In this document: positions 1 through 64,000 of the stretch, in pieces
Numbering within the stretch: the stretch's first letter is position 1
How the letters are laid out: every line of letters begins with the position of its first letter
From: a virus
Virus record (IMG/VR): IMGVR_UViG_3300042398_001156
Location: 1-64,000 of that record
Direction: 5' to 3' (one strand)
Length of the DNA stretch: 64,000 nucleotides
Position numbers and translations under genes: made by a program
Notes under the pieces: generated by a model
Told to the model about the DNA's origin: nothing
Database searches by the model: none
The model's input: the letters and a program-made list of their open reading frames with translations, nothing else

Positions 1-64
1 TTTGGTTCCAGACGCCAGATAAAGCTGATCCTTTGTTTTTAAACGGCTTAGGTGCTTTCATCAT
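1..64 (-). CDS. Partial gene, N-terminus only, unknown function
   Basis: Only the first 21 codons lie in the window, reading MMKAPKPFKNKGSALSGVWNQ or so before the left edge. A strong GGAGG site sits just upstream, and the first ATG overlaps the stop of the preceding gene in an AATGATGA arrangement, which points to translational coupling. Lysine and proline are frequent at the start. Nothing in this fragment allows a functional call. It continues the leftward structural operon beyond the window. Confidence 0.6.
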   Translation of the reverse strand, partial: MMKAPKPFKNKGSALSGVWNQ

Positions 65-234
65 TTGTATCCTCCACCTTTCTTTTTATATTCACGAGCT
101 AACAATTGTGCTTTACGTGCTGACCACTCACCAGGGTCACCACCCTTCGTACCACGTTTAATTTTATTAAATAAATTTTTACGCATGGTTGGCTTGGTGT
201 AATTACCAGCAGCGTTTACTTTTGATTTTACCAT
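61..234 (-). CDS. Small very basic phage protein (57 aa)
   Basis: A 57-residue protein rich in lysine, arginine and glycine, ending in KKKGGGYK, with a WSARKAQ segment in the middle. From memory this resembles a small protein seen in many phages and commonly found next to the RARR-type protein encoded just upstream; I know no function for it. The longer reading starting at a TTG is less likely than this ATG, which overlaps the stop of the upstream gene by seven bases. The charge suggests nucleic-acid binding or a virion role, which is inference. Confidence 0.75.
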   Translation of the reverse strand: MVKSKVNAAGNYTKPTMRKNLFNKIKRGTKGGDPGEWSARKAQLLAREYKKKGGGYK

Positions 235-506
235 TTGACTTTGTCCGCCCAATACGCTGCAGACATTTTACCTTTAGCAATATTACTTGCGTGTCTTGCT
301 TTAAAGGCTTCTCGTCTTGCACGATAACTTGCAGACTCACCTTCTTTTTTAGGTGATCCACTTACACCTTGTTGACCGAATCGAATGGTCTTAACATCAT
401 CGCCAGACTTTGCCACAACCACGTGTGACTTGCTAGGATGGTTTGGTGTACGCTTAGGTTTGTTATAACCTGATACGCCAATACGATTAAGAATTGCTTT
501 TGACAT
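228..506 (-). CDS. Conserved small basic phage protein (DUF5872-like, 92 aa)
   Basis: A basic 92-residue protein with the run GYNKPKRTPNHPSKSHVVV near residue 14, a FGQQGVSGSPKK segment, and a C-terminal SYRARREAFKARH...AAYWADKVKW. This arrangement matches my memory of a family found in phages and some large viruses and labelled DUF5872, of unknown function. The family name is recalled and not searched. A good ribosome site (AAAGGAG) precedes the ATG. It forms a tight pair with the following 57-residue gene, with a short overlap. Confidence 0.8.
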   Translation of the reverse strand: MSKAILNRIGVSGYNKPKRTPNHPSKSHVVVAKSGDDVKTIRFGQQGVSGSPKKEGESASYRARREAFKARHASNIAKGKMSAAYWADKVKW

Positions 507-507
507 G

Positions 508-801
508 TTATTCTCCTTTTAATAATATATCACGTTTATATTTTAATAACAAATTTCTAAACCAAACTGCTATGATAATGTTAAGAATCCAAAACGGTGT
601 AAAAGGCGCTAAAATAAAAGCGTATACTGCAGCAGCTGCAATATAACCGCGTTCATCTTGAAAAACAAATCCATATGCTAGTGGTAAAAACCACGGTAGT
701 GACGTAATAATGTTAGCAAAAATCCAACTGATCCAACCTTCTTTAGTAAGTAGGATTTCTTTGACTGCTTTTTTTGCTTTGGTTAAAAAATTATTCTTCA
801 T
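508..801 (-). CDS. Small membrane protein, possible holin (97 aa)
   Basis: The protein has a basic N-terminus (about residues 1-20) and two or three hydrophobic segments, near residues 22-46, 52-67 and 68-84, followed by a lysine/arginine-rich tail. This layout fits a small inner-membrane protein such as a holin, and its place after the fibre genes is a common one for lysis genes. No endolysin is visible nearby, so the holin idea stays open. Its start overlaps the end of the preceding 65-residue gene. Confidence 0.65.
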   Translation of the reverse strand: MKNNFLTKAKKAVKEILLTKEGWISWIFANIITSLPWFLPLAYGFVFQDERGYIAAAAVYAFILAPFTPFWILNIIIAVWFRNLLLKYKRDILLKGE

Positions 802-988
802 CAGCTATTTCTTCTTGAAGTGAATTTAATTCTTGACGCCAAGATCTTCGTAAAGAAATTAATTCTTTAAAGTCATAAGGCATTTCTTCTTCAAGTAATT
901 GTGCTTCATAACATTTAATAATTTTAAAATCAGTTTCAAAAAGAAATTGTTTTAAATCTCTAATTCTTGTTTCTAATTCTACGGTCAT
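791..988 (-). CDS. Short coiled-coil protein, unknown function (65 aa)
   Basis: A 65-residue, charged, almost wholly helical protein with leucine/isoleucine spacing typical of a short coiled coil and an acidic end (EEIADEE). It lies directly after the large fibre gene, which ends at about 990, and overlaps the membrane-protein gene that follows. It could be a fibre-associated or lysis-associated helper, but nothing in the sequence decides this. Confidence 0.65.
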   Translation of the reverse strand: MTVELETRIRDLKQFLFETDFKIIKCYEAQLLEEEMPYDFKELISLRRSWRQELNSLQEEIADEE

Positions 989-989
989 A

Positions 990-3900
990 TTATGCTGCGA
1001 CCTCCTCTGCTCGGATTGAAATCATATCTACTGCACACGTACCACTTACAGCAGATGAACTAGAAATATAAAATGTTAATATTTTATTACTCGTGCCTGT
1101 GTAAAATAATGCTTTTAATCCCCAAGGTGTGGTTGTAATTGCTGACAAGGTTGCTGTTGCTGCAGTAAATCCACGAGCTGAATCACTTGTTGTAATAGCA
1201 CCGTTTGTATTTGAAACAGTATAAGCTGTTGCTGCGGAACCATTTAACCATTCAAAACGTCCGTTAATAGTAGGAGTTCCAGTCGTATTATCAACCGCAA
1301 TATTAATAACAGGCGCAGTGCTTCCTGATGTACTTGTTTTAGAGTACATACCAGTCACATCTAAATGGTAATATTTATTAGCTAGTAAAGTAATTGTTGT
1401 TACTGCTGTACGTGTAGTAACACCAGAAGTGCTGCTTGTCCCAGTTGCTTTATATTTAGTTATTGCTAAAGCAAACGAACTTGCTTGAATACCATCGACT
1501 GTATCTGCATCTAATCCAGATCCAGCACCGTCGTTACCAGCATCCCATATTGTATATTGGTCTGTATAATAACCTCTTTGTAAATTTTGAACTGAACCTC
1601 TTAAGTAAGGACCTGTAAAAGATTGAGCTGTATTAAATGTAATAGACCTACTTGTAGTTCCAGTATTTAAATCTATTGTCCCGCCTGCTAAAGATAGTTT
1701 TGCATCAAGAGATGTTTGAAGGTTAGTAACATCTGCAATTGCATGTGTATGTGAAGTAGCAGCAGCACCGACCATTGCTGCAGTAACACCACTGACAGTA
1801 CCAGTAAATGTAGGAGACGTAAACATGGTAGCTTTAGATTCATTTGTAACATTACCCAAACCTACATCAGTAGCAGTAGGTTTATTACCTGTATGATAAA
1901 TTGGATAATATGTATCGGTAATATAATCTCTAACAGCACTTAATTTATCATCATAGTCAGCAATACCCCAAGCACCGGAAGTATCATTACCACCACTAGA
2001 TGGATTAGCAATAAATCTTGGTGCATATATATCGCTGCTAAATGTTTTAACACCAGCAATTGTTTGATCACTTGTAAGTTTAACTACAGCATTATCATTT
2101 GCTTTTAATGCTAATGAGTTTGTAACTGTAGAGGCAAAGTTTGCATCGTCGCCTAATGCAGCCGCAAGTTCATCAAGTGTATCTAATGCACCTGGTGCTG
2201 AGTTAATTAAGTTAGCAACTGCTGTTGATACGAATGCGGTCGTAGCAATCTGTGTTGTATTTGTTCCAGCTGTAGCAGTAGGTGCAGTAGGTGTGCTTGT
2301 TAATGCAGCATTCGTAAACATTGTTACTTTAGATTCATTTGTTACGTTTCCTAAACCAACGTTACTTGCAGTTACAGATGACCAAGTTCCGTCGCCACGT
2401 AAGAACGTTGAATTACTTGGTGTACCTGATGCAGCGATGTCTGCAATTTGCACACCAAAGATATGCATTCTTGTTAAGATAATACCTTCAGTTGCATTAA
2501 CTTTCGTCACTGCGCCTACTTGTATCTTTGCATTGGTTCCAGTTGGTTCGGTTGCTGTCAAAGCACCTGCTGTTGATCCTGCACTTGCAAACCATAAGAT
2601 TGCGCCTTCCGTATAAGCATTCGTATTTACATTAGTTAATTCACCTTGTGTTAGAACATAACCAAAGTCATTCGTCGCAAGTGTTGCTTCTGCTAAACCA
2701 ACAAAGTAATCTGGGTTTGTATTGATTTCACTTGGCACTGCTGCTTTTATTAAGATATGGTCGCCTTGTACACCAGCAAATTGCACGGCTTGTCCTTTAG
2801 TAATCGCTGATTGTGCTTTACCATAAACGTATAAATACTTTAATTGTTCTTTGACTGCACTTGTTAATAAGAATGCTGAAGCGTGGTTGCCATCTAAAAG
2901 ATCAGCGTTTAAGTTTGTAACTGCTGTCGTCGAGGCAACTGTTAATGGAGCGGTACCTGTGGCTTGAGTGGAAATAAATCTGGTGGCTTTGGCGTTACCA
3001 ACAACTTCTAATTTTTCGCTAGGTGTAGTAGTTGCAATACCAACATTACCACCCGAACCTTGTAGAATAAGGTTTTTATAAGCAACCCCATCTTGAATAG
3101 CAAATATAGTTGCTGCGTCAAGTGCGTCATCAAAATCCATTGCTAATCGTTTAACTCCACCATCGCCAACTATATTAACTACTCCAACTATTCTTGCACC
3201 ACCAGCAACATCAAGTTTTGCAACAGGACTCGCTGTTCCAATACCAACATTAGCACCATTGATGGTCATTACATTTGTGCCATTTGCTTGTGTAAAGTTT
3301 AATCTATCAACCGTTTGTGGTCGAATAACCCCACCATTACCATCAGCGCCAAGTTGGATAGATGAACTTGCACCGCTAAATGTAGAAAGTATTCCATTAG
3401 AACCATTGACTTGTAATAGATGTGTGGGCGTGGTCGTGCCGATGCCGACGTTGCCGCTCGTGCCATTTACGTAGAACCTGTACACCGCGCTTTGGTTCCT
3501 GTAGTAGAACGTGTTGCCCTGGAGGTACACCCCGTCGTCTGACTTTATGTAGGTGTTGCCGTACTGGTCGTCCAAGTAAAACAAAGCCGTGCCCGCGGCG
3601 TTCGTAATACCTTTATCTACGTTATTAGCAAATAAAATATTATTGGTCATCGTCCCGCCGCTTAAAGGTAAGTAATTAGCAAACCGTGGATCACTACTAT
3701 TGATGACAGAAAAAGTAAATTCTTGATCGTCGCCGTTTCCTGCAACATTACTATATTTTGTAAAGACGATCATATCGCCGGCTTCTAAAGTAACTGGTGA
3801 TGTTGAGTCGCCTTCATCTCCTGGAGTTAATACGTGATATTGATATACTGGACCTAAAGTAGTTTGATCAGTCCAAGTTAAAGTTACTTCCGCTGCAGCT

Positions 3901-6461
3901 GTCCACATGTAACCATACATGTTTTCATAATCGCCACCTGATAAAGCTACTAATTGTGCAACTAAACCAGTAGAAGCTGCGCTTAATGAAACAGCACCGC
4001 TAATAGTACCTACTAAATAAAAACCACGACCTGCACCTGTAATAAAATCAGGTAAGTTCGCAACAGGAACTTTGCTAGTTGCATCAAGCGGAGCAACTCC
4101 GTTTGCTGCGTTACGTGCTGAAGTATTTATTTTTGCATCTAAACTTGTTTGTAAATTAGTTACATCTGCAATAGCATGTGTATGTGCATTAGGTGCAGCT
4201 GTAACTGTAATGTTAGCAGAACCATTAAAACTAACACCATTAATTGTTCTTGCTGTTTGTAATGTTGTAGCAGTAGCAACATTCTGAGAAGCAATGTTTG
4301 AAGAGTTAACAGCTTGAATTAATGTTATAGTAACTTTTTTAGATGCTACAGGTTCAGTAGCATTTGTTATTGAGGTTACTTTATTTGCTCTTAAACCAAC
4401 GGTTTCTGTTGCTGTAACTTTAACATCAAAAGAATTCCAATAAGTTAATCTTGGCCACCAAAATGCTACGTTGTTATTATAATTTAAAACTTTAATTGAT
4501 GTTATGGCAGAAGTCCCATAATTATAACCACCAGTATTGATAAACGTATCATTATAGTTATAACCTTCAGCAATAAAAAATATTGGATTTAATCCATAAC
4601 CTTTACCTATAACTTCAATAGTCCAAGAAGGTCCTGTAGATGCAGCAGCATCTAATGAGGTAACAACTAATGTTCCATCTGCAAAATCAGATTGAGAACC
4701 TAATGACATGATTTCACTTGTGTGTAAACTATCAACTCTATCTGCGTTAAGATTAGTAACTGCTGTATTAGAAGTAATAACAAATGGAGCAGTGCCTGTA
4801 GAAACTGGTATTTCTAATTGACCAGAAGTGTTAAAAGTTCCTCTTCTAGTTGTGTTTTGGACAATTTGTAGATTACCGCCTGAGTTAGTTGTTAAATCGT
4901 TTGGACTTTCATAGATTGCCCAAGCATTACCACCAGCCCACTGAATACCTTCACTTGGACCGGGATCAGTAATGACAATGTTATTAACACCAATAATAGA
5001 GTTATTACTTAAATCTAAAGCACCTATTACTCCTGCATTAGTCAAGTCTAAAGTACCAGAAATATTAACGTTACCTGTAAATGTTTTAGTTCCACTAATA
5101 GATTGGTCACCTGTTGTTTGAACTAAGCTACTACTATGTAAACCATCTACTAAGTCAGCGTCAAGTCCTGAAGCTGCACCATCATTACCTTCATTCCAAA
5201 TTTTACGCCAAGTAGATAAAGTTCCACCTACGTTTCTTCTAAGGTATAAATCATCTGTGTTAAACGCTGCAGCAATGTCTACGTAATAACCGGCAGCATT
5301 ACCGTGGTTCATTATTAAATGATGCCACCATTCATTTGTAGGGTTATTAGGAGCAGCTCCGTTTAAACCAGTACCACCAACACCACTTGTATCATTCCAT
5401 TGTAAACCGCTTAATCCGTAGGTAATAGTACCGCGTTCTGATAATACATCGTGTGTATGAACCGCTGCTGCAAAAGCGCTAGAGTGAAGTCCGTCAAGTA
5501 AGTCAGCGTTAAGATTAGTTACAGCAGTAGTAGACGTAACAGCTAACGGGGATGTGCCTGTAGCAATAGTAGATATTAAACGAGTCCCAGTTAAAGCAGC
5601 AGGGAAAGCAACGTTTGCATTTTCATCTGTAGAAAATACATTACGTTTACCAGCAGGATAACCACCCCATATTTGAAGTTTCTGAATAAAAATAGGTTGT
5701 GTTCCATAAGTAGGATCACCAGACCAAATTGGTTGAAAATCAATATGAACAATATCGTAATGTCCTGAAGAACTTCCGCCTGTTAAATAAGGAATGGTAC
5801 TAAAAGGTAAGTAAACGTGACCAGGCCATAAGTTAACAGTACTGCTGCTAGTAGCAAAATTTACAAAAGTTAAATCACTTCTACGACGTGCTTTAATTTT
5901 AACTGATGTTGCGTGAGAACTTGTGGTCATGTATAAATACAAAGCATTTAAAAATACATAGTTGCCATTATTAGTGATTTCAATACGATAGTATGGTGTT
6001 AAGTTAGGAATAGTTACACCACCGCCGTTATCACCACCTACTAACGTACGTTTTTGTCCGTCTGTTATAGTTGTAATTTCTGTCCAAGTTGTACCATCAG
6101 TAGAACTATAAAATTTTAATCTTGAAATATCATAAAACGCTGTTTGATTATAAAACTGTTCATCAAACAAAGCCATTTCTGTAACAGTAGGATTACCTAA
6201 GTTTCCTGTAGGAACTCCGTTAGCATTTTGATAATAACGATTAGCAAATAAATTATTATTAACTGTAAGCGCACCCGTCATCGTATCGCCAGTAATGTTT
6301 ACATAATTATCTACACCGGCAGGCACCGCCCACTGTCCATCTCCACGGAGAAAAGTAGTACCACTTGGAGTACCACTTGCAACAATTTGTGAAGTTGTTG
6401 TTTTAGGATACAACTCTTCAAAAGCTGTTCCGTTCCAACGTTTAAGAACTGTGTTCGGCAT
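990..6461 (-). CDS. Large tail fibre / receptor-binding protein (1823 aa)
   Basis: The protein begins with KRWNGTAFEELYP, an attachment-like motif shared with the adjacent fibre. It then has many repeats of types common in trimeric phage fibres: ADLLDGLHSSAF-like units (at least five), NVGIGTTTP / NVGIGTASP / NVGIATTTP units, and TSLDAKI-type helical turns. The C-terminal 150 residues lose the repeats and are rich in small and aromatic residues, as expected of a receptor-binding tip. An internal stretch at about 3421-3605 has far higher GC content than its surroundings. No intramolecular chaperone domain with a clear catalytic motif was seen. It is the last large gene of the leftward block in this window. 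Confidence 0.9.
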   Translation of the reverse strand: MPNTVLKRWNGTAFEELYPKTTTSQIVASGTPSGTTFLRGDGQWAVPAGVDNYVNITGDTMTGALTVNNNLFANRYYQNANGVPTGNLGNPTVTEMALFDEQFYNQTAFYDISRLKFYSSTDGTTWTEITTITDGQKRTLVGGDNGGGVTIPNLTPYYRIEITNNGNYVFLNALYLYMTTSSHATSVKIKARRRSDLTFVNFATSSSTVNLWPGHVYLPFSTIPYLTGGSSSGHYDIVHIDFQPIWSGDPTYGTQPIFIQKLQIWGGYPAGKRNVFSTDENANVAFPAALTGTRLISTIATGTSPLAVTSTTAVTNLNADLLDGLHSSAFAAAVHTHDVLSERGTITYGLSGLQWNDTSGVGGTGLNGAAPNNPTNEWWHHLIMNHGNAAGYYVDIAAAFNTDDLYLRRNVGGTLSTWRKIWNEGNDGAASGLDADLVDGLHSSSLVQTTGDQSISGTKTFTGNVNISGTLDLTNAGVIGALDLSNNSIIGVNNIVITDPGPSEGIQWAGGNAWAIYESPNDLTTNSGGNLQIVQNTTRRGTFNTSGQLEIPVSTGTAPFVITSNTAVTNLNADRVDSLHTSEIMSLGSQSDFADGTLVVTSLDAAASTGPSWTIEVIGKGYGLNPIFFIAEGYNYNDTFINTGGYNYGTSAITSIKVLNYNNNVAFWWPRLTYWNSFDVKVTATETVGLRANKVTSITNATEPVASKKVTITLIQAVNSSNIASQNVATATTLQTARTINGVSFNGSANITVTAAPNAHTHAIADVTNLQTSLDAKINTSARNAANGVAPLDATSKVPVANLPDFITGAGRGFYLVGTISGAVSLSAASTGLVAQLVALSGGDYENMYGYMWTAAAEVTLTWTDQTTLGPVYQYHVLTPGDEGDSTSPVTLEAGDMIVFTKYSNVAGNGDDQEFTFSVINSSDPRFANYLPLSGGTMTNNILFANNVDKGITNAAGTALFYLDDQYGNTYIKSDDGVYLQGNTFYYRNQSAVYRFYVNGTSGNVGIGTTTPTHLLQVNGSNGILSTFSGASSSIQLGADGNGGVIRPQTVDRLNFTQANGTNVMTINGANVGIGTASPVAKLDVAGGARIVGVVNIVGDGGVKRLAMDFDDALDAATIFAIQDGVAYKNLILQGSGGNVGIATTTPSEKLEVVGNAKATRFISTQATGTAPLTVASTTAVTNLNADLLDGNHASAFLLTSAVKEQLKYLYVYGKAQSAITKGQAVQFAGVQGDHILIKAAVPSEINTNPDYFVGLAEATLATNDFGYVLTQGELTNVNTNAYTEGAILWFASAGSTAGALTATEPTGTNAKIQVGAVTKVNATEGIILTRMHIFGVQIADIAASGTPSNSTFLRGDGTWSSVTASNVGLGNVTNESKVTMFTNAALTSTPTAPTATAGTNTTQIATTAFVSTAVANLINSAPGALDTLDELAAALGDDANFASTVTNSLALKANDNAVVKLTSDQTIAGVKTFSSDIYAPRFIANPSSGGNDTSGAWGIADYDDKLSAVRDYITDTYYPIYHTGNKPTATDVGLGNVTNESKATMFTSPTFTGTVSGVTAAMVGAAATSHTHAIADVTNLQTSLDAKLSLAGGTIDLNTGTTSRSITFNTAQSFTGPYLRGSVQNLQRGYYTDQYTIWDAGNDGAGSGLDADTVDGIQASSFALAITKYKATGTSSTSGVTTRTAVTTITLLANKYYHLDVTGMYSKTSTSGSTAPVINIAVDNTTGTPTINGRFEWLNGSAATAYTVSNTNGAITTSDSARGFTAATATLSAITTTPWGLKALFYTGTSNKILTFYISSSSAVSGTCAVDMISIRAEEVAA
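3421..3605 (-). other. GC-rich patch inside the fibre gene
   Basis: Counting bases by hand, 3421-3600 is about 58% G+C (104 of 180), while the 60 bases just before it are about 35%. The reading frame continues without a break and encodes a segment from about TALFYLDDQYG to the NVGIGTTTP repeat. Codon choice in this patch (GCC, GTG, TAC, AAC) differs clearly from the neighbours. This looks like a segment acquired from a different genome by recombination between fibre repeats. Confidence 0.8.
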
Positions 6462-6477
6462 GGTAATAATACCAGCC

Positions 6478-7965
6478 TTATGTTATGTCATACCAAAGCG
6501 CGTTTGTAACAGTTGTAGTTGGAACTACAGTATTATTTTGAATATAAATAGGAGCAGCAAGTTCAATAATTGTACGAACGTTAGCTGCAGTTAGTTCTTC
6601 TGCATTACCAACACCTGCGCTTATTCTACCTAAGATTCTATTGGTTGCAGATATGTTTTGAAGTTTTGCATAAGTAACAGCGTCATCAGCAATACCTCCA
6701 GATTGTACTTGACCAAACGCTAAAGAAGTACTAGATACTCTAGTTAATACATGTCCGTCTGTTGCAGCAGTAACTTCAGCAAATACGCCAGCTGAGTTAA
6801 CTGATCGTCCAATAACTGATAAACCAGTAGCTGCTGAGCTTTGAATTTTAGCAAAAGTAACGGCAGCATCTGTAATACCTGCAGTTGCAATAGTTCCAAA
6901 TCCAAGAGTTGTCCCACTTCTTCTTAATACATCTCCATCAGTACCTGCAGCAACTTCAGCAAATGCGCCAGCTGAAGCAGCACTGCGTCCAATAACGGAT
7001 AAACCAGCAGCTACTGAGTTTTGAAATTTAGCAAAGGTAACAGCGTTATCAGCAATAGTCGTAGCGTTACTATTAGCACTCGCAGTCACATCACCGGTTA
7101 AAGCCGCTCTTTCAAAAGATGTACCGTTTAAAGTAATAGATGTACTACCTGTATATGTAGTATTAGTAGGAATAACCCACGTACCATCACCTCTTAAAAA
7201 GTGTAAGTTTTGTCCAGAAGAAGCACCAGGAACTAAACCTGAATACCCGGCTGTACTTGCACCAGCGCCGCCCATAAGTTCATAAGTGTTATTAATAACT
7301 GCAAAAGTAATGTTATATGGTGATGCAATAGAACCAACACCACTAACTTTACTAATAACAAACCAATCACCAATTTCTAAACCAACAGTTGTTACTGTAG
7401 TTCCAACTTCACGTTCTTCACCACTTGTGATGAATGTAGCAATTGAATAAGCAAAAGTTAAAGAAGCTGAGCCGTTTGCTGTAGGAGTAGCATTTATAGT
7501 GAAGTTAGTTCCGTTTTGGTCGATTGCTGTAATAGCAGAGTTACTTGGAATATTAGTTCCGCTAACAATCATACCGATGCGTAACTCGCTTGTATCTGCT
7601 GTTACTAAGATTCCACTAAGAGTAGTTAATGTGCAAGTTTTAGTATAGAGCGTTTCTATTGTTGCGGTTCCACTTGAAGTTAAATTTCCTGCAGTAGAAA
7701 CAACCCAGTAATAACCTAAGGAACTTCTGTACGCTACGTTAAGTGCGTCTTTAAGTGCATCTACTGCTCTTACTTTAGTAGCGCCAGGAGTACCGTTAGA
7801 AAAATAATATAAACTATCGAATACCGAATTTGGTAAATATGCTGGTCTGATCTTATCAAAAGAGTCAAATATACTTTCTGTATCACTTGCGTTTGTAATC
7901 AACTGAGCTTTTGTTTGGGGGAATTCTTTTACGAATTGCGACCCGTTCCAACGTTTAATAATCAT
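6478..7965 (-). CDS. Tail fibre / fibre-attachment protein (495 aa)
   Basis: The N-terminus IIKRWNGSQFVKEFPQT is closely similar to that of the 1823-residue fibre, suggesting both dock to the same virion partner or each other. The rest is beta-rich, with low-complexity serine, threonine and alanine segments and duplicated units of the form SAATGLSVIGRSxxSAGxFAEV...DGxVLxR, three related copies between about residues 315 and 430. A GGDGTWVIPT-like segment also recurs in the larger fibre. Its start overlaps the stop of the preceding coiled-coil gene and is served by a GGAGG site. Confidence 0.85.
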   Translation of the reverse strand: MIIKRWNGSQFVKEFPQTKAQLITNASDTESIFDSFDKIRPAYLPNSVFDSLYYFSNGTPGATKVRAVDALKDALNVAYRSSLGYYWVVSTAGNLTSSGTATIETLYTKTCTLTTLSGILVTADTSELRIGMIVSGTNIPSNSAITAIDQNGTNFTINATPTANGSASLTFAYSIATFITSGEEREVGTTVTTVGLEIGDWFVISKVSGVGSIASPYNITFAVINNTYELMGGAGASTAGYSGLVPGASSGQNLHFLRGDGTWVIPTNTTYTGSTSITLNGTSFERAALTGDVTASANSNATTIADNAVTFAKFQNSVAAGLSVIGRSAASAGAFAEVAAGTDGDVLRRSGTTLGFGTIATAGITDAAVTFAKIQSSAATGLSVIGRSVNSAGVFAEVTAATDGHVLTRVSSTSLAFGQVQSGGIADDAVTYAKLQNISATNRILGRISAGVGNAEELTAANVRTIIELAAPIYIQNNTVVPTTTVTNALWYDIT

Positions 7966-8420
7966 TTTTTATCTCCTCCATTAAACTCATTTATTTTTAC
8001 CGATAGATATTTTTCTATGGTTTGAGTATTTTTTACGAACACGCCAAGCATCTTCACTTGGTCTTGATAGGCAACAATATATTCATCAAACAATGTAGCA
8101 AGTTTATTTAAATCGGCTTTCATTGCTTCAATTTGTTTATTTTTTTCTTCAATGATTTTTATGTTTGCACCAAGTTCTGCTTGTAATTTTTCTTGGCGAT
8201 TTCTTACGCTGTGTTCATTAGCAGCAATTTCTTCACTACTTTTTTTAACAGATAAGATTTCTTTTCTAAGTGATACAACTTCTTCTTTTAATTGTGGAAG
8301 CAATGCATTTTCTGCTTCTAACAAAATAATTTTTTTAAAAAGTTCTTTTTCATTATTAACAAAGACGGAACTTTTTTCCATTGTTTCTTCTTTTAATTCA
8401 AGTTCTTTTTTAGTTGCCAT
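7962..8420 (-). CDS. Coiled-coil protein next to fibres (152 aa)
   Basis: A charged, helical protein with long heptad-like segments over about residues 1-115 (many lysine, glutamate and leucine residues) and no enzyme motif. It is the first gene after a promoter-like site at 8438-8448 and lies immediately before the two fibres. A role as a fibre-assembly chaperone or a short virion spike partner is an inference from position only. Confidence 0.75.
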   Translation of the reverse strand: MATKKELELKEETMEKSSVFVNNEKELFKKIILLEAENALLPQLKEEVVSLRKEILSVKKSSEEIAANEHSVRNRQEKLQAELGANIKIIEEKNKQIEAMKADLNKLATLFDEYIVAYQDQVKMLGVFVKNTQTIEKYLSVKINEFNGGDKK

Positions 8421-8437
8421 AAATTCCTCACCTTTTT

Positions 8438-8448
8438 ATTGTATCACA
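8438..8448 (-). promoter_or_regulatory. Extended -10 promoter for the fibre genes
   Basis: On the minus strand the sequence reads TGTGATACAAT, i.e. TGn plus TACAAT, in the 31-base gap upstream of the coiled-coil gene. It matches six other sites in the leftward block. No clear -35 box is seen. Confidence 0.65.
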
Positions 8449-8451
8449 AAT

Positions 8452-8856
8452 TTAAAACTCAAACCAAATATCATTATTTTTATTATCGGTTGGTGTTGTA
8501 CTTGATACAACAACTTTATTAGCGGTCGTTGCTTTAAACTTTTCAATGTTTTCGTCGTAACGAATAAACTGTCCGTCTTGCAAGTTAGCAATATTAAATT
8601 GTTCAAGTATAGCTAAGAGTGTATTAATAACACCTTCATCTTCAAATTCATTAAGCCCAGTAGTAGCACTAGTATAAGTACCGAACAAAGCTTTATGTAA
8701 TTTTTCAAGATACTCGACGGTTACGTTAGCTTGAAGCTTAAGTGTATTAACAACTTGATTCCATTCTTGGATCGTTAAACTATTCGCGGCTTGTTTAACT
8801 TGTTCAACAATCCCGTTTCTAACTAATGTGGGTTTCTTTTCAAGAAAAACTGCCAT
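8452..8856 (-). CDS. Small virion-cluster protein, unknown (134 aa)
   Basis: A 134-residue soluble protein: N-terminal two thirds helical (VKQAANSLTIQEWNQVVNTL), C-terminal third beta-like, ending DNKNNDIWFEF. The ending VSSTTPTDNKNNDIWFE resembles the short segments at the start of fibres and head-fibre proteins ('xxGDIWFD'), so a fibre-linked role is plausible. It sits between the membrane-protein pair and the fibre promoter. Confidence 0.75.
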   Translation of the reverse strand: MAVFLEKKPTLVRNGIVEQVKQAANSLTIQEWNQVVNTLKLQANVTVEYLEKLHKALFGTYTSATTGLNEFEDEGVINTLLAILEQFNIANLQDGQFIRYDENIEKFKATTANKVVVSSTTPTDNKNNDIWFEF

Positions 8857-8857
8857 G

Positions 8858-9325
8858 TTATTTGTTTACTACGCCTAACACGTAGCCTTTAGAAAGAAGG
8901 TACAGTTCTTTATACTTAATATGAAATGCATCAAACACACTAGCAACTGCCATACTTCCAAACAATACAATCACTGTTTCAAAGTATGATGTAAACGCTA
9001 CATCAATTGCATTTTCTATGACATACTTAAGTGTAAGACCTAGTGTAATTAACACAATAAACAATAATATCTTTGGGCTCGCTTTAACTAAACCTTTAAA
9101 TAGACTAGGTTCCCATGCGCTAACCCATTGTGGTATGTCTGACGCTAGTTTAATAATTCCTATGGTGCCTACAATAATCGTTGGCATGACAAGTCTACTG
9201 GAAACAGGCGCCTCAGTAAAACCTAACTTAATTGCAAAGTATGCAAAAGGTAAAAAATATCCTATTAAGAATCCAATCCAATAGTAAGTATTCTTTAAGT
9301 TTGCATAGTTAGGTGTGGTGCTCAT
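8858..9325 (-). CDS. Polytopic membrane protein, holin candidate (155 aa)
   Basis: Four hydrophobic segments can be seen, near residues 15-35, 43-63, 86-106 and 112-132, with a hydrophilic C-terminus. No family was recognised. It is coupled to the upstream 166-residue gene (stop and start overlap at 9325). Together the pair resembles a holin or membrane-anchored lysis unit, but an injection-related membrane protein is equally possible. Confidence 0.7.
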   Translation of the reverse strand: MSTTPNYANLKNTYYWIGFLIGYFLPFAYFAIKLGFTEAPVSSRLVMPTIIVGTIGIIKLASDIPQWVSAWEPSLFKGLVKASPKILLFIVLITLGLTLKYVIENAIDVAFTSYFETVIVLFGSMAVASVFDAFHIKYKELYLLSKGYVLGVVNK

Positions 9326-9825
9326 TACTTCGCTCCTACGTATTTACTTAATAAATCTCCCGCGGCTTTAACAACAGTCTCAACTGTTTGTGCAACCACT
9401 TCTTGGCTTACAACTGGTTTAGGTAATGCTGGTGTAACACCCGCACTTCCTTCAGAAACAACAGGCTTAACTGTCATTAACTTATTAAACTCTTCTTGCA
9501 AAGATAACTTATCTTCGATTGGAAGTTTAGATGCAATGACAATATAAGATAATGCCTTAAATGTAGTTAAGTTAACTTGTTCTAAGTAACGATCTTTAGC
9601 TTCTAATTCTTGGTGTCGCGATTCTAAAGCATTGTACTTTTGCGCAATGTCTTTGACTAACTGATTAGAGTTAGATAATTGACCTGTGCTTTGCGTACGT
9701 AATGCATTGAACTGCAAGATAGACTTAACTTGCACAACAATAAACGTTAGCAGTGTACCTACAGTCACACCACCTGCAATCGACACTCCCCAATACTCTT
9801 CTAAAAATTGAATAACTTGTTCCAT
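9325..9825 (-). CDS. Single-pass membrane coiled-coil protein (166 aa)
   Basis: One transmembrane segment near residues 14-33 follows a short acidic N-terminus. A helical coiled-coil region (about 40-90) and a proline/valine-rich linker come next, then a C-terminal helix. The topology resembles spanin-like or holin-associated proteins, though no cell-wall enzyme is nearby. A good ribosome site (AAAGGAGGAA) precedes the ATG. Confidence 0.75.
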   Translation of the reverse strand: MEQVIQFLEEYWGVSIAGGVTVGTLLTFIVVQVKSILQFNALRTQSTGQLSNSNQLVKDIAQKYNALESRHQELEAKDRYLEQVNLTTFKALSYIVIASKLPIEDKLSLQEEFNKLMTVKPVVSEGSAGVTPALPKPVVSQEVVAQTVETVVKAAGDLLSKYVGAK

Positions 9826-9841
9826 AAATTATTCCTCCTTT

Positions 9842-10777
9842 CTATTTAGGTTGGTTCTGACCAGTAACTTGGTTAGATACCGTTGACCATTGTGACGCTG
9901 TCCACTTTGTTGGGTCATTACCATACAACGAAGTCATTTGGCGTATAGTTTGTTGATATGGATCACCAGCATCAGATGCTGCCATACCTGTAGCAATTTG
10001 TCCGCGTGCATTTGCTTGGTTTAAAAAGTCTGTATAAGCTTGGTCTTGTGCAGTATTAATACCAACTTGAGCTTGCAGTCTTTGATCATTAAGCATCTGT
10101 GCATTTTGATTCAAAGTATTTACATTGGTCATTAACATTTGCATATCTTGATTTGCAATTTGTGACTCACTCATACCCGCTCTTAATCGTGCCATGCGTT
10201 CTGCACGAACTTGATCAGTAATTTGTTTAACAGTATTTGCTTGTTGCATTGCTGCTTGTTGGAAACCAACATCTGCCATCGTTGCCGCTTGTTGGGCTTG
10301 ATTAGTATAAGACTGTTCAAGCCTATTTAACATTTCTTTGCCGCCAGTTCCTGGAGCCAAAGAATATACATCTTGATAATATTCATTAAATGCAGATACT
10401 TTGCCATCTTCTCCTGTAGGAGCAGCTACTCCTGTTTCTATAAGAGTGCCTGTAGTTGTATCGTATTTATTACCTACTGTATCAAACCCTAACTTTGTAG
10501 CGTTTTGAGTAATGATTTGATTCATAGCAGCTTTTACGTTCTTAAAACGGTCAGATTCTATGCGGTTACCACCTGCATCTATTAAATTCAAAGCAACTAA
10601 TTCAGCATCAGTAAGAGGTCTACCTAATTCTACAATTTTTTCCAACAAGTCTTTTTTATTTTGTGCGTCTAAATTCCAGTTAGCATTTGTTCCAGCAACA
10701 TTTATATTATACTCTACACCATTAACTGTGCGAGTATTTCCAAACTGTTGAAGGTTTAATTTGAATTTTAACTTCAT
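9842..10777 (-). CDS. Internal virion / ejection-type protein (311 aa)
   Basis: The N-terminus MKLKFKLNLQQFG carries the NLQxF motif often seen at the start of structural proteins of Gram-positive phages. The middle and C-terminal half (about 150-265) is helical and rich in Gln, Ala, Met and Asn, as in ejection proteins of podoviruses such as T7 gp14 (a comparison of composition, not of sequence). It lies downstream of the nozzle-like gene, the usual place for such proteins. A scaffold role is less likely given its position. Confidence 0.7.
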   Translation of the reverse strand: MKLKFKLNLQQFGNTRTVNGVEYNINVAGTNANWNLDAQNKKDLLEKIVELGRPLTDAELVALNLIDAGGNRIESDRFKNVKAAMNQIITQNATKLGFDTVGNKYDTTTGTLIETGVAAPTGEDGKVSAFNEYYQDVYSLAPGTGGKEMLNRLEQSYTNQAQQAATMADVGFQQAAMQQANTVKQITDQVRAERMARLRAGMSESQIANQDMQMLMTNVNTLNQNAQMLNDQRLQAQVGINTAQDQAYTDFLNQANARGQIATGMAASDAGDPYQQTIRQMTSLYGNDPTKWTASQWSTVSNQVTGQNQPK

Positions 10778-11202
10778 ACTATTTCTCCTTTCTCTTCAAG
10801 TTCTTTAATGTGTTCATTATGTTTAATAATTAAATCACCTAAGTCTTTTTCTAAGGTTAATATTTTTAATTCAAGATCATGAATATACTTTTCAAAATCA
10901 GGGCGAACAGGCTTAGTACCCGTCAGCTGGTATTTATTATACGCTAATTCTCCTTGATATATGTGAATAATTTTTTGGTTATCATCAATTAACTTAACAG
11001 TAAAGTAAATAACTTTTTCTAAAATATTAGGTAGTTCAATGACAATATGGTTTCCTTTATATTGTTTTTCTTCAATAAACAAAACAGGATGTAAGTGTTC
11101 AGTATTAGGTTCAAACACATAGTGAATAGAAGTTTCCTTAATTAATTCAGGAACTTTCATAAGCATAACTTCTACTTTTTGATTGGCTAGTTTTAAAATC
11201 AT
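10774..11202 (-). CDS. Small structural-cluster protein (142 aa)
   Basis: The first 100 residues look beta-rich (alternating hydrophobic residues, IHYVFEPNTEHLHPVLF), and the last 40 form a charged helix with heptad spacing (LELKILTLEKDLGDLI). This domain order recurs in small phage minor-tail proteins. It overlaps both neighbours by four bases (ATGA-type coupling). No function can be assigned. Confidence 0.75.
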   Translation of the reverse strand: MILKLANQKVEVMLMKVPELIKETSIHYVFEPNTEHLHPVLFIEEKQYKGNHIVIELPNILEKVIYFTVKLIDDNQKIIHIYQGELAYNKYQLTGTKPVRPDFEKYIHDLELKILTLEKDLGDLIIKHNEHIKELEEKGEIV

Positions 11203-14200
11203 ACTCTTCTCTCCTTATAAATAATACCAAAGTTTTGAAGTTTATATAAACCTTTTGATATAAATTGAAGTTTAAGTCTAAATACTTTACCTAATCCTAG
11301 TATACTTGTTCGATGCGTAAGTAGTTTGCTAGATGAATAGTCTGAAAAATCCATTAACATATTATTGTTTTCAAAAAGATTATTAGTTAAAGAATACTTA
11401 ACAACATCGGTAGCTGTGTTCGAAATCATATTAACATCAACAAGTTCAATCAAATCTTTATTATCAGCTTTAGAAACTGTAACATAGTAAGAAATATTAT
11501 TTGAATCAATAACTTCTAGTTGTTGGTTATAAAAAGGTTTAGCAACAATTTCGTCAATCATTGTTTCAAGATTAAATAATACATTGTTTGCATTAAGATT
11601 TTTAAAAGTAACATGTAAGTCACGGAATCGTTTAAAAAGATGGTTGTTTAAATTCATATTCCCTGTATCAATTAAACAGTTAATGCCTTCTTTTTTAAAG
11701 TTATTTGTAAATGATAAGTCTACATGGTTGTCTCGTACGTTATATTCTACGAACGGTACTGTAAAAAATAACTTACTATTTGTCTGCGTAATTAATAAAT
11801 CACCGCTTTCAATAAAGCGTTTATCAAAAACATCAGTAAACGTTAACGTATCATATGCGTAATATCTATTATTTAAAACATCGTAGTTTAAAATATAAGT
11901 AATAACACCTGGCACATAATAAAATATTTTAATAAAGTTAATAGATACTAAAGCTTTAATTTTAATTTCATCCTTTTTAACACGCATAGAACTTACATAA
12001 GAAGCTAAACGTTCGTTCATGTATTGATCATAATGATCTAAAATATCGTTGGCAGCTTTATTTAAAAACTGAATACTAAAACGTGTTTCACTATCAATGG
12101 TATTACTTGGACGTATCATAAAAAGTTGCCCATCTTCTGAGTAAAATAAAACCATTTGATTAAAAATTTGTATAACGTCTGCGTACTTTTTATTAACAAG
12201 TAAGTTATATAAAACAATTTGTTTAAGCCATGCTACACCCGTAACGTTTTGTTCAATCTGATTTGTAGTTGTATTAAGTTGGGTTGTAATTGTTTCTACA
12301 CGGTAAACAGCGTAAAGATGTTGCGTTGTAAATACAAGAATAATAGTTTTATACTGTAATACTTTTACAATCTCTTCTGCAAATTCTACACGGTTGCGTT
12401 CTTTAAACCAGTAAAATTTACCTTCTTCTGAAATAAATAAAACATTTTTGTTCCATACAAGTAAACGACTATCTTCAAAGACAGTTAAACTATTGCTTGT
12501 TTGTATTTGCAACGGTTCATTAATAAGTACTTTATCTATATACGTAACACTAAATGCATCTTGTGCGTACACTAAATTAACTGTTTGTCTTAAAGAAGTG
12601 GCGTTCCATACAGCTTTTAATGTTTGACGTTCTTGATAATTTTTGCCACTGTATTCTGATTCTTGGTAAGGTCTCATGTAAAAAATAATATTAATACCTT
12701 TTTCAAAAAAACCTGCGCTTACAAGATTAGGTACATTAAGACTTACTGGTGTAAATCTGCCGACTAAACCAGTAGGGTTATTCCAACGATAATAAAAATT
12801 AGTTCTAAGATCACGGTATATTGTGTTATTAACAAAGTTAGCAGGAAATGCTGTACCACTTATAGCTTCCCATTCATTGCCACTTGGACTTTTTCTTTGT
12901 CGATAAAATGTACCTGTGCCTGCTTGTATCGTAGCATTTTCAGCTGCATTAGTAATAGTATAACGTGTCGGATTGGAATCATTTATTAATACAGCAGGTG
13001 TACCTGAAGCATACCATGGCGGCTGTGCGGTACCATAAACAGCGTTAGAAGTAAACGTACTAAAGCTAGATCCTACAGGTGTTTTAAGTGTAGTAAGATC
13101 TGTACCAATCTCCCATTTTAAAGTATCCCAGTTAAACTTATTAAAATTAAAGTCGTTAAAATAGAATGTGTTTTGTCTTACAAGATAATCTTGTGGAGTA
13201 TTAAAATAATTTAAAGAAGCAAATACAAATCTATAATATTCTGTTGTACCGCCGGGGTTATTAATAGCAAACAATTGACCAAGATACCCACTAGCAGCTG
13301 TCCATCGATAGTAACGATTATTTCTTTCATCTAAATATAAACTATTTAATTTAAATGTAGTCCCTTGATTGCTACTGTTAAGAGGTCCCCAAGTATTTGT
13401 TCCTGGTTTTACACTAGGGTTGTAACTAATAAGTTCAGACCACACTGCTTTTAATTCAGGTTGCGTTTGAATTATTTTTTGATACATTTTACCTGTACTT
13501 TGTACTTGAACAATTGTATTTAAAGGAATGTCATTAACTTCTATACCTGTTAACACTACAAGTGTTTGACCACCTTCTACTATAGTACTTTCTGTAGCAG
13601 CATAATAAGGTGCTTGTGTTCCAAATGCTGAATTAGAAGTAAATTCATTGATTGCATTTGTCTCAACATAAGTATCATTACCAGCATATGGAAGTAAATG
13701 AAAAACAACACCGTCTCTTGTTTTAAAAATATTAAGTCTTTTTATTTCTGCTATTAGTTCAGATCCTGTTAAAAGAAAATCGTATTCGTCTTCTTGTGTT
13801 TCTTTACTAAAAGTATGATACATCTTTTCAAAATCACTTATGTCATTATTAACACTAGATTGCATTAGCTTATCAAATGTTTCATACCTACCTGTACTCA
13901 CTTCTGTTTGTATATCGTACAAATAAAAAAAAGCATTGCTACTTAAACCATCAATTACTTCTATTAAAGTTTTATAATCTATAATGTTATTAATTGCGGA
14001 TTGCCAACTATTATTTCTATTTGTTATAGCAGTAAAACTTTCTTGTCCTGTACCTGTTTTATACGTACCATTACTATTACGTGAAGGAAATTCTTGTGTA
14101 ACTAACCCTTCACTTGAAACACTTTTACTACTAAACGTTCTATTTAAATTTTTTGAAACAACGTAAATTAAATAACGTGCACCCTTATAATGATTAGTTT

Positions 14201-15350
14201 GTTTATCAGCGTTTCCTAAACTTGTACTGTTACTTCTATCAGAATCTAATAAAACAGTACCTGGACCATTAGGTTGAGTATTATCAACGGATGGAGTGTA
14301 TCTAAGCCAAGGACTGGACATAATAGTATCCCCTACTTCATCACCTATTTCTTTACCAGTATTAAATATTTCAAAACGATAAGCCCATTTATCAGATATG
14401 TTAGGAGTGTTATTTAAATCCAAATACGCAGGGTTTAAAACAAAGTAAGGTTTAATATTGTAATTAACATTAGGAAGAATAAAGTTAGTAACATACTGAT
14501 CGTTGTCATCATAAGTATAAATAAAGTTTCCTAACGTGCTAACTACACCTCCTTCAACCGGACGTGTTTGTTCTGTATATAATGTTTGAAATACGTTAGG
14601 AATAATAGATTTAGACACAGCTAAATTACGTTCAGTAGGAGCAAGTGTTGGATGCTCAAACATGTAAGGCAATCCTTCAACAACTAAAGTATCTGCAGCA
14701 CCTTCACTTGTTTGGTTTTGACGGTAACGAAGTTGAAGAATAAAATTAAAAGGTGTCTGTCCATTAACACCTGTATTTAATGTGACCTTTACAAGAGCGC
14801 GACTAATACCATTTTCATCATAAATGTGTTCAATCTTAGTATCTTCAATAGGAGTAATTTTATTTATGAATTGTGTAATTGTATTAGCTAGTGTAGTAGT
14901 ATTTCTATAAGCAGCAACATAACTTACTTGTGGAATTAGCACTTGCGTAAATAAATAATTCCAATCATAGTTAGCTATTTTAGAAATAATAGGTAAGTAA
15001 TAGTTAGTTATCTTATCATTGTACCCAGATATTTCTGCAATATATGCAGTGTTGTTATTCAGATCAAAAAGAATATATTGCCCTATTGTATTGTCTTTAT
15101 AAATAATAGTTTTATTACTTAATGAAATATGTTTATTAAAGTCTGGGCTACCTTCAATAGTATTTTTTAATGTTGTTGTTAAATATCCTTCACGCGGTTC
15201 TACAGATTGACCTGTATCAGATACATCAAAGTTTACCATGTGTTTAAACAATCCTTCGTTTAAAGGATCGGTGGTTGCGACAATTCCTAGATATCTAGTG
15301 TTGTCGTAATACGATTTTTCAGGAAACCCCTGTACCGCTTTTCTAGCCAT
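11199..15350 (-). CDS. Tail nozzle / tail tubular protein B-like (1383 aa)
   Basis: A very large beta-rich protein starting MARKAVQGFPEKSYYDNTRYLG, directly after the adaptor gene. T7 gp12-type nozzle proteins occupy that position, and the segments 'LLVWNKNVLFISEEGKFYWF' and the 'FTTQHLYAVYRVE' region are propeller-like. It is much longer than T7 gp12 (about 790 residues). The extra length includes two homologous insertions at about residues 570-690 and 767-880, which share FTSNxxxGT...YYRW...G patterns. The propeller comparison is inference. The first codons overlap the adaptor stop. Confidence 0.75.
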   Translation of the reverse strand: MARKAVQGFPEKSYYDNTRYLGIVATTDPLNEGLFKHMVNFDVSDTGQSVEPREGYLTTTLKNTIEGSPDFNKHISLSNKTIIYKDNTIGQYILFDLNNNTAYIAEISGYNDKITNYYLPIISKIANYDWNYLFTQVLIPQVSYVAAYRNTTTLANTITQFINKITPIEDTKIEHIYDENGISRALVKVTLNTGVNGQTPFNFILQLRYRQNQTSEGAADTLVVEGLPYMFEHPTLAPTERNLAVSKSIIPNVFQTLYTEQTRPVEGGVVSTLGNFIYTYDDNDQYVTNFILPNVNYNIKPYFVLNPAYLDLNNTPNISDKWAYRFEIFNTGKEIGDEVGDTIMSSPWLRYTPSVDNTQPNGPGTVLLDSDRSNSTSLGNADKQTNHYKGARYLIYVVSKNLNRTFSSKSVSSEGLVTQEFPSRNSNGTYKTGTGQESFTAITNRNNSWQSAINNIIDYKTLIEVIDGLSSNAFFYLYDIQTEVSTGRYETFDKLMQSSVNNDISDFEKMYHTFSKETQEDEYDFLLTGSELIAEIKRLNIFKTRDGVVFHLLPYAGNDTYVETNAINEFTSNSAFGTQAPYYAATESTIVEGGQTLVVLTGIEVNDIPLNTIVQVQSTGKMYQKIIQTQPELKAVWSELISYNPSVKPGTNTWGPLNSSNQGTTFKLNSLYLDERNNRYYRWTAASGYLGQLFAINNPGGTTEYYRFVFASLNYFNTPQDYLVRQNTFYFNDFNFNKFNWDTLKWEIGTDLTTLKTPVGSSFSTFTSNAVYGTAQPPWYASGTPAVLINDSNPTRYTITNAAENATIQAGTGTFYRQRKSPSGNEWEAISGTAFPANFVNNTIYRDLRTNFYYRWNNPTGLVGRFTPVSLNVPNLVSAGFFEKGINIIFYMRPYQESEYSGKNYQERQTLKAVWNATSLRQTVNLVYAQDAFSVTYIDKVLINEPLQIQTSNSLTVFEDSRLLVWNKNVLFISEEGKFYWFKERNRVEFAEEIVKVLQYKTIILVFTTQHLYAVYRVETITTQLNTTTNQIEQNVTGVAWLKQIVLYNLLVNKKYADVIQIFNQMVLFYSEDGQLFMIRPSNTIDSETRFSIQFLNKAANDILDHYDQYMNERLASYVSSMRVKKDEIKIKALVSINFIKIFYYVPGVITYILNYDVLNNRYYAYDTLTFTDVFDKRFIESGDLLITQTNSKLFFTVPFVEYNVRDNHVDLSFTNNFKKEGINCLIDTGNMNLNNHLFKRFRDLHVTFKNLNANNVLFNLETMIDEIVAKPFYNQQLEVIDSNNISYYVTVSKADNKDLIELVDVNMISNTATDVVKYSLTNNLFENNNMLMDFSDYSSSKLLTHRTSILGLGKVFRLKLQFISKGLYKLQNFGIIYKERRV

Positions 15351-16680
15351 TATAACCCCATATTACTTGCACACTATAACTTGTAGTTGGATTGTTAGTA
15401 GAAACATTACCAGCATACCATGTAGGAGTAAACACGTTGTTTGCTGTACTACCTGCCCAACCTGCAGGCCTATTAACTTCTAAAACTCTTGTTTTAATAA
15501 CTAAACGTTTGCCTAGCACTACAGGAAATGCACCAGCTTCAATTGTTGTTACTGAGTCAGGTATAACAATTTCAAATAACGACGGTGTGTTTGCAAAAGC
15601 ATTAGCTCCTATAGTTGTTAAACCCTGGTTTAATAAAATTGTATGTCCTTTAAAACCATCAAAAGCATTTGCTTGAAGTTCTAAAATACTTTTAGGTAAA
15701 TAAATACCTTGTGTTAATAGATCAGGACTAGGTGCTGGTGGAGTGTTAATAAAATTAGTCTTGATTGTTTTAGCTTGAGTTCCACCAATATACTCCGGAA
15801 TAATTAAGTTAACAAGAACAAGACGTGCAGCTGTCGAAATAGTAACTAACCCTTGAACAGTAACTTCTAAAGTATTAATAAAGCTCCAAAAAGCATAGAA
15901 GTTAAGATCAGCACGCATCGGTACTTTTATTCCACCAGCTACTCCAAGTTGGTTAACTGTATAACCATTTGACGCAGTAACACCTGAAGCACGATGTTCT
16001 CTAGTCCAACCGTTAAAGGTATATATAAACTGTCCGTCTAAAGAAGCAAATACATTAAAACCTGCTGTTGGATATTTAATCGTAGCAATTTCATCATATA
16101 AATAAACTTTACTATCTATTGTAAAAGAATTACCTACGGGTATGTAAAGGTTGTTATTGTCAGGATAATAGTTAATTCTAAATCTAAATGTAGGAATATT
16201 TAAATTACGTTCATTATGTTGGATAATACCTTGTGCTGTATCTAAACCAAAAAACACACCTTGATCCGGATTTTGTCTGAATTCAACAGGAACACTATTA
16301 AATTCTTTTTGGAACATATCAAATAAACCTTCTTGCATCTCAAGTAAATACTTATTATAAATCGTAGTAAACTCTTCATCTCTTGCTAATATTTCCGAAG
16401 CAATGTATGGAATAATAACACTATGAAAGTATTCTTCTTTAATAATTTCGTACTCTGCAATCGTTTGGTCGACGCCATTTGCATCTTTTTCAGTTTGAGG
16501 AATACTATACGTATCTGTAGGATTTTTTAAATATAAAGTAAGTTTAGGATACCTGGTGCCTAAAAAACTATTAATCTTTGTAATAGCTTTGTCAGCATCG
16601 TACTTAACATCAAACCAAGTAAGGTTATACCTTAAGGTTAATTGGTTAAGACGGTCAAGCAGTTCTTGTTGTGTTAGCAT
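15343..16680 (-). CDS. Head-tail adaptor fused to InlB-like and LRR_5-like modules (445 aa)
   Basis: Residues 1 to about 160 are helical and acidic (LTQQELLDRLNQLTLRYN...) and fit a podovirus adaptor such as T7 gp11. Residues about 180-275 look like a Listeria-Bacteroides (InlB B) repeat: a beta stretch with a TFNGWTRE core and a C-terminal NFYAFW. Residues about 330-400 contain LRR_5/BspA-type repeats (LELQANAFDGF, LTTIGANAFANT, VTTIEAGAF). Such modules are typical of cell-surface adhesion proteins, so this adaptor may also bind a surface or decorate the virion. The gene follows its own promoter. Confidence 0.75.
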   Translation of the reverse strand: MLTQQELLDRLNQLTLRYNLTWFDVKYDADKAITKINSFLGTRYPKLTLYLKNPTDTYSIPQTEKDANGVDQTIAEYEIIKEEYFHSVIIPYIASEILARDEEFTTIYNKYLLEMQEGLFDMFQKEFNSVPVEFRQNPDQGVFFGLDTAQGIIQHNERNLNIPTFRFRINYYPDNNNLYIPVGNSFTIDSKVYLYDEIATIKYPTAGFNVFASLDGQFIYTFNGWTREHRASGVTASNGYTVNQLGVAGGIKVPMRADLNFYAFWSFINTLEVTVQGLVTISTAARLVLVNLIIPEYIGGTQAKTIKTNFINTPPAPSPDLLTQGIYLPKSILELQANAFDGFKGHTILLNQGLTTIGANAFANTPSLFEIVIPDSVTTIEAGAFPVVLGKRLVIKTRVLEVNRPAGWAGSTANNVFTPTWYAGNVSTNNPTTSYSVQVIWGYNG

Positions 16681-16702
16681 TTCAAAAGGTCCTCACATTT
16701 TG

Positions 16703-16713
16703 ATTATAGCACA
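16703..16713 (-). promoter_or_regulatory. Extended -10 promoter before the adaptor gene
   Basis: The minus strand reads TGTGCTATAAT, a perfect TGnTATAAT element 23 bases upstream of the adaptor start, and directly after a terminator. It is the best match to consensus among the seven related sites. Confidence 0.8.
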
Positions 16714-16740
16714 AAAGTTTTTAAACAATAGTTCAATTAA

Positions 16741-16763
16741 TAAAAACACACCCGAAGGTGTGT
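16741..16763 (-). terminator. Rho-independent terminator after the scaffold-like gene
   Basis: On the minus strand a perfect 7-bp stem ACACACC / GGTGTGT closes a TTCG tetraloop and is followed by TTTTTATT. It lies just downstream of the scaffold-like gene and just upstream of the adaptor promoter. Confidence 0.9.
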
Positions 16764-16771
16764 CTTTAGTT

Positions 16772-17701
16772 TTACTTCTTACGATTACTTGCTTCAGTCA
16801 GTAAGTCTGATAACGATACGCCGTTGTTATTAATAGGTTTAGGTTGTGTGCTTTGTGCCGGATTTGCAACTGGTACTTTAGTTTGTCTCGCACGTTCTTC
16901 TTCCCATTTAGTTTTTGCTAGACCTACTGCGCTGTCAACTTGTTGTTTTAACAACTTATCACGGTACACAAGGATGTAAAGATCTTGCAAGTCTCCGCCT
17001 TGAGCTAACCATTGGTACGGGTTTTTCTTTACAGACATTGCATCTTTAAAGAAGTTGTTGACTTCGCTACCTTTAATATTCATGTTTTGTTGAAGATTCG
17101 TAAGGGCTCGATCCATTGTAATTTGAAGTCTTTGCTTTTGGATTTCAATCTTATCACGTTCAATACGATCAATTTCAGCTTGAACTTCAGGAGTAATGCC
17201 TTTAGCTTCAGCTTTAACTTTAGTATCAGAAGTATTCATAGCTGTAGCTAAAGCTTCATAGTCCATCTTACCTTCCTTCATAAATTCTTTAAGTTTGAAT
17301 TCATAAGACCCGGCAGTATAACGTTGAACTAATCCTTCAATCTTTTCTTTACCAGCTTTTTCAGCAGCATACTTATCCCGAATTTCTTTCATCGGGTTAA
17401 CTTTGCCGTCTTTCTTTTCGTCTGGTTTAGCGTCAGCAGGTTTAGTTTCAACCGGTTTAACATCAACAGGTTTAACTTCAGGAGTTACTTCTGCAGGTTT
17501 TGCAGGCGTTGGTTCAGCTAGTTTAGCTTGAACTAATTGATCGGCTGCTTTATCAACAGGAGTTGCCGCATCAACTTTAGGTTGTTCAACCGGAGCTGCT
17601 GCTACTGGAGCCGGAGCTGGAGTTGGAGTTGGAGTAGGTGCGTTACCTGCTCCTTGACTTAACGCTTCTTGTAAACTAATTTTATTCTTTTGGTCTGCCA
17701 T
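16772..17701 (-). CDS. Scaffold-like protein (309 aa)
   Basis: Residues 20-100 are low-complexity proline, alanine, valine and lysine repeats (PTPTPAPAP, KPVDVKPVETKP). A helical, charged core follows at about 105-255, and the C-terminus is basic (SDLLTEASNRKK). Disordered acidic/proline N-termini with helical cores are typical of podovirus scaffolding proteins, and the gene lies between portal and adaptor. However, no capsid protein follows it, which weakens the call. A terminator ends the transcription unit immediately after. Confidence 0.6.
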   Translation of the reverse strand: MADQKNKISLQEALSQGAGNAPTPTPTPAPAPVAAAPVEQPKVDAATPVDKAADQLVQAKLAEPTPAKPAEVTPEVKPVDVKPVETKPADAKPDEKKDGKVNPMKEIRDKYAAEKAGKEKIEGLVQRYTAGSYEFKLKEFMKEGKMDYEALATAMNTSDTKVKAEAKGITPEVQAEIDRIERDKIEIQKQRLQITMDRALTNLQQNMNIKGSEVNNFFKDAMSVKKNPYQWLAQGGDLQDLYILVYRDKLLKQQVDSAVGLAKTKWEEERARQTKVPVANPAQSTQPKPINNNGVSLSDLLTEASNRKK

Positions 17702-17703
17702 AA

Positions 17704-17862
17704 TTACTTCTTACCTTCTTTCTTAACAAGTTCTTGTTCTTGTTTATTAATTTCGCCAACAATGCTTTCAATAAACTTAACAACTTGATCGTATGGTAGT
17801 CTAGATAAAGCACTTAAGATAACTTTAACTTCTTCTATCGTAAACTCTAATTTGTATTTCAT
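17704..17862 (-). CDS. Small protein with LPY motif (52 aa)
   Basis: Translating the minus strand gives a 52-residue protein starting MKYKLEFTIEEVKVIL, with a RLPYDQVVKFIESIV helix in the middle and a lysine-rich tail. It has an excellent ribosome site (AAAGGAGG, spacer of eight). From memory, small phage proteins with the pattern 'xxLPYxxVxxLIxKI' are common next to head genes, with no known function. It fits exactly between its neighbours. Confidence 0.8.
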   Translation of the reverse strand: MKYKLEFTIEEVKVILSALSRLPYDQVVKFIESIVGEINKQEQELVKKEGKK

Positions 17863-17863
17863 T

Positions 17864-18217
17864 TTATTTACCTCCTTTAAATATTTTTAGTAATTCAATG
17901 AATACTTTTGTTTTAATAATCGACTTATCGATTTCGTCTTGAACATACTTTTCAATCTGATTGCTACCTGCGATTACTTGATTCTGACTTATAATGTTTT
18001 CAATTTCTTTAATCGTAGATAAATTAACATCAATGTTAGACGTATCAAGTTTATCAGGCTTAGGTATATGAATGTCTGGCACTTTTTTACCTAAAGATAC
18101 TTTAGATATATAAGACGCAGACACTCCATACTTTAGTGCAACATCTTTGTTTAGCATCCCTAACCCTACGTCAGCTAAGATTTGCATATCAATCTCAGCG
18201 CTAATTCGTTTTGGCAT
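17864..18217 (-). CDS. Helix-turn-helix protein (117 aa)
   Basis: Residues 5-40 (ISAEIDMQILADVGLGMLNKDVALKYG, then VSASYISKVS) fit a helix-turn-helix: the second helix starts near NKDVALKYG and the recognition helix near SASYISKV. The rest is a linker and a C-terminal helix. It could be a DNA-binding regulator of the late genes or a small-terminase-like DNA-binding protein misplaced from the terminase. Position among head genes slightly favours the latter. The start overlaps the stop of the membrane-protein gene. Confidence 0.65.
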   Translation of the reverse strand: MPKRISAEIDMQILADVGLGMLNKDVALKYGVSASYISKVSLGKKVPDIHIPKPDKLDTSNIDVNLSTIKEIENIISQNQVIAGSNQIEKYVQDEIDKSIIKTKVFIELLKIFKGGK

Positions 18218-19412
18218 TAGTTACTCCTTTCTTTATTTCAGCCAGATATAACAACCCAATTGATCGACGACTAATTAGGTTTGTCATTAACTGTGTATCC
18301 ATAAAGACATTACTATAGTCTATTGCTAAAGGTACTTGTAATAGTAAGGGTGCAATTTTAGACACAGCATTGATAATTATCCAAAAGGGATCTTGTTGGT
18401 AAGAAGATACTGCTGTGACTGTAATAAGAATTGCAAACAAGAATGTATTTACAACTGTCCAAAGAACTTTAGTTCCTGCATCACGTACAACTCGACGTTC
18501 GTTACTATTAATAAGAGAGTAACTATCTACACTTACACCTTCATTATCACTTCCGTTATAAACAAACATAGGACTTATGTATTTAAAATATTTAACATAA
18601 CCATCAATAACGTACTCAACAATGTAATCATCTTCTAGTAGTTGTAGCAGTCTTTCTTTTTTTCTTAAGTAACTCCATTCTTTCCATGAAAGTTTTCCTA
18701 AGTTTTTAAGAACAACAGATGCTTCGTCTTTATTAACTTTAAGTTTATCAAAGTATGGTTTAAGTTTTTTTCGTATATGATAGTTTGCTTTGCGTTCTAT
18801 CTTGTCAATTTTAAATTTAACATTAATTTTATGTTGTTGTATTTTACGGAAGCGATTAAAGATGTCATGTATCCACGGTTCAAACGTAACTGGGTCTAAA
18901 TGTTTTTCTGTCATCTCATCCACTTCTTTACTTAAGTCAACAAACTTTTTGTACTTTTCTTTTGATAATGTCACAAGATAGTTAAATAAACTATAAAATA
19001 ATATAATTGCGGAACCTAATGAAATTGTTGTTGTTATATACCAGAATGGATACTCAAAGAAAAACTTAGTGTTGACTTGAACTTTAAAGTTAACAGGAAT
19101 TTCTACTTCAAACGGATTTGTTCCAGGGTTTACAATAACGTAATTAGCAACGTATAAATTGATCGCTTGTTCTGAATACCACGTAATACGATAGTTAACG
19201 TTTTCTTCTTTCATTGTAAGATATTCACCATACGTTGTATCAACAGCTCCGACTGTATACTGTGCTTGACCTTCAATAACAGGAAGCACACCGTTAATGC
19301 CTAGAACAACAAGTAATGAAAGTAATAGAAAAATAACGCTACGTGACTTTTTATTTGTAAGTACGTTGCTTGTACGTTCTATTAAAGCTTCAATCTTTGT
19401 TTGTTCTGGCAT
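18201..19412 (-). CDS. Four-pass membrane protein among the head genes (403 aa)
   Basis: Hydrophobic segments are near residues 25-45, 124-148, 318-340 and 345-367. Between the first two is an extracytoplasmic-type domain of about 75 residues rich in beta structure. Between the second and third is a long basic helical region (about 150-310, many KIxR/K clusters). I do not recognise a family. A membrane protein placed between portal and scaffold is unusual for a podovirus; possible roles are host-membrane binding, superinfection exclusion or assembly at the membrane. Confidence 0.8.
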   Translation of the reverse strand: MPEQTKIEALIERTSNVLTNKKSRSVIFLLLSLLVVLGINGVLPVIEGQAQYTVGAVDTTYGEYLTMKEENVNYRITWYSEQAINLYVANYVIVNPGTNPFEVEIPVNFKVQVNTKFFFEYPFWYITTTISLGSAIILFYSLFNYLVTLSKEKYKKFVDLSKEVDEMTEKHLDPVTFEPWIHDIFNRFRKIQQHKINVKFKIDKIERKANYHIRKKLKPYFDKLKVNKDEASVVLKNLGKLSWKEWSYLRKKERLLQLLEDDYIVEYVIDGYVKYFKYISPMFVYNGSDNEGVSVDSYSLINSNERRVVRDAGTKVLWTVVNTFLFAILITVTAVSSYQQDPFWIIINAVSKIAPLLLQVPLAIDYSNVFMDTQLMTNLISRRSIGLLYLAEIKKGVTNAKTN

Positions 19413-19413
19413 A

Positions 19414-19647
19414 TTAAATATCCGTTAAAGTAAACGTTGCTTTTTTAAGTAATGCGTATTGTTCATCACGTTCGGTAACTTCAACATAAGTAGCAGTAAT
19501 AGGTTCACGTACATCCGCTAACCAAACAGTTAAAGCGAATGCTTCCGGTGTTTGTAGCGTAGCAGGAATCGTTAACTTACCAAAAGCTACAATAGATCGA
19601 GTATCAACTGCGACATCTTTTAATTCGACAAATCTAATTTGTTCCAT
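19414..19647 (-). CDS. Small soluble protein, unknown (77 aa)
   Basis: A beta-rich 77-residue protein (IRFVELKDVAVDTRSIVAFG...) with no motif I recognise. The spacing of hydrophobic residues suggests a small beta-barrel or immunoglobulin-like fold. It is tightly packed between the acetyltransferase-like gene and the membrane protein. Confidence 0.6.
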   Translation of the reverse strand: MEQIRFVELKDVAVDTRSIVAFGKLTIPATLQTPEAFALTVWLADVREPITATYVEVTERDEQYALLKKATFTLTDI

Positions 19648-19660
19648 ATTTATTTACCTC

Positions 19661-20116
19661 CTAAATGTGGATTACATATTCTACACACTCACCAAAGCGT
19701 TTGACTTCTTTAGCATTAACTAGTCTTTCTAATCCTTTAGCATAACGAATGTTGTCTTTGTGCAATATTGCGCGTATAGGTCTCATATATTTTTTAAGCT
19801 GTTGGAACATTTCAATCAATAAACTTAATGATCCTGCGCGATAGCGTTTGTCTATATAAGTTTCTGTTATAAATAAACAGTCATCTCTTTCTAAATCTAG
19901 TGATACAAACCCAACTGTAATACCTTCGTTGTTAACTAACATTAAACACTGTCCTTTAATTAACTTATAATGTAACACGGTTAGTTTAGTAAAAAAGTGT
20001 TGGTTATCAAAGAACAGTAATTTTTTATCTTCTTCAGACATTTTTGTAAACATTTCTATTACTTTATATAAATCAGGGTGGCTGCTGTAATGTATCATCC
20101 GATGCTTGGATCCCAT
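19661..20116 (-). CDS. GNAT-type acetyltransferase-like protein (151 aa)
   Basis: The segment around residues 80-115 fits the GNAT fold: a beta strand (ITVGFVSLDLE), a second strand (CLFITETYIDKRYR) and the acetyl-CoA loop region 'YRAGSLSLLIEMFQQL', followed by a helix. The classical Q/RxxGxG/A loop is imperfect (YRAGS), so activity is uncertain. GNAT proteins transfer an acetyl group from acetyl-CoA to an amine. Small GNATs of this length occur next to head genes of several podoviruses. The target here is unknown. Confidence 0.65.
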   Translation of the reverse strand: MGSKHRMIHYSSHPDLYKVIEMFTKMSEEDKKLLFFDNQHFFTKLTVLHYKLIKGQCLMLVNNEGITVGFVSLDLERDDCLFITETYIDKRYRAGSLSLLIEMFQQLKKYMRPIRAILHKDNIRYAKGLERLVNAKEVKRFGECVEYVIHI

Positions 20117-20391
20117 CCACCGTCACTATCTTCGTATGGATTTTGCGGTTCTTCAGTTACATCTTCATAGTCAGGTTCGTCTACGTCTACGTCTACGTCA
20201 GGAACTGGTACATCTATATACGTTTCAGTATCAATCACAGTATTTGTTTCTGATTTTAAAGTTGTTACAATTTTACTATGTTGACAATTTTTACAAAAGT
20301 AAATATCAATTAAACGATCTAACCCTTGAATCTTACTGGACAACAATGTTAATCGTGTGCTTTCACACTTGTCACATTTTAGTTCCATCAT
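20095..20391 (-). CDS. Zinc-ribbon protein with acidic tail (98 aa)
   Basis: Four cysteines in CDKC...CKNC form a zinc ribbon in the first 35 residues. The C-terminus is strongly acidic with the run VPVPDVDVDVDEPDYEDV, encoded by a short tandem repeat of the six bases GTCTAC (about 20179-20201). The acidic tail may mimic nucleic acid or bind the scaffold or RNA polymerase. Both ends overlap the neighbouring genes. Confidence 0.75.
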   Translation of the reverse strand: MMELKCDKCESTRLTLLSSKIQGLDRLIDIYFCKNCQHSKIVTTLKSETNTVIDTETYIDVPVPDVDVDVDEPDYEDVTEEPQNPYEDSDGGWDPSIG

Positions 20392-20857
20392 TCTTTACAG
20401 GTTCCTCCTCTTTAATTTCTTTAGCTAAATCTTCAATAAATCGTTTGTGATCAGCCGCTTCTTCAGCGTTCATTTCCATAACAGTGTTTTGTTGATGCAC
20501 AATAGCATCAGCAATAAACTGAACATCAGGAAATAATTCTGTAAGCATATCATTAAATACTTTAGCAATCGTATCGTGAAGCGACTTGCGAGTTTTATAC
20601 AAAGCATTATCTTTATCACCGTCTTTAAAGATGTATGCTTTTGCTTCTACTTCACTACTACTTGCCGGTCTCATCACAGGTAGATCAGCTAACACTGCAA
20701 CTAAACCTAAACGCACACCAGTTAAGATTGTACTAAGGTATGGTTTAATATCGGTCACTACACCTGGTTTTAACTTAGGTAAAATTTTACCTTCAATCGT
20801 TCCAGTAATAGGATTAGCTACGAAACTAAATTTAATCACTTTGTCATTCTTTGGCAC
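20372..20857 (-). CDS. Unknown protein of the head operon (161 aa)
   Basis: The N-terminal half is beta-rich and basic (IKFSFVANPITGTIEG...), and the C-terminal half is an acidic helix (NAEEAADHKRFIEDLAKEIKEEEP). No family was recognised. It is the first gene after the portal terminator and its own promoter. An assembly or capsid-decoration role is only a positional guess. Confidence 0.65.
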   Translation of the reverse strand: MPKNDKVIKFSFVANPITGTIEGKILPKLKPGVVTDIKPYLSTILTGVRLGLVAVLADLPVMRPASSSEVEAKAYIFKDGDKDNALYKTRKSLHDTIAKVFNDMLTELFPDVQFIADAIVHQQNTVMEMNAEEAADHKRFIEDLAKEIKEEEPVKNDGTKM

Positions 20858-20881
20858 AAGTATGCCTCCTTGTTTTCTATG

Positions 20882-20892
20882 AGTATATCATA
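20882..20892 (-). promoter_or_regulatory. Extended -10 promoter after the portal gene
   Basis: Reads TATGATATACT on the minus strand, identical to the site at 31679-31689. The sequence TTGTGT, 16 bases upstream, may serve as a weak -35 box. It serves the 161-residue gene. Confidence 0.7.
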
Positions 20893-20897
20893 ACATA

Positions 20898-20928
20898 TAA
20901 AAAACACAAGATGTGTATATCTTGTGTT
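20898..20928 (-). terminator. Terminator after the portal gene
   Basis: A 10-bp inverted repeat AACACAAGAT / ATCTTGTGTT with a 6-base loop is followed on the minus strand by a T-rich tract (TTTTTTATA). It lies between portal stop and promoter. Confidence 0.9.
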
Positions 20929-20951
20929 CTTTGTGTAATATTTACAATTGT

Positions 20952-22688
20952 TTACTTAAAGCCTTGCCCCATTTGTGGGTCTTGTTGCATCGCATTCTTT
21001 TCTTCAATTAAGATTGTAATTGCTTGTTGAGCGGCTTGTTCTTCAGATAACCCTTGCGATAGTAACCGACTAAAGATTGAAGCAAAATTAGTAAGATCAG
21101 CCACCAATGTTTCAGCAGTACTATCTTGTTCATTCTTTTCAAGTCTTTGTAAAAACAAATCTTTTTGTGGAAAGTCTGAGTACTTAATAAGATCTTGTGG
21201 CGTAATAATCTGAGGCTTGATTTGATACTGTGCTTGCATTTCGTATAAAGCTTTAGCAGAATCAAACAAGTTTGCTTGGTTCATCGGCAGTAATGTAGAT
21301 GCTGCAATATTATAATCAAACTTCATACCACGTTCACGTAAGACATCAAATTTAATATTACGTTGTTCGATAACTTTATTAGTACCTGTTGCAGATAGTT
21401 TTGGAACGACATAAGTTTTATCACCGCCATACGCAAAGTAGTATTCTAATACAAGTTTAGTTAAGTCTTCACAGAATTCTTCAAGTAAAGTAATCCGTGA
21501 GTTATCCGTAAGCATGGTTACACGTGCTTGAAACGCTTGCGTCGCTCCGGTAGTTTGAATACTGTTTGTCATACGACCTTTATAGTATGGGTCAACACCC
21601 GTCACTTGAAAGATAGACTGTTCTAAACGTTGTTTAATATTACCTAAGTCCGGAATAACTGGAACGTCAACATAATAAACTAAATTACGCGGATCACCTT
21701 TGGTTTCAAACGAAGCACCAGGAGTACCACCGTAGTCTGCAAACGATCTCATGTTAATACGTCCATCTGTATTAACAAAGCGTACGCGATTAAGTACGCG
21801 ATATGGTTGCGTAGCTTCCATTGAGTCGAGCATGTTAAGGGCAACCACCGTATTAAGAATCTTTGTTAGCTTAGAGTTTCCATAAGGATTACCATCTGGA
21901 CGTTGAGGAGTGTAAACAACTACTGGAAAGCGTTTAAGTGGAATGTTTAAGTTTTCATAAATAATCGTATCTTCGTTTAACATAAAGACTTGATCGATCG
22001 TACCATTCTTATTACGCATAAAGCATTCAACCAAAGAGACTGTGCGGTTGTTAGTGATTGTATTATTTTCATAACCTGCAATACGATTGGTTGCAGTCTT
22101 ATCACTCATGACACCTTTATACTTTTCCATAAACTCTTTAACACCATCTTTAAAGTCAGGGTTATCAACTAAAGTGTCGATGTTAACGGCACGTTCAATA
22201 AAGATTGCTTCACCATCTTTATAAGAATCAACACTTGGATCAAAGTAAAGTTCTTGTGGCGACATTGCTTTTAGTTTAATGTGGCCTTTTGCACTGTCCC
22301 AGTCTACGCGCATAGCACCAACGTTATACAACTCAGCGTTTTCGCCAACGTGTAAGAATTTATTTTTCATTCCCCACTTGCTCCAGTTGTAAGCAATGAA
22401 TGCGTTAAGATCTTGCACTGTCTTTTCATCTTGAATATATCTAGGCGTTAACGTTCCAATAAACGAACCGCTATAAATAGAGTTCATAAAACCTTGGACA
22501 ACATATTCAAAGTAGTTCCAGTCAGGTGTAATACTATATTCTTTTAAGTTCTTTTTAAAGTAAGCCCAGAACTCGCCTTTATAAAGTGAACGAATTAAAC
22601 GCCACTCACGTAGCTGTCCTTGTTTAAACGAACGAAACTCATCAAACTTTTGTTTAACTTTAAAAATATCGTAGGTAAACTTAGGCAT
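20952..22688 (-). CDS. Portal protein (578 aa)
   Basis: The dodecameric portal forms the vertex through which DNA is packaged and ejected. The sequence has the features of podovirus portals: an N-terminal helical region, the central 'TPDWNYFEYVVQGFMNSIYSG' and 'MRVDWDSAKGHIKLKAMSPQELYFDPSVDS' segments, a long stem helix after 'MLDSMEATQPYRVLNR', and a C-terminal glutamine-rich helix. Length is normal for short-tailed phages. Its start overlaps the stop of the preceding 149-residue gene, and it follows the terminase. Confidence 0.9.
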   Translation of the reverse strand: MPKFTYDIFKVKQKFDEFRSFKQGQLREWRLIRSLYKGEFWAYFKKNLKEYSITPDWNYFEYVVQGFMNSIYSGSFIGTLTPRYIQDEKTVQDLNAFIAYNWSKWGMKNKFLHVGENAELYNVGAMRVDWDSAKGHIKLKAMSPQELYFDPSVDSYKDGEAIFIERAVNIDTLVDNPDFKDGVKEFMEKYKGVMSDKTATNRIAGYENNTITNNRTVSLVECFMRNKNGTIDQVFMLNEDTIIYENLNIPLKRFPVVVYTPQRPDGNPYGNSKLTKILNTVVALNMLDSMEATQPYRVLNRVRFVNTDGRINMRSFADYGGTPGASFETKGDPRNLVYYVDVPVIPDLGNIKQRLEQSIFQVTGVDPYYKGRMTNSIQTTGATQAFQARVTMLTDNSRITLLEEFCEDLTKLVLEYYFAYGGDKTYVVPKLSATGTNKVIEQRNIKFDVLRERGMKFDYNIAASTLLPMNQANLFDSAKALYEMQAQYQIKPQIITPQDLIKYSDFPQKDLFLQRLEKNEQDSTAETLVADLTNFASIFSRLLSQGLSEEQAAQQAITILIEEKNAMQQDPQMGQGFK

Positions 22689-23137
22689 TATTGTTTACCT
22701 TCTTTCTTTTTCGGTGGCTCAGGCATAACTGGACCATCCATAATTTCTTCAAAGGTTTTAGCAATCGCATCGTTTTGACGTTGTGTGCTTGCAATAATTG
22801 CTTCTTCAATTTGTCTTTGACGAATACGTTCTTTTTTTGCAGCTTCTTCTTTTTGTTGTTCAGTTAATTCTTCTTCAGCTTCTTCTGGGTTATCTCCCAT
22901 TGTATTATGTTTTGCAGCATCAATGATTGCTTGAATAGGCAAAGTAATATCTCCATCGTTATCAGGAGTTCTGCCTGCTTTATTAACTCCAGTTTTATTT
23001 CGGGATGTACGCGCCGAGCGGTTTGTTAAAATTTTCTTCGGATCCTTCATCATTTTCGTCATATACACTAGTTGCATATACTGGCCCACTGCTACCAGAA
23101 TAAGTAATATTACTGCCAAAGCTGTTAGAATTTCCAT
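22688..23137 (-). CDS. Membrane-anchored coiled-coil protein overlapping TerL (149 aa)
   Basis: Residues 5-24 are hydrophobic (LTALAVILLILVAVGQYMQL), and the rest is acidic, helical and glutamine/glutamate-rich. The start is supported by a strong AAAGGAG site ten bases upstream. About 143 bases of its 5' end lie inside the terminase gene in another frame, so the membrane segment and the flexible terminase tail are encoded together. Function is unknown. The neighbours suggest packaging or head assembly at the membrane. Confidence 0.75.
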   Translation of the reverse strand: MEILTALAVILLILVAVGQYMQLVYMTKMMKDPKKILTNRSARTSRNKTGVNKAGRTPDNDGDITLPIQAIIDAAKHNTMGDNPEEAEEELTEQQKEEAAKKERIRQRQIEEAIIASTQRQNDAIAKTFEEIMDGPVMPEPPKKKEGKQ

Positions 23138-24866
23138 CGTTTATGTTCTCCTTTAATGGATCATAATATTGAACTGTCTTTTTAATTATAGCATTCTTTT
23201 GTTTATCATGAACGAAAGCTTTTCCACTAGGCAAATATACACTAAGTTTTAATTCTTGTAAATTATGTGGTAGCTCAACAACAACAAACTCTAACGCAGT
23301 AACACCGTGGTCATTACCATCTTCAGGTTTGTCTGTCGGTGTTCCGTTTTTGTCAAGTTTAAATTTATAGTTAAGTGCTTCATCAATTAAAAACTCACAT
23401 GTAGAAAATACTTCCATTTGATTATGGTTAAGTAATGAATTCATTTTAATAATACGTGCATCATGTGATGCAAACGAAGGATCAAAATATAAACCTTCTG
23501 CTTCAAACATACTGCCAATAGTGACTAAGTTACTTTCACGCTTGCTATAACTACGTCCGTCAAATCTAGGTAGCATAAGTAAACCATCGAGATCTGTACC
23601 ATTGATTCTAGTTTCTTTACGATACTCTTTTGCCAGCGTTTTAATATCAGAGTTGTTGATACGTAGTTCGTCATACACATAAAGCTTCTTTGTTTCTGTA
23701 GAAAATGCTGTATAAATCACGTGAGTTGGGTCATTTATGCCGTAATCTACCCCAATTGCGTAGTATAATACGCGCTTTCCTGACTCGTCAAATGCTCTAG
23801 GAAGTGGGTGTGGAGGGACAATACTGATCCCAAAGTTAGGGAATACTAGGTTACTTGAGAAGTTAAAGCTACCTTTATAGTATTGTTGGATGTATGCTTT
23901 GGATTTTCCTCTAGTTTGTTCTTGTTCATACGTAGCAGGTAGGTAAGGGTTAGCACTTGTAGAGATAATCTGTGTATACTTTTGCGGATCTCGATCCTTG
24001 TTGTACTTATATCCTTCGTTATATGCATCTCCATAAAACTCTACAGTTTCTGAATCTAATAAAAACTTAGACTTTACCCAACCTGAGTCAGGGTTTGTTT
24101 CTAAGTTAATGTGTCTAGCATCGATTCGATACTTAGGTTTAAAGATTTGTTGGTTTGGATCCCATTGCATAACAGGTTGTCCGTTTGAATCTGTTTCAGG
24201 AATCATAGCATTGGTATTACGGATACGAGATTGCAACATGGTGAACGCAGCGAAGTTAACATCAGATGATTCTACAATTACCGCCATCGTTAAGTTAATC
24301 GACTTTAGTTTTGTTTCATCATCAAACGAACGAAACAATATTTCAGACCCATTGGTTAATTGCAGTTCATGCTTTTGATCGTTCTTACGTCGAATAAGTT
24401 TCATAGGAAAAATACTATAAAACTCTTTGACAAACGTAGCTTCTAACGCTGGGTATGTTCGTGCAGTTACTGCAACACGTGCTCCAGGTATTAACATAAT
24501 ATGTTTAATCACATCTTCGATGTTGGCACGAGACTTACCAGAACCATATCCACCTGCTGTCATCTTATAACGTTCACGTCTACGTAAGAACATTGCTTGA
24601 TATGCTGTTGGTTTAAAAGTATTAACCAATGTTCCACACTCTGGGCATTCTTTAAACGTACTGCTTTCACTACCGTTAACAGCTTTAGCTGCTACTAAAG
24701 GTTTGTTACAACGTGGGCAATGTTGAATATGACTAACATTAATATATTGTGGGGCTGCTTCTGCTAACGACGCTTGTGGTTTTATAGAAATACTTTTGGT
24801 AATGTCAAAAACTTCACCGGTATTTTTGTCAACTAAATGTTGTTCATCAAGAATTGACTTAGGCAT
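22995..24866 (-). CDS. terL: Terminase large subunit (623 aa)
   Basis: TerL is the ATP-driven motor and nuclease that packages phage DNA. A Walker A motif GGYGSGKS lies near residue 106, a Walker B-like strand (MAVIVESSD) near 196, and a first nuclease aspartate in 'AIGVDYGINDPTH' near 354. There is also an N-terminal zinc ribbon (CPRCNKPL...CPECGTL, residues 51-79). Length and domain order fit normal large terminases. The C-terminus is low-complexity (SNSFGSNITYSGSSG) and is overlapped by the next gene. Confidence 0.95.
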   Translation of the reverse strand: MPKSILDEQHLVDKNTGEVFDITKSISIKPQASLAEAAPQYINVSHIQHCPRCNKPLVAAKAVNGSESSTFKECPECGTLVNTFKPTAYQAMFLRRRERYKMTAGGYGSGKSRANIEDVIKHIMLIPGARVAVTARTYPALEATFVKEFYSIFPMKLIRRKNDQKHELQLTNGSEILFRSFDDETKLKSINLTMAVIVESSDVNFAAFTMLQSRIRNTNAMIPETDSNGQPVMQWDPNQQIFKPKYRIDARHINLETNPDSGWVKSKFLLDSETVEFYGDAYNEGYKYNKDRDPQKYTQIISTSANPYLPATYEQEQTRGKSKAYIQQYYKGSFNFSSNLVFPNFGISIVPPHPLPRAFDESGKRVLYYAIGVDYGINDPTHVIYTAFSTETKKLYVYDELRINNSDIKTLAKEYRKETRINGTDLDGLLMLPRFDGRSYSKRESNLVTIGSMFEAEGLYFDPSFASHDARIIKMNSLLNHNQMEVFSTCEFLIDEALNYKFKLDKNGTPTDKPEDGNDHGVTALEFVVVELPHNLQELKLSVYLPSGKAFVHDKQKNAIIKKTVQYYDPLKENINDGNSNSFGSNITYSGSSGPVYATSVYDENDEGSEENFNKPLGAYIPK

Positions 24867-24867
24867 A

Positions 24868-25302
24868 TTATAATCCTAGCTTTTTGTTTTCAGGAACAGG
24901 TGGTAAAAACTCAGTCTCGTCTGCAGTTAGTGGAGTTTGAATATAAATGTATTGCACAGGCGTCGCAAAGTTAGGACGATGATCGTCACGGTATTTAATT
25001 GCGGCGTTTAGTTTAGTAGCATCAGCCATCCCAACATGCACACCGTCTTTCATATACTTGTTAACAATAATCCCTGCTTGGGTATAAATAATTTTATCAA
25101 TGTAATCTTGCACTCGGCTGTCAGATAAAAACATTTGCCAATCGTGATAGTTAGTATTTTGGCCAATCAATGTAGCAAGTTCGTGTGGGTTTGATATAAA
25201 TAAATTATCGTATATATGTGAAACTGTTTCTGCAAAGTTCCATAAGTTAACAAGATGTAATAACTTAACTTCTGTTTTAGTAAACATTTCTAATGAAATC
25301 AT
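24868..25302 (-). CDS. Probable small terminase / DNA-packaging protein (144 aa)
   Basis: The pattern DWQMFLSDSRVQDYIDKIIYTQAG..., followed by ADATKLNAAIKYRDDHRP, resembles small terminase-type proteins of Gram-positive phages (helical, with W..FL..xxV..YI). It lies immediately upstream of TerL with a two-base gap. No clear helix-turn-helix is seen at the N-terminus, so the call rests on position and this pattern. Confidence 0.6.
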   Translation of the reverse strand: MISLEMFTKTEVKLLHLVNLWNFAETVSHIYDNLFISNPHELATLIGQNTNYHDWQMFLSDSRVQDYIDKIIYTQAGIIVNKYMKDGVHVGMADATKLNAAIKYRDDHRPNFATPVQYIYIQTPLTADETEFLPPVPENKKLGL

Positions 25303-25910
25303 ACTTTACCTTTCAAGTGAGGTAGGTTAATAGCCATGCCTCTACGATTTGATTCCAAAATTAAAGGAACCTTTTGTTTATAGTATACACCTTTTGATTT
25401 GCTCATACGATATAGTATAAAATTTTCTATAGGATAAAACCTAGTCAAGTTAATAACTTCTTGTCTGGCTTTAGCAAGTGTTGTAAAATATAACTCTTGC
25501 ATACGCACACCTTGTTTTTGAACAAGCAAAGCACCGTTAAGAGTACCTTGTTTATAATTAACACCGGTAATTCCTTTTAGATTATTAAGACCATTGTGTT
25601 TTTCTAAATCGTTTAAATATTTTAAATTAACAAAAAGGTGTTGAAACGTTGATCTTAAAAACACCAACGTATATTTTTTAAATTCATTGATAAGCCAATC
25701 GTATCCATCTTTAGTTAAATAAAGTTTATAGTCATTATAAATACTAATGTCATTGTTATCTAAAGTAAAAGGCAACTTACTGTGTAGTGCATAAGCTTTA
25801 AGCACAACAGCAACGTTGCCTGATCTTAAGGGATATTTTTTAATCTGTTCAGGAGTTAAGATACCAATAGTAATACATTGGTCTATATATTTGTCGACTA
25901 ACTCTTTCAT
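25299..25910 (-). CDS. Unknown protein, pre-terminase cluster (203 aa)
   Basis: A basic, mixed alpha/beta protein with a hydrophobic centre (FKKYTLVFLRSTFQHLFVNLKYL) and no motif that I recognise. It is coupled by overlap (ATGA-type) to the probable small terminase and preceded by two acidic proteins. It could be an accessory packaging factor. Confidence 0.65.
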   Translation of the reverse strand: MKELVDKYIDQCITIGILTPEQIKKYPLRSGNVAVVLKAYALHSKLPFTLDNNDISIYNDYKLYLTKDGYDWLINEFKKYTLVFLRSTFQHLFVNLKYLNDLEKHNGLNNLKGITGVNYKQGTLNGALLVQKQGVRMQELYFTTLAKARQEVINLTRFYPIENFILYRMSKSKGVYYKQKVPLILESNRRGMAINLPHLKGKV

Positions 25911-26200
25911 TACATACCCGAGATAGCTTCGTCTAATGCAGCCATTTGAGCTGCGTCTTCTTCAGTATCTTCTTCTTGGATAGGTTCTGGTTCTGGAGCA
26001 GTAGTTGCGCCAGCAGAAATGGTCATACTTGATTCAGTTAATTCTGTAACAGTCATGCCCATAGAATTAACCATGTTCAAAACTTCAATCAATTGCATTT
26101 TATCCATTTCGCCTACTTCTACAGACAACATTCCTTGGTCTTCCATTTCTTCAAAACCAATGTTCATTCCTTGTAGAGCACTAATAATTTCTTCAAACAT
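25910..26200 (-). CDS. Small acidic protein (96 aa), paralogue of its neighbour
   Basis: Strongly acidic protein (EPEPIQEEDTEEDAAQMAALDEAISGM tail) with the pattern VEVGEMDKMQLIEVLNMVNSMGM. The neighbouring 156-residue protein has a similar pattern (VDLTDVDQMLMLSMMDHLEEKGV), so the two share a small domain. The ribosome site AAAGGAGG is excellent. The charge suggests a DNA mimic or a chaperone-like partner, unproven. Confidence 0.65.
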   Translation of the reverse strand: MFEEIISALQGMNIGFEEMEDQGMLSVEVGEMDKMQLIEVLNMVNSMGMTVTELTESSMTISAGATTAPEPEPIQEEDTEEDAAQMAALDEAISGM

Positions 26201-26201
26201 T

Positions 26202-26672
26202 TTATTTACCTCCTTTTTGTATCATATTATGCAGTATCGTCCGATAAGGTTCCGCCACCATTTCCATATCTTGCATATGAACATCATAGTGACCATTTTT
26301 AATGAGCTCAGCGTGGTACATAAACTTACCGAACGCGTCATCTGATTCTGGAATATACTGACGGGCAAACAATTCTATTTCTAATCCTAAGGTTTCATCA
26401 CCTTTAGATTGTTCTTCAGGATATGGCATTTCGATTTCTACTTCGATTGGCATTTCAATTCCCATTTCCATGGTTTCTGGGAATACATACAGGTATTGTT
26501 CGTCTACGCTATAGTCCACACCTTTTTCTTCAAGGTGGTCCATCATTGATAGCATTAACATTTGATCAACATCTGTTAAATCAACGACAATCTTTTCCGG
26601 CCATTGTTCATAAGGAACACTCATGTCATCGAGCATCATCATAAATTCAGTACATTTTGGATCCATGTGCAC
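26202..26672 (-). CDS. Acidic protein, unknown (156 aa)
   Basis: A highly acidic, methionine-rich protein. Residues 20-60 carry the domain shared with the following 96-residue protein, and the C-terminal third is helical (KFMYHAELIKNGHYDV). The GTG codon at 26672 is preferred as start because a GGAGG site lies seven bases upstream; the ATG two codons later lies too far. It is the first gene after a promoter-like site at 26693-26703. Confidence 0.65.
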   Translation of the reverse strand: MHMDPKCTEFMMMLDDMSVPYEQWPEKIVVDLTDVDQMLMLSMMDHLEEKGVDYSVDEQYLYVFPETMEMGIEMPIEVEIEMPYPEEQSKGDETLGLEIELFARQYIPESDDAFGKFMYHAELIKNGHYDVHMQDMEMVAEPYRTILHNMIQKGGK

Positions 26673-26692
26673 AAGTTATCCTCCGCCTTTAA

Positions 26693-26703
26693 AGTATATC
26701 ACA
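26693..26703 (-). promoter_or_regulatory. Extended -10 promoter, start of packaging operon
   Basis: Minus-strand TGTGATATACT with a possible -35 (TTTACT) sixteen bases from the -10 hexamer. It lies inside the end of the VRR-NUC gene, upstream of the acidic genes and terminase. Confidence 0.7.
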
Positions 26704-27052
26704 AAAATTCTTTCAGTAAATTTGTTTCTACTTCTGTAATAACATTACCATACTTTATAAAAAATTCACAACGTTCTTTTAAAACGTTTAGCTCTTCGTC
26801 CGTTGCAATTAAAAAGTACCGGTTAGGACTTGACGCTTTAATATAGTCTCGCCACCACTCTTGTAGTGGAGTCAGGTCATAGTAACTGGTACCTTTGAAC
26901 TCGACGTAGATCGTACCGCCGTGTTTAGGCAATTGCAAAAACCTGTCGGGAAACCCTTTGGAGGTGACGACAGGTCCTTTAATAGCGACAATCTCTTTGG
27001 ACTGGCACCAGCGTACGAAAATACTTTCTAATCGTTTCTCAGTTGTGCTCAC
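26699..27052 (-). CDS. VRR-NUC domain nuclease (117 aa)
   Basis: A PD-(D/E)XK-type nuclease of the short stand-alone VRR-NUC type, which cleaves DNA structures. The core is present: FVRWCQSKEIVAIKG, then SKGFPDRFL (proline-aspartate), YVEFKG (glutamate-x-lysine) and PLQEWWRDYI (conserved glutamine). Length is normal for the stand-alone type. The start is a GTG overlapping the previous stop (TAGTG). It may trim packaging or replication intermediates. Confidence 0.85.
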   Translation of the reverse strand: MSTTEKRLESIFVRWCQSKEIVAIKGPVVTSKGFPDRFLQLPKHGGTIYVEFKGTSYYDLTPLQEWWRDYIKASSPNRYFLIATDEELNVLKERCEFFIKYGNVITEVETNLLKEFL

Positions 27053-27510
27053 TACTCTATGATACCATTTTTACGCAATGTATCAATGGTACCTTTGTAG
27101 AGATCACGTTGTTCTTCTAAGTGTAAATTTTCTAAACGTAAGTCTTTGATTTGTTTACTGGCGTTACTTATCACGTTAAACAATAAGTTAAACAAGTCTC
27201 GCGTGATAACATGTGCACGTTCACCTGCGCTGTTGATATATTGGTTACCATAGTTAGCTTTGGTGTTCTTTTCAACAATACAAAACCGACGCTTGTTACT
27301 ATTAGGCATCGATGTTTCGCATTCCAATAACTGTAAGCTGGTTGTATCTAACAAGATCCGTTCACTGCCTGGTTTAGAAACTACCATGCCCATACCACCG
27401 ACCACTTCTTTAGTAACTTGTTCAGGATTTTCAGTTGCAGTGTCTAACGTTGCGTTACGTTTTTCTTGCGTGACTTGTTGAATCTTTTTATTAATTGCTT
27501 CGAAGTCCAT
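27052..27510 (-). CDS. Unknown coiled-coil-ended protein (152 aa)
   Basis: A short basic helical N-terminus, a mixed middle (RRFCIVEKN...YGNQYINSAGERAHVITRDLF) and a C-terminal coiled coil (KQIKDLRLENLHLEEQRDLYKG). No family was recognised. It is coupled to the VRR-NUC gene. The middle segment's pattern suggests a small DNA- or protein-binding domain. Confidence 0.6.
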   Translation of the reverse strand: MDFEAINKKIQQVTQEKRNATLDTATENPEQVTKEVVGGMGMVVSKPGSERILLDTTSLQLLECETSMPNSNKRRFCIVEKNTKANYGNQYINSAGERAHVITRDLFNLLFNVISNASKQIKDLRLENLHLEEQRDLYKGTIDTLRKNGIIE

Positions 27511-27512
27511 GT

Positions 27513-27839
27513 TTATAACTTCTTTCCGTGTTTATACGGACGGGTAATATTGAACTGGTGTTTTTCTAAAACGGCAGCTTCCATGTCGATGCCAAAGTAT
27601 TCAGCCAAATCTAATACGCGGATAATGACGTCGGCAAGTTCAGCTGGGATACCTTCTGGTTTACCACCTTCGCTATAGTATGCTTCTTTTTCTTTACGAC
27701 CATTGCGGTATTCTTCTAAAGCTTCGGACAACTCTGAGTGAACCAGCGCAATAAGTTCAGGAATATCTCGGTGTTTTTCCCACCAGCCATGTTCTTTAGC
27801 GTTGTGATGAATCATTTCTTGTAGTTGTTTAAGATGCAT
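27513..27839 (-). CDS. MazG-like nucleotide pyrophosphohydrolase (108 aa)
   Basis: MazG-type enzymes hydrolyse nucleoside triphosphates to monophosphates. The metal-binding core is present: 'ALVHSELSEALEEYRNG' (glutamates near residues 32-40) and 'PAELADVIIRVLDLAEYFG' (glutamate-aspartate near 73). The length matches the single-domain form. Phage versions have been linked to ppGpp or nucleotide-pool control, which is known of other phages and not shown here. A GGAGG-like site precedes the ATG weakly (AAGGATT). Confidence 0.85.
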   Translation of the reverse strand: MHLKQLQEMIHHNAKEHGWWEKHRDIPELIALVHSELSEALEEYRNGRKEKEAYYSEGGKPEGIPAELADVIIRVLDLAEYFGIDMEAAVLEKHQFNITRPYKHGKKL

Positions 27840-27841
27840 AA

Positions 27842-28045
27842 TTAATCCTTCTTTTCTACGTAACAGATTTCATAACCCATTAACGTGTGTTTTGTTTTTT
27901 TAAACTTACCATTAAGCGCCAGTGAGACCATCGGTCTCGACACGGCTATGTACGCAGCGACTTCGTCTTGTGTTTTAAAAATATGCCATTCATCTGTGTC
28001 TAGTTTACGCACACCGATTAAACCACGTCTATGCTTCTTGTTCAT
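27842..28045 (-). CDS. NUMOD1-like DNA-binding protein (67 aa)
   Basis: The segment 'FKTQDEVAAYIAVSRPMVSLALNGKFKKTKHTLMGYEI' fits a helix-turn-helix DNA-binding unit of the NUMOD1 type, found as a tail on homing endonucleases. Here it stands alone and no nuclease domain is attached. It may be a regulator or an orphan module. Its start overlaps the stop of the preceding gene. Confidence 0.65.
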   Translation of the reverse strand: MNKKHRRGLIGVRKLDTDEWHIFKTQDEVAAYIAVSRPMVSLALNGKFKKTKHTLMGYEICYVEKKD

Positions 28046-28229
28046 CTTTAACTTCCTTAAGTTGATATTTTAGAAATGTCCAACCGTCTTCAGCAATTTG
28101 GGGAATACTAACGAGTAAATCCCCACCATCTAAAACTTGTAACACTGTGCCTATCATTCCTTTACGGATACCTTTGACAATATCTTTAAGGTGGATGTTA
28201 TGGACAACGACTTTACTTCCTTTTTGCAC
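28029..28229 (-). CDS. Small KOW/SH3-like protein (66 aa)
   Basis: A small beta-rich protein with the pattern KGSKVVVHNI...GMIGTVLQVLDGGDLLVSIP, which fits a KOW or SH3-like barrel. The GTG codon at 28229 is preferred as the start because an AAAGGAG site lies seven bases upstream. It overlaps both neighbours. KOW-type barrels often bind nucleic acid or RNA polymerase, which is only a possibility here. Confidence 0.65.
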   Translation of the reverse strand: MQKGSKVVVHNIHLKDIVKGIRKGMIGTVLQVLDGGDLLVSIPQIAEDGWTFLKYQLKEVKDEQEA

Positions 28230-28401
28230 GGGCTTTCTCCTTTGCTTTATCAGCGGCGATATCTCTTTCGACTTCTAAGTAACCAAGCTTATGCTCTAAC
28301 TGTAATCGGATCTTGTCATTACGTTCCATCTTAATACTTAGTTTTAAAAATGTAATTGCTTTATCGTACGTTTCGAATGTACGCCCTAAGATTCTAATCA
28401 T
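28213..28401 (-). CDS. Small basic helical protein (62 aa)
   Basis: A 62-residue very basic helical protein (MIRILGRTFETYDKAITFLK... ending in KAKEKARAKRK). It has a GGAGG site and overlaps the genes on both sides. No family recognised; likely nucleic-acid binding from charge alone. Confidence 0.6.
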   Translation of the reverse strand: MIRILGRTFETYDKAITFLKLSIKMERNDKIRLQLEHKLGYLEVERDIAADKAKEKARAKRK

Positions 28402-28786
28402 GTGCTCCTCCTTTCGTTACGGCTGGGTAAACCTGCAGCAAATCTTTTAACATCTCTGGTCGATCTGCATAGATCCGTTTACGCAGTAACTCTTTTGTTA
28501 ACTGGTACATCGGATTGTTTTCATTAAACATCACGTAGTAGTAGAACTCGGTGCCGTGTTTACAAACATACTTATCGTAATACAGATACTGCCCTGCAAC
28601 TTGGTAGAAGTCTCTGATCGTTAGTCTTCCATCTCTTTCAAACACATTGTGTTTATAAATCTGGTACAGTGTTGTCGCTTTAACCAAGGCTGTTTTACTT
28701 CTTATCGCATCTAACTCTTCTATGTTATGTTCAATCTTGTGGGCTTTGATATCAATAAACTTTGTAAAGAATTCTAGTGTTTTCAT
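28394..28786 (-). CDS. Unknown protein (130 aa)
   Basis: A helical, basic protein with many aromatic residues (tyrosine cluster in TLYQIYKHNVFERDGRLTIRDFYQVAGQYLYYDKYV). No motif was recognised. It is coupled to the upstream 59-residue gene by an ATGA overlap and to the downstream basic gene. Placement downstream of the helicase suggests a replication accessory role, which is inference. Confidence 0.6.
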   Translation of the reverse strand: MKTLEFFTKFIDIKAHKIEHNIEELDAIRSKTALVKATTLYQIYKHNVFERDGRLTIRDFYQVAGQYLYYDKYVCKHGTEFYYYVMFNENNPMYQLTKELLRKRIYADRPEMLKDLLQVYPAVTKGGAHD

Positions 28787-28962
28787 AAGTAGTCCGCCAT
28801 AATTGATTCTAAATCTTTAATTGCTATAATTTTAACTTCACCTGTTTTTGTAACTATCGTTATCTTACTATCGACAATTTTTACTTTTATACTTAGCTCT
28901 CGGTTGATATAGATTCCGTCAGGTTCTTTGACGAAACCCATATTCAGTAATTCAGTGTGCAT
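28783..28962 (-). CDS. Small protein between helicase and unknown gene (59 aa)
   Basis: Translating the minus strand gives 59 residues starting MHTELLNMGFVKEPDGIYINRELSI, with alternating hydrophobic residues typical of a small beta sheet. The start codon overlaps the helicase stop (TGATG) and its own stop overlaps the next start (ATGA). This double coupling, with no gap, supports a real gene. No function is known. Confidence 0.75.
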   Translation of the reverse strand: MHTELLNMGFVKEPDGIYINRELSIKVKIVDSKITIVTKTGEVKIIAIKDLESIMADYL

Positions 28963-30551
28963 CAGAGTAGCAACTTCTGGATTTCATTATCGAAGAAGGT
29001 GGTGCGTTTTACACCTTGTACATAATAAGAACCGTTCTTATGTATCATCGTTGCTTTGGCTAAGTGTCCTTCAATTAAATTTTGGAAACCGTTAGTACCT
29101 TTGTTACGAATTGCTTTGCGTCCATTGGCTTTACAGTATTGTTCGTACATCCGATAGAGATCACTGCGCAACATTTCATCTTTGTTATTTGTCGTAACGT
29201 TAATGCATTCTTGCCAGAACATCCCGATGATGTCTGAGTCTACTCGGTACTGTAAGAACTTTTGTTCGATGTTATGTGGCTTTGGTTCTTGTTTAATCTT
29301 AAGTCCCTTATGCTTAAAGTAATTGAGATATAACCAAGCTTGGATTTTAGGGTACTCTTCTGCCAACTTGTTTAAGAGGTTGGGGTCCTCTTTTACAATC
29401 TTAAAATCAAATGGGACTAAGATTAATCGTTTGAAAATAGGATCAAGTGCAGACCAGTCTCCAAAGTTAATCAACGAGTTAGCAATCACAAGCGGCGTTC
29501 CACAAACATTAACTTCATAGTTTCTGGAATACGCTGGACGAATGACAGTCATGATCTTATTGCCAAACTCATCGCGTCCACCTTCAGTAATTTCTTTAAT
29601 GTTCTGTGTAGATGCAACCATGCGTTCATCGATCTCATTAAAGATTAATAAACTTCTACCTTCGGTTGCAGCCAACGCGTCATCTTTTTTATACGAGCTT
29701 TGTGGTTGTGAGTTTAGATACTCAGCGTTCATACGGACAGCATGCGGTCCAAGAATATCTTGTAAGACTTTGATGACTGTACTCTTACCGTTACGACCTG
29801 ACTCACCGATAAAGTAAATCATCACTTGGTTGTAGTTGTATGGTGACATCAAGTACGCTAACACTTTATGAAAGTAAGCAACTCTATCTTTGTCGTTTAA
29901 CATATACTCACTGATCAACTGTAACCATAATGTCGGTTCATCGTCTGTCGTGTTAATCGGAACTGGACTAATGTGCATCAAGTGTAAGTCTTGGGTATCT
30001 TTAAAGGCAACTGGTTTTAGATTGAAGCTGACTTTGCTCATGTCGAGAATCGCACGGCGTCCATCCGTGGTTTCAAAGTAGCGTAAGTTTTCGGTTGCAT
30101 TCACAATGTCAGCACTCTTACGTATCGTAAAGATAATTGCTGTCTTGATCCGTGCAGCTAATGCGTTGAGTCTACCTGGAACAAAGAATGCTTTGGCGTA
30201 TCGGTAAAAGATTTCATCCTTTGCCGCTTCAGCTTCTTCAGCAACGACACTGAAAAAGTCTGTCAACATATTGCGTAGCTTGGTCTCGTCTTGTTCGAAG
30301 TGCCATAGACCATTGGTGTTGTCATAGACCAACATCTGTTCTTTGTCTTCGACATACTTGAAGTACGAACCTAACCACTCAAATGTTTTTTGTGGAATCG
30401 GAATCGCAGCATCACTTGTCAACTCAGCGACGAACCTTTTAATTTCTGGTTCGGACAAGTTCGAACGATCTTGAAACATTGTGAATACTTCTTTCACGTG
30501 CTTACGAAGATGCGCTTTGTAACTCGTCAAGTAGTTATTAAAAACTGCCAT
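28962..30551 (-). CDS. SF3 / D5-type replicative helicase (529 aa)
   Basis: D5-like proteins unwind DNA at phage and virus replication forks. The Walker A motif GESGRNGKST lies near residue 242, Walker B (SLLIFNEID) near 288 and a motif C-type NVCGTPLVIANS near 338, giving an SF3 AAA+ core. The C-terminal helical domain (DMFWQECINVTTNNKDEMLRSDLYRMYEQYCK) resembles a poxvirus D5/phage P4-type ending. No primase domain is attached; the TOPRIM primase is encoded separately and rightward. It is first in its transcription unit with a -35/-10 promoter upstream. Confidence 0.9.
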   Translation of the reverse strand: MAVFNNYLTSYKAHLRKHVKEVFTMFQDRSNLSEPEIKRFVAELTSDAAIPIPQKTFEWLGSYFKYVEDKEQMLVYDNTNGLWHFEQDETKLRNMLTDFFSVVAEEAEAAKDEIFYRYAKAFFVPGRLNALAARIKTAIIFTIRKSADIVNATENLRYFETTDGRRAILDMSKVSFNLKPVAFKDTQDLHLMHISPVPINTTDDEPTLWLQLISEYMLNDKDRVAYFHKVLAYLMSPYNYNQVMIYFIGESGRNGKSTVIKVLQDILGPHAVRMNAEYLNSQPQSSYKKDDALAATEGRSLLIFNEIDERMVASTQNIKEITEGGRDEFGNKIMTVIRPAYSRNYEVNVCGTPLVIANSLINFGDWSALDPIFKRLILVPFDFKIVKEDPNLLNKLAEEYPKIQAWLYLNYFKHKGLKIKQEPKPHNIEQKFLQYRVDSDIIGMFWQECINVTTNNKDEMLRSDLYRMYEQYCKANGRKAIRNKGTNGFQNLIEGHLAKATMIHKNGSYYVQGVKRTTFFDNEIQKLLL

Positions 30552-30569
30552 GTCTGTATCTCCTATCTT

Positions 30570-30600
30570 GGAATTATCCCGCTTTCATCGGGCTTTTTCC
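30570..30600 (-). promoter_or_regulatory. Hairpin in the helicase leader
   Basis: CCCG / CGGG with a 7-base loop at 30578-30592 is flanked by GGAA and TTCC, giving a two-part stem on the minus strand. The plus strand reads a short stem plus T5, so it could also act as a weak rightward terminator. Confidence 0.4.
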
Positions 30601-30613
30601 TACTTCTGCTATG

Positions 30614-30642
30614 AGTATAGCATAGTAGAATTTATTTGTCAA
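30614..30642 (-). promoter_or_regulatory. Sigma-70-type promoter of the helicase operon
   Basis: Minus-strand TTGACA (30637-30642) is a perfect -35, 17 bases from TATACT (30614-30619), and TATGCTATACT matches the extended -10 seen at the other sites. It is the most complete promoter in the window. Confidence 0.9.
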
Positions 30643-30657
30643 CACATGCAACACAGA
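30641..30657 (-). repeat. 17-nt operator-like element, copy 1
   Basis: Minus-strand TCTGTGTTGCATGTGTT, one mismatch from a second copy at 31563-31579. It overlaps the -35 box of the helicase promoter by two bases, so a bound protein could block that promoter. Confidence 0.6.
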
Positions 30658-30660
30658 AAG

Positions 30661-30675
30661 TACACAGTCTGTGTA
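30661..30675. promoter_or_regulatory. 15-bp palindrome, TACACAG T CTGTGTA
   Basis: A perfect palindrome with a one-base centre, in the gap upstream of the helicase promoter. Its half-sites TACACAG and CTGTGTA recur at 33750-33774 with an 11-base centre. Looks like a binding site for a dimeric protein. Confidence 0.55.
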
Positions 30676-30686
30676 GTACATCTTGT

Positions 30687-30866
30687 TTACATTGTCAAGT
30701 AAAATATTAAACTTGCGAGTCCACCCACTGCTGCAGAAACTCCTAACACATAAAGCAGTCCTATAATAAATGGCAACCATCCAAACATGATCAGTTCATA
30801 TACTGGTGTACGTTGGACAAACAACATAAAGAATAAGGCGACACTAAATGCGACAATGAATACCAT
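30687..30866 (-). CDS. Small two-pass membrane protein (59 aa)
   Basis: Translating the minus strand gives 59 residues: MVFIVAFSVALFFMLFV, then a short polar loop, then FGWLPFIIGLLYVLG and a last hydrophobic segment, ending LIFYLTM. The start overlaps the stop of the 224-residue gene (TAATG) and has an AAGGAG site. It is probably real and membrane-bound, but its role is not known. It differs in frame from a longer but less plausible reading in the same stretch. Confidence 0.75.
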   Translation of the reverse strand: MVFIVAFSVALFFMLFVQRTPVYELIMFGWLPFIIGLLYVLGVSAAVGGLASLIFYLTM

Positions 30867-31540
30867 TACTTTTTCTCCTTGCTGACGATGTCCGCTTCAT
30901 AGAGGAAGTCGTCTGTGTCTTCGGTGACCCAAGCATGCTCTTGTTCACAGCTATACTCCTGGGTATTAATCTTCCAAGGTTTGTCTTTGTACTCCTTGGT
31001 CACGAAGCTCGGTTCATACCAGCGTAAGATCCGGTTGTTGGGTTGCAGTGCGAACTGTCCTGTCTCCAACATGATGAAGTGATGGGACTTATGTTCTTGG
31101 GGATCTTCGGATAACGTGAAGTCCATCCCGTTGTTCTCGTTCGCTCCCCATTGGATCGTGTACAAGTAAGTCCCTTCTAACGTCGTCCGGTTTTTCATCC
31201 TGACATCGACACTAGCATTATACACATAGTTCAAGGTCACTAAGCTAAAGACTTTAGAGAAGCAGTCCCACAACTGTAGACTATGGAACGGGTAAGTCTC
31301 CCAGACCTTTTCGTCTTCAGGGATCTTCCACGCCAAGGCAGAGATCGGTAACTTGTCCCGCATCATGCCATACTCGGTCAAGACTTGGAACAGTGCCGCC
31401 GAACCTTCGTTGCATCTGATTGAGATCAGAATTGCCTTTGTGTACTTGCCTACGTATTCAGGCGCATCAGGCTTGTCAAAAAAGAACCCATCCCGTACGT
31501 ATACTTTCATTGGCGGCAAGCTTGCTTCGATGTATGCCAT
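30866..31540 (-). CDS. Conserved hypothetical early-control protein (224 aa)
   Basis: A 224-residue globular protein beginning MAYIEASLPPMKVYVRDGFFF, with segments such as KAILISIRCNEGSAALFQVLTEYGMMRDKLPIS and a tryptophan/tyrosine-rich C-terminal half. From memory, related proteins of unknown role occur in many phages. It is the first gene leftward from the control region, with an extended -10 promoter and a GGAG site. No enzymatic residues are evident. Confidence 0.75.
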   Translation of the reverse strand: MAYIEASLPPMKVYVRDGFFFDKPDAPEYVGKYTKAILISIRCNEGSAALFQVLTEYGMMRDKLPISALAWKIPEDEKVWETYPFHSLQLWDCFSKVFSLVTLNYVYNASVDVRMKNRTTLEGTYLYTIQWGANENNGMDFTLSEDPQEHKSHHFIMLETGQFALQPNNRILRWYEPSFVTKEYKDKPWKINTQEYSCEQEHAWVTEDTDDFLYEADIVSKEKK

Positions 31541-31557
31541 AGTGATCTCCTATCCGT

Positions 31558-31568
31558 AGTATAACACA
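31558..31568 (-). promoter_or_regulatory. Extended -10 promoter for the 224-aa gene
   Basis: Minus-strand TGTGTTATACT (TGn plus TATACT). The 17-nt operator-like element overlaps it at 31563-31579. It also carries TATACTAC, the repeat unit of the control region. Confidence 0.7.
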
Positions 31569-31579
31569 GGCAACACAGA
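31563..31579 (-). repeat. 17-nt operator-like element, copy 2
   Basis: Minus-strand TCTGTGTTGCCTGTGTT, 16 of 17 bases identical to the copy at the helicase promoter. It partly covers the -10 region of the 224-residue gene's promoter. Confidence 0.6.
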
Positions 31580-31605
31580 TATACACAACAACCTGCAGAA
31601 CCTGT

Positions 31606-31650
31606 GCACCTGCTTCTGTGATAGCTGCCGAACTCACGCACCTGCTTCTG
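31606..31650 (+). repeat. 13-bp direct repeat GCACCTGCTTCTG
   Basis: Two perfect copies at 31606-31618 and 31638-31650, starts 32 bp apart (about three helical turns). Such spacing places both on the same DNA face, as expected for protein-binding sites. Confidence 0.7.
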
Positions 31651-31678
31651 GTAAGACAAGCGGTCGGTTTCTGGGTTT

Positions 31679-31689
31679 AGTATATCATA
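31679..31689 (-). promoter_or_regulatory. Extended -10 promoter in the control region
   Basis: Minus-strand TATGATATACT, identical to the site at 20882-20892. TGGACA 19 bases upstream is a possible -35. It would give a leftward transcript with a long leader reaching the 224-residue gene. Confidence 0.6.
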
Positions 31690-31785
31690 CCTTAGCCGAC
31701 ATCTGTCCAGGATCGACTATGGTTGCGACTTAACGTCCTACGAAGGGCTGGCGAATTAAGGTGCCATCTCTATGTGGTAGCGCAT

Positions 31786-31964
31786 GTAGTATAAGTAGGC
31801 ACTTCCCTTGGAGTATCCTATAGAGTGTCTATTAGATATATATAATATAGGAGGTATAAGGACTGACTGATTGTTTAAAAGATATACTACTTATACTACT
31901 TATACTACTTTAGTCGTTGTAGACGGTATGTTTGCTCAAAGGCTTATACTACCTGTATACTACC
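31786..31964. repeat. TATACTAC iteron-like repeats
   Basis: Three perfect tandem copies of ATACTACTT lie at 31884-31910, and two ATACTACC copies at 31946-31953 and 31957-31964. One inverted copy is at 31786-31792, and another lies in the promoter at 31556-31563. The clustering suggests a replication initiator or regulator binding array. Confidence 0.7.
31932..31961 (+). promoter_or_regulatory. Possible rightward promoter in the iteron array
   Basis: TTGCTC (31932-31937), 18 bases, TATACT (31956-31961). The -35 is weak and the -10 overlaps an iteron. Placed in front of the rightward block. Confidence 0.35.
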
Positions 31965-31981
31965 ATTGGAGAAAAGGGCGC

Positions 31982-32073
31982 TAATATATATTTATATATA
32001 TTATACCCCCTACAGCAATATTGCATTTAAGAACCACCCCCCCCTATACCCCTATAGGTCACCCCCCTCCCCC
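31982..32073. other. AT-rich run followed by C-tracts
   Basis: A run of A and T at about 31982-32004 is followed by C-tracts of 8, 4, 6 and 5 bases at 32037-32044, 32049-32052, 32062-32067 and 32069-32073. The minus strand thus has four G-runs with loops of 4, 9 and 1 bases, a G-quadruplex-capable pattern. AT-rich plus G-rich DNA next to iterons is compatible with an unwinding element. Confidence 0.55.
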
Positions 32074-32118
32074 ACATATACCATATGTACTACGACAATA
32101 GGTACACGTAAAAACGTC

Positions 32119-32194
32119 ATGCCGCAAGGCATCTACCTCTTCTGCGCGTCAGAGCCCACATAACCCGCCAGGGCACAGCAAACTTCCAGTTTGC
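32119..32194 (+). ncRNA. Hairpin cluster, possible structured RNA
   Basis: ATGCC-GCAA-GGCAT (32119-32132) has a GNRA tetraloop. GCAAACT-TCC-AGTTTGC (32178-32194) is a perfect 7-bp hairpin. A third short stem (CATC/GATG) follows near 32203. With the terminator-like hairpin downstream these could be part of a small rightward RNA, class unknown. Confidence 0.45.
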
Positions 32195-32234
32195 GATCCG
32201 TGCATCATCAGATGTTATTAAGGCTCCCTACGTG

Positions 32235-32262
32235 TTATCATCCTTGGATTCATAAGTTTTTT
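32235..32262 (+). terminator. Possible terminator of a short rightward transcript
   Basis: TTAT and ATAA enclose an ATC/GAT stem with a small internal loop, followed by TTTTTT (32257-32262). It would end a transcript starting in the control region about 200 bases before the first rightward gene. Confidence 0.45.
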
Positions 32263-32455
32263 CCGAGTACCTCTAGTTGTCATTACATATATTATGTTTC
32301 TTACCCCCCCTAATCAATCATATCTAATCCACACCCAAGCACTTCGCTACCCGCTCAATCCGTTCTCCTCCTCCGGCCTCGCCCGGACTTGTTTTAAAAA
32401 GCACAGCACATCCTAGCCGTCAGCTACCCCCGCAAAACCAGAGGAGGGCATCATC

Positions 32456-32680
32456 ATGCCATTTTATATTCATGTTGGAGGGAAGGGTGAAACTACAAAA
32501 GTTTTCACTATTCAAGTTAAAGACCAAACTACTGGTCTTACTAATTCACTTACCTTGAGAGGTAATGTGAATTGGACAAGAGATGCAGGGAAAAATATCC
32601 TGCTCTCAATATCGAACGCAGTCGATCCTACTTTAGGGGCACCTGCGGGCTCCTATATTTTCGGCGAAAAGAAAAAGTAG
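32456..32680 (+). CDS. First rightward gene, unknown (74 aa)
   Basis: A 74-residue, mildly basic protein (MPFYIHVGGKGETTKVFTIQVKD...) that looks beta-rich. A very strong site (GAGGAGGGC) precedes the ATG and a strong terminator follows within three bases of the stop, so it is a self-contained transcription unit. That layout fits an abundant early protein made before the rest of the block. No family recognised. Candidate roles are host takeover or control region binding. Confidence 0.75.
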   Translation: MPFYIHVGGKGETTKVFTIQVKDQTTGLTNSLTLRGNVNWTRDAGKNILLSISNAVDPTLGAPAGSYIFGEKKK

Positions 32681-32683
32681 TTT

Positions 32684-32714
32684 GAAGGGATCTTCGGATC
32701 CCTTCCCTTTTTTT
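32684..32714 (+). terminator. Strong terminator after the first rightward gene
   Basis: A 9-bp stem GAAGGGATC / GATCCCTTC with a TTCG tetraloop (32684-32705), then CC and seven T residues (32708-32714). Very likely functional. Confidence 0.95.
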
Positions 32715-32896
32715 AAATCCCGAAGGGCTTTTAAATCCATTACATAGAATCTATACATAGATTCGTTTAATCACAATATGTGGGATGTTCCCACTTAGGT
32801 TTTAGTACTTTCCATATAAAAAAGTACATATATGAACTAATAAGGTAAATTCCTTTAATAGTTCACCAAAGCTTATTGCTCTAGGAGGGGCACAAC
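32715..32896 (+). promoter_or_regulatory. Leader with several palindromes before the 48-aa gene
   Basis: No clear sigma-70 promoter was found. Inverted repeats: GAATCTAT-AC-ATAGATTC (32747-32764), TGGGA-TGT-TCCCA (32781-32793), GTACTTT/AAAGTAC (32805-32827), and GAACTA/TAGTTC further down with an inner AAGG/CCTT stem. The end shares AAAGCTTAT...CTAGGAGG with the leader at 33044-33161. Likely operator sites or a structured 5' leader. Confidence 0.5.
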
Positions 32897-33043
32897 ATGC
32901 GTAAAAACGCAAAGACAAGTCGTTGGGTTTTAATACAAAATTTTGATTTAAAATCAAAGACATTCAGTACTACATTTGACAAACCTGTTTTATATGAAGT
33001 TAATACAGGTCGTATTGTTACTAAATGGCCTACAATTAAATAA
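32897..33043 (+). CDS. Small basic protein (48 aa)
   Basis: Translating the plus strand gives 48 residues beginning MRKNAKTSRWVLIQNFDLKS and ending VTKWPTIK. A strong site (TAGGAGGGG) precedes it. It is in no other gene's frame, with structured leaders on both sides. No family recognised. Confidence 0.7.
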   Translation: MRKNAKTSRWVLIQNFDLKSKTFSTTFDKPVLYEVNTGRIVTKWPTIK

Positions 33044-33161
33044 TGCGGGATAGGCTGAACAACGTAAGTCCTATCTTGTGTCTATTAGCAGTTACCCTTC
33101 TGCTATAACAAAAAGGGAAACCAGGGTTGTGACCTACACAAAGCTTATCTAGGAGGATAAT
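33044..33161 (+). ncRNA. Structured leader with pseudoknot potential
   Basis: After a GATAGG/CCTATC hairpin, an outer stem TTGTGT (33.07 kb) / ACACAA (33.14 kb) encloses TAGCAG-TTACCCTT-CTGCTA. The loop CCCTT can pair with AAGGG 13 bases further on, forming an H-type pseudoknot with an A-rich linker. It ends at a strong CTAGGAGG site. Could be a translational regulator; class unknown. Confidence 0.5.
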
Positions 33162-33563
33162 ATGTCTAAAAAACTAAAAGAACTGTATATTGCTTTAAAC
33201 AATGCAATGAATTCTGGACGTATTGATGAAGAGTATCTTCAATACATTGATCGTCTTCAAGATGAAATACAAGCATTAGAAAATCAAACACAAGAACCTA
33301 TGCAACAATTATCAATACTATCTGTCTATCACGTTCCATCACTAGAAAAATTGTATATTAAAGTTGTTGATGTAGATGGTCCACGTTATGTTTTAGAACT
33401 TGTTGAATATAAAGAAGATGCTTCTGTGTTCAATCAAGATCAAGTCAAAGAATTACTTGAAGATTTTCGTTCACATAACAAAGACCAAGCTTACTTCTCT
33501 AATGAACTTCTTCATACTGAAATGAAAAAAGGTCTTGTTGAATTTCACAAGGAAATATTATGA
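33162..33563 (+). CDS. Early protein, unknown (133 aa)
   Basis: A 133-residue acidic protein with helical start and end and a mixed beta centre (LSVYHVPSLEKLYIKVVDVDGPRYVLELVEYKED). A strong site TAGGAGG precedes the ATG. It overlaps the following 59-residue gene by four bases. No family recognised. Confidence 0.7.
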   Translation: MSKKLKELYIALNNAMNSGRIDEEYLQYIDRLQDEIQALENQTQEPMQQLSILSVYHVPSLEKLYIKVVDVDGPRYVLELVEYKEDASVFNQDQVKELLEDFRSHNKDQAYFSNELLHTEMKKGLVEFHKEIL

Positions 33564-33739
33564 CATTCGAAGAATTCTGTAAACAAGCTGAAGCATCTCC
33601 CTTCCACTGGGAGATCTTCGGCGAAATGAATGAACTTCTACATGAAGGTTATTCAGAACAACAAGCTTATACCCAAGCATTAGCTTACGGATATGACTTG
33701 GAACAAGAAGCATTACGCTTTGAAAAAAGTCTACAATAA
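33560..33739 (+). CDS. Small acidic helical protein (59 aa)
   Basis: Translating the plus strand gives 59 residues beginning MTFEEFCKQAEASPFHWEIFG and ending LRFEKSLQ. It overlaps the previous stop (ATGA) and is supported by AAGGA. A minus-strand reading over the same stretch is a shadow. No function known. Confidence 0.7.
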   Translation: MTFEEFCKQAEASPFHWEIFGEMNELLHEGYSEQQAYTQALAYGYDLEQEALRFEKSLQ

Positions 33740-33745
33740 CATAGT

Positions 33746-33778
33746 AAACTACACAGACTTTACACACCTGTGTAGTTT
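33746..33778 (+). promoter_or_regulatory. Inverted repeat with TACACAG half-sites
   Basis: Perfect 11-bp repeat AAACTACACAG / CTGTGTAGTTT with an 11-base loop, not followed by a T-run. It contains the same half-sites as the palindrome at 30661-30675. Either an operator or a leader hairpin. Confidence 0.5.
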
Positions 33779-33800
33779 GCGTTTAATGAAAGGAATAATT

Positions 33801-33971
33801 ATGGAACAGACAGTGTTACTTTCTCACAATGCTATGATTCGTATAGCACAAATTCAACATGAACTTTCTGCTATAGAACAAGGATATACCGATATGCTTA
33901 ATGGTAATGAAACTATTACAGATAGACTTCTTATTTTAAGTTATGAATTATTAGACATAATTAGTAAATGA
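33801..33971 (+). CDS. Small protein (56 aa)
   Basis: MEQTVLLSHNAMIRIAQIQHELSAI onwards, 56 residues, helical with a few isoleucine/leucine heptads. This ATG is preferred over an upstream in-frame non-ATG start because AAAGGA lies at good distance here and the upstream part covers a hairpin. Function unknown. Confidence 0.65.
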   Translation: MEQTVLLSHNAMIRIAQIQHELSAIEQGYTDMLNGNETITDRLLILSYELLDIISK

Positions 33972-33984
33972 AAGGAACTTTTAA

Positions 33985-34161
33985 ATGAAAAAGTTAGAGA
34001 CTAAATACGCACATCGTAGAGAACCCGATTACGTTTTATTTGAAATCCTACAAGCATTGTTAGCTGCACGTGCAAAGATTCGTGCCAAAGATAACAAACG
34101 TTATGAAGAAAAACTTCAAACGATTATCGATGAACTCTACCAAGAGTTAAGAGGAATATAA
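33985..34161 (+). CDS. Small basic helical protein (58 aa)
   Basis: Translating the plus strand gives MKKLETKYAHRREPDYVLFEILQ..., 58 residues ending ELYQELRGI. The site AAAGGAAC precedes it, and the next gene starts two bases after its stop. Helical and basic; no family recognised. Confidence 0.7.
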   Translation: MKKLETKYAHRREPDYVLFEILQALLAARAKIRAKDNKRYEEKLQTIIDELYQELRGI

Positions 34162-34162
34162 T

Positions 34163-34939
34163 ATGTTAAGAGGAAGAGACATCATTGTATACCTTGCTAT
34201 TAAATACCAAGGCGATTGGAACGCTATCTACCAAGCAATTAAAAACAAAGAGCTTGTAGATGAACCAACAGTGCATGAAACATTAGCTAAAGAACAAGCA
34301 AAGGTAGTCACCATCATAGATGAAGATTACCCTGAAAAACTAAAGAGGATTTATAAACCACCTTTTGTGCTTTTCTATTACGGCAAGTTAGATACATTAC
34401 AATACCGAAAATCATTAGGTATCTATGCAGAAAAACTTACCGAGTATAGTTTGTCAACAGCACAAAATATTCTTGGTCAAGTCAATGCAGATACTACCAT
34501 GATTATGATTAACAATGACCAAAGTCCACTATTCAGTCGTGCTGTTGATCATAATGTAACGATACTTAATTCAAGTATTAGAGCATTACAATCAGGAGAA
34601 AAACTTGTTATGAGTGAATACCCGTCTGAAACAACTGGTACAGCTGACCTTAAAAATTGGGCAGCAAGATTGATTGTTGGCTTATCTGATGTTGTATTCT
34701 TACCAGAAACAAAAGCTAAAGTTGCTAAGATTACTGCTGGGTACTCAGCCTACTTAAATAAACAAGTAGCAATTGTACCTCAACAAGCTAATAGTAAAAA
34801 CATTAGCAATCAACTCATTCAAGAAAACATAGCCAAAGTTGTCTTGCATGGCAAAGATATCTTAGCTATGTATAACGATGTCAAAGATTCATCAGCACCA
34901 CCTAACCCTGAACATCTTAAAGAGTCAGGTATAAACTAA
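34163..34939 (+). CDS. DprA/SMF-like single-strand DNA processing protein (258 aa)
   Basis: DprA proteins bind single-strand DNA and load RecA in transformation. The pattern 'VVTIIDEDYPEKLKRIYKPPFVLFYYGKLD' and the later Rossmann-like core (KSLGIYAEKLTEYSLSTAQNIL...YSAYLNKQVAIVPQQANSKNISNQLI) fit the DprA/LOG fold. The usual glycine-rich SGxAxGID loop is changed, so it may be a divergent or inactive form. Placed among replication genes it could act with the Sak4-like ATPase in recombination. Confidence 0.7.
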   Translation: MLRGRDIIVYLAIKYQGDWNAIYQAIKNKELVDEPTVHETLAKEQAKVVTIIDEDYPEKLKRIYKPPFVLFYYGKLDTLQYRKSLGIYAEKLTEYSLSTAQNILGQVNADTTMIMINNDQSPLFSRAVDHNVTILNSSIRALQSGEKLVMSEYPSETTGTADLKNWAARLIVGLSDVVFLPETKAKVAKITAGYSAYLNKQVAIVPQQANSKNISNQLIQENIAKVVLHGKDILAMYNDVKDSSAPPNPEHLKESGIN

Positions 34940-34941
34940 AT

Positions 34942-35042
34942 ATATTGTGGTTGTGCATAAGCACCACGTAAAAGACTTAACGTACCCTTTCCCCCTAGAA
35001 ATAACGGTAAGTCTTTCCACACTTAAAAACAAAGGAGCCCTT
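34942..35042 (+). promoter_or_regulatory. Structured leader before the 78-aa gene
   Basis: AAGACTTA (34.97 kb) and TAAGTCTT (35.02 kb) form a perfect 8-bp stem around a C-rich loop. CCTTT in the loop could pair with the AAAGGAG ribosome site. A GTGC-ATAA-GCAC hairpin precedes it. No coding frame of note. Confidence 0.4.
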
Positions 35043-35279
35043 ATGGGTAGAAAACAAATAGACAAATGGTTTACAGTCGAAGGACGTTTCGATATTACTT
35101 TGCGAATCATGGCTAAAGATAAAGCTGAAGCCATTGCATGGGCAAAAGAAAAGTTTAACGGTAGCTTATTTCAAATCAGCACTGCTGAAATGTTACCACC
35201 TGCTGGACCACAACTTATCATGATGGCTACAAAGAAAATTAAAAAGCCACGCCGTGACAAACATACATCTTGGGTATAA
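35043..35279 (+). CDS. Small basic protein (78 aa)
   Basis: MGRKQIDKWFTVEGRFDITLRIMAKDKAEAIAWAKEKFNG..., 78 residues. This ATG, with AAAGGAGC in front, is chosen over an upstream start whose extra residues come from the leader. The N-terminus is beta, then a helix, then a basic tail; it resembles small single-strand-DNA-related or regulatory proteins only in general composition. Confidence 0.7.
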   Translation: MGRKQIDKWFTVEGRFDITLRIMAKDKAEAIAWAKEKFNGSLFQISTAEMLPPAGPQLIMMATKKIKKPRRDKHTSWV

Positions 35280-35282
35280 GCT

Positions 35283-35735
35283 ATGGGCTTAGATCAAATA
35301 CTTATCTCAAGTAAACGTGGTACCGTTATTGATTGGCGTAAAGCTAATCAAATACATGGTTGGTTTGACCACCAATTAGGTGGAGTTAAAAACGTTACAA
35401 AGTACCCGGTCAAAGTCACGCAATTAGAATTCTTATTAGAAGATTGTATTCGTGTTAAAGAACATCTTATTGCAGGTGGTATGAAAGGTTTCGAAAAAGT
35501 AACAGAACGTGGTACCAAAGATGGACAACCATTCGAGAAAAAAGAAATGGTTCCTATGTTTGTTAACGTTAGTTTAGCACAAGAACTGTTACCACCTACC
35601 CCAGGATTCTTCTTCGGAGGTTATGACTTCGATGAATGGTATCTTAAACAAATAAATGAAACAATTGAAAAACTAATGCAAGTCTTATCAACAAAACAAA
35701 AAGGCGAACGATTTTACTACGAAGCTTGGTGGTAA
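35283..35735 (+). CDS. Conserved phage hypothetical MGLD family protein (150 aa)
   Basis: Begins MGLDQILISSKRG, with RKANQIHGWFDHQLGG and a C-terminal ELLPPTPGFFFGGYDFDEWYLKQI. I recall this layout (MGLD..., IHxWF, FFFGxxxYDEWY) from many phage genomes, always of unknown function. Length is usual. Tightly follows the 78-residue gene. Confidence 0.8.
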   Translation: MGLDQILISSKRGTVIDWRKANQIHGWFDHQLGGVKNVTKYPVKVTQLEFLLEDCIRVKEHLIAGGMKGFEKVTERGTKDGQPFEKKEMVPMFVNVSLAQELLPPTPGFFFGGYDFDEWYLKQINETIEKLMQVLSTKQKGERFYYEAWW

Positions 35736-35878
35736 TTAATTCTTACCCCATTTAGATATAACTAAGTGGGGTATCTTCACAAAGAACTTTGGGCTGTAGC
35801 ATAGGATGAGAGCTAGTCTCAATACCCTCGTAAGTCTAATCCCCCAACGATCCGGTGCAAGTCCGGTAGGAGAAACAT
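35736..35878 (+). promoter_or_regulatory. Structured leader before the 53-aa gene
   Basis: A 12-bp hairpin with stems TACCCCA/TGGGGTA and TTAG/CTAA stands at about 35749-35778. A TGAGA/TCTCA hairpin follows near 35808. A segment TCCGGTGCAAGTCCGG lies just before the ribosome site. The last part resembles part of a B12 riboswitch, but the rest does not fit. A regulatory leader of unknown type. Confidence 0.4.
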
Positions 35879-36040
35879 ATGGAAAAAATATTTCAATTCA
35901 ATTACTTAAAAAAGTTTTTACAAAAATATCGTTCATCAAAACGTGCCGATCCAATGATGATTAAAGTCTTCGATAGTATTCTATCTGATATTGAAACAGA
36001 CATTATAAGTGAAGACTTGAAAAGGAGAAACCTTAAATGA
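35879..36040 (+). CDS. Small basic protein (53 aa)
   Basis: Translating the plus strand gives MEKIFQFNYLKKFLQKYRSSKRADP..., 53 residues. The site AGGAG precedes it, and its stop overlaps the next start (ATGA). Helical, basic; unknown. Confidence 0.65.
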   Translation: MEKIFQFNYLKKFLQKYRSSKRADPMMIKVFDSILSDIETDIISEDLKRRNLK

Positions 36041-36213
36041 AATGTCATGAATGTAACAGTTCAAAGATAATGTTAGACGATCGTCCTCAACTTATTGATG
36101 GTTCATTAGTATTCAATTACATTTGTAGTAATTGTTTACATTCAGGTGAACATCAAAAACAAGTAAGTAAAATTAAAATAACTTACGAAAATAAAAGGAG
36201 TAAGAAAAAATGA
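36037..36213 (+). CDS. Small zinc-ribbon protein (58 aa)
   Basis: MKCHECNSSKIML...YICSNCLHSGEHQ..., 58 residues with two CxxC pairs (CHEC, CSNC) forming a zinc ribbon and a lysine-rich tail. Start and stop overlap the neighbours (ATGA type). Zinc-ribbon minis of this kind often bind nucleic acid or RNA polymerase. Confidence 0.75.
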   Translation: MKCHECNSSKIMLDDRPQLIDGSLVFNYICSNCLHSGEHQKQVSKIKITYENKRSKKK

Positions 36214-36425
36214 AACAAGATTACACCTATCTTATAGGTAAACTTATTGTCATCGTCTACATGGACGGTGAACCACATTACAATGGACGACAAGGTGTTG
36301 TCAATTACGTTGATGACATGGGTCAACTTCATGGTACATGGGGTGGACTTGCTGTTAATCCACAAGTAGATAAGTATGTTATCTTACAACAACAAGAACA
36401 AGAAAGAGGACCAGCACATGACTAA
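36210..36425 (+). CDS. DUF4314-like small beta-barrel protein (71 aa)
   Basis: The pattern GKLIVIVYMDGEPHYNGRQGVV, then YVDDMGQLHGTWGGLAV, fits small KOW/SH3-like proteins labelled DUF4314 (from memory). 71 residues, with a glutamine-rich tail. Tight overlap with both neighbours. Confidence 0.7.
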   Translation: MKQDYTYLIGKLIVIVYMDGEPHYNGRQGVVNYVDDMGQLHGTWGGLAVNPQVDKYVILQQQEQERGPAHD

Positions 36426-36570
36426 ATTAAACTTACAAAAACTTGTAGCTTACTTAGTAGATGAACTAAGAAATCTTGGTATGGACCCCAAGGACTTAAC
36501 CTATATTCTTAGACTACATGGTATGTCTGATGAAGACATTTTGGAATATTATGGCATCTCAAGTAACTAG
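36418..36570 (+). CDS. Small helical protein (50 aa)
   Basis: MTKLNLQKLVAYLVDELRNLGM..., 50 residues, helical, ends EDILEYYGISSN. The ATG overlaps the end of the previous gene, and an AAGAGG-like site precedes it. Function unknown. Confidence 0.65.
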   Translation: MTKLNLQKLVAYLVDELRNLGMDPKDLTYILRLHGMSDEDILEYYGISSN

Positions 36571-36766
36571 TGAACGTATACGTGCAGTCTATAATAGACT
36601 ACATAAACTTATGGTCAATGATTTATTAACCATGAATTTTGACGATCATGTTCTATACACACAGCAACTTAATAAGTTAGCTGAACTTATGAATGTTTTA
36701 ATATTATTAGTCGAACGCTTTAGTAAAGAAGAAATGTTAGACAAAAGTATCGGCATGTCCGAATAA
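36551..36766 (+). CDS. Small helical protein (71 aa)
   Basis: MASQVTSERIRAVYNRLHKLM..., 71 residues, helical. It is chosen over a longer in-frame start further upstream because this ATG lies near the end of the preceding gene. No family recognised. It is followed by the MoxR-like ATPase. Confidence 0.65.
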   Translation: MASQVTSERIRAVYNRLHKLMVNDLLTMNFDDHVLYTQQLNKLAELMNVLILLVERFSKEEMLDKSIGMSE

Positions 36767-36781
36767 AGAAAGGTATATCAA

Positions 36782-37681
36782 ATGACAACAGCAGAAATAG
36801 TACAACGTATGCGTGATGACCTTTCAAAAGGTCTAACTAAAGTTGTATCTAACGATGGCTATCGATACTATACGGATACATTAACTCAACAAATTATTGT
36901 ACCGATTACTACCCCAGATGAAACTGCCTTGCTCTATGAAAAGCTAATGATTAATACAATCAGTGCTAAACAAGATGCAAGCAAAGATTTATTCTCAACA
37001 CTACCAAGAGCATCCATGTTCGTAGGTCAACCAGATACTGGTAAGACTTATCGAGCAGAAGAAATCGCTAAACAATGTGGTATCGAACCACTGTTTAAAA
37101 TGTGTAGAGATAATCTTAACCTCGAAACTTTATTCGAAGACTTTAAATTACTGGATGGTAAACCTACATTCGAAGAATCACTTGCTATTAAAATGATGAG
37201 CGATCCACAGAAGCGTAGATACATTATCATCTTAGATGAATTCAATACCCTGTTAACCGGTGTAATGAAAACATTCCAACCTATCCTTGATGATACGTCA
37301 ACCACATTTGAGTATCGAGGTAAGGTCTATCATAAAAATTTTAACTGCAAATTTATTGTTACCTTAAACGATAAAGATAAAGGTATCAGTATTGTTCCCG
37401 ATGCAATCTTATCACGCGTTGAACTCACGTTCTTTGAACCAGTTCCAACCAGTACAATTGCTAAGTGGACAACTGTAAATGTTGAATGGATTAATAATCT
37501 ATTTAATATTTATAAAGTGTTAGGTCTTACTAACATCTTTGGTACACGCCAAGTAAAAATATTATATGGCAAACATATCGATCGTATTCGTAATCATCTC
37601 TATGGCATTTGCAAAATGACAAAGACAGATGATAAGCTACTCGACACATTGCAAGTACAACAACTTGTAAATAAATTATAG
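36782..37681 (+). CDS. MoxR-type AAA+ ATPase (299 aa)
   Basis: MoxR ATPases act as chaperones that remodel protein complexes together with a VWA partner. Walker A is GQPDTGKT (near 82), Walker B IIILDEFN (near 143), with a sensor-type NDKDKG and arginine (RVELTF) after it. Size and layout are those of MoxR. It is separated from a VWA-type protein by one small gene, which strengthens the pairing. Likely used to remodel a host or phage complex such as transcription or replication machinery. Confidence 0.85.
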   Translation: MTTAEIVQRMRDDLSKGLTKVVSNDGYRYYTDTLTQQIIVPITTPDETALLYEKLMINTISAKQDASKDLFSTLPRASMFVGQPDTGKTYRAEEIAKQCGIEPLFKMCRDNLNLETLFEDFKLLDGKPTFEESLAIKMMSDPQKRRYIIILDEFNTLLTGVMKTFQPILDDTSTTFEYRGKVYHKNFNCKFIVTLNDKDKGISIVPDAILSRVELTFFEPVPTSTIAKWTTVNVEWINNLFNIYKVLGLTNIFGTRQVKILYGKHIDRIRNHLYGICKMTKTDDKLLDTLQVQQLVNKL

Positions 37682-37693
37682 AAAGGAATAGTC

Positions 37694-37948
37694 ATGGACT
37701 TTGAATTATTTTATCCCATCACTCAAGAAGAATACGAAAGTATTCAACGCGACCAATGTAACGGTGTTATTAAATACACAATTAAAAAGCCATTAGAACG
37801 ATCAGATCTTAAAGATCTAAATAAAATCATGGCTGTCTGTGGTGTCAACGATACCTATAGACACATTGGATACATAGACTTATGGGATGTATGGCAATCC
37901 GAAGACAAGTTATACTTAAGACACAGAGTCCTTGACTCAACCGATTAA
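37694..37948 (+). CDS. Small acidic protein between MoxR and VWA genes (84 aa)
   Basis: MDFELFYPITQEEYESIQRDQCNG..., 84 residues, mixed alpha/beta and acidic. AAAGGA precedes the ATG. The next gene's ATG starts one base after the stop. Its position between the ATPase and VWA partner suggests an adaptor of that pair. No family recognised. Confidence 0.7.
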   Translation: MDFELFYPITQEEYESIQRDQCNGVIKYTIKKPLERSDLKDLNKIMAVCGVNDTYRHIGYIDLWDVWQSEDKLYLRHRVLDSTD

Positions 37949-37949
37949 C

Positions 37950-39554
37950 ATGGAAGAAAATAAAAAACCAGTTGATCCTATCAAGCAAGCATATGCAAAT
38001 GTGCTTCAGTTTATTACAAACAATTTTTATACAAGTGATGGTAAAGAAATTAAAGTCATCATTAACAATGAAGACACAGATAATATGTACGATGGTAATA
38101 AGATTGTCCTAAGTGAATCACTTATGGATGCTTACGGTACATTAAATTTACCAAGGTTCCTAATTTATTATCATGAATTAGGACACCATTTGTATTCCAA
38201 AGGTTTATTTGTAATGTTAGAAACATGGCGCAAGATAAATACTGGTCCATTAAAATGGATTGAACACTATCACCATCTAATTAATTGGATTGAAGATTTT
38301 TATATCGAAAAGAAATTAAAGAAAGATCATAGTTATCTTACTGATGTCATCGACTGTATTCGCAAACTTAAACCAGAGTATGACATCACACAGCTACCGT
38401 ATGCATTCAATTATTATTATGTATACGAAGCCCCGACTCCTACCTTAACTTATGCTGATCAATTAATATTTAAAGGATACATTGATAAGCTCATGTCCTT
38501 TAGAGACACAAACAAAACCAGATTTGGTATGGGTATACTAACAACACTCAGTATTAAACCAAGTAATGAAACACAATTTGCTACAACAATCATTGAGTTT
38601 TATAACTGGTGCATAAGTAAAAAGATATTTGATAACACAAATAATCCACCACCTCCACCACTTAAAAATCCTAATCAACATATCAATCCTTTAGATAACA
38701 AAGGTCAGATACAACAATTCTTAGATAAACTTGATAAGCAAATAGGACCTGACAACCATTTAAATAATGGAGGAACAAGTACTGACCACAGTAAAACTGT
38801 AGGTGAGTTCGATTTTTACAAAGAAGAATCGCATATTAAACAACCTACTGATTTAATTAAAGGAGAACTTGTTCAAGAAAAAACTTTGATTAATAAAGAA
38901 CTATTGGATATGTCACAACGTATTCAAACAGACCATCATACATTAGATGGATTGTTTACAGCACAATACAAAGATTCTATTACTATACAACCAAAGGTTA
39001 ATGTTCTTAACTTCTTTAATCCACATCGCTTAGCCGATCAGAATTTGTTCTTAGAAAAAGGACATACCTATATGAACGTTGCAATTTATCGCGACATATC
39101 TGGTAGTACTGAAGGTTCTATCCACGAAATCATGAGTGATGTATGTGAACAACTATACAAAGATATACCTGTCGACATCACTTATTATTTATATGCAAGT
39201 GGTGACGTCAGTATTATCCAAGTACCTTATATCAAATGGTCTGATAGTAATAACACACCAAAACAATATGAAGAAGATCCACTCTATAAACAATTAAGTG
39301 GCGGTACAAACAGTGACGCAATTGCCGATGTCATTACCCAACAACTATCTGATAAATGGTTAAACATTATCGTAACCGATGGTGATCTAAACTCATTGAT
39401 GGCTAGACAAAACATTCACGCTTTGCTAAAGAATGTATTTGTCGTCTCTGTATCCAGTGAACTAGATAACAATTTAAAAGGTATTTCTATCCGAAATAAA
39501 AACGATGTAACAAGTATTAATAGTATGTTACAGTCAGTTAATTTGTCTGGTTAA
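37950..39554 (+). CDS. DUF2201-like metallopeptidase/VWA protein (about 534 aa)
   Basis: Residues about 75-90 contain YYHELGHHLYSKG, an HExxH zinc site of the putative metallopeptidase domain (DUF2201_N as I recall). Near residue 385 is a VWA domain with the MIDAS motif YRDISGSTEGS, a conserved GGTNSDA threonine near 450 and IIVTDGD near 472. VWA proteins of this type partner with MoxR ATPases. The ATG at 37950 is preferred over an earlier TTG, though neither has a clear ribosome site. The protein is long and has a linker of asparagine and proline between domains. Confidence 0.85.
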   Translation: MEENKKPVDPIKQAYANVLQFITNNFYTSDGKEIKVIINNEDTDNMYDGNKIVLSESLMDAYGTLNLPRFLIYYHELGHHLYSKGLFVMLETWRKINTGPLKWIEHYHHLINWIEDFYIEKKLKKDHSYLTDVIDCIRKLKPEYDITQLPYAFNYYYVYEAPTPTLTYADQLIFKGYIDKLMSFRDTNKTRFGMGILTTLSIKPSNETQFATTIIEFYNWCISKKIFDNTNNPPPPPLKNPNQHINPLDNKGQIQQFLDKLDKQIGPDNHLNNGGTSTDHSKTVGEFDFYKEESHIKQPTDLIKGELVQEKTLINKELLDMSQRIQTDHHTLDGLFTAQYKDSITIQPKVNVLNFFNPHRLADQNLFLEKGHTYMNVAIYRDISGSTEGSIHEIMSDVCEQLYKDIPVDITYYLYASGDVSIIQVPYIKWSDSNNTPKQYEEDPLYKQLSGGTNSDAIADVITQQLSDKWLNIIVTDGDLNSLMARQNIHALLKNVFVVSVSSELDNNLKGISIRNKNDVTSINSMLQSVNLSG

Positions 39555-39583
39555 CACCAGAGAAAAGGAGTATAATTATATAG

Positions 39584-40522
39584 ATGAATATCTATCAACT
39601 CGTCTTCGGTGTTGACTCTGGACAAGTCAACTGTGCCTTTCATGATGACTCCAGACCTAGTGCTGGCATAAGTCATGAAGGGCAATACAACTGTCTAACT
39701 TGTGGAGCAAAAGCCCACAATGAAATTGGATTTATATCTAAGTACTTTGGCGTCAGTCAAAGATATGCAGCAACAATCCAATCGTCTCTGATCAAAGCAG
39801 AAGAGTATAAGTATAACAAGAATCCAATTAGTGAAGAACAAAACAACTACCTTAAAGGCATAGGCCTTAGTGATGCAATCATAAAAGATAATTTCTTTAT
39901 GGCATCCACAGGTAAGTTAATGTACGAACACAAATGGAATGGAGTTAGAGTAGGTACAACTTGGTTTAACAATCCAGGTTTATCTAATCACAATGCTACT
40001 GCTGCTAAGTACAAGTATGGTCCAGGTGTATTCTCAGGAATGCTAACACCTTATGATGTTGTTCAAGCTAACAACACAATCATTATTTGTGAAGGCGAAA
40101 AGGATATGCTAACAGCACGATCCCAAGGTATTACCAATGCAGTTGCTAAGCTTGGTGGTGCTAAGTCTTATATCATCGGAGGTAAAAATCTAGAGAACAA
40201 AAATGTTGTCTTGGTTTATGACTGTGATGAAGCAGGTAGAGCTGGTGCAAAACAAGATGCGCAAATACTTACGGAACGTTTTAAGTGCAAAGTTAAAGTC
40301 ATTGACTTAGGTTTAGGCGACGCCGAAGACCTCAATGATTTCTTTGTCAAACATAAAAAGACACCGCAAGATTTGTATAATCTATTTAAGACCACGCCTA
40401 TTTACATAGCCGAACCAGAAACGGCGTTATCGAAACTACATAAGCTTGTATCTAAACTCACACCCGATGAGATCGATCAACTCGTAGTTATACTGAAAGA
40501 AAAACAAGGAGAAAAACAATGA
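39584..40522 (+). CDS. TOPRIM DNA primase (312 aa)
   Basis: DnaG-type primases make RNA primers at the fork. The N-terminal CHC2-like zinc site (CAFHDD...CLTCGAKAHNE) is at residues 17-50. The TOPRIM domain lies at about 160-270 with ICEGEKDMLTA (glutamate) and LVYDCDEAGRAGA (DxD) motifs. There is no helicase domain, matching the separate SF3 helicase encoded leftward. It overlaps the following gene by four bases. Confidence 0.9.
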   Translation: MNIYQLVFGVDSGQVNCAFHDDSRPSAGISHEGQYNCLTCGAKAHNEIGFISKYFGVSQRYAATIQSSLIKAEEYKYNKNPISEEQNNYLKGIGLSDAIIKDNFFMASTGKLMYEHKWNGVRVGTTWFNNPGLSNHNATAAKYKYGPGVFSGMLTPYDVVQANNTIIICEGEKDMLTARSQGITNAVAKLGGAKSYIIGGKNLENKNVVLVYDCDEAGRAGAKQDAQILTERFKCKVKVIDLGLGDAEDLNDFFVKHKKTPQDLYNLFKTTPIYIAEPETALSKLHKLVSKLTPDEIDQLVVILKEKQGEKQ

Positions 40523-40971
40523 ACAAACCTTCATTAAAAGACATTCTAATTAAGGACGCAAACACTGCCAAGACCCAAGGTGGTATTGTCAACGAAGTGT
40601 TGGCACCTGGAAGTTATGTTGCTAAAGTGTTAGGCTTCACCGAAGAAGAAGCTTATCAATTCGTCACTGTTGAAATCAACAAGAAGAAATTTAATTTCTT
40701 TTACAACTACCACTTACGTGGCACAACTGATTTAGATGGTACGTTAATCAACTGGATCAAAGCGTTAGCTACAATCCCAGTTAAAGATACTACATCACTA
40801 TTAGAAATTGCTAACAGTGCAATCGGTTCCAGTTATAAAGTTACTATCTATAACTACGTATCAAAAACTGGTAAGAACGCTGGCAAAACTCAACACGGTA
40901 TTTCTTTCAAAGATAAACCAGTGTTAGAAACCACAACGATTCAAACAGAACAAGTTGAATTACCATTCTAA
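40519..40971 (+). CDS. Probable single-strand DNA-binding protein (150 aa)
   Basis: 150 residues, beta-rich (GSYVAKVLGFTEEEAYQFVTVEINKKKFNFFYNYHLRG), with a short flexible end VELPF. Length, beta content and the terminal hydrophobic/acidic tip fit an OB-fold SSB. Placed between primase and helicase, which supports it. No diagnostic motif, so moderate confidence. Confidence 0.6.
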   Translation: MNKPSLKDILIKDANTAKTQGGIVNEVLAPGSYVAKVLGFTEEEAYQFVTVEINKKKFNFFYNYHLRGTTDLDGTLINWIKALATIPVKDTTSLLEIANSAIGSSYKVTIYNYVSKTGKNAGKTQHGISFKDKPVLETTTIQTEQVELPF

Positions 40972-40986
40972 ATAATACAAAACCTT

Positions 40987-41020
40987 GCGGTGTATAGGTA
41001 AACCGCTTTCTTAAAGAAAG
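40987..41020 (+). promoter_or_regulatory. Tandem hairpins before the SNF2-like gene
   Basis: GCGGT/ACCGC (40987-41006) is followed by CTTTCTT-A-AAGAAAG (41006-41020). The second one hides part of the ribosome site region (AAAGGAAAG), so it may limit translation. Confidence 0.45.
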
Positions 41021-41030
41021 GAAAGACATT

Positions 41031-42353
41031 ATGAAACACGCCTATCTGTTATATACAGGGTATGGTAAAACTAAAATGTGTTTAGATAAAATAATGGCTG
41101 CTCCTACCAAACCAAGAACGTTACTTATAAGTACAAAAAACGTGATTGAATCTTCATGGATAGGCGAAATAAATAAGTGGTACAAAGATAAAATATCTTA
41201 CGGATATATTACAGGTAAACTTAAAGAAGAAGATCGTATACAAGTTGTTAATCAACAGTTCGATATCTTCGGAATGAATACCGAAATGATTGACTGGTAC
41301 ATCAGTCATACCACCGATGTTAAACGTAAGTCTTATGGCAAACAAGGTGTTAAATTACACTACGACGAACAACAATTGATTGATCGTTTCGATCTATTAA
41401 TCATTGACGAAGTAAGTTTGTTTAAGAACTATCGTTCACAAAGGTTTAAACTTATTAAGAAGTGGGCACATCAAATCAAAAACGTTATGATTCTGTCTGC
41501 CACACCAACACCTAAAAATATAGAAGACATATGGGCACCCATCTATTTACTAGACGGTGGTCAACGCTTAGGATATACCATCACAGAGTTTAGAACTAAC
41601 TATGCTATACCTGTACCATTAATGAATGGGCAGAATCGTTATCAATATTCTATTGAAGCGACCAATCATATTCTAAACCTTATCAAAGATGTATCAACCA
41701 GTATACCTGAGCCAGACCAACCATTGTTTCCAGAGCCTATTGTCAAGAAACTTATTATTAAACCAGACCCAATCACTGAACAACTGTTAAAACAATTTAA
41801 ACAAGACTTCATTATCAAACTTGATAACGGAAATAATCTTATTGCTTTTAGTAAGACTCAGTTGATTAATAAGATTAACCAGATAGCTAGTGGTAATGTG
41901 TATAACCAAGATCAAGTTGTTCATCTTAATGAACTAAAGATCCGAGTATTAATGCAACGCATTAGTACAATTACTACGCCAATATTAATTACATATACAT
42001 ATGTATTTGATAAAGAACAATTACTTAAGATACCTGGCACACGATTGTTATCTAACAAAGAAGATTTCGAAGATTGGAATGCCAACAAAATAAAAATTGG
42101 TATCCTTAGTCCATTCAGTGCAGCACACGGACTTAACCTACAGTACAGTGATTGCAAAGATATATTCTGGTTCAGTCCAATATGGGACACAGAAAAATGG
42201 ATACAAACAAACGCACGTATATGTAGACGTGGTCAAACAAGAGAAGTAACTGTCAATGTTTTATTACTTAAAGATAGTTATGACGAATACGCATTTGAAT
42301 TGTGCCAAGAAAAATTCAAAGCACAGTATAGTAACTTAGTAAAACTAAGATGA
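41031..42353 (+). CDS. SNF2/DEAD-like helicase (440 aa)
   Basis: A DNA translocase of the SNF2-like SF2 group. Motif I is YTGYGKT (near 12), motif II LLIIDEVS (DEVS, near 125), motif III ILSATPTPK (near 158), with C-terminal motifs V (LSPFSAAHGLNLQ, near 362) and VI (NARICRRGQTREV, near 394). The RRGQ pattern is typical of SNF2 helicases. Placed in the replication block, it probably unwinds or remodels DNA in recombination or replication restart. Confidence 0.9.
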   Translation: MKHAYLLYTGYGKTKMCLDKIMAAPTKPRTLLISTKNVIESSWIGEINKWYKDKISYGYITGKLKEEDRIQVVNQQFDIFGMNTEMIDWYISHTTDVKRKSYGKQGVKLHYDEQQLIDRFDLLIIDEVSLFKNYRSQRFKLIKKWAHQIKNVMILSATPTPKNIEDIWAPIYLLDGGQRLGYTITEFRTNYAIPVPLMNGQNRYQYSIEATNHILNLIKDVSTSIPEPDQPLFPEPIVKKLIIKPDPITEQLLKQFKQDFIIKLDNGNNLIAFSKTQLINKINQIASGNVYNQDQVVHLNELKIRVLMQRISTITTPILITYTYVFDKEQLLKIPGTRLLSNKEDFEDWNANKIKIGILSPFSAAHGLNLQYSDCKDIFWFSPIWDTEKWIQTNARICRRGQTREVTVNVLLLKDSYDEYAFELCQEKFKAQYSNLVKLR

Positions 42354-42365
42354 AAGGGGACCTGT

Positions 42366-44354
42366 ATGGTCAAATATCTTATCTATGATACTGAAACCTC
42401 AGGTCTCAATATCATTTCCGACAAGCCGTTTATGTTTCAATATGGATTGGTTGATCACAACTTAGAACTATTAGAAACCAAATGGTTTCACGTGAAAGAT
42501 ACTGCAAGTCGTGATATGTTTGTACAACATTTGAATAGTATTCAAACGATTGTCGGACATAACATTAAGTTTGACGTGCACATGGCCATCAATCATGGTA
42601 TCGATTCAAAGTTATTTAGTAATAAAAACTTCATTGATACCGCTGTATTAGCCAGACTAGTACTAGACCATGACATTCAAACAGACAAAACATTTTCTGT
42701 TGCGTTAAAAACACTAGGTGTTCGATACTTAGGTATTGATTCTAACCAAGAAGAACGTTCATTGAAAATGGAACTTAGCCGACTTGTGTCTGAACACAAA
42801 CAAAAGATGAAAGATTATTTTACAGCCAATAACTTATGGGATACAAAACAATCTGCTACTAATCAAACCAAAACACTTAACCATATATATAGCGATTGGA
42901 ATAAAGTATTTCATTTGTATCCACAATACACAGCAATAAGAAAACAATTCTTACAAGCTAATCCAGAACCAACCTATGAACAATGTTCTAACGTTGTGAC
43001 TTATGGTCTTACTGATATTAGATTGACCCATGGTTTACTTAAACTATGGTTCCCTAAAGTGGTACAACTTCAACAAGTTGAAACACTTAAACGTATTAGT
43101 AATGCAACCTATCCACTTGTTGTGATGGAACGTCAAGGTCTTACTGTCGACGTTAAACAAGTACTTAAAGATAGAGCTAAAATCGTAGATGAATTATCTA
43201 AGACAAAGATTGTTGATACAAGAACGAACACTGAGTTATCCATTGGTCAACACGCTAAGCTTAAAGACTTATACGAATATGAATCCGGTGAACAATTAGA
43301 AAGCTCTGATAAAGAAACACGTAGTGAGATCGAAGATGTATCTCCAGCTGCTAAAGCAGCAAATTACATAGCTAAATTAGATAAGTATCTTAATACCTAT
43401 GTTCGTTCTATATTAGATAAGCTTACAATATTCAACGGTGAGTACCGTGTCTTTACCCAATACAACTTAGCCGGTACTATTACAGGTCGTTTATCTTCTG
43501 ACTTCCAACAGTTCCCTAAAGAACCAATTACATTAGCCGATGGAACAGAAGTTAATATTCGTAGTTGGTTTGTAGTCCCAAGCAAAGACAAGTACATGTT
43601 CTACTTTGACTACAGTCAAATGGAACTACGCTTGCAATGTGAATGGACTAACATTGTAAATGGTGAGCCAGACATTAACATGGTCCGCGCTTTTACACCA
43701 TACAAATGTATACAACGAGATGGTAAATACTATCTTGAAGAAGACCAAACTAAAGAGTGGAAGCCCACTGACTTACATGGCTTGACTACAAAGAACGCAT
43801 TCCCAGGCATCGATGAAACACATGCTGACTGGAAGAAATACCGACAACTCGGTAAGCGTACGAACTTCGCAGTTAACTATGGCGCTGCTGCACCTAAGAT
43901 TCAACAAGCATTAAAGGTAGACTTTCCTACTGCACAAGCATTAGTACAAGGTTATCGTAAAGCTTTTGCTGGTGTTGTCGCCTTTGGTAAGTGGATTAGT
44001 AACCGTGTTTATATCACGGACAATATCCCTAACCTATTACTGCGTCGATACTTTAGCCGCAACAAACATCAACTACAAAACTGGTTGGTGCAAGGTAGTG
44101 GCGCAGACATTCTATTACTAAAGCTCAGAGAGATCTATGAGTATATTAAATCTAAACCACACTGGAAGTTTATGATTACAGTGCATGATGAATTAGGATT
44201 TGTATGTTCTGATATCCCTGAAGCCCAGCTTAAAGAAGAAGTAAAATATATACAAAACTTAATGACACATAGCATGACTGCTGTTGATATCATTAGTGAT
44301 GTAGAATACACCAAGACCAAATGGTCAGAAAAGGATGAGTGGCATGGAGTTTAA
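42366..44354 (+). CDS. DNA polymerase, family A (662 aa)
   Basis: Replicative polymerase with proofreading. Exonuclease start DTETSGLN (residue 8) and HNIKFDVHM (near 59) fit the 3'-5' exonuclease, though the third motif is less clear. Motif A FDYSQMELR (near 413), motif B RQLGKRTNFAVNYG (near 493) and motif C TVHDELG (near 605) are all present. Length is that of T7-like family A enzymes. The end overlaps the next gene by about 20 bases. Confidence 0.97.
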   Translation: MVKYLIYDTETSGLNIISDKPFMFQYGLVDHNLELLETKWFHVKDTASRDMFVQHLNSIQTIVGHNIKFDVHMAINHGIDSKLFSNKNFIDTAVLARLVLDHDIQTDKTFSVALKTLGVRYLGIDSNQEERSLKMELSRLVSEHKQKMKDYFTANNLWDTKQSATNQTKTLNHIYSDWNKVFHLYPQYTAIRKQFLQANPEPTYEQCSNVVTYGLTDIRLTHGLLKLWFPKVVQLQQVETLKRISNATYPLVVMERQGLTVDVKQVLKDRAKIVDELSKTKIVDTRTNTELSIGQHAKLKDLYEYESGEQLESSDKETRSEIEDVSPAAKAANYIAKLDKYLNTYVRSILDKLTIFNGEYRVFTQYNLAGTITGRLSSDFQQFPKEPITLADGTEVNIRSWFVVPSKDKYMFYFDYSQMELRLQCEWTNIVNGEPDINMVRAFTPYKCIQRDGKYYLEEDQTKEWKPTDLHGLTTKNAFPGIDETHADWKKYRQLGKRTNFAVNYGAAAPKIQQALKVDFPTAQALVQGYRKAFAGVVAFGKWISNRVYITDNIPNLLLRRYFSRNKHQLQNWLVQGSGADILLLKLREIYEYIKSKPHWKFMITVHDELGFVCSDIPEAQLKEEVKYIQNLMTHSMTAVDIISDVEYTKTKWSEKDEWHGV

Positions 44355-45255
44355 TGACAAGACACATAAGTATTCACACGAAGGTATTGAATACATAAGC
44401 GTAACCCAGCTTATTAAAAAGTATGGACTATCCGTAAACTATGAAGGAATACCTGCCGACATATTAGAGAAAGCCGCAGCTAAAGGTAAAGCTATTCACA
44501 AACATTTAGAGTTATATATTAACGGAGACAAAAGTATGTTAGGAACAATCAATGAAGTTGATATGTTTGACAACTACATCAAGACCCGTGGTATAGAACC
44601 TATGACAGTTAAGTCAGAACAAATTGTTTATGACACAACCTACAAGATTGCCGGTACCGTTGACTTACAATATGTCGATGGACCTGACAATATTATTGCC
44701 GACTTTAAAACTACATCTAGTCTACACATAGATGCAGTCGCATGGCAACTTAGTATTTATAACTATATGTTATGTAAAGGTGACGTGATGAGTTACTACT
44801 TTAATAAACTTAAAGTATTCCATTACACTGGAACTAAACTATATGTTAAAGATGTATACCTTGTAGACTTTGATCAAGTCAAAGCTTTATTAGAAACAAA
44901 CCAACGAGGTGATGCTACATTTAATTATGTTAAACCTAACACCGTTGTTGCTGGTTCTGATGAACAATTAATTGGTCAAATACTAAACGAACTTGATACA
45001 CACAAAGGTGTGATATCTAAATTAGAAAGTGAGCTTGATGTGTTGTTAGATAAAGTTAGAGAAAAAATGGCAGCACAAAAAGACTACAGTTTTTATAACG
45101 ATCAATACACAATTAACTATGTACACCCACAAAACCGAAAGACACTCGATGCTACTAAAGTTAAACAACATCTTCTTAATAATGGTCAGAACATAGATGA
45201 CTTTATGAAAGAAACCTTAACCAAGGATAGTGTCAAAGCCGTTTTAAGAAAGTAA
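44335..45255 (+). CDS. PD-(D/E)XK exonuclease, RecB/Cas4-like (306 aa)
   Basis: The core is YKIAGTVDLQYV (aspartate, near 100) then IIADFKTTSS (DxK, near 118) and WQLSIYNYML (conserved glutamine and tyrosine, near 134), fitting RecB/Cas4-type nucleases used in recombination. The N-terminus and C-terminal helix are additional. Start choice between 44335 and 44344 is open. It is followed by a Sak4-like ATPase, a usual pairing for annealing-type recombination. Confidence 0.85.
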   Translation: MSGMEFNDKTHKYSHEGIEYISVTQLIKKYGLSVNYEGIPADILEKAAAKGKAIHKHLELYINGDKSMLGTINEVDMFDNYIKTRGIEPMTVKSEQIVYDTTYKIAGTVDLQYVDGPDNIIADFKTTSSLHIDAVAWQLSIYNYMLCKGDVMSYYFNKLKVFHYTGTKLYVKDVYLVDFDQVKALLETNQRGDATFNYVKPNTVVAGSDEQLIGQILNELDTHKGVISKLESELDVLLDKVREKMAAQKDYSFYNDQYTINYVHPQNRKTLDATKVKQHLLNNGQNIDDFMKETLTKDSVKAVLRK

Positions 45256-45261
45256 TAAAAC

Positions 45262-45285
45262 AGGGGGACTAACCCTCCCCCTTTT
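45262..45285 (+). terminator. Intrinsic terminator after the nuclease gene
   Basis: AGGGGGA-CTAACCC-TCCCCCT forms a 7-bp stem followed by TTTATT. It lies just after the nuclease stop and would partly limit reading into the Sak4 gene. Confidence 0.8.
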
Positions 45286-45309
45286 ATTAAGGCATAAGGA
45301 GGAAAAACA

Positions 45310-46221
45310 ATGCCAATAGTTTTGCAGTCAGCCGTCAAAATTCTTAAGCCCATTAAGGTAATGTCTTACGGACCAACCTATAGTGGCAAAACTCTCAGCT
45401 CTTTGTATCTAGCTGTGGGTGCAGTCATGAACATACGTAAATGTACTGAAGCTGAAGCATACAAACACATAGTCTTGATCGACACTGAGTTTGGTCGAGG
45501 CGCACTCTACAATAAGATTGGTTTATATAACTATCTTAAGATTGATCCGCCATACTTTACTGAAAAGTTAGTGACCATGCTAGCCGAACTCAATACGATG
45601 GAACAAGTTGATGTTATTATCATCGACTCCATTACCCACTTCTGGGTTAAAGAAGGTGGCATCTTAGATCAAAAAGCAATGAAGGATAAGCTAGGTGGTA
45701 ACTCATATACTAACTGGCAAGACTTTACAACTAAGTTCAATAAGATGATTGACTCTATCTTATCTTCACCTAAACATATCTTTGTCACAGCTCGTGCAAA
45801 GACAGACACTGCATTAGTGACTGGTGAAAATGGTAAGGCAACACCAAAGTCTTATGGCTTAAAGCCTGAACTTCGTGACAATGTTGAATACGATTTTGAT
45901 ATTGTATTTAACATCGACAAGATTAGCCACAACTTAATCGTTGACAAAGGTATACCTGGTTTAAAACCTGTGTATGAAATGGCTACACCAAAGACAGGTC
46001 AAGAAATCTTTGACTTGTTTACAGCCGATGCTACTTTACCCACACGTAGTAAAGCTGAAATTGCAACAAGTCTTAGACAAATTGCAAAGACCAACGATAT
46101 GATCCCGTTTGTTCAATTAGAACTACGTGGTCGTAAGCTCGAAGACTTAAACGAAGATGAGCTGAAAGCAATCGAAGCTATACTTCTTAATAACATCAAG
46201 AAGATGCAAGTTAAAAACTAG
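45310..46221 (+). CDS. Sak4-like RecA-type ATPase (303 aa)
   Basis: Sak4 proteins are RecA-like ATPases that promote single-strand annealing with an SSB. Walker A SYGPTYSGKT (near 20), Walker B-like VDVIIIDSITHF (near 100), and an HIVLIDTEFGRG strand (near 57) match the AAA_24-type family. Length is usual. It follows a PD-(D/E)XK nuclease. A GGAGG site precedes it. The C-terminal third is helical and charged. Confidence 0.85.
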   Translation: MPIVLQSAVKILKPIKVMSYGPTYSGKTLSSLYLAVGAVMNIRKCTEAEAYKHIVLIDTEFGRGALYNKIGLYNYLKIDPPYFTEKLVTMLAELNTMEQVDVIIIDSITHFWVKEGGILDQKAMKDKLGGNSYTNWQDFTTKFNKMIDSILSSPKHIFVTARAKTDTALVTGENGKATPKSYGLKPELRDNVEYDFDIVFNIDKISHNLIVDKGIPGLKPVYEMATPKTGQEIFDLFTADATLPTRSKAEIATSLRQIAKTNDMIPFVQLELRGRKLEDLNEDELKAIEAILLNNIKKMQVKN

Positions 46222-46234
46222 GTAAAATTGCGCT

Positions 46235-46260
46235 GGCATACCGCTTGGTAGTATGCCTTT
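46235..46260 (+). terminator. Hairpin after the Sak4-like gene
   Basis: GGCATAC (46235-46241) pairs with GTATGCC (46251-46257), followed by TTTTAACTTT. A weak terminator; the ATG at 46253 lies inside its arm, which argues for the GTG start of the next gene. Confidence 0.65.
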
Positions 46261-46279
46261 TAACTTTGAAAGGAGTACA

Positions 46280-46576
46280 GTGAATGTAAAAGAATTTTTA
46301 TCAGTAATTGATTTAACAAATATAAATCAATTTAAAATTAATAATGAAGTGCTTAGTTTAACTTATATCCAAACAGTATTATCACAGTATGATATAGATA
46401 CTGTAGAAATTAATACAAACTTCATGCCGTTAACTACAAAAGATATACATACTATTATACTATCAGACAACATAGATGATGCTGTTCAATATTTAAATAC
46501 TGAAACACATCTTCCTAATAGTCCTAGTTATATTAGTATTTCTATCAATATAAAATTAAAAGAAAGGAGAAAATAA
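46280..46576 (+). CDS. Unknown protein (98 aa)
   Basis: Residues begin (V)NVKEFLSVIDLTNINQFKINN and are mixed alpha/beta; the middle has several isoleucine/threonine strands. The GTG at 46280 with AAAGGAG four bases before it is chosen over an ATG at 46253 that lies in a hairpin. The spacing is short, so the start is uncertain. No family recognised. Confidence 0.6.
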   Translation: MNVKEFLSVIDLTNINQFKINNEVLSLTYIQTVLSQYDIDTVEINTNFMPLTTKDIHTIILSDNIDDAVQYLNTETHLPNSPSYISISINIKLKERRK

Positions 46577-46577
46577 A

Positions 46578-46844
46578 ATGTTTAAATTTGAATACAACGG
46601 AGTTATTTATCAAGCAAAGTCTATTGAAAAACTTCAACAAATTCTACAAAAAGCAGGTTTAAAAATTGATATGGAAACTTTATTACTTAATGAACAACAA
46701 GAAATTTTAAATGAAGTATTAAATGAACAATCAGAAATTGCTAATGAACAATCAGAAATTGCTAATGACGAACTTCAAGATATTATTAACGAAGAATATG
46801 CTGAACAATTAGCAGATAAAAAAGTTAATAACAAACTAAATTAA
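46578..46844 (+). CDS. Glutamate/asparagine-rich coiled-coil protein (88 aa)
   Basis: The first 40 residues are basic and mixed (FKFEYNGVIYQAKSIEKLQQILQ). The rest is a heptad-repeat helix with NEQQEIL / NEQSEIA / NEQSEIA units and an acidic end. A perfect 21-bp tandem duplication underlies two of these heptads. AAAGGAG precedes the ATG. Function unknown. Confidence 0.75.
   Translation: MFKFEYNGVIYQAKSIEKLQQILQKAGLKIDMETLLLNEQQEILNEVLNEQSEIANEQSEIANDELQDIINEEYAEQLADKKVNNKLN
46722..46763 (+). repeat. 21-bp perfect tandem duplication
   Basis: Two identical 21-base units (46722-46742, 46743-46763) each encode one heptad of a coiled coil. A degenerate third copy lies at 46689-46709. Shows recent slippage growth of the helix. 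Confidence 0.9.
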
Positions 46845-46855
46845 TGTTATCGTCT

Positions 46856-46872
46856 AGCCCACGTTACGGGCT
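46856..46872 (+). promoter_or_regulatory. Hairpin complementary to the tRNA-like element
   Basis: AGCCC-ACGTTAC-GGGCT is a 5-bp hairpin. Bases 46858-46867 (CCCACGTTAC) are exactly complementary to 46939-46948 inside the tRNA-like element. Confidence 0.65.
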
Positions 46873-46874
46873 TT

Positions 46875-46985
46875 CTAACTAAACTTTTTATTGGGGTAGT
46901 CGGGTAAGACAATCTATAAACCTTATGGGCTAAAGATTGTAACGTGGGTTCAACTCCCACCTACTCCACCAAAAAGTTTAGTTAG
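46875..46985. repeat. 15-bp inverted repeat around the tRNA-like element
   Basis: CTAACTAAACTTTTT at 46875-46889 and AAAAAGTTTAGTTAG at 46971-46985 are perfect reverse complements. The second arm begins exactly at the terminal A of the CCA. Together with the acceptor stem they extend a helix of about 22 pairs with a small mismatch. Confidence 0.9.
46893..46971 (+). tRNA. tRNA-like element with encoded CCA, anticodon not assignable
   Basis: A 7-bp acceptor stem GGGGTAG/CTACTCC (one G-T pair) is present, with a perfect T-arm GTGGG-TTCAACT-CCCAC, a discriminator A and CCA. The D-arm is very short (TCGGGTAAGA, with only GTC/GAC overlapping the acceptor). The next stem CAATC/GATTG closes a 20-base loop, not 7. 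No canonical anticodon loop can be placed. It may be a degenerate tRNA, a tRNA with a small insertion, or a tRNA mimic like the tRNA end of tmRNA. Confidence 0.55.
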
Positions 46986-46986
46986 G

Positions 46987-47013
46987 TTAACTTGTTTTGT
47001 ACCAACAAGTTAA
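46987..47013 (+). terminator. Hairpin between the convergent blocks
   Basis: TTAACTTGTT-TTGTACC-AACAAGTTAA, a perfect 10-bp stem. There is no T-run directly after it, so it may act as an RNA end-protecting or processing structure rather than a terminator. Confidence 0.5.
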
Positions 47014-47054
47014 TACATCCACCCCCTCTTTCTAAATGGTACTAAATAATACCA

Positions 47055-47081
47055 AGCATATAAGCTGATTACTTATATGCT
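47055..47081. terminator. Bidirectional-type terminator between the convergent blocks
   Basis: AGCATATAAG-CTGATTA-CTTATATGCT, a perfect 10-bp stem followed by GGTTTATTTATTTT on the plus strand, just before the giant gene's stop. It would end rightward reading; T-rich sequence on the minus side (TGGTATTATTT) is weaker. Confidence 0.7.
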
Positions 47082-47088
47082 GGTTTAT

Positions 47089-50000
47089 TTATTTTAATAT
47101 CATAGCTTGTGATTGCCTGTATCGTACGTACTGTCTCCATTGAATGTTCTTAACTAAACGATATGGGTTAGTAGTAGGTCTACGCATACGTCCAAACTTA
47201 TTAAACCAATCTCTGTATATGTTTTCATATTTAGCCCAACGGCCATTACGTCCGTAACGATATCTACGCGGTGTATACTTTTCATAATTTTGAACAGTAT
47301 AAACTAAAGGTATTGTAGTTACAGGAGTATAAGGTTGTCTAGAAACAAATGGTTTAAGTTTAGATTGTTGTAAATTTTCTCTCATAGGTAATGCATTAAG
47401 TACTCTAGTTATTGGTCCTGCAATAGCAAGCTGTCTAATGCTTTGCATAACATCTCTTGTTTCTAAAAATTTAGCAATACCTTTTAATAAAGGCCTTTGT
47501 CTTCCCACTAAAGCTGCACTAGGATCACTTAAAATATTTTGAACATCATATAAACCTAATCCAATACGCAACCCAAAATTTTTACTAACACGTATCCAAC
47601 CACTTTGCATTTCTAATAATTCAAATTCACTATACTGTCCTTCTTCATCTGCGTATTGACCATAAACACCATCGATAACGTCGCTTAATAAAACAACAAT
47701 ACGTGGGTCCGTAATACGATCAATCCAGTTCTTAATAGAACGAACAGGGAATGATAAGTATGGAATGTCAGCAAGTAATTGCATTTCTAAAGGACTACGT
47801 AAGCCATAATTAAAGAAACGTTTAAGAGAATTATTAACAGATTCTTGGAAATTGTAACCACGTAACTGTCTATCAAGTAAGTAACCTGCAATACGACCTA
47901 CGTTTTCTGTATCAGTATTTAAGTCTTCATAAAAAAACTTATAACCAGCTTTTGTAATTCTTAATAATTTACCAAACAAAGTTTTATTAGAAGTACCAGT
48001 ACGCTGTTCTTCTATCTCGTTATACACTTCTTTAAATGATCGTGTAGAAAAATCATTAGCATCTAAAGCTACGCGTTGACTTACAAGATCTCTTAAGTAA
48101 GCAAAACTTTCTTGACGATACGTATCAATCTGTGCATTCGTTTGCATAAAGGCACTGATTTCAAATAAGATATTTTTTAAGTCATTATAATCAGCATTAT
48201 AAATAGGGTTACCATCTACATCTTTATACTTAGTATATTTTTTCAAACGTTTTTCAATACGTGCCCTATAAATATTACCTTTATCTTCTCCAAATTTTAA
48301 GTTGTCATATAAAGTAAAGTATTCTGCAAAGCGTATATCTAATAAAAAGTTAACAGAATCACGTATGCTTGTACGATTTAATATAGCTAACACACCATCT
48401 TTATTTTTTAATTGGTAAGTAGTATCATTTGATACTTTACTTAAATCTTCAATAGACTTAACACCAACAACGTCTTCTAATAAAAATTTTAATACACTGT
48501 CTAAATCTTTTTGGTATACTAAAGCATTATTTTCTAAACGATATTTAATTCTATTTTTTAACTCATCTTGTTTTAATGATTGAGCACCTTCAACGTAACC
48601 ATTAATTCTATATCTAATATTTAAAAAGTTTTGTATAACATCTAATACTTGTTCTTTAGTTATTGCAGTTTTATTTAATAGTAATTTATTTAATTTATCA
48701 TATGATGATTTTACTTCTAATAAAGTAAGAATACGTTCTTCAGATATATCTTGATACATATTATACACATCAAAAGTTAAACCCATAATACGTATAATTT
48801 CTTTATTGTTTTTTAATGTGCCATATATATCAAAGTCTTTATAAATTTCACTGTATAACTGTAACCAAGTATCTAACATGTTACGCATAATAAAACCATA
48901 ATTAAAACGCATTAATAACTTTTCAAGATATTGTAACTGTCCTAACCAAGTTGATAATGGACCTGTAAATTTAAATGGTTTATAAGCAGTTTCATAAGAA
49001 GACATTAAGTTATCAATAGTAACAAGACCTATGTTAAGTACTTCACCTTGCGCTAGTTTATCTTCAAGCAATTTTAAAAGTCCTTTTAATTCTTTCCAAT
49101 TTTTAATGTTTATTTCTTTTAATGTAGGTGATATATCAGATCCTAAATCAATACCATTTAAATCAACGGATGTATATTCTTTACCTTTAAATATAATTTT
49201 ATTAATAGGTGTTTCAAAAGTATAAGACTTTTTAATAGGAGCATTTAATTCTTTAACATAATCAATAATTTCTTGGAAAGATTTAAATTTAATATCTTTA
49301 GAATGTTTACGTCTTCCCAAAAACTTATCCCATCTTGATTTATTTTCCCAAGTAGGATCATCTTTAACAAATAAATCACCAACTTTTTTAGCGAGTCCTT
49401 CAGTATTATAAGCATCTTTTTGTACAACTAAACGAATAAAGTCTCTATTAGATACTAAGTATTCATAGAATTCTTTTACATCATATACACGTTTAGTTGT
49501 TTTATTACCATTGCCATCTAGTAAAACAATATCTTTTTTAAAAATAGAAGCAGCGCTAATTAAAGGATAGATAAGTTTATCCATATTCATTATGTTAGTA
49601 TTTTTAAAACGATTGATATCAGTACTAGTTAATGTAGGTGTGTCACCAAAATATCTTGGAACACCATCTTTAATCATTTCAATTGTTTCACCTTCAGGTG
49701 TGTGTAATAAAAAGATACCGCTTGTAAAATTACGAGCAAATGATTTGCTTAATGCACCCATTTGAATTTCTCGTTTCTTTTCTAATAATTCTTTTAAACG
49801 ATTCTTAAAATACTTTAACGAATCTTTTAAATCTAATTTTTCTATTTGCTCAATAGATAAAATAATATCTTCTTGTTCTTTTTTTGATGTAACAAGTTTA
49901 CCCGCAAGTTGTTTTAATTTGCTTTGGTTAATATACAATTCATCGTTGTTTTCTTTTAAAGATATTTGCGCTGTGCGTATTTCTCTTACTAAATTTTCAA

Positions 50001-53000
50001 TTTTATAAAATGCTAATTCGTTACTAACGAGTCTACTTATTTGGTCGTTAACACTTTCTTTAGAACGGTTGTTATAAGATTTTTCCTTTTCATTTTTTAA
50101 TGATTTAAATTCTTTAAATGAATCTGTTATTTGTTCTATTAATTCTTCAATAGTAATAGGATCTTTTAGTACATCTAAATTTTCATCTTTTAAAAACTGA
50201 CTAACAGATTCAGTTTCTAAATCAGAAGCTTTCGAAATACTTGCAAGTGCTTCATTGTAATCATTCCCATAAGGATTACTTAATTTACTTGCAATAATAT
50301 GTAAGTTATCTTTTGTTGCACGTGTGCTTGTACTATTCTTAACTGTATTAATACGTTGAGATGTTTGCCCTTCTTCTCCAATTGTAACGTACTCTACATC
50401 AACTTCTTTAGATCCTAAAAAGAAATCTTTAGCGTGTTGATATTTAGATGGTAATAACTCTCTTATGTATATACGTTGTTTATAACCCAAAGATTCTATA
50501 ATAGTTTTATAAAGAAAATAACTGTCAGCTAATAAACGAATTTCTTTCATATCTAATTTAGCATTACTATCTGAAGTAACTGCATATCTTGCTTCTATTT
50601 CTTTAAAGGTTCCGTAAGCCATATTAAAGATACGGAATAAACGGAAGCCAACAATACGTAAAGAAACTAATCTTCCTAAAAAATTATTAACTGAATCTTG
50701 TTGGCCATTAATTGTAATAGTTTTATCTAAAGCTTTTTCTAAATCTTTTTCTTGATTAAATATTTTTGAAACTTCAACAATTATATTTAAGTACTGATTA
50801 TAAACTGAGTCTGGTACGTAAATGTCACCGAACATTTCTTTTTTAGAGTATTCATTTATTAATAAATTTGCGGCGTTTAATGCGCTTGCTTCTGATCTAT
50901 AGCTACCTTGTAATTGTGTACTTTTAATTTCAATACGTTTTTCTTTTAAAGCTTTTAACTCTTTATCTTCTATTAATAATTCTTCCATTTCAAAAGTATC
51001 TTTATCCATACCAATAGCAATTGCATTATCGTGGTCATCATCAACACCAAGTGTAATGTCTCTTATACCTACTTTGTTAGCACTTGCTAATACACGGTTT
51101 TTAAACGCACGTAAATATTCACTTACAAGCATACGAATAGGTCCATGTTTAGCAATACCAATAATGTTATTAGCTTCTATAGATTGAGTACCTATAGTAC
51201 CACGATCAACAATAGATTGATTTAAATAATTAGAGGCGTGTCTTTGTATTACGTTTTCTAATTTTTCTTTAGTTTTCTTTTTAGCTTTAGGATTTATAGC
51301 TTTTTTAAATTCACGAATAGCATCTTCGTTTCTTGAAAAATAAAATACATATAAGTATTGTTCATCTACTTCGTCAAATTTATCTACAACAATACCGTTC
51401 TTTTGATAGCCTTTATACTTTTTAATAAACTCTAAATAGTGTGGGTTTAATGAAGTTGCATTTTTATAGAACGTATCAAAGTGTCTTACTACAGCATCAA
51501 CTTTATTAGGACCACTCATTACTTCCGCAAATGAAGTTAATTCTTTAACAACTAAAGCAGCAGCATATAATTTTTTATATAAGAAAACAAGTACATCTTC
51601 TGCATCTTGTTTAAAATAATCTTTATGTTTAACTGCATCTACTGCATCTATATAAATTTTTGTTTCTGGGTTATACGCAACTTCTTTAAACCAACCGTTG
51701 TAAACTTGATCAGTAAAATTAGGTAACATTTGTTTAGCAAAATTATTAGCGTCTTTGTTAATTTTTTCTTTAAGATCTTCAAAACTTAATCCTGCTTCTT
51801 GATCTTTTAAAGCAGTTGAATATATTGTGTTTCTAAATGTACCCAATACTTTTTCAAATGTTAACGTTAATGAATCTACAGAAACAATATTTCTTAAAGG
51901 ATCTTTAAAACTATTCCAAACATTACCTGTTTGATCTCTATTAATATTTGGGAATATGCTTAACGTAGATTTAGAAGTTTGAATTTTTCTTACACCACCG
52001 AATATAAGAATACCGACTTTAGATCCTTGGAAACGTGTAACCGTTTCATTACGTCCAACACTGTATAATTTTCTAAAGAATACTTTTTTTATTATTTCAG
52101 CGTTAGCTTTTTCTTTTCGGTTTCTAATAATTTCATCTACGCCCGTTTTAATAATATATTCTTTATCTTTAACTGATAAATGTTTTTCTAAAACTTCACC
52201 ATTAACAACATTAAAATCTTTACGGCTAACATATTGTGTTAAATCATATTTTTTAGCATCAATAATTTTTTGGAATAAATAAGAACGTGCAGCAATATTG
52301 AAATATCTTTTATCTTCTAATGCTTTTTTAACTGCAGCTGGATCTTTGTAGTCTTTTAATTCAAAGTCAGGCGCTGTGTTTAAGTTAAAAAGTTTTCTTA
52401 TTGCAACGTTTAAAAATTCTTTTTGTTCAGTTTCAGTCCAGTCTAAAGTTTCTGGTATAACAAGATTGTTAATATCTTTTTGAATACCTTCGTATAAAGA
52501 ACCATATAATTCTGACCATTTATATGTTGTTCGTATTTTTTCAAAAACGGATTTACCTACAGAAGTATATTCATAACCAATGTTTTGAATACGTTTATTG
52601 GTTTTAACATCAGGTATTAATTCTTTACGTATTTTTTCTAAGTAGCCTTCTACATATCTTCTTTCTTTTTTAATTGGGTCCCAAGTAAAGTACCCTTCAT
52701 CGTAATAAGATTCTTTAGTGGCATCATCTCGATCAAAACGTCCATCAATAAATTGTTGTTGGCTTAAAGCAATCATACCAATAGTATCACCATCGTTATC
52801 AGCACCCATCATTTTGTACATATATGGGTTAGCTTCAATAGCTGCGTGGTCGTGGTAACCTATAATTTTTAAAGTAGGTGTAGAGTTAGCATCTTGGATA
52901 GGCCACCGTGCTGTTAGTACCCAACCAAATTTACGCCCTAACTTATTCTTATAAAAGCTAATAGTATTGTTTTTATTAACAGTGTATAAAATATTTTCAA

Positions 53001-56000
53001 CACCGTTAATACTGTCATTAGTCATGCCTTGTTTATGTAAATGAATAATAAATGCTTCTAGTTCTTCTTTGTTTTTTAAACTTATTTCGTAATTTAATCC
53101 TGTATCTTTGACATTAATACCACTAAAATTTTGTTTCTTTGCAGTGTAATTAAAAGCGTTAATAAGTTTTAACCAGGTGGTTTCGTCAAGTTTTTCTAGT
53201 TGTAACCAGTCTTTCTTTTTACTTAAAGTTTCCCAAGAGTCTCTAGAAGTTCGTAAATTACCTAAACTTAAATCAATGTTGGCAAGTAATTGTTGTCTAA
53301 CACCAGGGTGTTTACGATATAAATATGTATAGATAGCACCTGAGTCAGATGTTAAAAATTCTTGAGCACGATTCCGTGAAGCTAAATTAATTTCTTTTAA
53401 TTTAATATCAAACCATGATTTATCTTTTGCGTTGCTTTCAAGACGCATGTTAAAGAACATCATGTACTCTTGTGCGTTATCAATTAAAGGTGTTTCTGAT
53501 CTTGCTTTAATATTATCTACGGTTTTTTTAATATCGTAATTGCCATTACTTAATTTAATAGCATAAGCTTCAAGGAACTTTTCAATGCCATAGCTTTGAA
53601 TTTCTGAGTAAATACTTATTTCTTTTCTAAAGTCTTGATCTAATAAAACTTTAAAGTCTACACCTTTCATACCTAAAATTGCAACAAAAGAAGGCGTTAC
53701 AGGTACACCGCCTTCAACGTTACCTTTTATATCACGATTAAATATTGCTAACTCAGGGTTACTGTTAAGCCTTGCGTTTACAGACATCTTTTCTGCGGTG
53801 TGATCAGCATCAGCAATCACATAGATTTCACCGCGTTGTATGTCTAAACCTTTAAAGTTATCAATTACAACATCACCTTTGTCTGTAACACGTTCTATAG
53901 TAATGTCTTCTGTAATAACATCATAAGTAAGATCACTAAATATTTTTACTTTATTGACAGAGTCTTCGCCAAATAAATCTAATAGAATATTATAATAATC
54001 TTCACCAGAATCAAGGATAATTTTTCCTTCTTTAATAACAAATAAATCTTTTAATTCTTTGTCTTTAGACGCAAGTATACGTAAGGCACGTTCAGTTAAA
54101 CCATATTTTTTAATAAACGCTTTATTTAAAATAGCAGATGTTTTATTAGGATTATCTAATAATTCTTTACCACGTTTTTGTAACTCAGAATTAACTAAAT
54201 ATTTTCTAATACTATTCATCGTTTGTTCTAGTACAGCACCCCCAGCACCACGTTGTTGTACCGAAGATTTATTAGCAATAATACTAACACCAAACTTTTC
54301 ACGTATCCCATCTTCAAAACGAATAGCACCTTTAAATCCCCACATGCCTAACCAAATTTTCCAGCCTTCATTAGCACCTAAAATTTTAGCTACTTTTCTA
54401 TCTATAATAAGTGCGTCTTCATAAGCCGCAGGCATATCCATAAAGCCTATTTCTAAATTCATACCTATCTTGTGAAATATGTTTCGTTTATAAAATTCAA
54501 ATTGTTTTTCTGTCAATTGATTAGGAGTAAACGTATTAATAAGTGTGCCATTTTCTGCTCTTCGTTCTAATAAATCAGTTAATAAATCACCCGTAGCAGG
54601 GTTATCTTTAATAGCTTGTTCAAAATATAATTCTAAAAGCTCTTCAAATTTTACAGATCTATTTAACTTGTCTTCAAAACTGTAGATGTTATTAATTAAA
54701 CCATACGGTGTATACTCTAAATATTGTTTATTGTAAGGTAAAATAATACGAGCAGGATTTGTGTTAAGTGTATGTGGCATATCTACGTTAGTAGGTAAAT
54801 ATATAGGTACAGATTTACCGGAACTTCCTTCTGCAGATTTTTCTAAATCAAGCAAGACTCCAATCTTGCTGGCACCCTCACTGGTCCAATCTATAACCAT
54901 GTTTGCACTATAAGTAGAAGGTACTAATAACAAGTATTTACTTGGGTCATTGCTTACAAATCTAGAAAGTGTACGATCTGCTAATCCTTGGTAAATTGTT
55001 TTAGTGTTATTTATTTTTTCTTTTTTACGTGCATAGTTATGAACATCTAAAAATCTAAAGAATCTATTTTTTAGTACTTGAGTCATGTTAATAACTTCTA
55101 AAACAGTATCAGGTATAGCATCATCAAAGACTTCGTCTTTTAAAAACTTTTCTGTAAGAACCTTACCACCTCTAACACCTTCATCATTTAATTCAAATAA
55201 GCCAAGCTTTCTGTATTTTTCATAATGTGATAACACACGTTTAATACTTTCAAAGCTGTGGTCTACACCATCTTCTAAATACACAATATTTTGTGGTAGT
55301 TTAGTATGACCAAGTTTTACTTGACCCTTAGCATCTTTGTAATTAAAGAAACGTTTTAACCAATCGTTAATATCTTCATCTTCTTTAGGTCCTTGTAGTT
55401 TAATTGTTTTAACTTCTAATGTTTTACCAGCTTCAATATAAGTGTAATTAAATTCAAAGGATACTTTACCACCTTTTAAACTAAACTTATAACTATTAAC
55501 AACGCCATTAAAATTATCAAATAAATTAACGATAAAAAAGTTTTCTGTAGGTCTTCTTATTAAAGCAACATCTTCTTTAATAACCAGTGCTTTACGATCT
55601 ACACCTTCATGTACATCTTTATACACACGGGTTACGTTAGGAATGTTTAATTGTTGAATAAACTCTAACCCTTCTTTTTGATTAGCTAAATTTTCTAATG
55701 AATCTAAACGTTCTTCTTTTGCTAGGTTTTCAATGTTTACTTTACCGCCATTTAAAATAGTATAAATGTGATCAAATTCCATTTCTTTTTTAATTGCATC
55801 AAGTTTCTTAACTCTGCTTAAAACTTCTACAAACTTATTAGTAACTGCTTCTGTGTTAACTTCTAAATCAGTTTGTTTTCTGTCAAATTTTAAACGGTTT
55901 AATAAATCAATATTGTTATTAACGTAATCTAATTCATCTTTAATAGCTAATGCAACAAGTGTACGCATGTTTAAAGTATCTATTTTTCCAACAAGATTAT

Positions 56001-59000
56001 CTTTTTCTTTTAATAAACTAAGTAATTTTGTCACACCTTTATTTTTACTAAACAATTCTACTAAGTTAGCAAATCGTTTGTCTTGAATAATATTTGTGTT
56101 TTCTTTTAATTTTAATATATTAAAAAATTTATTTAAGATATTAATTAAATCAGCATCATCAATTTTTAAATCAGGAATTTTTTTAAAGTCAGCACCTAGT
56201 ACTTCAGGTCCAATGTTATTCCAAGTCTCTACTAATTCTTGAAGCTTAACAATTGCTAAAGCTTTAAACTCTTCAGTCTTTTGATTTATTATATCTTCTA
56301 TTTTTTTATCAAACGTAGAACTTGCTGCAACTTTACCGTTGTTTAAAAGAGTAATCATAGTAGTAAGTTCTTGACTACGTTTATTATAAGCGTCTAATAT
56401 TTTATTTTTTTCTGCAGCATCCTTGATGCTTATAATAGTAGAATCAATAAATGTAGCTAAAAGTTTTTTAACTTCAGTAGATTCAATATCTATTTTTCCA
56501 TTAGGACTTTCTTCAATTATGCTCATTAACTTTTCTAAAGCTTGCACACTGTTGTTTAATTCTAATTGTAAGTTATCTAATTCTATTTTTAATAGACTAT
56601 AGTTTGTTATATTCGTAGAACTATAACCATATTTATCTTCATTAAGTTTTTCTTTTAGAACTTTATTAATTCTATACGTTGTATTTTTTGTAATCTCTTG
56701 TAACTTTTTAGAGGTTTTTCTAAGAATTTCAAAAAGAGTTTCTTTTTTAACAACACCATCTTCTACTTTCTTTGTTAAATCTTCAATTGTTTTTTCTACT
56801 TCTTTATATTCTTTTAATGTTTTTGCTTGGTCAGTAGCTAACTCTGTTAGTTTTTCTTTATGAGACTTTCTACCAGAAGTTTCAATAAAAGCAATAAATC
56901 TAAGTACTTGTTGTACTTGTAAATCAATTGAAGTATTTGCTTCGTTATAATTAAAGTCTGTTACTTGATCATCAGCGATGTTTAATTCTTCTTTAACAGC
57001 ATCTGTAATTAACTGTCTTACGCTTGTTAATTTAGGATCACCAGCAATACTATCTACACCTTGTTGTATCTGTGCAGTAAATTCTTCTTCCATTATTTTT
57101 AATAACTCATCTGTGTAAGCTAAAATTTTAGCATCTTCTCGTATGTTATGTCTTAACATCCAACCTTCATTAAAATATTTAAATATAGCATTTCTAATAT
57201 CTAAACGTTTAATAGGATCTTTTTCATTAATGTAGTCAAGTACTAAACTTTTTATAGTATTATATTGTGATTTTTCTCCTGTAAATAAACTTACTTTACG
57301 ACCTTGATTTGTTACTATACTTAAACGACTTTCAACATTTTTAATAACATCTTGTATTAAAATGTTTTCTATTTCACGATCAAACTTACCTATAGCTGTT
57401 AAGTCAGCTTTGTTTAAAGGTATACCTTTTTTTAATTTTTGATTAATTCTAGTTATTTCTTTTTTATTAGCAGCAATTAAACGTGCAGCATCTCCACGTG
57501 TAACAGCGTCGTTAACACTAGCGTACTCCATGCGTTCTCTTATAGCTTTAGGATCGTTATCTCTTATTAATTGGTAATATAAGTTTACTTTTAAAGTACT
57601 AGCAAGACGTTGAATAAATTGATTGTAGTTAGGAAAGTCAAAATCTTCACCGTTATGTGCAATAATAGGTACATTTTTAGGCGCTGCGTTTACTTCGTTT
57701 ATAAAAAGACGGGTAACTTCTATGTCATTACGCTGACCTATTACATACTTAATAGTAGTATCTATACGTTTATCTAATTCATCTTTTATTGTTTTATTTA
57801 AAAGATTATAGTACTCATCTTGATCTGTATTTCTCCAAACTTTTTTAGTTTTAGTTGGGTCAGCATTAACCCAAGCTTTAAAGCCTTCCATTTCTTTTAC
57901 ATACATACGTCTTTGTTGTTCATAAAACCGTGTTAATTCAGGAGACAATTTAGTTTCTACTTTACCGTTTACAAGTTCTTCTGTTTTACCTTCAATAAAT
58001 ATTTGATTTGTCATAAATTGATTTAACACATCAAAAGATAATTTACCTTTAACGTTTTTAAATTTTAATATAGTTAATTGATATGGAATTTTATTACCGT
58101 TACTATCTGTTACAGTTTCCATGTCTAAAATAATAAACTCTTCAGGTAAGTTTTGACCTGCTTTTTTCATCTGGGCCATATAATTAAAAGCAGTAATAAC
58201 ACCATCTGTTATACCATTATGTAGCCCTATATTTTTTTCACCGTCAGTATTAGTATCTTTAATTAGTTGTACTAATTTATCATAACCACCTATGTAATAT
58301 TGACCGGCATCTTTAATAATTTTTTCAATAACCTCAACACTAGTCTGTTCAACATTAATTTTATTTAAGTTTCTATACGTATCTAAATTACTATTACCAT
58401 AAGGCTTTTCTTCTTTTCTAGCACTTATAAGGTTATCATAACGATTCTGTATACCCTTCTTATCGCTTTCAGCTTTTTCTAATAACTCATTTAATTTAGC
58501 AATACGTGCAGGTACTTCTGTAGAGTAATCTTTTAATGCTTCTTTTTCTTTTTTTAAAGCAACAATTTTATCTGTTAGTTCTTTTCTTTGCGCAATTAAA
58601 TCATCGTGTTCTTTTTTATATAAAGTAGTATCATTTGATAATATGTAAGACGCAAGATACTCATCTGATATTTCTTTATTTGTTTCAGCACTTACTTTTT
58701 TTGCAACACGTTTTAACACAGTAGTAGGATCTTGATTACCTTCTGTTTTTAAAACATTAATGACATTATTACTATTTTTAATATTAACTTTATTTTTTGT
58801 TATACGACTTTTTAATTCTATTAACGCTTTTATAGTCTGTTCTAAATCATAATTCTTTTGATTAGTAATTAAATTATTTATAGTTATTTCAAATTCACCT
58901 TTAAGTTCTTTTAATTGGTCTTTACTATATTTATCTTTAGTAGTTTCTACAACAGTAGATTTATTAATTGCGTCTTCTACTTTTTTAAGTTCATCTAATA

Positions 59001-62000
59001 TATATTCTTTTTGTTTAAATGAATTAATATCCATGTTGTCAAAAGGATATGATTTTAATTCTAATAATCTTTCTAATACTAATAAAACTTCTCTTGGTAT
59101 TTCTATAGTTGTAACGTTACTTCCTGTACCAACAACTTCAAAACCTTCTTGTATAGAAGGTTGAGCTACGCCTCTGTTTGCTTTTTTTCTTTTTTCTAAT
59201 TCTTTTTCGTCCGATTTAAAATCAGATTGTTTTACAAAATAAAGTTTTTCTGAGCTAACATAAGTTATTGGTATTTGTAAAGATGTTGACCAGCTACCAG
59301 TTGGTTCATCTCCACCACGTACATATAATCTTTCTGTACTACTATTAACTATGTTTTTTATTTTTGTTATAAACGTATTTAATTGATTTCTTACATAAGG
59401 ATTTTCAATTAAAAATTTAAGTATATCATCGTTTAATAAATTTCTTTTTTTCCAATCAATCTTACTGTATTCTTCTTCTTCTTTATTTAATGCTTCTCTA
59501 AACTTATCAAATAGTGGATGACTTTTTCCAAAGGCATCAAACTCTGCTTGGGTTTTGTCAGTGTTTGGTATTTCACGGCCACTATCTACCCAGTCTTTTT
59601 TTATTTGTTGATAAAAACTTTCTCTTAAATCTGAAGCTTCTTCTAATTTTTCAAACATTAAAACAATTTCTTTTTCGTAAGAAGTTATTTTACTTTCTAT
59701 TTCTTTTAAACCTTCTTCTTTTCCAAGTTTTTCTTTAACTTGTAAAACATTTAAGCTACTTTTTATTTTAAAAGAACTTAAATAATTGCTGTCTTCTTTA
59801 TTAATAGTAGCAATTAATTGTTTAGTTAGCGTTAATAATCCTTGAAGTGTAAATTTCTTTAAGTAAATAAGTTTGTTTAATTCTGTTTTGTAACGTTCTT
59901 TTGTTATATCTTTTTTATTAATTCCTAACTTATGTAAATCATAATTAATTTTAAGTTGCGCGTATGTTGCCCACAAAAATTTACGATATGAAAGCTCATT
60001 AGCTCTATCATGTTTTTTAAATGTAAATGTTTCTTTTTTATTTTTAACATCTTGTATAGCTTTATCAATAACAGTTTCATAATTATCAAAATCTTCCAGT
60101 CCAAAAGTATTAAAGTATTCATCTTGTGCTTGTGCTAAATAATTTTCTGCTTTATTTAAGTATTCACTTTGTGATTTTAAAAGAATATCCGTACTTTTTT
60201 TATCTAGTGTAAGTGAATCTTTTAAATCTTTTTGTTCTTTTGCAGCAATTTCTTTAGCAGCACCTTTAAAACTTCCATAGTAAGCTCTTTGAATTTTATT
60301 AACATGATATCTAGCGATAGCTAACTGTCTTCCTTTACGACTTAAACCATCTTCTGTATCACTAATAATTTTATCACCGTCTGTAAAATATTTATTAATG
60401 TTATCAATTCTATTTTCATTATTTTTAATAATGGATTCATAACCTTTTCTATAAGTACCCCAGGTCTTTTTTGAAACTTTAGAATCTTTTGGATCAACTC
60501 CATTAATTAAAGTTTTTTGAAGTGTATTAATTGTATTAATTTTATCTTCTGCATTTTTAATAAAGTTATTATAATCTTCGACTGTTTGTATATTAATACC
60601 TAATTCAATTAATGATTTAACATTATTTTCAAAAGTATCTTTTTTATATGTATTTCTAATTTTTGCAAATGCTTTATATTCTTTTGTAGATAACCACGTT
60701 TTTGCTTCAATTAAATCATCTCTTATTTTATCGTACAGTTCAAAAAACTTAACAGACTTTTTATTTTTAAATTTGTTTATTTTATCTTGGTTTTCTTTTT
60801 GAGCCTTTGTTAATAATTTTTCATTGAACTCTTCGTATTCTTTAATAAGCGAAGGTGTATTTTCATACACAGCAATTAAAATTTTTTCTTTTCTGTCTTT
60901 TGCTTCTTTATCAATAGTAGTTATTTCATTATTTAAAATAACTTGAGATGATTCTAAAATGTTTATTTGTGTTAATAATTCTAATTCTTTTTTATTTATA
61001 GCAGCAAGATCTGTATTACTAAAATTAAACATAGATTTTAAACTATCTAATCTATTTGTTAATGTTACAGCTTCTTCTTTTAATTTATTGACAGTATTAG
61101 TAATTAATTCCCAGCTTACAATTGTAGGTAATTTTTTAAAATCATAATCTTTATCTCCAGCTACACCTTCTTCTATAGTATCCCATAACAGTCTTTCCCC
61201 TTTATCAAGATTTAATTGACTGCTTAAAATTTTTGTAAGGTCATTAATATTTTGAATACGTTTAGTTACTTCACTTCTTTCCTTAGGAGTCATTGCTTCT
61301 AAAACAGCTTTAGGAAAAATAATATTAATAGCTTTTCTAATTGATCCTGCTGTTTCAATTTGATTAGCAAGGCTAGTTAACTTTGAAATATTATAACGTT
61401 GCTGTGCGTCTGATATAGTTTTTATTTGATCTTCAAGATAACGCAATCTAGTTTGTGCTTGTGCTTTTGTTTTATTGTCAAACTTATTGATAAGAATATA
61501 ACCCATAACTGCTTGTACAAACTCTGGGGTTACATCAAGTAAATGACGACGAGAATTAAAATAATTAACTATGTCTTCTACTTGTTGGTTTATACGTTTT
61601 AATTGTTCTGGATCATTTATAGAATCAACATATTTTTTAAAATCATTTTTATAAATAGTAATAAATTCTTTACGTTGAGATATATTATTAATAGCAATAG
61701 CTATTTCTAAAAAACGAACAAAGTTAATATCTTCTACTTCTGGTTTAATTAACTTTAATAGATTTGTATATCGTTGCATTAATGCCGTGTAATCAATATT
61801 TCTAGAAGGAACTTCATCAATATTTTTAGCGTACTGTTCACTTGTGTAATGAAAACTAATATCTCCTAAAGCTTGTTCAATTATTTTAGCAACAGTTGCA
61901 TTATAGTTTGGATTTGAATTAGGTATAAATATAACTTTAAAAGTATCACGCATTTGTTGTAATATAATTTTGCTAATATTATTAGGTGTAGTTAAAATAT

Positions 62001-64000
62001 ATTTACGTTCAGGTGTAACATTTGTATCAGGCACATCTTCATTTTTTAAAACAATAGTATCTAATCTATTGTTTATATCTTCTACATATGTACCTGCGTT
62101 AATTAAATAACTGACAGAATTATAAATATCTCTTAAGATACTATTTTCAAATACATCTTTTTTTGGATTTGTTTCAAACGTTCCCGTAGCTTCTAAAGCT
62201 TTAACACGTTTAATGTTTTTACGTATTTCTTTATCTCTAAATCTATCAACAGCGTCACTCCAAGACCATTTAGCGCCTTCAAATTTTTGATTAATATAAA
62301 TAGATTTAATCATATTTAATAATGAAACAAAGACAAAAGCATTATCATTAGAACTAAATTTATTTATTAGTACTATCATTAAGTCATCAACAGTTTTGTA
62401 CACTTCAAATAATCTTACAATTTCTTCATAGTCAGTAAATCCTATTTCAGCAAAAAATTGTCTAATTTTATTAACGCGTGTTATTTCATCGTGTTCAATT
62501 TCTTTACCATAAGCATGTGTGTATCCTAATATAAATTTTTTAAAATATGACATAAAATCTTTACTATCATTTAGTAAAGGTATTTTCATTAAACTATATA
62601 ACTCGTAAGGACTTTCAAATTTATCTTCTGATTTTTTACTTCTAAAGCTAGCCATTACTTTATAAACATTATCATCAATAGGAAGATTTAAATCACCTGT
62701 AATAGTTCTAAATTTCTCAACTTCTATATTATAACTTTTTAGGTACTCTTCAAAAATTTCAACGGTAGTAACTTGATTTTTTCTTTCACGATAAAAAATT
62801 AAATTAATAAACATTTCAGTTATATTACGTATTTGTGGGTCTTGAATATTATCTAAGTATTCATTAACGCTTGCATATTTTACTTGAGGTATAGTGGTGT
62901 TTTGGTCTATTACAGCTACTTTATTAGTAGCACCAAACATCGTATCTTCTAATTTATCTATGATACTTTCGATTGTTTTATTAATATCTAAATTATTAAA
63001 AGATAATCCTGGAACAAGTGCAATTAACTGCACTATAATTTCAGACATACTTGTAACTATTTTTCCGCCTTCTGCGTTAGGGTCGTCTAATGTGTATGTT
63101 CTAAATTCTTCTTTAGGTTTTTTATACCAAGCTGCCACATCTTCTTTATTTTTTTTAATTAAATCAGCTAGTATTGAATTGATAGTATCTTTAGTATTGG
63201 GGTCTGCTGCTAAAGCTTTTTCATACAACATAAAAGCTTCACCACCTAAACGAACAGTAGGGGTTTTTCTTGCGTTTGTACTAATCTTTGTTAAGTAAGT
63301 ACTTATAGTTTGCTTCAATAACATTTCTTGTAAACGTAATACTTCATCCTTATTTATACTATCTAAGTTATTATTAAGTTTTAAATCAATAAACATCTTT
63401 CCAAAGTTATATAACTTTTCATAAGAAGAAGATATATTTTGAAATTCATCTTCAGGCAAAGCTTTAATACCCGCTACAAATTGTTCTAAAGTAATGCCTG
63501 GTTGACCTAGATACGTGGCAAATGATCCGGCTACGGATATTAATAGTCTTTTAATATCTAAAAAGTCTTCATCTTTTAATGTATTAAAAACTGTATCTTG
63601 ATCAATATTAAAAAACGATAAAGCGTTTATTAAATCTTCGTTTTTAAAATCTCCGTATTCAAAAATATTTTTATTATTCTTAATAACATAAAGTAAGTTA
63701 GACCAGTTTAAATTAATAGAAGTGCCTTTAATTCTTGCGTTACTTTCTTTAACTTTTTCTTTATAAAATTTACGTGTTTTTCTAACGCTTCTAGCTATTT
63801 GTGTTTCTAAAGTAACACCATCGGTTTGTTTAAGATTAAACATTTCTTTTAATCTTTGTATACCATAAAGTCTTTCTTCTACACGGTTAACAGTATTAAA
63901 CATTGTTAGATTTTCATTATACTTATTATTATCATTAATAAAGTTTGTATTAGCTTCTCTTAAAATTTTTATTCTAGCCGATATTTCTTGTGCTGTAATA
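47089..64000 (-). CDS. Giant virion RNA polymerase-like protein, N-terminus beyond window (at least 5636 aa)
   Basis: The frame stays open from 47089 to the right edge, 32 codons past the first ATG at 63903, which has no ribosome site, so the true start is outside the window. Numbering from that ATG, residues 1 to about 1900 are helical and coiled-coil-rich. D1927, E1929, D2089, H2252 and D2257 form a DEDDh exonuclease signature. YEDALII (3161) and GMWGFKG (3186) resemble the beta-subunit barrel. GADNDGD (3702-3706) fits the DxDGD catalytic motif of the beta-prime barrel. The C-terminal 900 residues are basic and helical, like other large ejected proteins. This matches the single-chain two-barrel RNA polymerases of crAss-like phages. 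It should be packaged and ejected to transcribe early genes. Confidence 0.85.
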   Translation of the reverse strand, partial: ITAQEISARIKILREANTNFINDNNKYNENLTMFNTVNRVEERLYGIQRLKEMFNLKQTDGVTLETQIARSVRKTRKFYKEKVKESNARIKGTSINLNWSNLLYVIKNNKNIFEYGDFKNEDLINALSFFNIDQDTVFNTLKDEDFLDIKRLLISVAGSFATYLGQPGITLEQFVAGIKALPEDEFQNISSSYEKLYNFGKMFIDLKLNNNLDSINKDEVLRLQEMLLKQTISTYLTKISTNARKTPTVRLGGEAFMLYEKALAADPNTKDTINSILADLIKKNKEDVAAWYKKPKEEFRTYTLDDPNAEGGKIVTSMSEIIVQLIALVPGLSFNNLDINKTIESIIDKLEDTMFGATNKVAVIDQNTTIPQVKYASVNEYLDNIQDPQIRNITEMFINLIFYRERKNQVTTVEIFEEYLKSYNIEVEKFRTITGDLNLPIDDNVYKVMASFRSKKSEDKFESPYELYSLMKIPLLNDSKDFMSYFKKFILGYTHAYGKEIEHDEITRVNKIRQFFAEIGFTDYEEIVRLFEVYKTVDDLMIVLINKFSSNDNAFVFVSLLNMIKSIYINQKFEGAKWSWSDAVDRFRDKEIRKNIKRVKALEATGTFETNPKKDVFENSILRDIYNSVSYLINAGTYVEDINNRLDTIVLKNEDVPDTNVTPERKYILTTPNNISKIILQQMRDTFKVIFIPNSNPNYNATVAKIIEQALGDISFHYTSEQYAKNIDEVPSRNIDYTALMQRYTNLLKLIKPEVEDINFVRFLEIAIAINNISQRKEFITIYKNDFKKYVDSINDPEQLKRINQQVEDIVNYFNSRRHLLDVTPEFVQAVMGYILINKFDNKTKAQAQTRLRYLEDQIKTISDAQQRYNISKLTSLANQIETAGSIRKAINIIFPKAVLEAMTPKERSEVTKRIQNINDLTKILSSQLNLDKGERLLWDTIEEGVAGDKDYDFKKLPTIVSWELITNTVNKLKEEAVTLTNRLDSLKSMFNFSNTDLAAINKKELELLTQINILESSQVILNNEITTIDKEAKDRKEKILIAVYENTPSLIKEYEEFNEKLLTKAQKENQDKINKFKNKKSVKFFELYDKIRDDLIEAKTWLSTKEYKAFAKIRNTYKKDTFENNVKSLIELGINIQTVEDYNNFIKNAEDKINTINTLQKTLINGVDPKDSKVSKKTWGTYRKGYESIIKNNENRIDNINKYFTDGDKIISDTEDGLSRKGRQLAIARYHVNKIQRAYYGSFKGAAKEIAAKEQKDLKDSLTLDKKSTDILLKSQSEYLNKAENYLAQAQDEYFNTFGLEDFDNYETVIDKAIQDVKNKKETFTFKKHDRANELSYRKFLWATYAQLKINYDLHKLGINKKDITKERYKTELNKLIYLKKFTLQGLLTLTKQLIATINKEDSNYLSSFKIKSSLNVLQVKEKLGKEEGLKEIESKITSYEKEIVLMFEKLEEASDLRESFYQQIKKDWVDSGREIPNTDKTQAEFDAFGKSHPLFDKFREALNKEEEEYSKIDWKKRNLLNDDILKFLIENPYVRNQLNTFITKIKNIVNSSTERLYVRGGDEPTGSWSTSLQIPITYVSSEKLYFVKQSDFKSDEKELEKRKKANRGVAQPSIQEGFEVVGTGSNVTTIEIPREVLLVLERLLELKSYPFDNMDINSFKQKEYILDELKKVEDAINKSTVVETTKDKYSKDQLKELKGEFEITINNLITNQKNYDLEQTIKALIELKSRITKNKVNIKNSNNVINVLKTEGNQDPTTVLKRVAKKVSAETNKEISDEYLASYILSNDTTLYKKEHDDLIAQRKELTDKIVALKKEKEALKDYSTEVPARIAKLNELLEKAESDKKGIQNRYDNLISARKEEKPYGNSNLDTYRNLNKINVEQTSVEVIEKIIKDAGQYYIGGYDKLVQLIKDTNTDGEKNIGLHNGITDGVITAFNYMAQMKKAGQNLPEEFIILDMETVTDSNGNKIPYQLTILKFKNVKGKLSFDVLNQFMTNQIFIEGKTEELVNGKVETKLSPELTRFYEQQRRMYVKEMEGFKAWVNADPTKTKKVWRNTDQDEYYNLLNKTIKDELDKRIDTTIKYVIGQRNDIEVTRLFINEVNAAPKNVPIIAHNGEDFDFPNYNQFIQRLASTLKVNLYYQLIRDNDPKAIRERMEYASVNDAVTRGDAARLIAANKKEITRINQKLKKGIPLNKADLTAIGKFDREIENILIQDVIKNVESRLSIVTNQGRKVSLFTGEKSQYNTIKSLVLDYINEKDPIKRLDIRNAIFKYFNEGWMLRHNIREDAKILAYTDELLKIMEEEFTAQIQQGVDSIAGDPKLTSVRQLITDAVKEELNIADDQVTDFNYNEANTSIDLQVQQVLRFIAFIETSGRKSHKEKLTELATDQAKTLKEYKEVEKTIEDLTKKVEDGVVKKETLFEILRKTSKKLQEITKNTTYRINKVLKEKLNEDKYGYSSTNITNYSLLKIELDNLQLELNNSVQALEKLMSIIEESPNGKIDIESTEVKKLLATFIDSTIISIKDAAEKNKILDAYNKRSQELTTMITLLNNGKVAASSTFDKKIEDIINQKTEEFKALAIVKLQELVETWNNIGPEVLGADFKKIPDLKIDDADLINILNKFFNILKLKENTNIIQDKRFANLVELFSKNKGVTKLLSLLKEKDNLVGKIDTLNMRTLVALAIKDELDYVNNNIDLLNRLKFDRKQTDLEVNTEAVTNKFVEVLSRVKKLDAIKKEMEFDHIYTILNGGKVNIENLAKEERLDSLENLANQKEGLEFIQQLNIPNVTRVYKDVHEGVDRKALVIKEDVALIRRPTENFFIVNLFDNFNGVVNSYKFSLKGGKVSFEFNYTYIEAGKTLEVKTIKLQGPKEDEDINDWLKRFFNYKDAKGQVKLGHTKLPQNIVYLEDGVDHSFESIKRVLSHYEKYRKLGLFELNDEGVRGGKVLTEKFLKDEVFDDAIPDTVLEVINMTQVLKNRFFRFLDVHNYARKKEKINNTKTIYQGLADRTLSRFVSNDPSKYLLLVPSTYSANMVIDWTSEGASKIGVLLDLEKSAEGSSGKSVPIYLPTNVDMPHTLNTNPARIILPYNKQYLEYTPYGLINNIYSFEDKLNRSVKFEELLELYFEQAIKDNPATGDLLTDLLERRAENGTLINTFTPNQLTEKQFEFYKRNIFHKIGMNLEIGFMDMPAAYEDALIIDRKVAKILGANEGWKIWLGMWGFKGAIRFEDGIREKFGVSIIANKSSVQQRGAGGAVLEQTMNSIRKYLVNSELQKRGKELLDNPNKTSAILNKAFIKKYGLTERALRILASKDKELKDLFVIKEGKIILDSGEDYYNILLDLFGEDSVNKVKIFSDLTYDVITEDITIERVTDKGDVVIDNFKGLDIQRGEIYVIADADHTAEKMSVNARLNSNPELAIFNRDIKGNVEGGVPVTPSFVAILGMKGVDFKVLLDQDFRKEISIYSEIQSYGIEKFLEAYAIKLSNGNYDIKKTVDNIKARSETPLIDNAQEYMMFFNMRLESNAKDKSWFDIKLKEINLASRNRAQEFLTSDSGAIYTYLYRKHPGVRQQLLANIDLSLGNLRTSRDSWETLSKKKDWLQLEKLDETTWLKLINAFNYTAKKQNFSGINVKDTGLNYEISLKNKEELEAFIIHLHKQGMTNDSINGVENILYTVNKNNTISFYKNKLGRKFGWVLTARWPIQDANSTPTLKIIGYHDHAAIEANPYMYKMMGADNDGDTIGMIALSQQQFIDGRFDRDDATKESYYDEGYFTWDPIKKERRYVEGYLEKIRKELIPDVKTNKRIQNIGYEYTSVGKSVFEKIRTTYKWSELYGSLYEGIQKDINNLVIPETLDWTETEQKEFLNVAIRKLFNLNTAPDFELKDYKDPAAVKKALEDKRYFNIAARSYLFQKIIDAKKYDLTQYVSRKDFNVVNGEVLEKHLSVKDKEYIIKTGVDEIIRNRKEKANAEIIKKVFFRKLYSVGRNETVTRFQGSKVGILIFGGVRKIQTSKSTLSIFPNINRDQTGNVWNSFKDPLRNIVSVDSLTLTFEKVLGTFRNTIYSTALKDQEAGLSFEDLKEKINKDANNFAKQMLPNFTDQVYNGWFKEVAYNPETKIYIDAVDAVKHKDYFKQDAEDVLVFLYKKLYAAALVVKELTSFAEVMSGPNKVDAVVRHFDTFYKNATSLNPHYLEFIKKYKGYQKNGIVVDKFDEVDEQYLYVFYFSRNEDAIREFKKAINPKAKKKTKEKLENVIQRHASNYLNQSIVDRGTIGTQSIEANNIIGIAKHGPIRMLVSEYLRAFKNRVLASANKVGIRDITLGVDDDHDNAIAIGMDKDTFEMEELLIEDKELKALKEKRIEIKSTQLQGSYRSEASALNAANLLINEYSKKEMFGDIYVPDSVYNQYLNIIVEVSKIFNQEKDLEKALDKTITINGQQDSVNNFLGRLVSLRIVGFRLFRIFNMAYGTFKEIEARYAVTSDSNAKLDMKEIRLLADSYFLYKTIIESLGYKQRIYIRELLPSKYQHAKDFFLGSKEVDVEYVTIGEEGQTSQRINTVKNSTSTRATKDNLHIIASKLSNPYGNDYNEALASISKASDLETESVSQFLKDENLDVLKDPITIEELIEQITDSFKEFKSLKNEKEKSYNNRSKESVNDQISRLVSNELAFYKIENLVREIRTAQISLKENNDELYINQSKLKQLAGKLVTSKKEQEDIILSIEQIEKLDLKDSLKYFKNRLKELLEKKREIQMGALSKSFARNFTSGIFLLHTPEGETIEMIKDGVPRYFGDTPTLTSTDINRFKNTNIMNMDKLIYPLISAASIFKKDIVLLDGNGNKTTKRVYDVKEFYEYLVSNRDFIRLVVQKDAYNTEGLAKKVGDLFVKDDPTWENKSRWDKFLGRRKHSKDIKFKSFQEIIDYVKELNAPIKKSYTFETPINKIIFKGKEYTSVDLNGIDLGSDISPTLKEINIKNWKELKGLLKLLEDKLAQGEVLNIGLVTIDNLMSSYETAYKPFKFTGPLSTWLGQLQYLEKLLMRFNYGFIMRNMLDTWLQLYSEIYKDFDIYGTLKNNKEIIRIMGLTFDVYNMYQDISEERILTLLEVKSSYDKLNKLLLNKTAITKEQVLDVIQNFLNIRYRINGYVEGAQSLKQDELKNRIKYRLENNALVYQKDLDSVLKFLLEDVVGVKSIEDLSKVSNDTTYQLKNKDGVLAILNRTSIRDSVNFLLDIRFAEYFTLYDNLKFGEDKGNIYRARIEKRLKKYTKYKDVDGNPIYNADYNDLKNILFEISAFMQTNAQIDTYRQESFAYLRDLVSQRVALDANDFSTRSFKEVYNEIEEQRTGTSNKTLFGKLLRITKAGYKFFYEDLNTDTENVGRIAGYLLDRQLRGYNFQESVNNSLKRFFNYGLRSPLEMQLLADIPYLSFPVRSIKNWIDRITDPRIVVLLSDVIDGVYGQYADEEGQYSEFELLEMQSGWIRVSKNFGLRIGLGLYDVQNILSDPSAALVGRQRPLLKGIAKFLETRDVMQSIRQLAIAGPITRVLNALPMRENLQQSKLKPFVSRQPYTPVTTIPLVYTVQNYEKYTPRRYRYGRNGRWAKYENIYRDWFNKFGRMRRPTTNPYRLVKNIQWRQYVRYRQSQAMILK

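Follow-up and report, generated by a model that had tools for sequence, protein, structure and literature searches.

Promoters of the bacterial primary sigma factor can work with a single upstream element: as described in PMC7403470, an extended -10 element (T-17 R-16 T-15 G-14) together with the -10 hexamer removes the need for a -35 box. The Thermus phage P23-45 carries a virion RNA polymerase, gp96, that is fused to the tape-measure protein, and its middle and late genes lie on extended -10 host promoters, to which its gp39 protein shifts the Thermus polymerase according to the same account (PMC7403470). In the Schitoviridae (N4-like phages), a virion RNA polymerase of about 3,500 residues is likewise a giant protein that brings transcription into the cell, in the description given by PMC12633501. 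The nearest named phages to the one analysed here are Paenibacillus larvae API480 and SV21 (terminase 31%, DNA polymerase 29%). Their genome is 45 kb, and the API480 annotation holds no giant gene, its longest CDS being about 4.9 kb.

We analysed a window of 64,000 nt from a 75,916-base phage record, in which a leftward and a rightward arm flank a divergent gap. The leftward arm carries sites that share with bacterial extended -10 promoters (TRTGnTATAAT) the same fixed positions and a place just before gene starts; their -35 matches stand at chance level, as would fit promoters that can do without a -35 box. They differ from them in that TATACT is as frequent as TATAAT, half of the sites carrying TATACT, and in that the class is limited to one genome arm.

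An extended -10 motif confined to the leftward arm

A sequence-only reading of the window had listed seven copies of the motif, all leftward. Pattern search located all seven on the minus strand at the positions in Table 1, with no further TRTGNTAYAMT match on either strand of the window. The full-genome motif search that the same reading proposed gave eight matches in the record, 8/8 leftward. The eighth lies outside the window at record position 72413-72423, 10 nt ahead of the ATG of a giant ORF.

Table 1. Motif copies and associated features, in window coordinates unless the record is named.
Feature	Position	Strand	Remarks
Extended -10 TGTGATACAAT	8438..8448	-	17 nt ahead of gene start 8420; ortholog in G002, G003, G004, G005
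Extended -10 TGTGCTATAAT	16703..16713	-	22 nt ahead of gene start 16680; kept in 4/4 relatives
Extended -10 TATGATATACT	20882..20892	-	24 nt ahead of gene start 20857; kept in 4/4 relatives
Extended -10 TGTGATATACT	26693..26703	-	overlaps upstream gene's end; kept in 4/4 relatives
TTGACA, 17-base spacer, TATGCTATACT	30614..30642	-	62 nt ahead of primase/helicase gene start 30551
Extended -10 TGTGTTATACT	31558..31568	-	17 nt ahead of gene start 31540
Extended -10 TATGATATACT	31679..31689	-	tandem upstream copy, 138 nt ahead of start 31540
Five TATACTAC boxes	31883..31963	+	divergent gap between arms; candidate control or origin element
Conserved structured-RNA candidate	32093..32284	+	leader of rightward arm; fold z -4.61 on +, -2.87 on -
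Rightward arm	33162..46844	+	DprA-like, clamp-loader-like, primase, helicase, DNA polymerase, exonuclease, Sak4-like genes; motif absent
Giant leftward ORF, window part	47089..64000	-	8,437 codons; start at record position 72402
Putative RNA-polymerase active-site part of giant ORF	52153..54855	-	GWKIWLGMWGFKG at residue 6013; GADNDGD, DNDGD at residue 6535

The proposal that six copies stand at the starts of transcription units holds as far as gene starts are concerned: six of the copies are followed by a leftward start codon at a distance of 17-62 nt, and the remaining one, at 31679, is farther upstream. The 26693 site heads an operon leading to the large terminase, at 26 nt from the called start 26666 and 20 nt from an alternative start at 26672. 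The layout of the 30614 site recurs in G002 and G005 and, with TATGATAAAAT, in G003. An ortholog of the 31679 copy lies directly 5' of a 41-residue ORF in G003, and none was found in G005. A terminator-like hairpin adjoins the 20882 site on its upstream side.

The motif count in the window alone is only weakly above chance: seven matches against 3.03 expected, under a consensus fitted to these very sites, with at least seven in 5 of 100 window shuffles. Such shuffles would suit chance matches in AT-rich DNA under an after-the-fact consensus, an explanation that we regard as next to negligible given that strand, position and conservation in four relatives contradict it. Under a simple model of uniform placement, finding 8/8 copies in the minus strand of leftward gaps has a probability of about 2e-14, and in the nearest named phage the motif occurs at chance level (2 matches vs 1.38). 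It is strand, place and conservation, rather than the raw count, that support the motif.

Across five related phages the pattern has 37 matches, all 37 on the leftward strand, whereas a reversed control pattern has 7. The motif is far from equally frequent in coding sequence or rightward gaps, the comparison that had been fixed in advance: leftward intergenic gaps (9,341 nt) hold 30 of the matches, the divergent gap another 4 and leftward coding sequence (282,599 nt) the other 3. None of the 37 lies in rightward intergenic gaps (7,690 nt) or in rightward coding sequence, which bears out the statement that rightward genes have no equal motif before them. In 29 of the 37 sites a start codon follows 10-27 nt past the end of the site. 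Several leftward gaps lack the motif, in some cases owing to gene-caller errors. Manual matching across G000, G003, G004 and G005 gave 29 orthologous positions, of which 27 show the exact pattern and one has a single mismatch; at one the site was not found. None of the independent counts includes G001, since it shares 99.97% identity with the window's record across 56,083 bases.

The enzyme at the leftward sites

At every fixed position the motif equals the extended -10 element as set out in PMC7403470 (T-17 R-16 T-15 G-14 N, then a TATAAT-like hexamer), so that the shared extended -10 motif of the sequence-only reading fits a published class and does so in the leftward arm only. Matches to the -35 box average 3.10/6 at the sites and 3.01/6 in shuffled sequence, and only the 30614 site has a consensus -35. 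Since the motif coincides with an element already described, it points to the host's RNA polymerase carrying the primary sigma factor. We consider it very probable that the sites are extended -10 promoters at which this enzyme (sigma-A type) reads TRTGNTATAMT alone, and the host polymerase is most likely what uses the leftward sites. The TATACT hexamer at half of the sites and the leftward gaps that lack the motif count against this reading. These sites would start operons for terminase and portal, for structural and tail proteins, for the leftward replication genes and for the giant gene. The leftward arm is not purely 'late', as one promoter precedes a primase/helicase gene.

The information is packed into one 11-base block without a -35 box and the phage encodes a polymerase-like protein, both of which would suit a phage-encoded RNA polymerase, whether or not it is the giant protein, that recognises the motif in place of the host enzyme. 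We judge this improbable. For an unrelated enzyme, the position-by-position match to the extended -10 element as PMC7403470 presents it would be coincidence, and the TTGACA of the 30614 site lies at exactly 17 bases and is kept in 4/4 genomes holding the site. Moreover, the giant gene itself lies behind such a site, so that a virion polymerase acting first could supply the next generation only by transcribing its own gene.

A refinement of the host-polymerase reading is that a phage factor like gp39 or AsiA remodels the host holoenzyme to need only the extended -10 element, and that nearly all sites lack a -35 box for this reason. By removing -35 recognition from the host enzyme, such a factor could favour -35-less sites, and the -35 boxes at chance level in the site set are consistent with it, as is the action of gp39 of P23-45 on the Thermus polymerase (PMC7403470). 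However, extended -10 promoters function without such a factor in the description of the same source, and no candidate was identified in the phage: unlike in P23-45, neither a gp39-like factor nor a gp64-like second polymerase was found. We hold remodelling to be rather doubtful.

The rightward arm and the divergent gap

Unbiased dyad counts recovered TATG-1-TATA and TGTG-1-TATA in leftward gaps and nothing alike in rightward gaps, where the counts over four phages yielded no repeated promoter motif, only ribosome-binding-site and TATA words. Sigma-70-like sites show no excess in the rightward gaps of four phages (4 vs 6.2 +/- 2.5 expected), nor does an extended -10 occur on the rightward strand of the divergent gap. 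In leftward gaps the sigma-70-like score is raised for the rightward strand too (15 vs 6.5 +/- 2.7), so this score is not purely strand-specific.

Two candidates for rightward promoters were rejected. The TATACTAC boxes cluster only in the divergent gap and have reversed copies nearby, so they were classed as a candidate control or origin element instead. Hairpins that precede several of the rightward genes, considered as N4-like hairpin promoters, share no common loop sequence by eye, and one of their loop types also precedes a leftward gene. The divergent gap also holds a conserved AT-rich palindrome near 31983.

Host RNA polymerase might read both arms. The rightward genes would then form one operon whose promoter lies somewhere in the divergent gap, the palindrome being one candidate, and either departs from the consensus or depends on an activator; as a single operon they would have no repeated motif. 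Indeed no repeated rightward motif was seen, the rightward genes are tightly packed in an operon-like manner, and the divergent gap contains conserved AT-rich and boxed elements. However, on the rightward strand of four phages -10/-35 and extended -10 combinations do not exceed expectation, and in these phages strong consensus sites are used all along the leftward arm. We regard a host enzyme serving both arms as a serious contender that nonetheless falls somewhat short of an even chance.

The giant leftward gene as a putative polymerase

The giant gene encodes 7,858-8,437 residues in the five phages. GADxDGD is invariant in 5/5 homologs and conforms to the metal-binding DxDGD/DxDxD pattern of DPBB-A, although 50/500 shuffled versions of one such long protein also contain DxDGD by chance. 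In 4/5 homologs GxKxWLG...GFKG sits 514-536 residues upstream of it; G003 has KIWLG...GFKG without the first glycine. This second element may correspond to the lysine motif of DPBB-B, its likeness to RpoB being judged by eye. Together, GADxDGD and KxWLG...GFKG look like the active site found in RNA polymerases of the two-barrel kind, and this protein of about 8,000 residues is a possible RNA polymerase.

Pfam and PHROG searches with pieces of the ORF and tblastn of the ORF in phages gave no match for the polymerase region. PDB sequence searches gave none that was significant, and the best hits (acetyl-CoA synthetase; a designed protein) were rejected for that reason. Two AlphaFold2 models were unusable, their confidence being too low for a fold search (mean pLDDT 33.6 and 47.1). 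Profile comparisons turned up no known two-barrel RNA polymerase at a significant level.

The combination of a giant protein bearing DxDGD with -35-less extended -10 promoters for other genes is like that of P23-45. Here about 6,535 of 8,437 residues come before the motif, whereas in P23-45 it is near the N-terminus of a 5,002-residue protein, and comparison with gp96 by hhalign and hmmsearch found no significant homology. The virion RNA polymerase of Schitoviridae is of the T7-like class, in contrast to the two-barrel kind of motif found here in a polymerase that is still putative.

The sequence-only reading had suggested different polymerases for the two blocks. The lack of a rightward sigma-70-like excess, the absence of an extended -10 from the rightward strand of the divergent gap and the polymerase-like giant ORF point that way indirectly; since no rightward motif and no confirming profile or structure match accompany them, the suggestion is plausible and no stronger. 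That some other enzyme is the first to read the rightward arm, the RNA-polymerase-like portion of a virion-carried giant leftward protein being the likeliest one, seems to us a nearly even matter, tilted slightly to the negative. More tentatively, this phage group may split its genome by arm, a virion single-chain two-barrel polymerase reading the rightward replication arm and the host polymerase then reading the leftward one. This scheme would place the polymerase some 6,000-6,500 residues into a protein of about 8,000, give the rightward arm an undescribed promoter type, have the host polymerase use -35-less extended -10 sites and let the leftward arm encode the virion polymerase.

If these readings are right, the sequence of an uncultured phage group would suffice to predict its leftward transcripts by means of a single promoter code, and the rightward arm, being empty of that code, would direct attention to one giant gene as the likely second polymerase. 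The small set of phages known to bring an RNA polymerase along into the cell would gain a far larger and differently built case, and with it a test of whether giant virion polymerases and -35-less host promoters co-occur, as in P23-45. Neither of two queries found relatives in bacterial genome contigs. Scans of viral contigs by the promoter pattern and by a polymerase profile both gave the same five phages, and a terminase profile added one distant fragment, L049.

Distribution of the motif

The sequence-only reading had described seven leftward copies of the extended -10 consensus TRTGNTAYAMT, and a pattern search of the window returned the same seven (8438, 16703, 20882, 26693, 30614, 31558, and 31679), all on the minus strand, and no others. 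Chance predicts 3.03 matches, at least seven occurred in 5 of 100 dinucleotide shuffles, and the consensus was derived from the very sites counted; the motif number by itself is poor evidence. All eight copies in the whole 75,916-base record are leftward, the eighth lying outside the window at 72413.

A terminase search yielded nine related records. G001, 99.97% identical to the window's record (G000), was left out, and the long records G002-G005 diverge from G000 by up to ~35% in aligned DNA blocks. Exact matches numbered 8, 8, 8, 6, and 7 in G000 and G002-G005, and all 37 lie on the strand of the terminase gene; the reversed pattern, used as a control, matched 0, 1, 4, 1, and 1 times. The short records G006-G009 had 2, 2, 1, and 1 matches, every one on the terminase strand. 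Hand alignment of orthologous positions in G000, G003, G004, and G005 placed 29 inside contigs: 27 were exact, one had a single mismatch (30614 position in G003), and for one (31679 position in G005) no ortholog was found. G003 (25248) and G004 (67753) each carry an extra match that has no positional ortholog. Chance is ruled out for the motif set, and the observation is confirmed.

Across these five phages, 29 of the 37 sites end 10-27 nt upstream of a called start codon. Leftward gaps contained 30 matches in 9,341 nt, the divergent gap between the arms 4 in 2,180 nt, and called leftward coding sequence 3 in 282,599 nt, two of which are probably G004 sites within called ORFs. Neither rightward gaps (7,690 nt) nor rightward coding sequence (65,362 nt) had any, bearing out the claim that no equal motif precedes rightward genes. 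One-mismatch matches numbered 11 leftward versus 3 rightward in leftward gaps and 3 versus 3 in rightward gaps. An unbiased count of 4+4-base dyads recovered TATG-1-TATA and TGTG-1-TATA from leftward gaps and nothing comparable from rightward gaps. Because region counts, one-mismatch bias, and dyad result all favour leftward gaps, the motif is not equally frequent in coding sequence or rightward gaps of the five phages. Among the one-mismatch matches, CGTGNTATAMT forms a further conserved class, upstream of gene 72473-72814 and its G002 and G005 counterparts.

The window represents most of a tailed-phage genome, with arms diverging at 31.5-32.5 kb and converging at ~47 kb. Positions 8,000-32,000 had a DNA match to none of 50,697 phage records; among named phages, API480 and SV21 of Paenibacillus come closest (terminase 31%, DNA polymerase 29%).

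Features of the window and its record
Feature	Position	Direction	Remarks
Tail-fibre gene	990-6461	leftward	
Portal-like gene	20952-22688	leftward	PHROG 'head-tail adaptor'
Large terminase	22995-24866	leftward	
Primase/helicase	28962-30551	leftward	
Five TATACTAC boxes (G000)	31883-31963		divergent gap; conserved
AT-rich palindrome	near 31983		divergent gap; conserved
Structured-RNA candidate, 192 bases	32093-32284	+	conserved; leader of rightward arm
Rightward arm	~32.4 to 46.8 kb	+	DprA-like, clamp-loader-like, primase, helicase, DNA polymerase, exonuclease, Sak4-like genes
tRNA/tmRNA-like RNA	46893-46971	+	Rfam tmRNA, 38.5 bits (below gathering score of 47), E 1.6e-12
Giant ORF, 8,437 codons	record 72402 to 47089	leftward	single ORF adjoining rightward arm

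Probable promoter class of the leftward sites

Judged by its sequence, the motif equals the published extended -10 element, which PMC7403470 gives as T-17 R-16 T-15 G-14, one base, and a TATAAT-like hexamer, and which makes the sigma region 4/-35 contact dispensable. The best -35 match at 29 sites from four phages averaged 3.10 of 6, versus 3.01 with the upstream DNA shuffled. The clear exception is 30614, where TTGACA with a 17-base spacer is kept in all four genomes holding the place; as this site lies upstream of the primase/helicase gene, 'late' alone does not describe the leftward arm. Immediately 5' of the 20882 site and, by eye, of the 72413 site there are terminator-like hairpins, as expected if every site starts a unit. 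At the giant-gene site the hexamer lies 10-12 nt from the ATG in all five phages, so its message would be nearly leaderless if the site is used. Very probably, the sites serve the leftward arm as extended -10 promoters of the host sigma-A type. This promoter class is already known; noteworthy are its confinement to one arm and the giant polymerase-like gene behind such a site.

A giant polymerase-like protein

The giant ORF is cut by the window end, its last two thirds being listed there as 5,604 aa. In the five phages the protein has 8,437, 8,038, 8,228, 7,903, and 7,858 residues, with conserved ends and a highly variable middle. GADxDGD is kept in all five homologs, the surrounding region being 26-27% identical to the window's protein in three and 53% in G002; DxDGD arose by chance in 50 of 500 shuffles of a protein of this kind. 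Two-barrel polymerases carry lysines in their first barrel, and KxWLG...GFKG lies upstream of GADxDGD. The motif order matches that of single-chain two-barrel polymerases such as gp96 of Thermus phage P23-45, whose lysine-bearing barrel precedes the DxDGD barrel; many such families share little sequence outside the DxDxD region (PMC10770324). The putative polymerase region had no match in Pfam, PHROG, or PDB, its hhalign comparison with gp96 was not significant, and two structure models were both unusable. On these motifs, the giant protein is a likely candidate polymerase; that it serves the rightward arm is a tentative assignment. In the literature covered, mostly outside subscription papers, we found no report of this phage group, nor of a polymerase-like phage protein of such size.

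The G003 protein has ~240 extra residues soon after the putative polymerase motifs (about 7550-8350 of L028), not present in the other four, which by eye look like an inserted folded domain.

Rightward arm and divergent gap

We scored sigma-70-like -35/-10 pairs, crediting TG, against shuffles. Rightward gaps had 4 sites on the rightward strand versus 6.2 +/- 2.5, and leftward gaps 29 on their own strand versus 8.9 +/- 3.7; the opposite strand of leftward gaps was also raised (15 versus 6.5 +/- 2.7), which makes this score a less clean measure than counting the motif. The suggested use of different polymerases by the two arms is a reasonable inference: the giant protein provides a candidate enzyme, but the motif, dyad, and -35/-10 scans identified no rightward promoter.

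Three of the TATACTAC boxes recur every 9 bases, reversed copies lie upstream, and clustering of this type occurs only in the divergent gap. The structured-RNA candidate folds with z -4.61 on the rightward and z -2.87 on the leftward strand relative to shuffles, is closed by a long-range helix, and shows two-sided changes in 5 pairs among five sequences (6 with the other strand folded); Rfam gave no match. Boxes, palindrome, and folded stretch are conserved elements whose promoter role is putative at most.

The G3-U70 pair is the alanine identity of tmRNA. The tRNA/tmRNA-like RNA (46893-46971) has this pair in its acceptor stem, a CCA end, and a T arm, is flanked by an inverted repeat, and is too short for a tag or mRNA-like part. 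Present in four of five phages (none seen in G004), it may act as a trans-translation decoy or regulator.

A conserved non-coding stretch (34940-35042) containing ...CTTTCCCCCTAG... lies 5' of the gene at 35043 and is common to G003, G004, and G005. A small hairpin whose loop is GTATAGGT or GCATAGGT recurs upstream of the helicase gene at 41031 (~40992, +) and of the leftward gene starting at 72814 (record 72857, -); its stem sequences vary among relatives while pairing is kept.

Follow-up and report, generated by a model that had tools for sequence, protein, structure and literature searches.

A cysteine-free phage protein of 8,437 amino acids with RNA polymerase-like motifs as a probable virion RNA polymerase

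The minus strand of the viral record IMGVR_UViG_3300042398_001156 contains an open reading frame that runs off the analysed window, which raises the questions of how far it extends, whether it is real and what a protein of this size would do for a phage. The window comprised bases 1-64000 of the 75,916-bp record. From 47089 to 63999 no stop codon was present in frame, and the translation began with ITAQEISARIKILREAN. A first-pass annotation had described a frame of at least 5636 codons leaving the window and had concluded that the protein was longer than it appeared and among the largest of phages. The observation was confirmed, and it was understated. Past the window, the same frame remained open for 2,800 more codons and reached its ATG at record base 72402; a stop and start just beyond base 64000 were not found. 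The full gene comprised 8,437 codons and a TAA (25,314 bp) and encoded 8,437 amino acids with a mass of 969 kDa. It occupied 33% of the genome, one third of the 76-kb record. The largest predicted proteins in a survey of huge phages reached 7,694 amino acids (PMC7162821), and both conclusions of the first-pass annotation hold. The frame was already open under table 11, and an alternative genetic code was unnecessary. Chance was excluded as the origin of the long frame because the other five frames across the same stretch were full of stops (297-1,388), with a longest open run of at most 187 codons. The features are listed in Table 1.

Table 1. Positions of the features discussed in the text, in window coordinates unless marked as record coordinates.
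Feature	Position	Strand	Basis or remark
Giant gene, 3' two thirds (codons 2802-8437 and stop)	47089..64000	-	Open frame, relatives
ATG at 63903, presumed first start in the first-pass annotation; internal codon 2834	63901..63903	-	
DnaQ/PolB-like 3'-5' exonuclease motifs I (D-x-E-T, residues 4760-4763) and II (AHNG..FDF, to residue 4923)	57637..58125	-	
Beta-like block: K-x-WLG-x(1-3)-GFKG (residues 6015-6025) and S-V-x-x-R-G-x-x-G-x-x-x-E (6047-6059)	54226..54360	-	
Beta'-like block: R.P.QD....P..K..G...N...Y.MMGAD[NT]DGD..GM	52663..52950	-	Five-sequence conservation
Putative metal-binding DNDGD, residues 6535-6539	52786-52800	-	Motif
C-terminal block, residues 7780-8437, best conserved part	47092..49065	-	Alignment
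tRNA/tmRNA-like element just 3' of the giant gene, before the converging replication genes	46893..46971	+	Rfam
Hairpin with T-run and TGNTATAAT before the giant gene	record 72403-72465		Conserved in five genomes
113-aa protein between major capsid protein and giant	record 72473-72814		Homologous to API480 gp9

Relatives were collected by scanning viral contigs with the central part of the giant protein, which gave the near-identical assembly G001 and the homologue G002, and with the terminase, which gave three further large records (G003, G004 and G005). The giant gene was unbroken in each genome, with 8,437 amino acids in the present record (G000), 8,038 in G002, 8,230 in G003, 7,903 in G004 and 7,862 in G005, and it took 32-34% of each of the five records. 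Counts over five giants refer to G000 and G002-G005; G001 was treated as an independent assembly of the same phage. It was 99.97% identical to the record across 56,083 bp without gaps and contained an ORF of identical length. The record ends overlapped by 149 bp at 99.3% identity and G001 read across the junction, so the genome is essentially complete. As the record is metagenomic, a frame held open by mis-assembly or concatenated contigs was considered. The independent assembly with the same ORF and the four different genomes with a gene of 7,862-8,230 amino acids and the same neighbours showed that the ORF is not a sequencing artefact; this explanation was refuted and retains a negligible chance.

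The N-terminus MALL[LYF]P was common to all relatives, which fixed the start at record base 72402. The location of the giant gene did not vary among the five genomes: it immediately followed a 113-aa gene, which in turn lies next to the major capsid gene. Between the 113-aa gene and the giant gene, all five contained a hairpin with a T-run, directly followed by an exact copy of the conserved element given in Table 1 and, approximately 10 nt downstream, by the ATG. The stem varied in sequence among the genomes, and the pairing was kept in each (z -4.4 in G000). No Shine-Dalgarno sequence was found before the giant ATG in the five genomes, compared with its presence at 59% of the longer ORFs. 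The arrangement looks like an extended -10 promoter that would yield a leaderless giant mRNA. The remark in the first-pass annotation that no ribosome site preceded the ATG at 63903 was true and irrelevant, since the real start lacks one as well. That annotation proposed no function; the RNA polymerase (RNAP) motifs, the lack of cysteine and the conservation of a start that looks leaderless were added in the present analysis. Two homologues of the 113-aa protein weakly matched residues 2310-2360 of crAss001 gp50 (E 0.004-0.04). On the other side, the tRNA/tmRNA-like element is a neighbour outside the giant protein. It scored 31.4 bits with the Rfam tRNA model and 38.5 bits with tmRNA ends (below the gathering threshold of 47), ARAGORN reported no tRNA there, and its 3' part was kept in G002, G003 and G005.

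Pairwise identity among the five giant proteins was 22-53%, and conservation was patchy, with poorly conserved linkers. Most other genes of these phages were approximately 50-98% identical, and the large terminase subunit (TerL) 81-94%. Between G000 and G002, dS was 1.1 in the giant gene, near saturation, compared with 0.41 in TerL and 0.09 in PolA, and dN/dS was approximately 0.43 compared with 0.06-0.08 in PolA and TerL. Rapid adaptive evolution as the origin of this divergence was rejected in favour of an exchange of old alleles, because silent sites in the giant gene approached saturation and those in PolA had hardly changed. In the last 150 bases of the gene (window 47089-47240), G000 grouped with G005 and G003 (91% identity to G005 and 72% to G002), while the remainder grouped with G002, which points to recombination at the end of the gene, probably with exchange of whole alleles. 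The simplest reading of these comparisons would be that old alleles were exchanged via recombination in the conserved ends, in addition to faster protein change.

Two blocks within residues 5850-6950 were among the best conserved parts of the giant interior and resembled RNAP motifs. In the beta'-like block, MMGAD[NT]DGD was invariant in all five proteins; in the two nearest homologues, it lies in a stretch of 25 residues without a single difference. This DxDGD motif suggests the metal-binding D-x-D-x-D loop of two-barrel RNAPs. The motifs K-x-WLG..GFKG and SVxxRGxxGxxxE of the beta-like block were likewise invariant in the five giants. When aligned with hhalign against the whole E. coli RpoC, the beta'-like block had its best place at 424-468 (NADFDGD), with a score that was reached by 8% of shuffles; the corresponding RpoC stretch begins with NRAPTLHRLG. 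The beta'-like block also landed on ADYDGD of P23-45 gp64 and on DFDGD of P23-45 gp96. The best place of the beta-like block in the whole E. coli RpoB was 1067-1116, with a score reached by 30% of shuffles, and this place includes the catalytic lysine and VPSRMNIGQILE (K1073...VPSRMNIGQILE). The beta-like block preceded the beta'-like block by 510-549 residues, and order and spacing were constant. The same order is found in single-chain two-barrel RNAPs such as phi14:2 gp66 and QDE-1. The hhalign scores being not significant, the RNAP assignment is based on motif, place, order and invariance and is held as a sequence-based prediction. In G003 (L030:6872-11056), the RNAP region of the giant protein was enlarged behind DxDGD by an insertion of at least approximately 190 residues, which was not present in the other four and which may be SLOG-like.

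Profile searches of the giant protein with Pfam, PHROGs and PDB gave nothing significant, RNAPs included. PF00623 also missed phi14:2 and crAss001, both of which have a virion RNAP, and the Pfam result is thus uninformative and no defining criterion for phage RNAPs. Alignment of the whole 1,101-residue block with phi14:2 gp66, P23-45 gp64 and N4 vRNAP using hhalign gave no usable alignment. For the N4 vRNAP with its T7-like core, the probability of the central block was 0.06%, calculated with a single-sequence template of low sensitivity.

Outside this region, the exonuclease-like part contained motifs I and II, and a motif III was not conserved in the five giants, which makes exonuclease activity uncertain. 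Profile matches of this region to PolB and TREX1 exonucleases were weak (E 0.08-0.2), and PF10108 matched in one member with E 0.024. The N-terminal block contained glycine-rich hydrophobic stretches at residues 385-500. At the other end, the last 100 residues were strongly basic (pI 10.4-10.9), and we propose that the basic C-terminal block may be a packaging or DNA-contact end. A search for the polyvalent protein domain LPD38 at the C-terminus gave no match, and the control was silent too. The C-terminal 2,637 residues had no significant tblastn match among GenBank phages.

Cysteine was absent from all 40,470 residues of the five giant proteins. In the same phages, late and virion proteins contained 36 cysteines in 34,321 residues (0.105%) and the remaining proteins 301 in 37,799 (0.80%); late proteins are generally low in cysteine. 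At the late-protein rate, approximately 42 cysteines were expected in the five giants, a count in which the sequences are related and not independent. At an identity down to 22%, drift alone would have brought cysteines into them. The giant frame contained no TGY triplet, compared with 100 and 505 in the other two frames of the same strand, so the missing cysteine does not result from codon composition.

The absence is shared with the virion RNAPs of N4 (0/3500), EE36phi1 (0/3785) and P23-45 (tape-measure RNAP, 0/5002). Within a small, hand-picked set of ejected proteins, T7 gp15 (0/747) and gp16 (0/1318), P22 gp7, gp20 and gp16, lambda gpH and the N4 66 kDa protein, a neighbour of vRNAP, also lacked cysteine. 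T5 pb2, which was checked last as a prediction of the rule, contained none either. Most of the non-ejected proteins checked in those phages contained it, with 11 residues in lambda J, 12 in T5 ltf, 8 in the P22 tailspike and 11 in the N4 160 kDa protein. The coat proteins of N4 and EE36phi1 had no cysteine although they stay outside. Exceptions among delivered proteins were T7 gp14 (196 aa) with one cysteine and crAss001 gp45/47/49/50 with 1-3 each. Together with the low cysteine content of the late proteins, they weigh against the virion RNAP reading. For N4-like vRNAPs, the absence was noted earlier and thought to aid membrane transit (PMC5795418). A general statement on ejected phage proteins was not found in the literature searched. 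We propose that cysteines are excluded because a chain that is threaded, crosses the envelope and refolds cannot risk disulphides or thiol damage.

The phage appears to belong to an undescribed lineage whose head genes resemble those of Paenibacillus podophages. TerL, portal, scaffold, major capsid protein (MCP) and the small gene after it were homologous to API480 and SV21 of Paenibacillus larvae, with E values of 7e-76 for TerL (32% identity), 1e-40 for the portal (25%) and 6e-22 for MCP, and the small gene is located between MCP and the giant gene. The genomes of API480 and SV21 differ in having 45 kb and no giant gene, and the largest API480 protein has 1,631 amino acids, unknown function and no cysteine. 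A search with TerL for relatives in bacterial genomes found none. Membership in Crassvirales was rejected. TerL, portal and MCP had no BLASTP similarity to crAss001, against which only PolA and weak short matches were obtained at E 0.05, and the Crassvirales transcription block consists of several separate large genes compared with one gene in the five genomes. API480 gp16 (L006:12564-17459; 1,631 aa), annotated as hypothetical and free of cysteine, is a candidate ejected protein.

Among known systems, gp96 of Thermus phage P23-45, a tape-measure-fused virion RNAP of 5,002 amino acids, is similar in being a giant single chain with DFDGD and no cysteine. Its RNAP is N-terminal, whereas that of the present giant is located approximately three quarters along the chain; gp96 serves as tape measure for a very long tail and is shorter (5,002 compared with 8,437 amino acids). 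The virion RNAP of P23-45 was recognised by such a DxDGD-type motif and afterwards confirmed (PMC10770324, which also compares single-chain two-barrel RNAPs). The vRNAP of the Schitoviridae phage N4 (3,500 amino acids) is likewise an ejected giant polymerase without cysteine, with a predicted membrane N-terminal part, a central RNAP and a large C-terminal part. Its gene is also the last of the late strand block and converges on the replication genes. It differs in having less than half the giant's length, and the low-sensitivity hhalign comparison with the central block gave no match. N4 vRNAP belongs to the T7-like single-subunit RNAP family. The RNAP cargo of Crassvirales (phi14:2 gp66, annotated gp077; crAss001 gp47/49/50) shares the two-barrel type, the D-x-D-x-D motif, packaging and a low cysteine content, and differs in being encoded by several separate genes instead of one; crAss001 carries gp47/49/50 as RNAP cargo (PMC10172136). 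The largest proteins of huge phages are of similarly extreme length. They occur in genomes above 200 kb and some are tentatively structural, whereas the giant is located in a genome of 76 kb.

Taken together, the giant protein is likely a single-chain, cysteine-free virion RNAP of approximately 0.9-0.97 MDa, which would be carried in the capsid and ejected into the host together with the DNA or before it. Its presence in the virion is suggested by position and composition. It would work like the virion RNAPs of N4, crAss-like phages and P23-45, and membership in any of these groups by homology is not claimed. The domain layout is best read as an RNAP joined with its delivery apparatus in a single polypeptide. 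The chain may unfold to pass portal and tail, and the glycine-rich hydrophobic block (residues ~385-500) may help to form or line a membrane passage. The central two-barrel RNAP (~residues 5850-6950) would then transcribe the first phage genes during DNA entry, the DnaQ-like domain may act on host or phage nucleic acid on entry, and, while the particle is being packaged, the basic C-terminus may keep the chain attached to the portal or to DNA.

The main alternative for the final form is polyprotein processing, in which a protease would cleave the 8,437-aa chain, so that the virion would contain the RNAP, the exonuclease and the pore as individual proteins. It concerns form and not function. 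The patchy conservation with its poorly conserved linkers would fit, as would crAss001, in which the same kind of cargo consists of five separate proteins (gp45-gp50) of together approximately 7,500 amino acids. However, neither Pfam nor PHROGs detected a protease domain in the giant, and N4 (3,500 aa) and P23-45 (5,002 aa) use a single chain; cleavage is considered rather unlikely. A virion structural or internal protein without polymerase activity, for example an ejection, pilot or tape-measure-like protein in which DxDGD is a coincidence or a calcium-binding site, is considered quite unlikely. The RNAP homology is not significant, and by our own estimate a chance DxDGD is expected in approximately one of ten proteins of such length and composition. 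This motif, however, lies in the 25-residue invariant stretch and is kept in all five proteins, and the two RNAP-type motifs align with the expected places of RpoB and RpoC and occur in the correct order. P23-45 also possesses a non-virion RNAP, gp64, which is likewise free of cysteine, so an enzyme made after infection and confined to the cytoplasm has a precedent. For the giant such a role is highly improbable in view of its size, the location of its gene in the late strand block beside that of the capsid protein, the lack of cysteine over approximately 8,000 residues and the hydrophobic N-terminal block.

With the virion RNAP reading, one probably delivered protein takes a third of a 76-kb genome. 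We tentatively suggest, as a broader interpretation that may well not hold in full, that this phage protein, longer than any we found reported, combines in one polypeptide all functions for delivery and take-over (membrane passage, nuclease, two-barrel RNAP and packaging end) that are elsewhere split over 3-5 proteins, and that it is the extreme case of a general rule by which proteins threaded out of particles are rid of cysteine regardless of fold. Such a rule can be checked across all phages and, if true, would allow ejected proteins of unknown phages to be recognised by their lack of cysteine. For N4 and crAss001, it has been stated as an open question how virion enzymes of giant size get through a channel that is narrower than their domains when folded, and a cysteine-free chain of 0.9 MDa in five genomes with identities down to 22% would serve as a natural experiment that tests the threading model strongly.

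Two further late proteins of the record, with 1,823 amino acids (window 990-6461) and 1,383 amino acids (11199-15350), were strongly variable in length among the relatives, with 1,297-1,823 and 1,333-1,912 amino acids, respectively.

Follow-up and report, generated by a model that had tools for sequence, protein, structure and literature searches.

In this work we describe a strongly diverged two-barrel RNA polymerase core, which is a new lineage, within one giant protein of an uncultured phage. The gene, its conservation in seven genomes, part of the predicted fold and its position in the genome are observed directly. We consider it probable that this core is the catalytic centre of a single-chain two-barrel RNA polymerase within an 8,437-amino acid late protein, which would be packaged, injected and would transcribe the first genes.

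The giant gene and its relatives

The window (the whole stretch of DNA analysed, 64,000 nucleotides) is the first part of the 75,916-bp record IMGVR_UViG_3300042398_001156, one third of which is taken up by an ORF of 8,437 amino acids (AA) on the minus strand, at record positions 47089-72402. This ORF extends beyond the window, and the start of its 5,604 AA reading is produced merely by the point at which the window ends. The giant gene is the final gene of a minus-strand structural block, the order on that strand being the major capsid gene, a gene of 113 AA and the giant gene. The features discussed below are the following.

47089..64000, minus strand: part of the giant ORF within the window (whole ORF 8,437 AA)
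47092..48555, minus strand: C-terminal region, 488 AA, the most conserved (35-63% identical in relatives), of no known family
51979..52032, minus strand: conserved block R...[SG]K......G..RK, about 258 AA past DxDGD, from the seven-relative alignment
52700..52911 (ends approximate), minus strand: beta-prime-type double-psi barrel region (DPBB-A), from conserved motifs and a crAss-like profile match
52786-52806, minus strand: catalytic GADNDGD, within DPBB-A
52911, minus strand: ARWPIQD, within DPBB-A
53782..54543, minus strand: beta-type double-psi barrel region (DPBB-B), from the predicted fold and alignment to E. coli beta
54226-54252, minus strand: RGAGGAVLE, within DPBB-B
54328-54360, minus strand: KIWLGMWGFKG, within DPBB-B
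54403-54423, minus strand: YEDALII, within DPBB-B
57634..58125, minus strand: exonuclease-like (DEDD/DnaQ-like) domain, with exo I DMET and exo II AHNGEDFDF

Scans of viral contig collections, with the polymerase region, alignments of this region and the terminase as queries, yielded six further distinct genomes of 70-82 kb that carry the giant gene (G001-G005 and G007). Another record, G006, carries a near-identical copy and was left out of this count. The giant ORFs of the six relatives encode 7,596-8,228 AA, counted from the first ATG. Because the giant frame is single and uninterrupted in all seven genomes, it is not a product of misassembly or peculiar to one genome, and its start is common to all (MAL../MAV../MAT..YxRPA-type). 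The core of the giant protein is 22-57% identical between the relatives and the window protein; identity is 60-94% for the terminase and 64-75% for the capsid in G001-G005, and 84% for the G007 terminase. In the seven-genome alignment, invariant residues cluster at AA 1-100, 400-700, 4,756-4,925, 5,800-7,200 and 7,800-8,437, and the protein diverges outside these conserved islands, which correspond to its N- and C-terminal ends, its exonuclease-like site and its polymerase region. Searching the polymerase region by tblastn against 50,697 cultured-phage records gave no convincing match, the lone chance match being a Listeria record, which agrees with the suggestion made in an earlier note on this DNA that the polymerase may be a separate branch. 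The N- and C-terminal regions had no matches by tblastn in cultured phages either, and a scan of genome contigs with the polymerase region found no relative.

Conserved polymerase motifs

The earlier note had proposed, from the letters of the window, that RNA polymerase motifs lie in one chain, and all three motifs are indeed found in one minus-strand frame. Its placing of DNDGD at residues 3702-3706 is correct for the 5,604 AA reading (GADNDGD at 3700-3706); in the whole protein the DxDGD motif lies around residue 6,535. Two elements can be added to those it listed: RGAGGAVLEQ, which corresponds to SRMNIGQILE of beta, and ARWPIQ, ahead of DxDGD, which corresponds to NRAPTLHR of beta-prime. 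K-[TI]-W-[LA]-G..G-[FY]-K-G, RG..G, R-x-P-x-Q-D and G-[AG]-D-[NT]-D-G-D are kept in all seven proteins, and R-x-P-x-Q-D and the catalytic motif stand 440-515 residues past the lysine motif. The metal-binding motif is DNDGD in six proteins and DTDGD in one, so that the aspartates of DxDGD, whose loss in relatives the earlier note would have counted against a polymerase, are invariant. The YEDALII motif, which the same note assigned to the beta barrel, is present at its place in the window protein, but the [YF]ED[AT] form is found in only four of the seven (PLDEI, PLDVI and GLDTI occupy the position in G002, G003 and G007, respectively).

The combined pattern (K..GxKG, RG..G..E, RxP and DxDGD, with their spacings) is present in the protein and in none of 3,000 shuffles; RxP and DxDGD alone were found in 4 of 3,000. 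As the combined pattern was composed after the sequence had been viewed, conservation is a stronger test than the shuffles. Conservation also bears on the idea that the polymerase fold is a non-catalytic structural relic, retained in the barrels for packaging or to bind DNA. The very fast divergence of the whole giant protein would fit this idea, but the residues that stay invariant in the seven relatives are precisely the catalytic ones, which makes it very unlikely.

Predicted fold of the two barrels

Two AlphaFold models were made. The first (1,196 AA, five alignment rows) was poor, with a mean pLDDT of 46; the second, of a shorter 641 AA piece with seven rows, had a mean pLDDT of 59, with values mostly of 60-90 over the beta-type barrel and of about 30-45 at the beta-prime barrel's catalytic loop. 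For the first model, all 50 PDB matches listed by Foldseek were RNA polymerase chains and, so far as chain labels tell, second subunits. With the 641 AA model, all 50 matches listed by VIA-align were RNA polymerase second subunits at Z 12-13, within model residues 3-266 only; residues 13-266 align with residues 828-1119 of the RPB2-like subunit of ASFV (Z 13.1, rmsd 3.2 A, 166 residues). Isolated and designed small double-psi barrels were also among the Foldseek matches listed, unassigned to one or the other of the two barrels. Crass-like, P23-45 and YonO structures were not among the fold matches listed, which does not exclude kinship with them, and a fold search of BFVD gave weak matches only, poxvirus RNA polymerase subunits included. 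The structural check that the earlier note had called for thus succeeds for the beta-type barrel, which is present in the predicted structure, but not for the second barrel, where the model is poor. We infer the beta-prime-type barrel from its sequence, its model being weak.

Kinship of the two barrels

E. coli beta can be aligned with the giant protein motif by motif (GDKMAGRHGNKG...VLNPLGVPSRMNIGQILE with GWKIWLGMWGFKG...IANKSSVQQRGAGGAVLE), the score alone being weak, and a phage beta/beta-prime-like chain (L030, with GLYGNKG and ISRGN) bridges GFKG to GLYGNKG. For the beta-prime barrel, a crAss-like profile gave a score of 27.8 that was unchanged, and in register, when the seven motif columns were masked, and that lay above all 300 column shuffles (shuffle maximum 23.7). 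When the giant protein was scanned with this profile in 137 segments, the segment that holds the beta-prime barrel scored highest. It was the deepest profile used, and other families were tested more weakly. High profile scores against DNDGD-bearing families are partly circular, because the sequences had been chosen by their GADNDGD motif, and matches of 73-93% probability to beta-prime-like chains were not accepted as evidence of kinship, as they vanish once the motif is masked. With YonO, to which the earlier note had likened the protein, we detected no similarity beyond the motif (hhalign probability 0.9%, masked 0.1%, a weak test since a single YonO sequence was used). These comparisons indicate that the nearest known relative of the beta-prime barrel, at the level of sequence, is the crAss-like RNA polymerase, a distant one. 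The 'crAss-like style' of the earlier note therefore holds in that the crAss-like family is the best for the masked barrel, but not as membership of the crAss-like phages.

Comparing the sequence of the polymerase region with Pfam, PHROGs and PDB gave nothing meaningful, and the Pfam families RNA_pol_Rpb1_2 and Rpb2_6, both of which match in 14 of 14 control genomes, have no match in the record. This lack of matches in HMMER-level searches is what one would expect if the motifs were chance matches in a long helical protein that is not a polymerase. Such an explanation is nevertheless extremely improbable: it would have to account together for the shuffles, the conservation in seven genomes, a second-subunit fold at Z 13 and a crAss-profile match in register.

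Phage type and host

The terminase, portal, scaffold, capsid, small post-capsid gene, PolA and primase are homologous to those of Paenibacillus phage API480 (identity of aligned pieces 25-44%; for the scaffold, phmmer alone gave the match). The capsid matches only the Paenibacillus phages API480 and SV21, the latter also matching in terminase and PolA, and the top terminase matches and the portal match belong to the API480 group. API480 is a podovirus with a tail of 12 x 8 nm (PMC6937236). Because terminase, portal and capsid match this group, the phage is, as judged from its genes, an uncultured API480-type phage of the short-tailed type and does not belong to Crassvirales. This assignment bears on another explanation, in which the phage is long-tailed and the giant protein is its tape measure protein, with a polymerase fused to it. 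The Thermus phage P23-45 has exactly this fusion in gp96, and the N-terminus weakly matches a tape-measure PHROG (E 8e-4) in one of the seven members. However, the terminase, portal, scaffold, capsid and small post-capsid genes match a podovirus, and a non-exhaustive search of the tail genes recognised neither a tail tube gene nor a tail chaperone gene, so that we regard a tape measure protein as improbable. A search of the seven records for a T7-type RNA polymerase gave no match, as did the control, so that absence of such an enzyme does not follow.

The argument for a Gram-positive host from strong ribosome sites is weak, a loose Shine-Dalgarno-like match being present at only 17 of the 33 starts checked. 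The proposal is further weakened by a Sinorhizobium podovirus that is reported to share both the capsid and the terminase of the API480 type (PMC13299392). Genome contigs scanned with the terminase gave no relative, and hence no host contig.

Other regions of the giant protein

In the exonuclease-like domain (residues 4,756-4,925), D-x-E-T and AHNGxxFDF (exo I and exo II) are invariant in all seven proteins; an exo III motif was not located in the alignment of the seven relatives. HNIRED was considered as exo III and dropped, as the relatives lack it. PolB-type exonuclease models and structures gave sub-threshold matches only. A possible role of this domain would be the trimming of RNA or DNA ends. 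The conserved block past DxDGD is, from its position alone, a tentative candidate for the bridge helix site. The conserved C-terminal region is possibly a docking or packaging part, and the N-terminus is glycine-rich and hydrophobic, which would suit membrane insertion. No zinc-protease motif HExxH was found in any member.

Proposed function

The giant protein with its two-barrel core is probably injected alongside the DNA to switch on the first phage genes. The position and size of the gene suggest that the protein is present in the virion, and we infer packaging, ejection, activity and timing as follows. The protein would be carried within the virion; during DNA entry, its hydrophobic, glycine-rich N-terminus would go into the cell envelope, and the polymerase core would transcribe the first phage genes off the incoming DNA, after the model of P23-45 gp96, phi14:2 gp66 and the N4 virion RNA polymerase (PMC10770324; PMC7886860). 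The chemistry would be of the cellular type, with the aspartates of DxDGD holding Mg2+ and the lysine pair of the beta-type barrel contacting the RNA 3' end and the NTP.

A real two-barrel RNA polymerase could also be a non-virion one, made late and acting inside the infected cell, for example on late genes; in P23-45, the two-barrel polymerase of the virion is accompanied by a non-virion one (PMC10770324). Here this is unlikely, as a gene that closes the structural block beside the capsid gene, encoding about 8,000 AA with a glycine-rich hydrophobic N-terminus and conserved ends, has a structural or ejected look. Within the reading that we prefer, a packaged and injected polymerase, we propose tentatively, and with more doubt than confidence, that the giant protein, with some 8,400 residues in one chain, is an independent kind of ejection machine, in which an N-terminus that inserts into the membrane is united with a two-barrel RNA polymerase and a 3'-5' exonuclease. 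If this were true, a single polypeptide would serve DNA entry and transcription as well as the trimming or proofreading of nucleic acids.

Comparison with known systems

Fusion of a virion polymerase to a giant protein is established for P23-45 (PMC10770324). Its gp96 is, like the protein described here, a two-barrel polymerase with DxDGD fused into a giant phage protein, but profile similarity between the two is undetectable, the polymerase motif lies at residue 779 of 5,002 in gp96 and at 6,535 of 8,437 here, and P23-45 is long-tailed whereas the present phage is, by its genes, of the short-tailed type. YonO of SPbeta is also a single-chain two-barrel polymerase with DNDGD, of only 839 AA. 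The N4 virion RNA polymerase (Schitoviridae) is giant as well, and its phage is short-tailed with a genome of similar size; the enzyme is of the T7 type and not two-barrel. Closer to home, API480 and SV21 have genomes of 45 kb that lack the giant gene and have no match to the polymerase region.

The virion RNA polymerase of crAss-like phages (Cellulophaga phage phi14:2 gp66, PDB 6VR4; Crassvirales) likewise has both barrels in a single chain, very divergent, in giant proteins. Its R-x-P-[TN]-[QE] segment before the catalytic motif is the best unbiased match to the giant protein. In contrast, its catalytic motif is DFD[IV]D instead of DNDGD, and its DAQ-Y signature, upstream of the catalytic barrel, is absent from the alignment of the seven giant proteins, which have K-W..G-F-K-G as in cellular beta. 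In crAss-like phages there are also several proteins, the longest of about 4,550 AA, where here there is one chain of 8,437 AA, the largest of the phage proteins compared (gp96 of P23-45 has 5,002 AA).

The polymerase core would thus add a new single-chain two-barrel lineage beyond those of crAss-like phages, P23-45, YonO and jumbo phages, and the incorporation of a polymerase in a late protein of giant size would have occurred in the API480-type (podovirus) group too. Furthermore, because the beta-type barrel keeps the cellular lysines while the beta-prime barrel most resembles that of crAss-like phages, the protein possibly links the two clades of Chaban et al. (PMC10770324), combining the lysine pattern of cellular beta with a crAss-like beta-prime barrel.

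Other features of the window

The giant polymerase protein carries an exonuclease-like motif pair that is unchanged across all seven relatives (the window phage and six related genomes); a third acidic motif of this exonuclease-like domain was looked for in the giant protein and not found. Elsewhere, a possible head-tail adaptor has leucine-rich repeats of the BspA type in its C-terminal part (PF13306, E 2e-9), and an AAA_5 ATPase is followed by a protein whose MoxR/VWA-type likeness was judged by eye only, a pair uncommon in a phage of such size.

15343-16680, possible head-tail adaptor
34163-34939, DprA-like protein (DNA_processg_A) encoded within the replication block
36782-39554, AAA_5 ATPase, then putative MoxR/VWA-type partner
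57634-58125, DxET / AHNGxxFDF pair, inside the giant protein

Putative polymerase ORFs in other viral contigs

In contig L030 (IMGVR_UViG_3300001533_001295), a single phage chain has both GLYGNKG, which is beta-like, and GADNDGD, which is beta-prime-like, with about 570 residues between them; by these motifs it is of the fused beta/beta-prime type. Scanning viral contigs with the bare GGNGCNGAYAAYGAYGGNGAY motif as query yielded many further giant ORFs, the largest of 3,790 aa, in which R-x-P precedes GADNDGD by about 35-45 residues.

Giant ORFs with R-x-P and GADNDGD: viral contigs L054, L078, L063, L034, L018, L072; L031, L022, L037, L076; L052, L045, L026

Because such ORFs are many, and the three tested all lacked a match in cultured phages, giant polymerases of the two-barrel type seem to occur more widely than has been described so far.

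Follow-up and report, generated by a model that had tools for sequence, protein, structure and literature searches.

The giant protein encoded on the minus strand of the window (the whole stretch of 64,000 nucleotides analysed here) probably contains a circularly permuted DEDDh 3'-5' exonuclease domain, at residues ~1862-2112 (full length ~4695-4945). The active-site motifs of this domain follow one another along the chain as III-I-II, and not in the ordinary DEDDh order I-II-III. In an alignment of four divergent giants, the only invariant Asp, Glu and His residues within 1850-2250 are H1895, D1900, D1927, E1929, H2083 and D2089, which, judging from the sequences, is exactly one DEDDh set. 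This architecture is more unusual than the normal-order one proposed in an initial annotation of the same DNA, whose assignment to the DEDDh family we uphold.

The part of the giant reading frame that lies in the window covers positions 47089-63999 on the minus strand, and the frame runs on to an ATG at contig position 72402. The full-length protein therefore has 8437 amino acids, and its gene takes up about one third of the 75,916-base record. The 5604-amino-acid ORF that starts at 63903 represents only the C-terminal two thirds of the giant; residue numbers given here are those of this ORF, and full-length numbers are obtained by adding 2833. The protein carries a strongly conserved N-terminal block (SFVSAISxYGDINDNLYGATRNK), a hydrophobic stretch that is also N-terminal, and a strongly conserved C-terminal block (QLLADIPYLSFP), none of which has a match in Pfam or PHROGs.

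The giant gene is located directly downstream of a 113-amino-acid ORF and the major capsid protein. The nearest cultured relatives by capsid and terminase are the Paenibacillus larvae podophages API480 and SV21 (~31% identity), the portal matches the SU10_portal family, and on such sequence grounds the phage is probably a podovirus. Another protein of the structural block (15343-16680, minus strand) ends in BspA-type leucine-rich repeats (PF13306), possibly involved in host binding. On the plus strand, a MoxR/clamp-loader-like AAA ATPase (36782-37681) precedes a protein whose sequence resembles that of a VWA-domain metal-binding partner (37932-39554), a pair that is odd for a phage replication block; an ORF at 34163-34939, also on the plus strand, looks DprA/Smf-like when read by eye.

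Besides a nearly identical contig, scans of IMG/VR returned three divergent giants (G002, G001 and G004), with open frames that run without stops for 8056, 7606 and 8058 amino acids, respectively. The conservation alignment consists of the window protein and these three, the only four divergent members of the family at hand; identity to the window in the exonuclease region is 23-50%, and 712 residues are invariant over the whole giant. Cultured phage records held no detectable relative of the exonuclease core, the RNA polymerase (RNAP) region or the first 700 residues, and tblastn of the exonuclease core and the RNAP region against 50,697 phage records gave nothing useful.

Motif I (LDMET, residues 1926-1930; 58128-58114, minus strand) is invariant, and D1927 and E1929 form the sole invariant DxE across the 8437 residues. 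Motif II, PIIAHNGEDFDFPNY (57604-57669, minus strand), is formed by a strand and then a helix, is aligned by hhalign to DnaQ 75-103, and includes the string HNGEDFDF (residues 2083-2090; 57657-57634, minus strand). Its consensus in the relatives is PI-AHNG-FDF (AHNGxxFDF) with H2083 and D2089 invariant, and it supplies the only invariant FD of the giant. In the four-way alignment, motif I (DMET) and motif II are conspicuous as isolated invariant blocks. These results bear out the initial annotation in several respects: LDMET, HNGEDFDF and a third string, HNIREDAKIL, lie exactly where it had placed them in the minus-strand ORF from 63903, D1927, E1929 and D2089 are invariant in all four giants, and the long insertion that it had seen between motifs I and II is present. 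The insertion comprises ~90 residues (57739-58008, minus strand), contains a hairpin and helices according to the alignment and the structural models, and is shorter in G001.

Motif III, LHxxxxDxxxT (58192-58221, minus strand), is likewise invariant in the four giants. Its residues are H1895 (58221-58219), D1900 (58206-58204) and T1904, the spacing of H1895 and D1900 being the H-x4-D of motif III; H1895 and H2083 are two of the five invariant His in the giant. The longer consensus, LHxxxxDxxxTxxNY, is found directly upstream of motif I, with 22 residues from the end of motif III to LDMET. A Thr four residues past the motif III Asp is also seen in RNase T, ExoX, ExoI and several phage enzymes. 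The motif belongs to a segment (residues 1862-1916; 58156-58320, minus strand) equivalent to the C-terminal third of DEDDh enzymes, with a kLxxLI helix followed by the motif III helix; hhalign matches this segment to DnaQ 128-181 and AlphaFold predicts the helices. It is followed by the predicted beta1, beta2 and beta3 of an RNase H-like core (58009-58152, minus strand), a stretch that includes the invariant motif I and that each AlphaFold model renders as three long strands.

The initial annotation had instead taken HNIREDAKIL (residues 2252-2261; 57150-57121, with H2252 to D2257 at 57133-57150, minus strand) as motif III and had described the motifs as having the exact DEDDh order. The window's own sequence does fit the consensus HxxxxDAxxLA at this site, but H2252 and D2257 are unconserved in the three divergent relatives although the flanks align: G002 keeps the His and has S at D2257, and both residues are absent from the aligned columns of G001 and G004. 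In addition, after D2089 and up to residue 2400 the four-way alignment lacks any further invariant Asp or His, and a motif III position-specific scoring matrix (PSSM) ranks the site 774th (-13 bits). Conservation of all five residues, the test that the annotation had set for itself, thus came out in favor of D1927, E1929 and D2089 and against H2252 and D2257. We regard HNIREDAKIL as a chance match and not as part of an active site, and a normal-order DEDDh domain using H2252/D2257 as motif III as highly improbable; the H-x4-D that is conserved lies upstream of motif I and consists of H1895 and D1900.

The motif III PSSM was derived from ten reference segments (E. coli dnaQ, rnt, orn, exoX and sbcB plus five phage enzymes). 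Over the four-way alignment it placed H1895/D1900 first in the whole giant, with 8.6 bits (8.58) versus 0.3 for the runner-up; 200 column-shuffled PSSMs gave a mean of 1.3 and a maximum of 8.92, so that at least one of them reached the observed 8.58. With a fixed-spacing motif II PSSM, the true motif II came no higher than fourth, as the His is one residue farther from the Asp in the giant than is usual. The exonuclease of Klebsiella phage ST13-OXA48phi12.3, an ordinary DEDDh enzyme, has the same extended spacing (AHNGEAFDLPF).

The order of the motifs was examined with hhalign, using a profile of ten ordinary-order DEDDh enzymes written either once or twice in tandem; it was the reference profile that was duplicated, and the phage sequence was left unaltered. 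The single template produced three distinct local matches, each of which falls on the correct motif and whose order differs from that of the template: query 14-65 to DnaQ 129-181 (motif III and the preceding helix), query 182-211 to DnaQ 75-103 (motif II), and query 75-81 to DnaQ 9-15 (motif I). The strongest of these is the 50-residue segment upstream of motif I. With the tandem template in local mode, motifs III and I were joined in one alignment, the score rising from 27.3 to 38.6 and the E-value improving from 0.0022 to 1.1e-4. In global mode, the profile with G001 as first sequence gave 191 columns over III-I-II (E 1e-5, a single comparison), and the window-first profile, which has the longer insertion, did not join all three motifs. 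In a scan of 110 windows along the giant, unrelated windows peaked at 18.0 with either template, and the exonuclease region reached 27.4 (single) and 39.2 (tandem, local). For seven normal-order DEDDh controls, use of the tandem template raised the score by ~3 units at most, and for six of them not at all. Together, these sequence comparisons support circular permutation over a chance motif.

The permutation and the insertion are the most likely reason why standard profile libraries miss this domain. Pfam and PHROG scans gave no model matching the exonuclease region, and a profile search of the region against PDB sequences gave no match. The giant does not reach the PF00929 cut-off, and a search of phage genomes with this model gave sub-threshold matches only; those in the window's genome fall within the PolA gene (42366-44354, plus strand). 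The product of this gene is a DNA polymerase of family A that has a 3'-5' exonuclease domain at its N-terminus (PF00476, PF01612), and the phage therefore has a separate DEDD exonuclease of normal order.

Two AlphaFold models were built from the four sequences only, and their confidence is low (pLDDT 63 and 68; pTM 0.45 and 0.58). In each of them a helix carries motif III; it is followed by three long strands, the first of which bears motif I, then by a hairpin with helices, and finally by a short strand-helix unit containing motif II. Strand beta5 is not visible. When the compact model (pTM 0.58) was compared to the PDB using Foldseek, the best match was 3'hExo (E 6e-3), and the leading matches were enriched in DEDDh enzymes, including many RNase T entries as well as TREX1, ERI2 and ExoI. 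None of the Foldseek matches was as good as E 1e-3, and their aligned TM-scores were poor. Foldseek against BFVD was uninformative.

The same reading frame carries candidate RNAP motifs downstream of the exonuclease. GFKGAIR (54319-54339, minus strand), with conserved K and G, is a candidate for the first double-psi-barrel (beta-like KG) motif of a two-barrel RNAP, and GADNDGD (52786-52806, minus strand), in which DNDGD 3702-3706 is invariant in the four giants, is a candidate for the catalytic DxDGD motif. At the level of motifs, the giant is thus a candidate single-chain two-barrel RNA polymerase; a profile search of the RNAP region against PDB sequences found no match to solved two-barrel RNA polymerases. 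The distance of about 1000 residues given in the initial annotation is approximate, as 1100 residues separate D2089 from the KG-type motif (3189) and 1600 separate it from DNDGD (3702). A further invariant H-x4-D pair is found downstream of DNDGD, at residues 3908-3913 (52182-52165, minus strand).

We propose that the C-terminal segment of a DnaQ/RNase T-like enzyme, with the kLxxL helix and the H-x4-D helix, has come to be placed first and would be connected by a short linker to beta1 (motif I, DxE), followed by beta2-beta3, the insertion, and the beta4-helix unit (motif II, HNGxxFD). D1927, E1929, D2089 and D1900 would bind two Mg2+ ions, with H1895 as the putative general base, and the domain would remove nucleotides singly from a 3' end. 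Since all five catalytic residues are invariant across distant relatives, the domain is most likely an active two-metal 3'-5' exonuclease. The size of the giant and its position in the structural block suggest that the whole chain is most likely packaged in the virion and ejected, like the virion RNA polymerases of N4, P23-45 and crAss-like phages, in which case the exonuclease would act beside the polymerase on 3' ends of nucleic acid.

Two other explanations of the conserved residues deserve consideration. The domain might be an RNase H-like DEDD module with motifs I and II only, now dead, a relic, or serving in binding or structure, and LHxxxxD would then be coincidental. The low confidence of the models and the failure of the window-first profile to give a single permuted global alignment are in line with this reading, but H1895 and D1900 are as invariant as the residues of motif I, no other segment matches the DEDDh profile as strongly as the one that would have to be coincidental, and retention of all five catalytic residues at 23-50% identity would be surprising in a relic; we consider it quite unlikely. 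Alternatively, two tandem or interleaved exonuclease-like copies, the upstream one ending in motif III at 1895-1900, the second starting with motif I, and each having lost parts, could account for III-I-II with no permutation having taken place inside one domain. This possibility appears very unlikely, as there is no motif I or II signal upstream, residues 4201-4600 (full-length numbers) are the least conserved region of the giant, and upstream windows score high only where they reach motif III. A single permuted domain remains our preferred reading.

The substrate of this permuted exonuclease is a separate matter. The enzyme may be active on host or phage DNA, in genome breakdown or in trimming of single-stranded ends at entry, and not on RNA made by the polymerase. 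The DEDDh family has both DNases and RNases, and the best fold matches cover both kinds (3'hExo for RNA; TREX1 and ExoI for DNA), which makes action on DNA a tentative but serious possibility. On the other hand, the covalent link to an RNA polymerase favors RNA ends, and PolA already brings its own 3'-5' exonuclease, which makes proofreading in DNA replication an unlikely role for the giant's domain; neither argument is decisive. We slightly favor nascent RNA over host or phage DNA ends as the presumed substrate. Possible functions are RNA trimming or proofreading for the linked polymerase, or an attack on nucleic acid of the host once the phage has entered. The more specific proposal, that a permuted DEDDh exonuclease linked to a virion two-barrel RNAP serves this polymerase as an integral part that proofreads RNA or trims transcripts in the 3'-5' direction, seems doubtful to us at present.

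DEDDh exonucleases are among the most widespread nuclease families. The fact that profile libraries miss the giant's domain implies that further permuted ones are possibly hidden in giant phage proteins. Furthermore, with an exonuclease and a transcribing polymerase in one chain, it would become possible to test directly for RNA proofreading or transcript end-trimming at the onset of infection. The initial annotation knew of no such fusion, and this is consistent with the openly licensed PMC literature, in which neither a DEDDh-RNAP fusion in phages nor a circularly permuted DEDDh exonuclease turned up.

With the DEDDh enzymes (DnaQ-H; PF00929 RNase_T, including DnaQ, RNase T, ExoX, ExoI, 3'hExo and TREX1) the giant shares DxE, HN..FD and H-x4-D-x3-T, as well as the upstream kLxxL helix and the predicted beta-beta-beta-alpha-beta-alpha core. 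Unlike them, it has an N-terminal motif III, a long insertion between motifs I and II and a chain of 8437 amino acids, and it is missed by PF00929. The virion polymerase of N4 is of the T7-like single-subunit type. N4-type virion RNA polymerases, of ~3500 amino acids, are packaged and ejected (PMC12633501), and they resemble the giant in being giant polymerase proteins of short-tailed phages; the text of that paper mentions no nuclease in them. Another giant virion protein, P23-45 gp96 (5002 amino acids), is a virion RNA polymerase fused to the tape measure (PMC10770324). It has a two-barrel RNAP within a giant virion protein, as we propose here, but its RNAP is N-terminal, the phage is long-tailed, and a metallopeptidase is described and no exonuclease.

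Archaeal PolD (DP1-DP2) also combines a two-barrel polymerase core with a proofreading 3'-5' exonuclease (PMC6355029). It differs in that its product is DNA and its exonuclease, DP1, is a separate subunit from another nuclease family. DP1 is a calcineurin-like phosphoesterase. The nearest report to a DEDDh-RNAP fusion concerns the large transcription proteins of crAss-like phages, some of which have a PD-(D/E)XK domain (PMC7886860). Like phi14:2 gp66, the virion RNA polymerase of a crAss-like phage, and the other large Crassvirales transcription proteins (PMC7886860), the giant is a very large protein, and it bears candidate DxDxD motifs of a single-chain two-barrel RNAP; its nuclease, however, is DEDDh and not PDDEXK, and the phage is not crAss-like by terminase, portal and capsid, as its TerL, portal and MCP are not of the crAss type.
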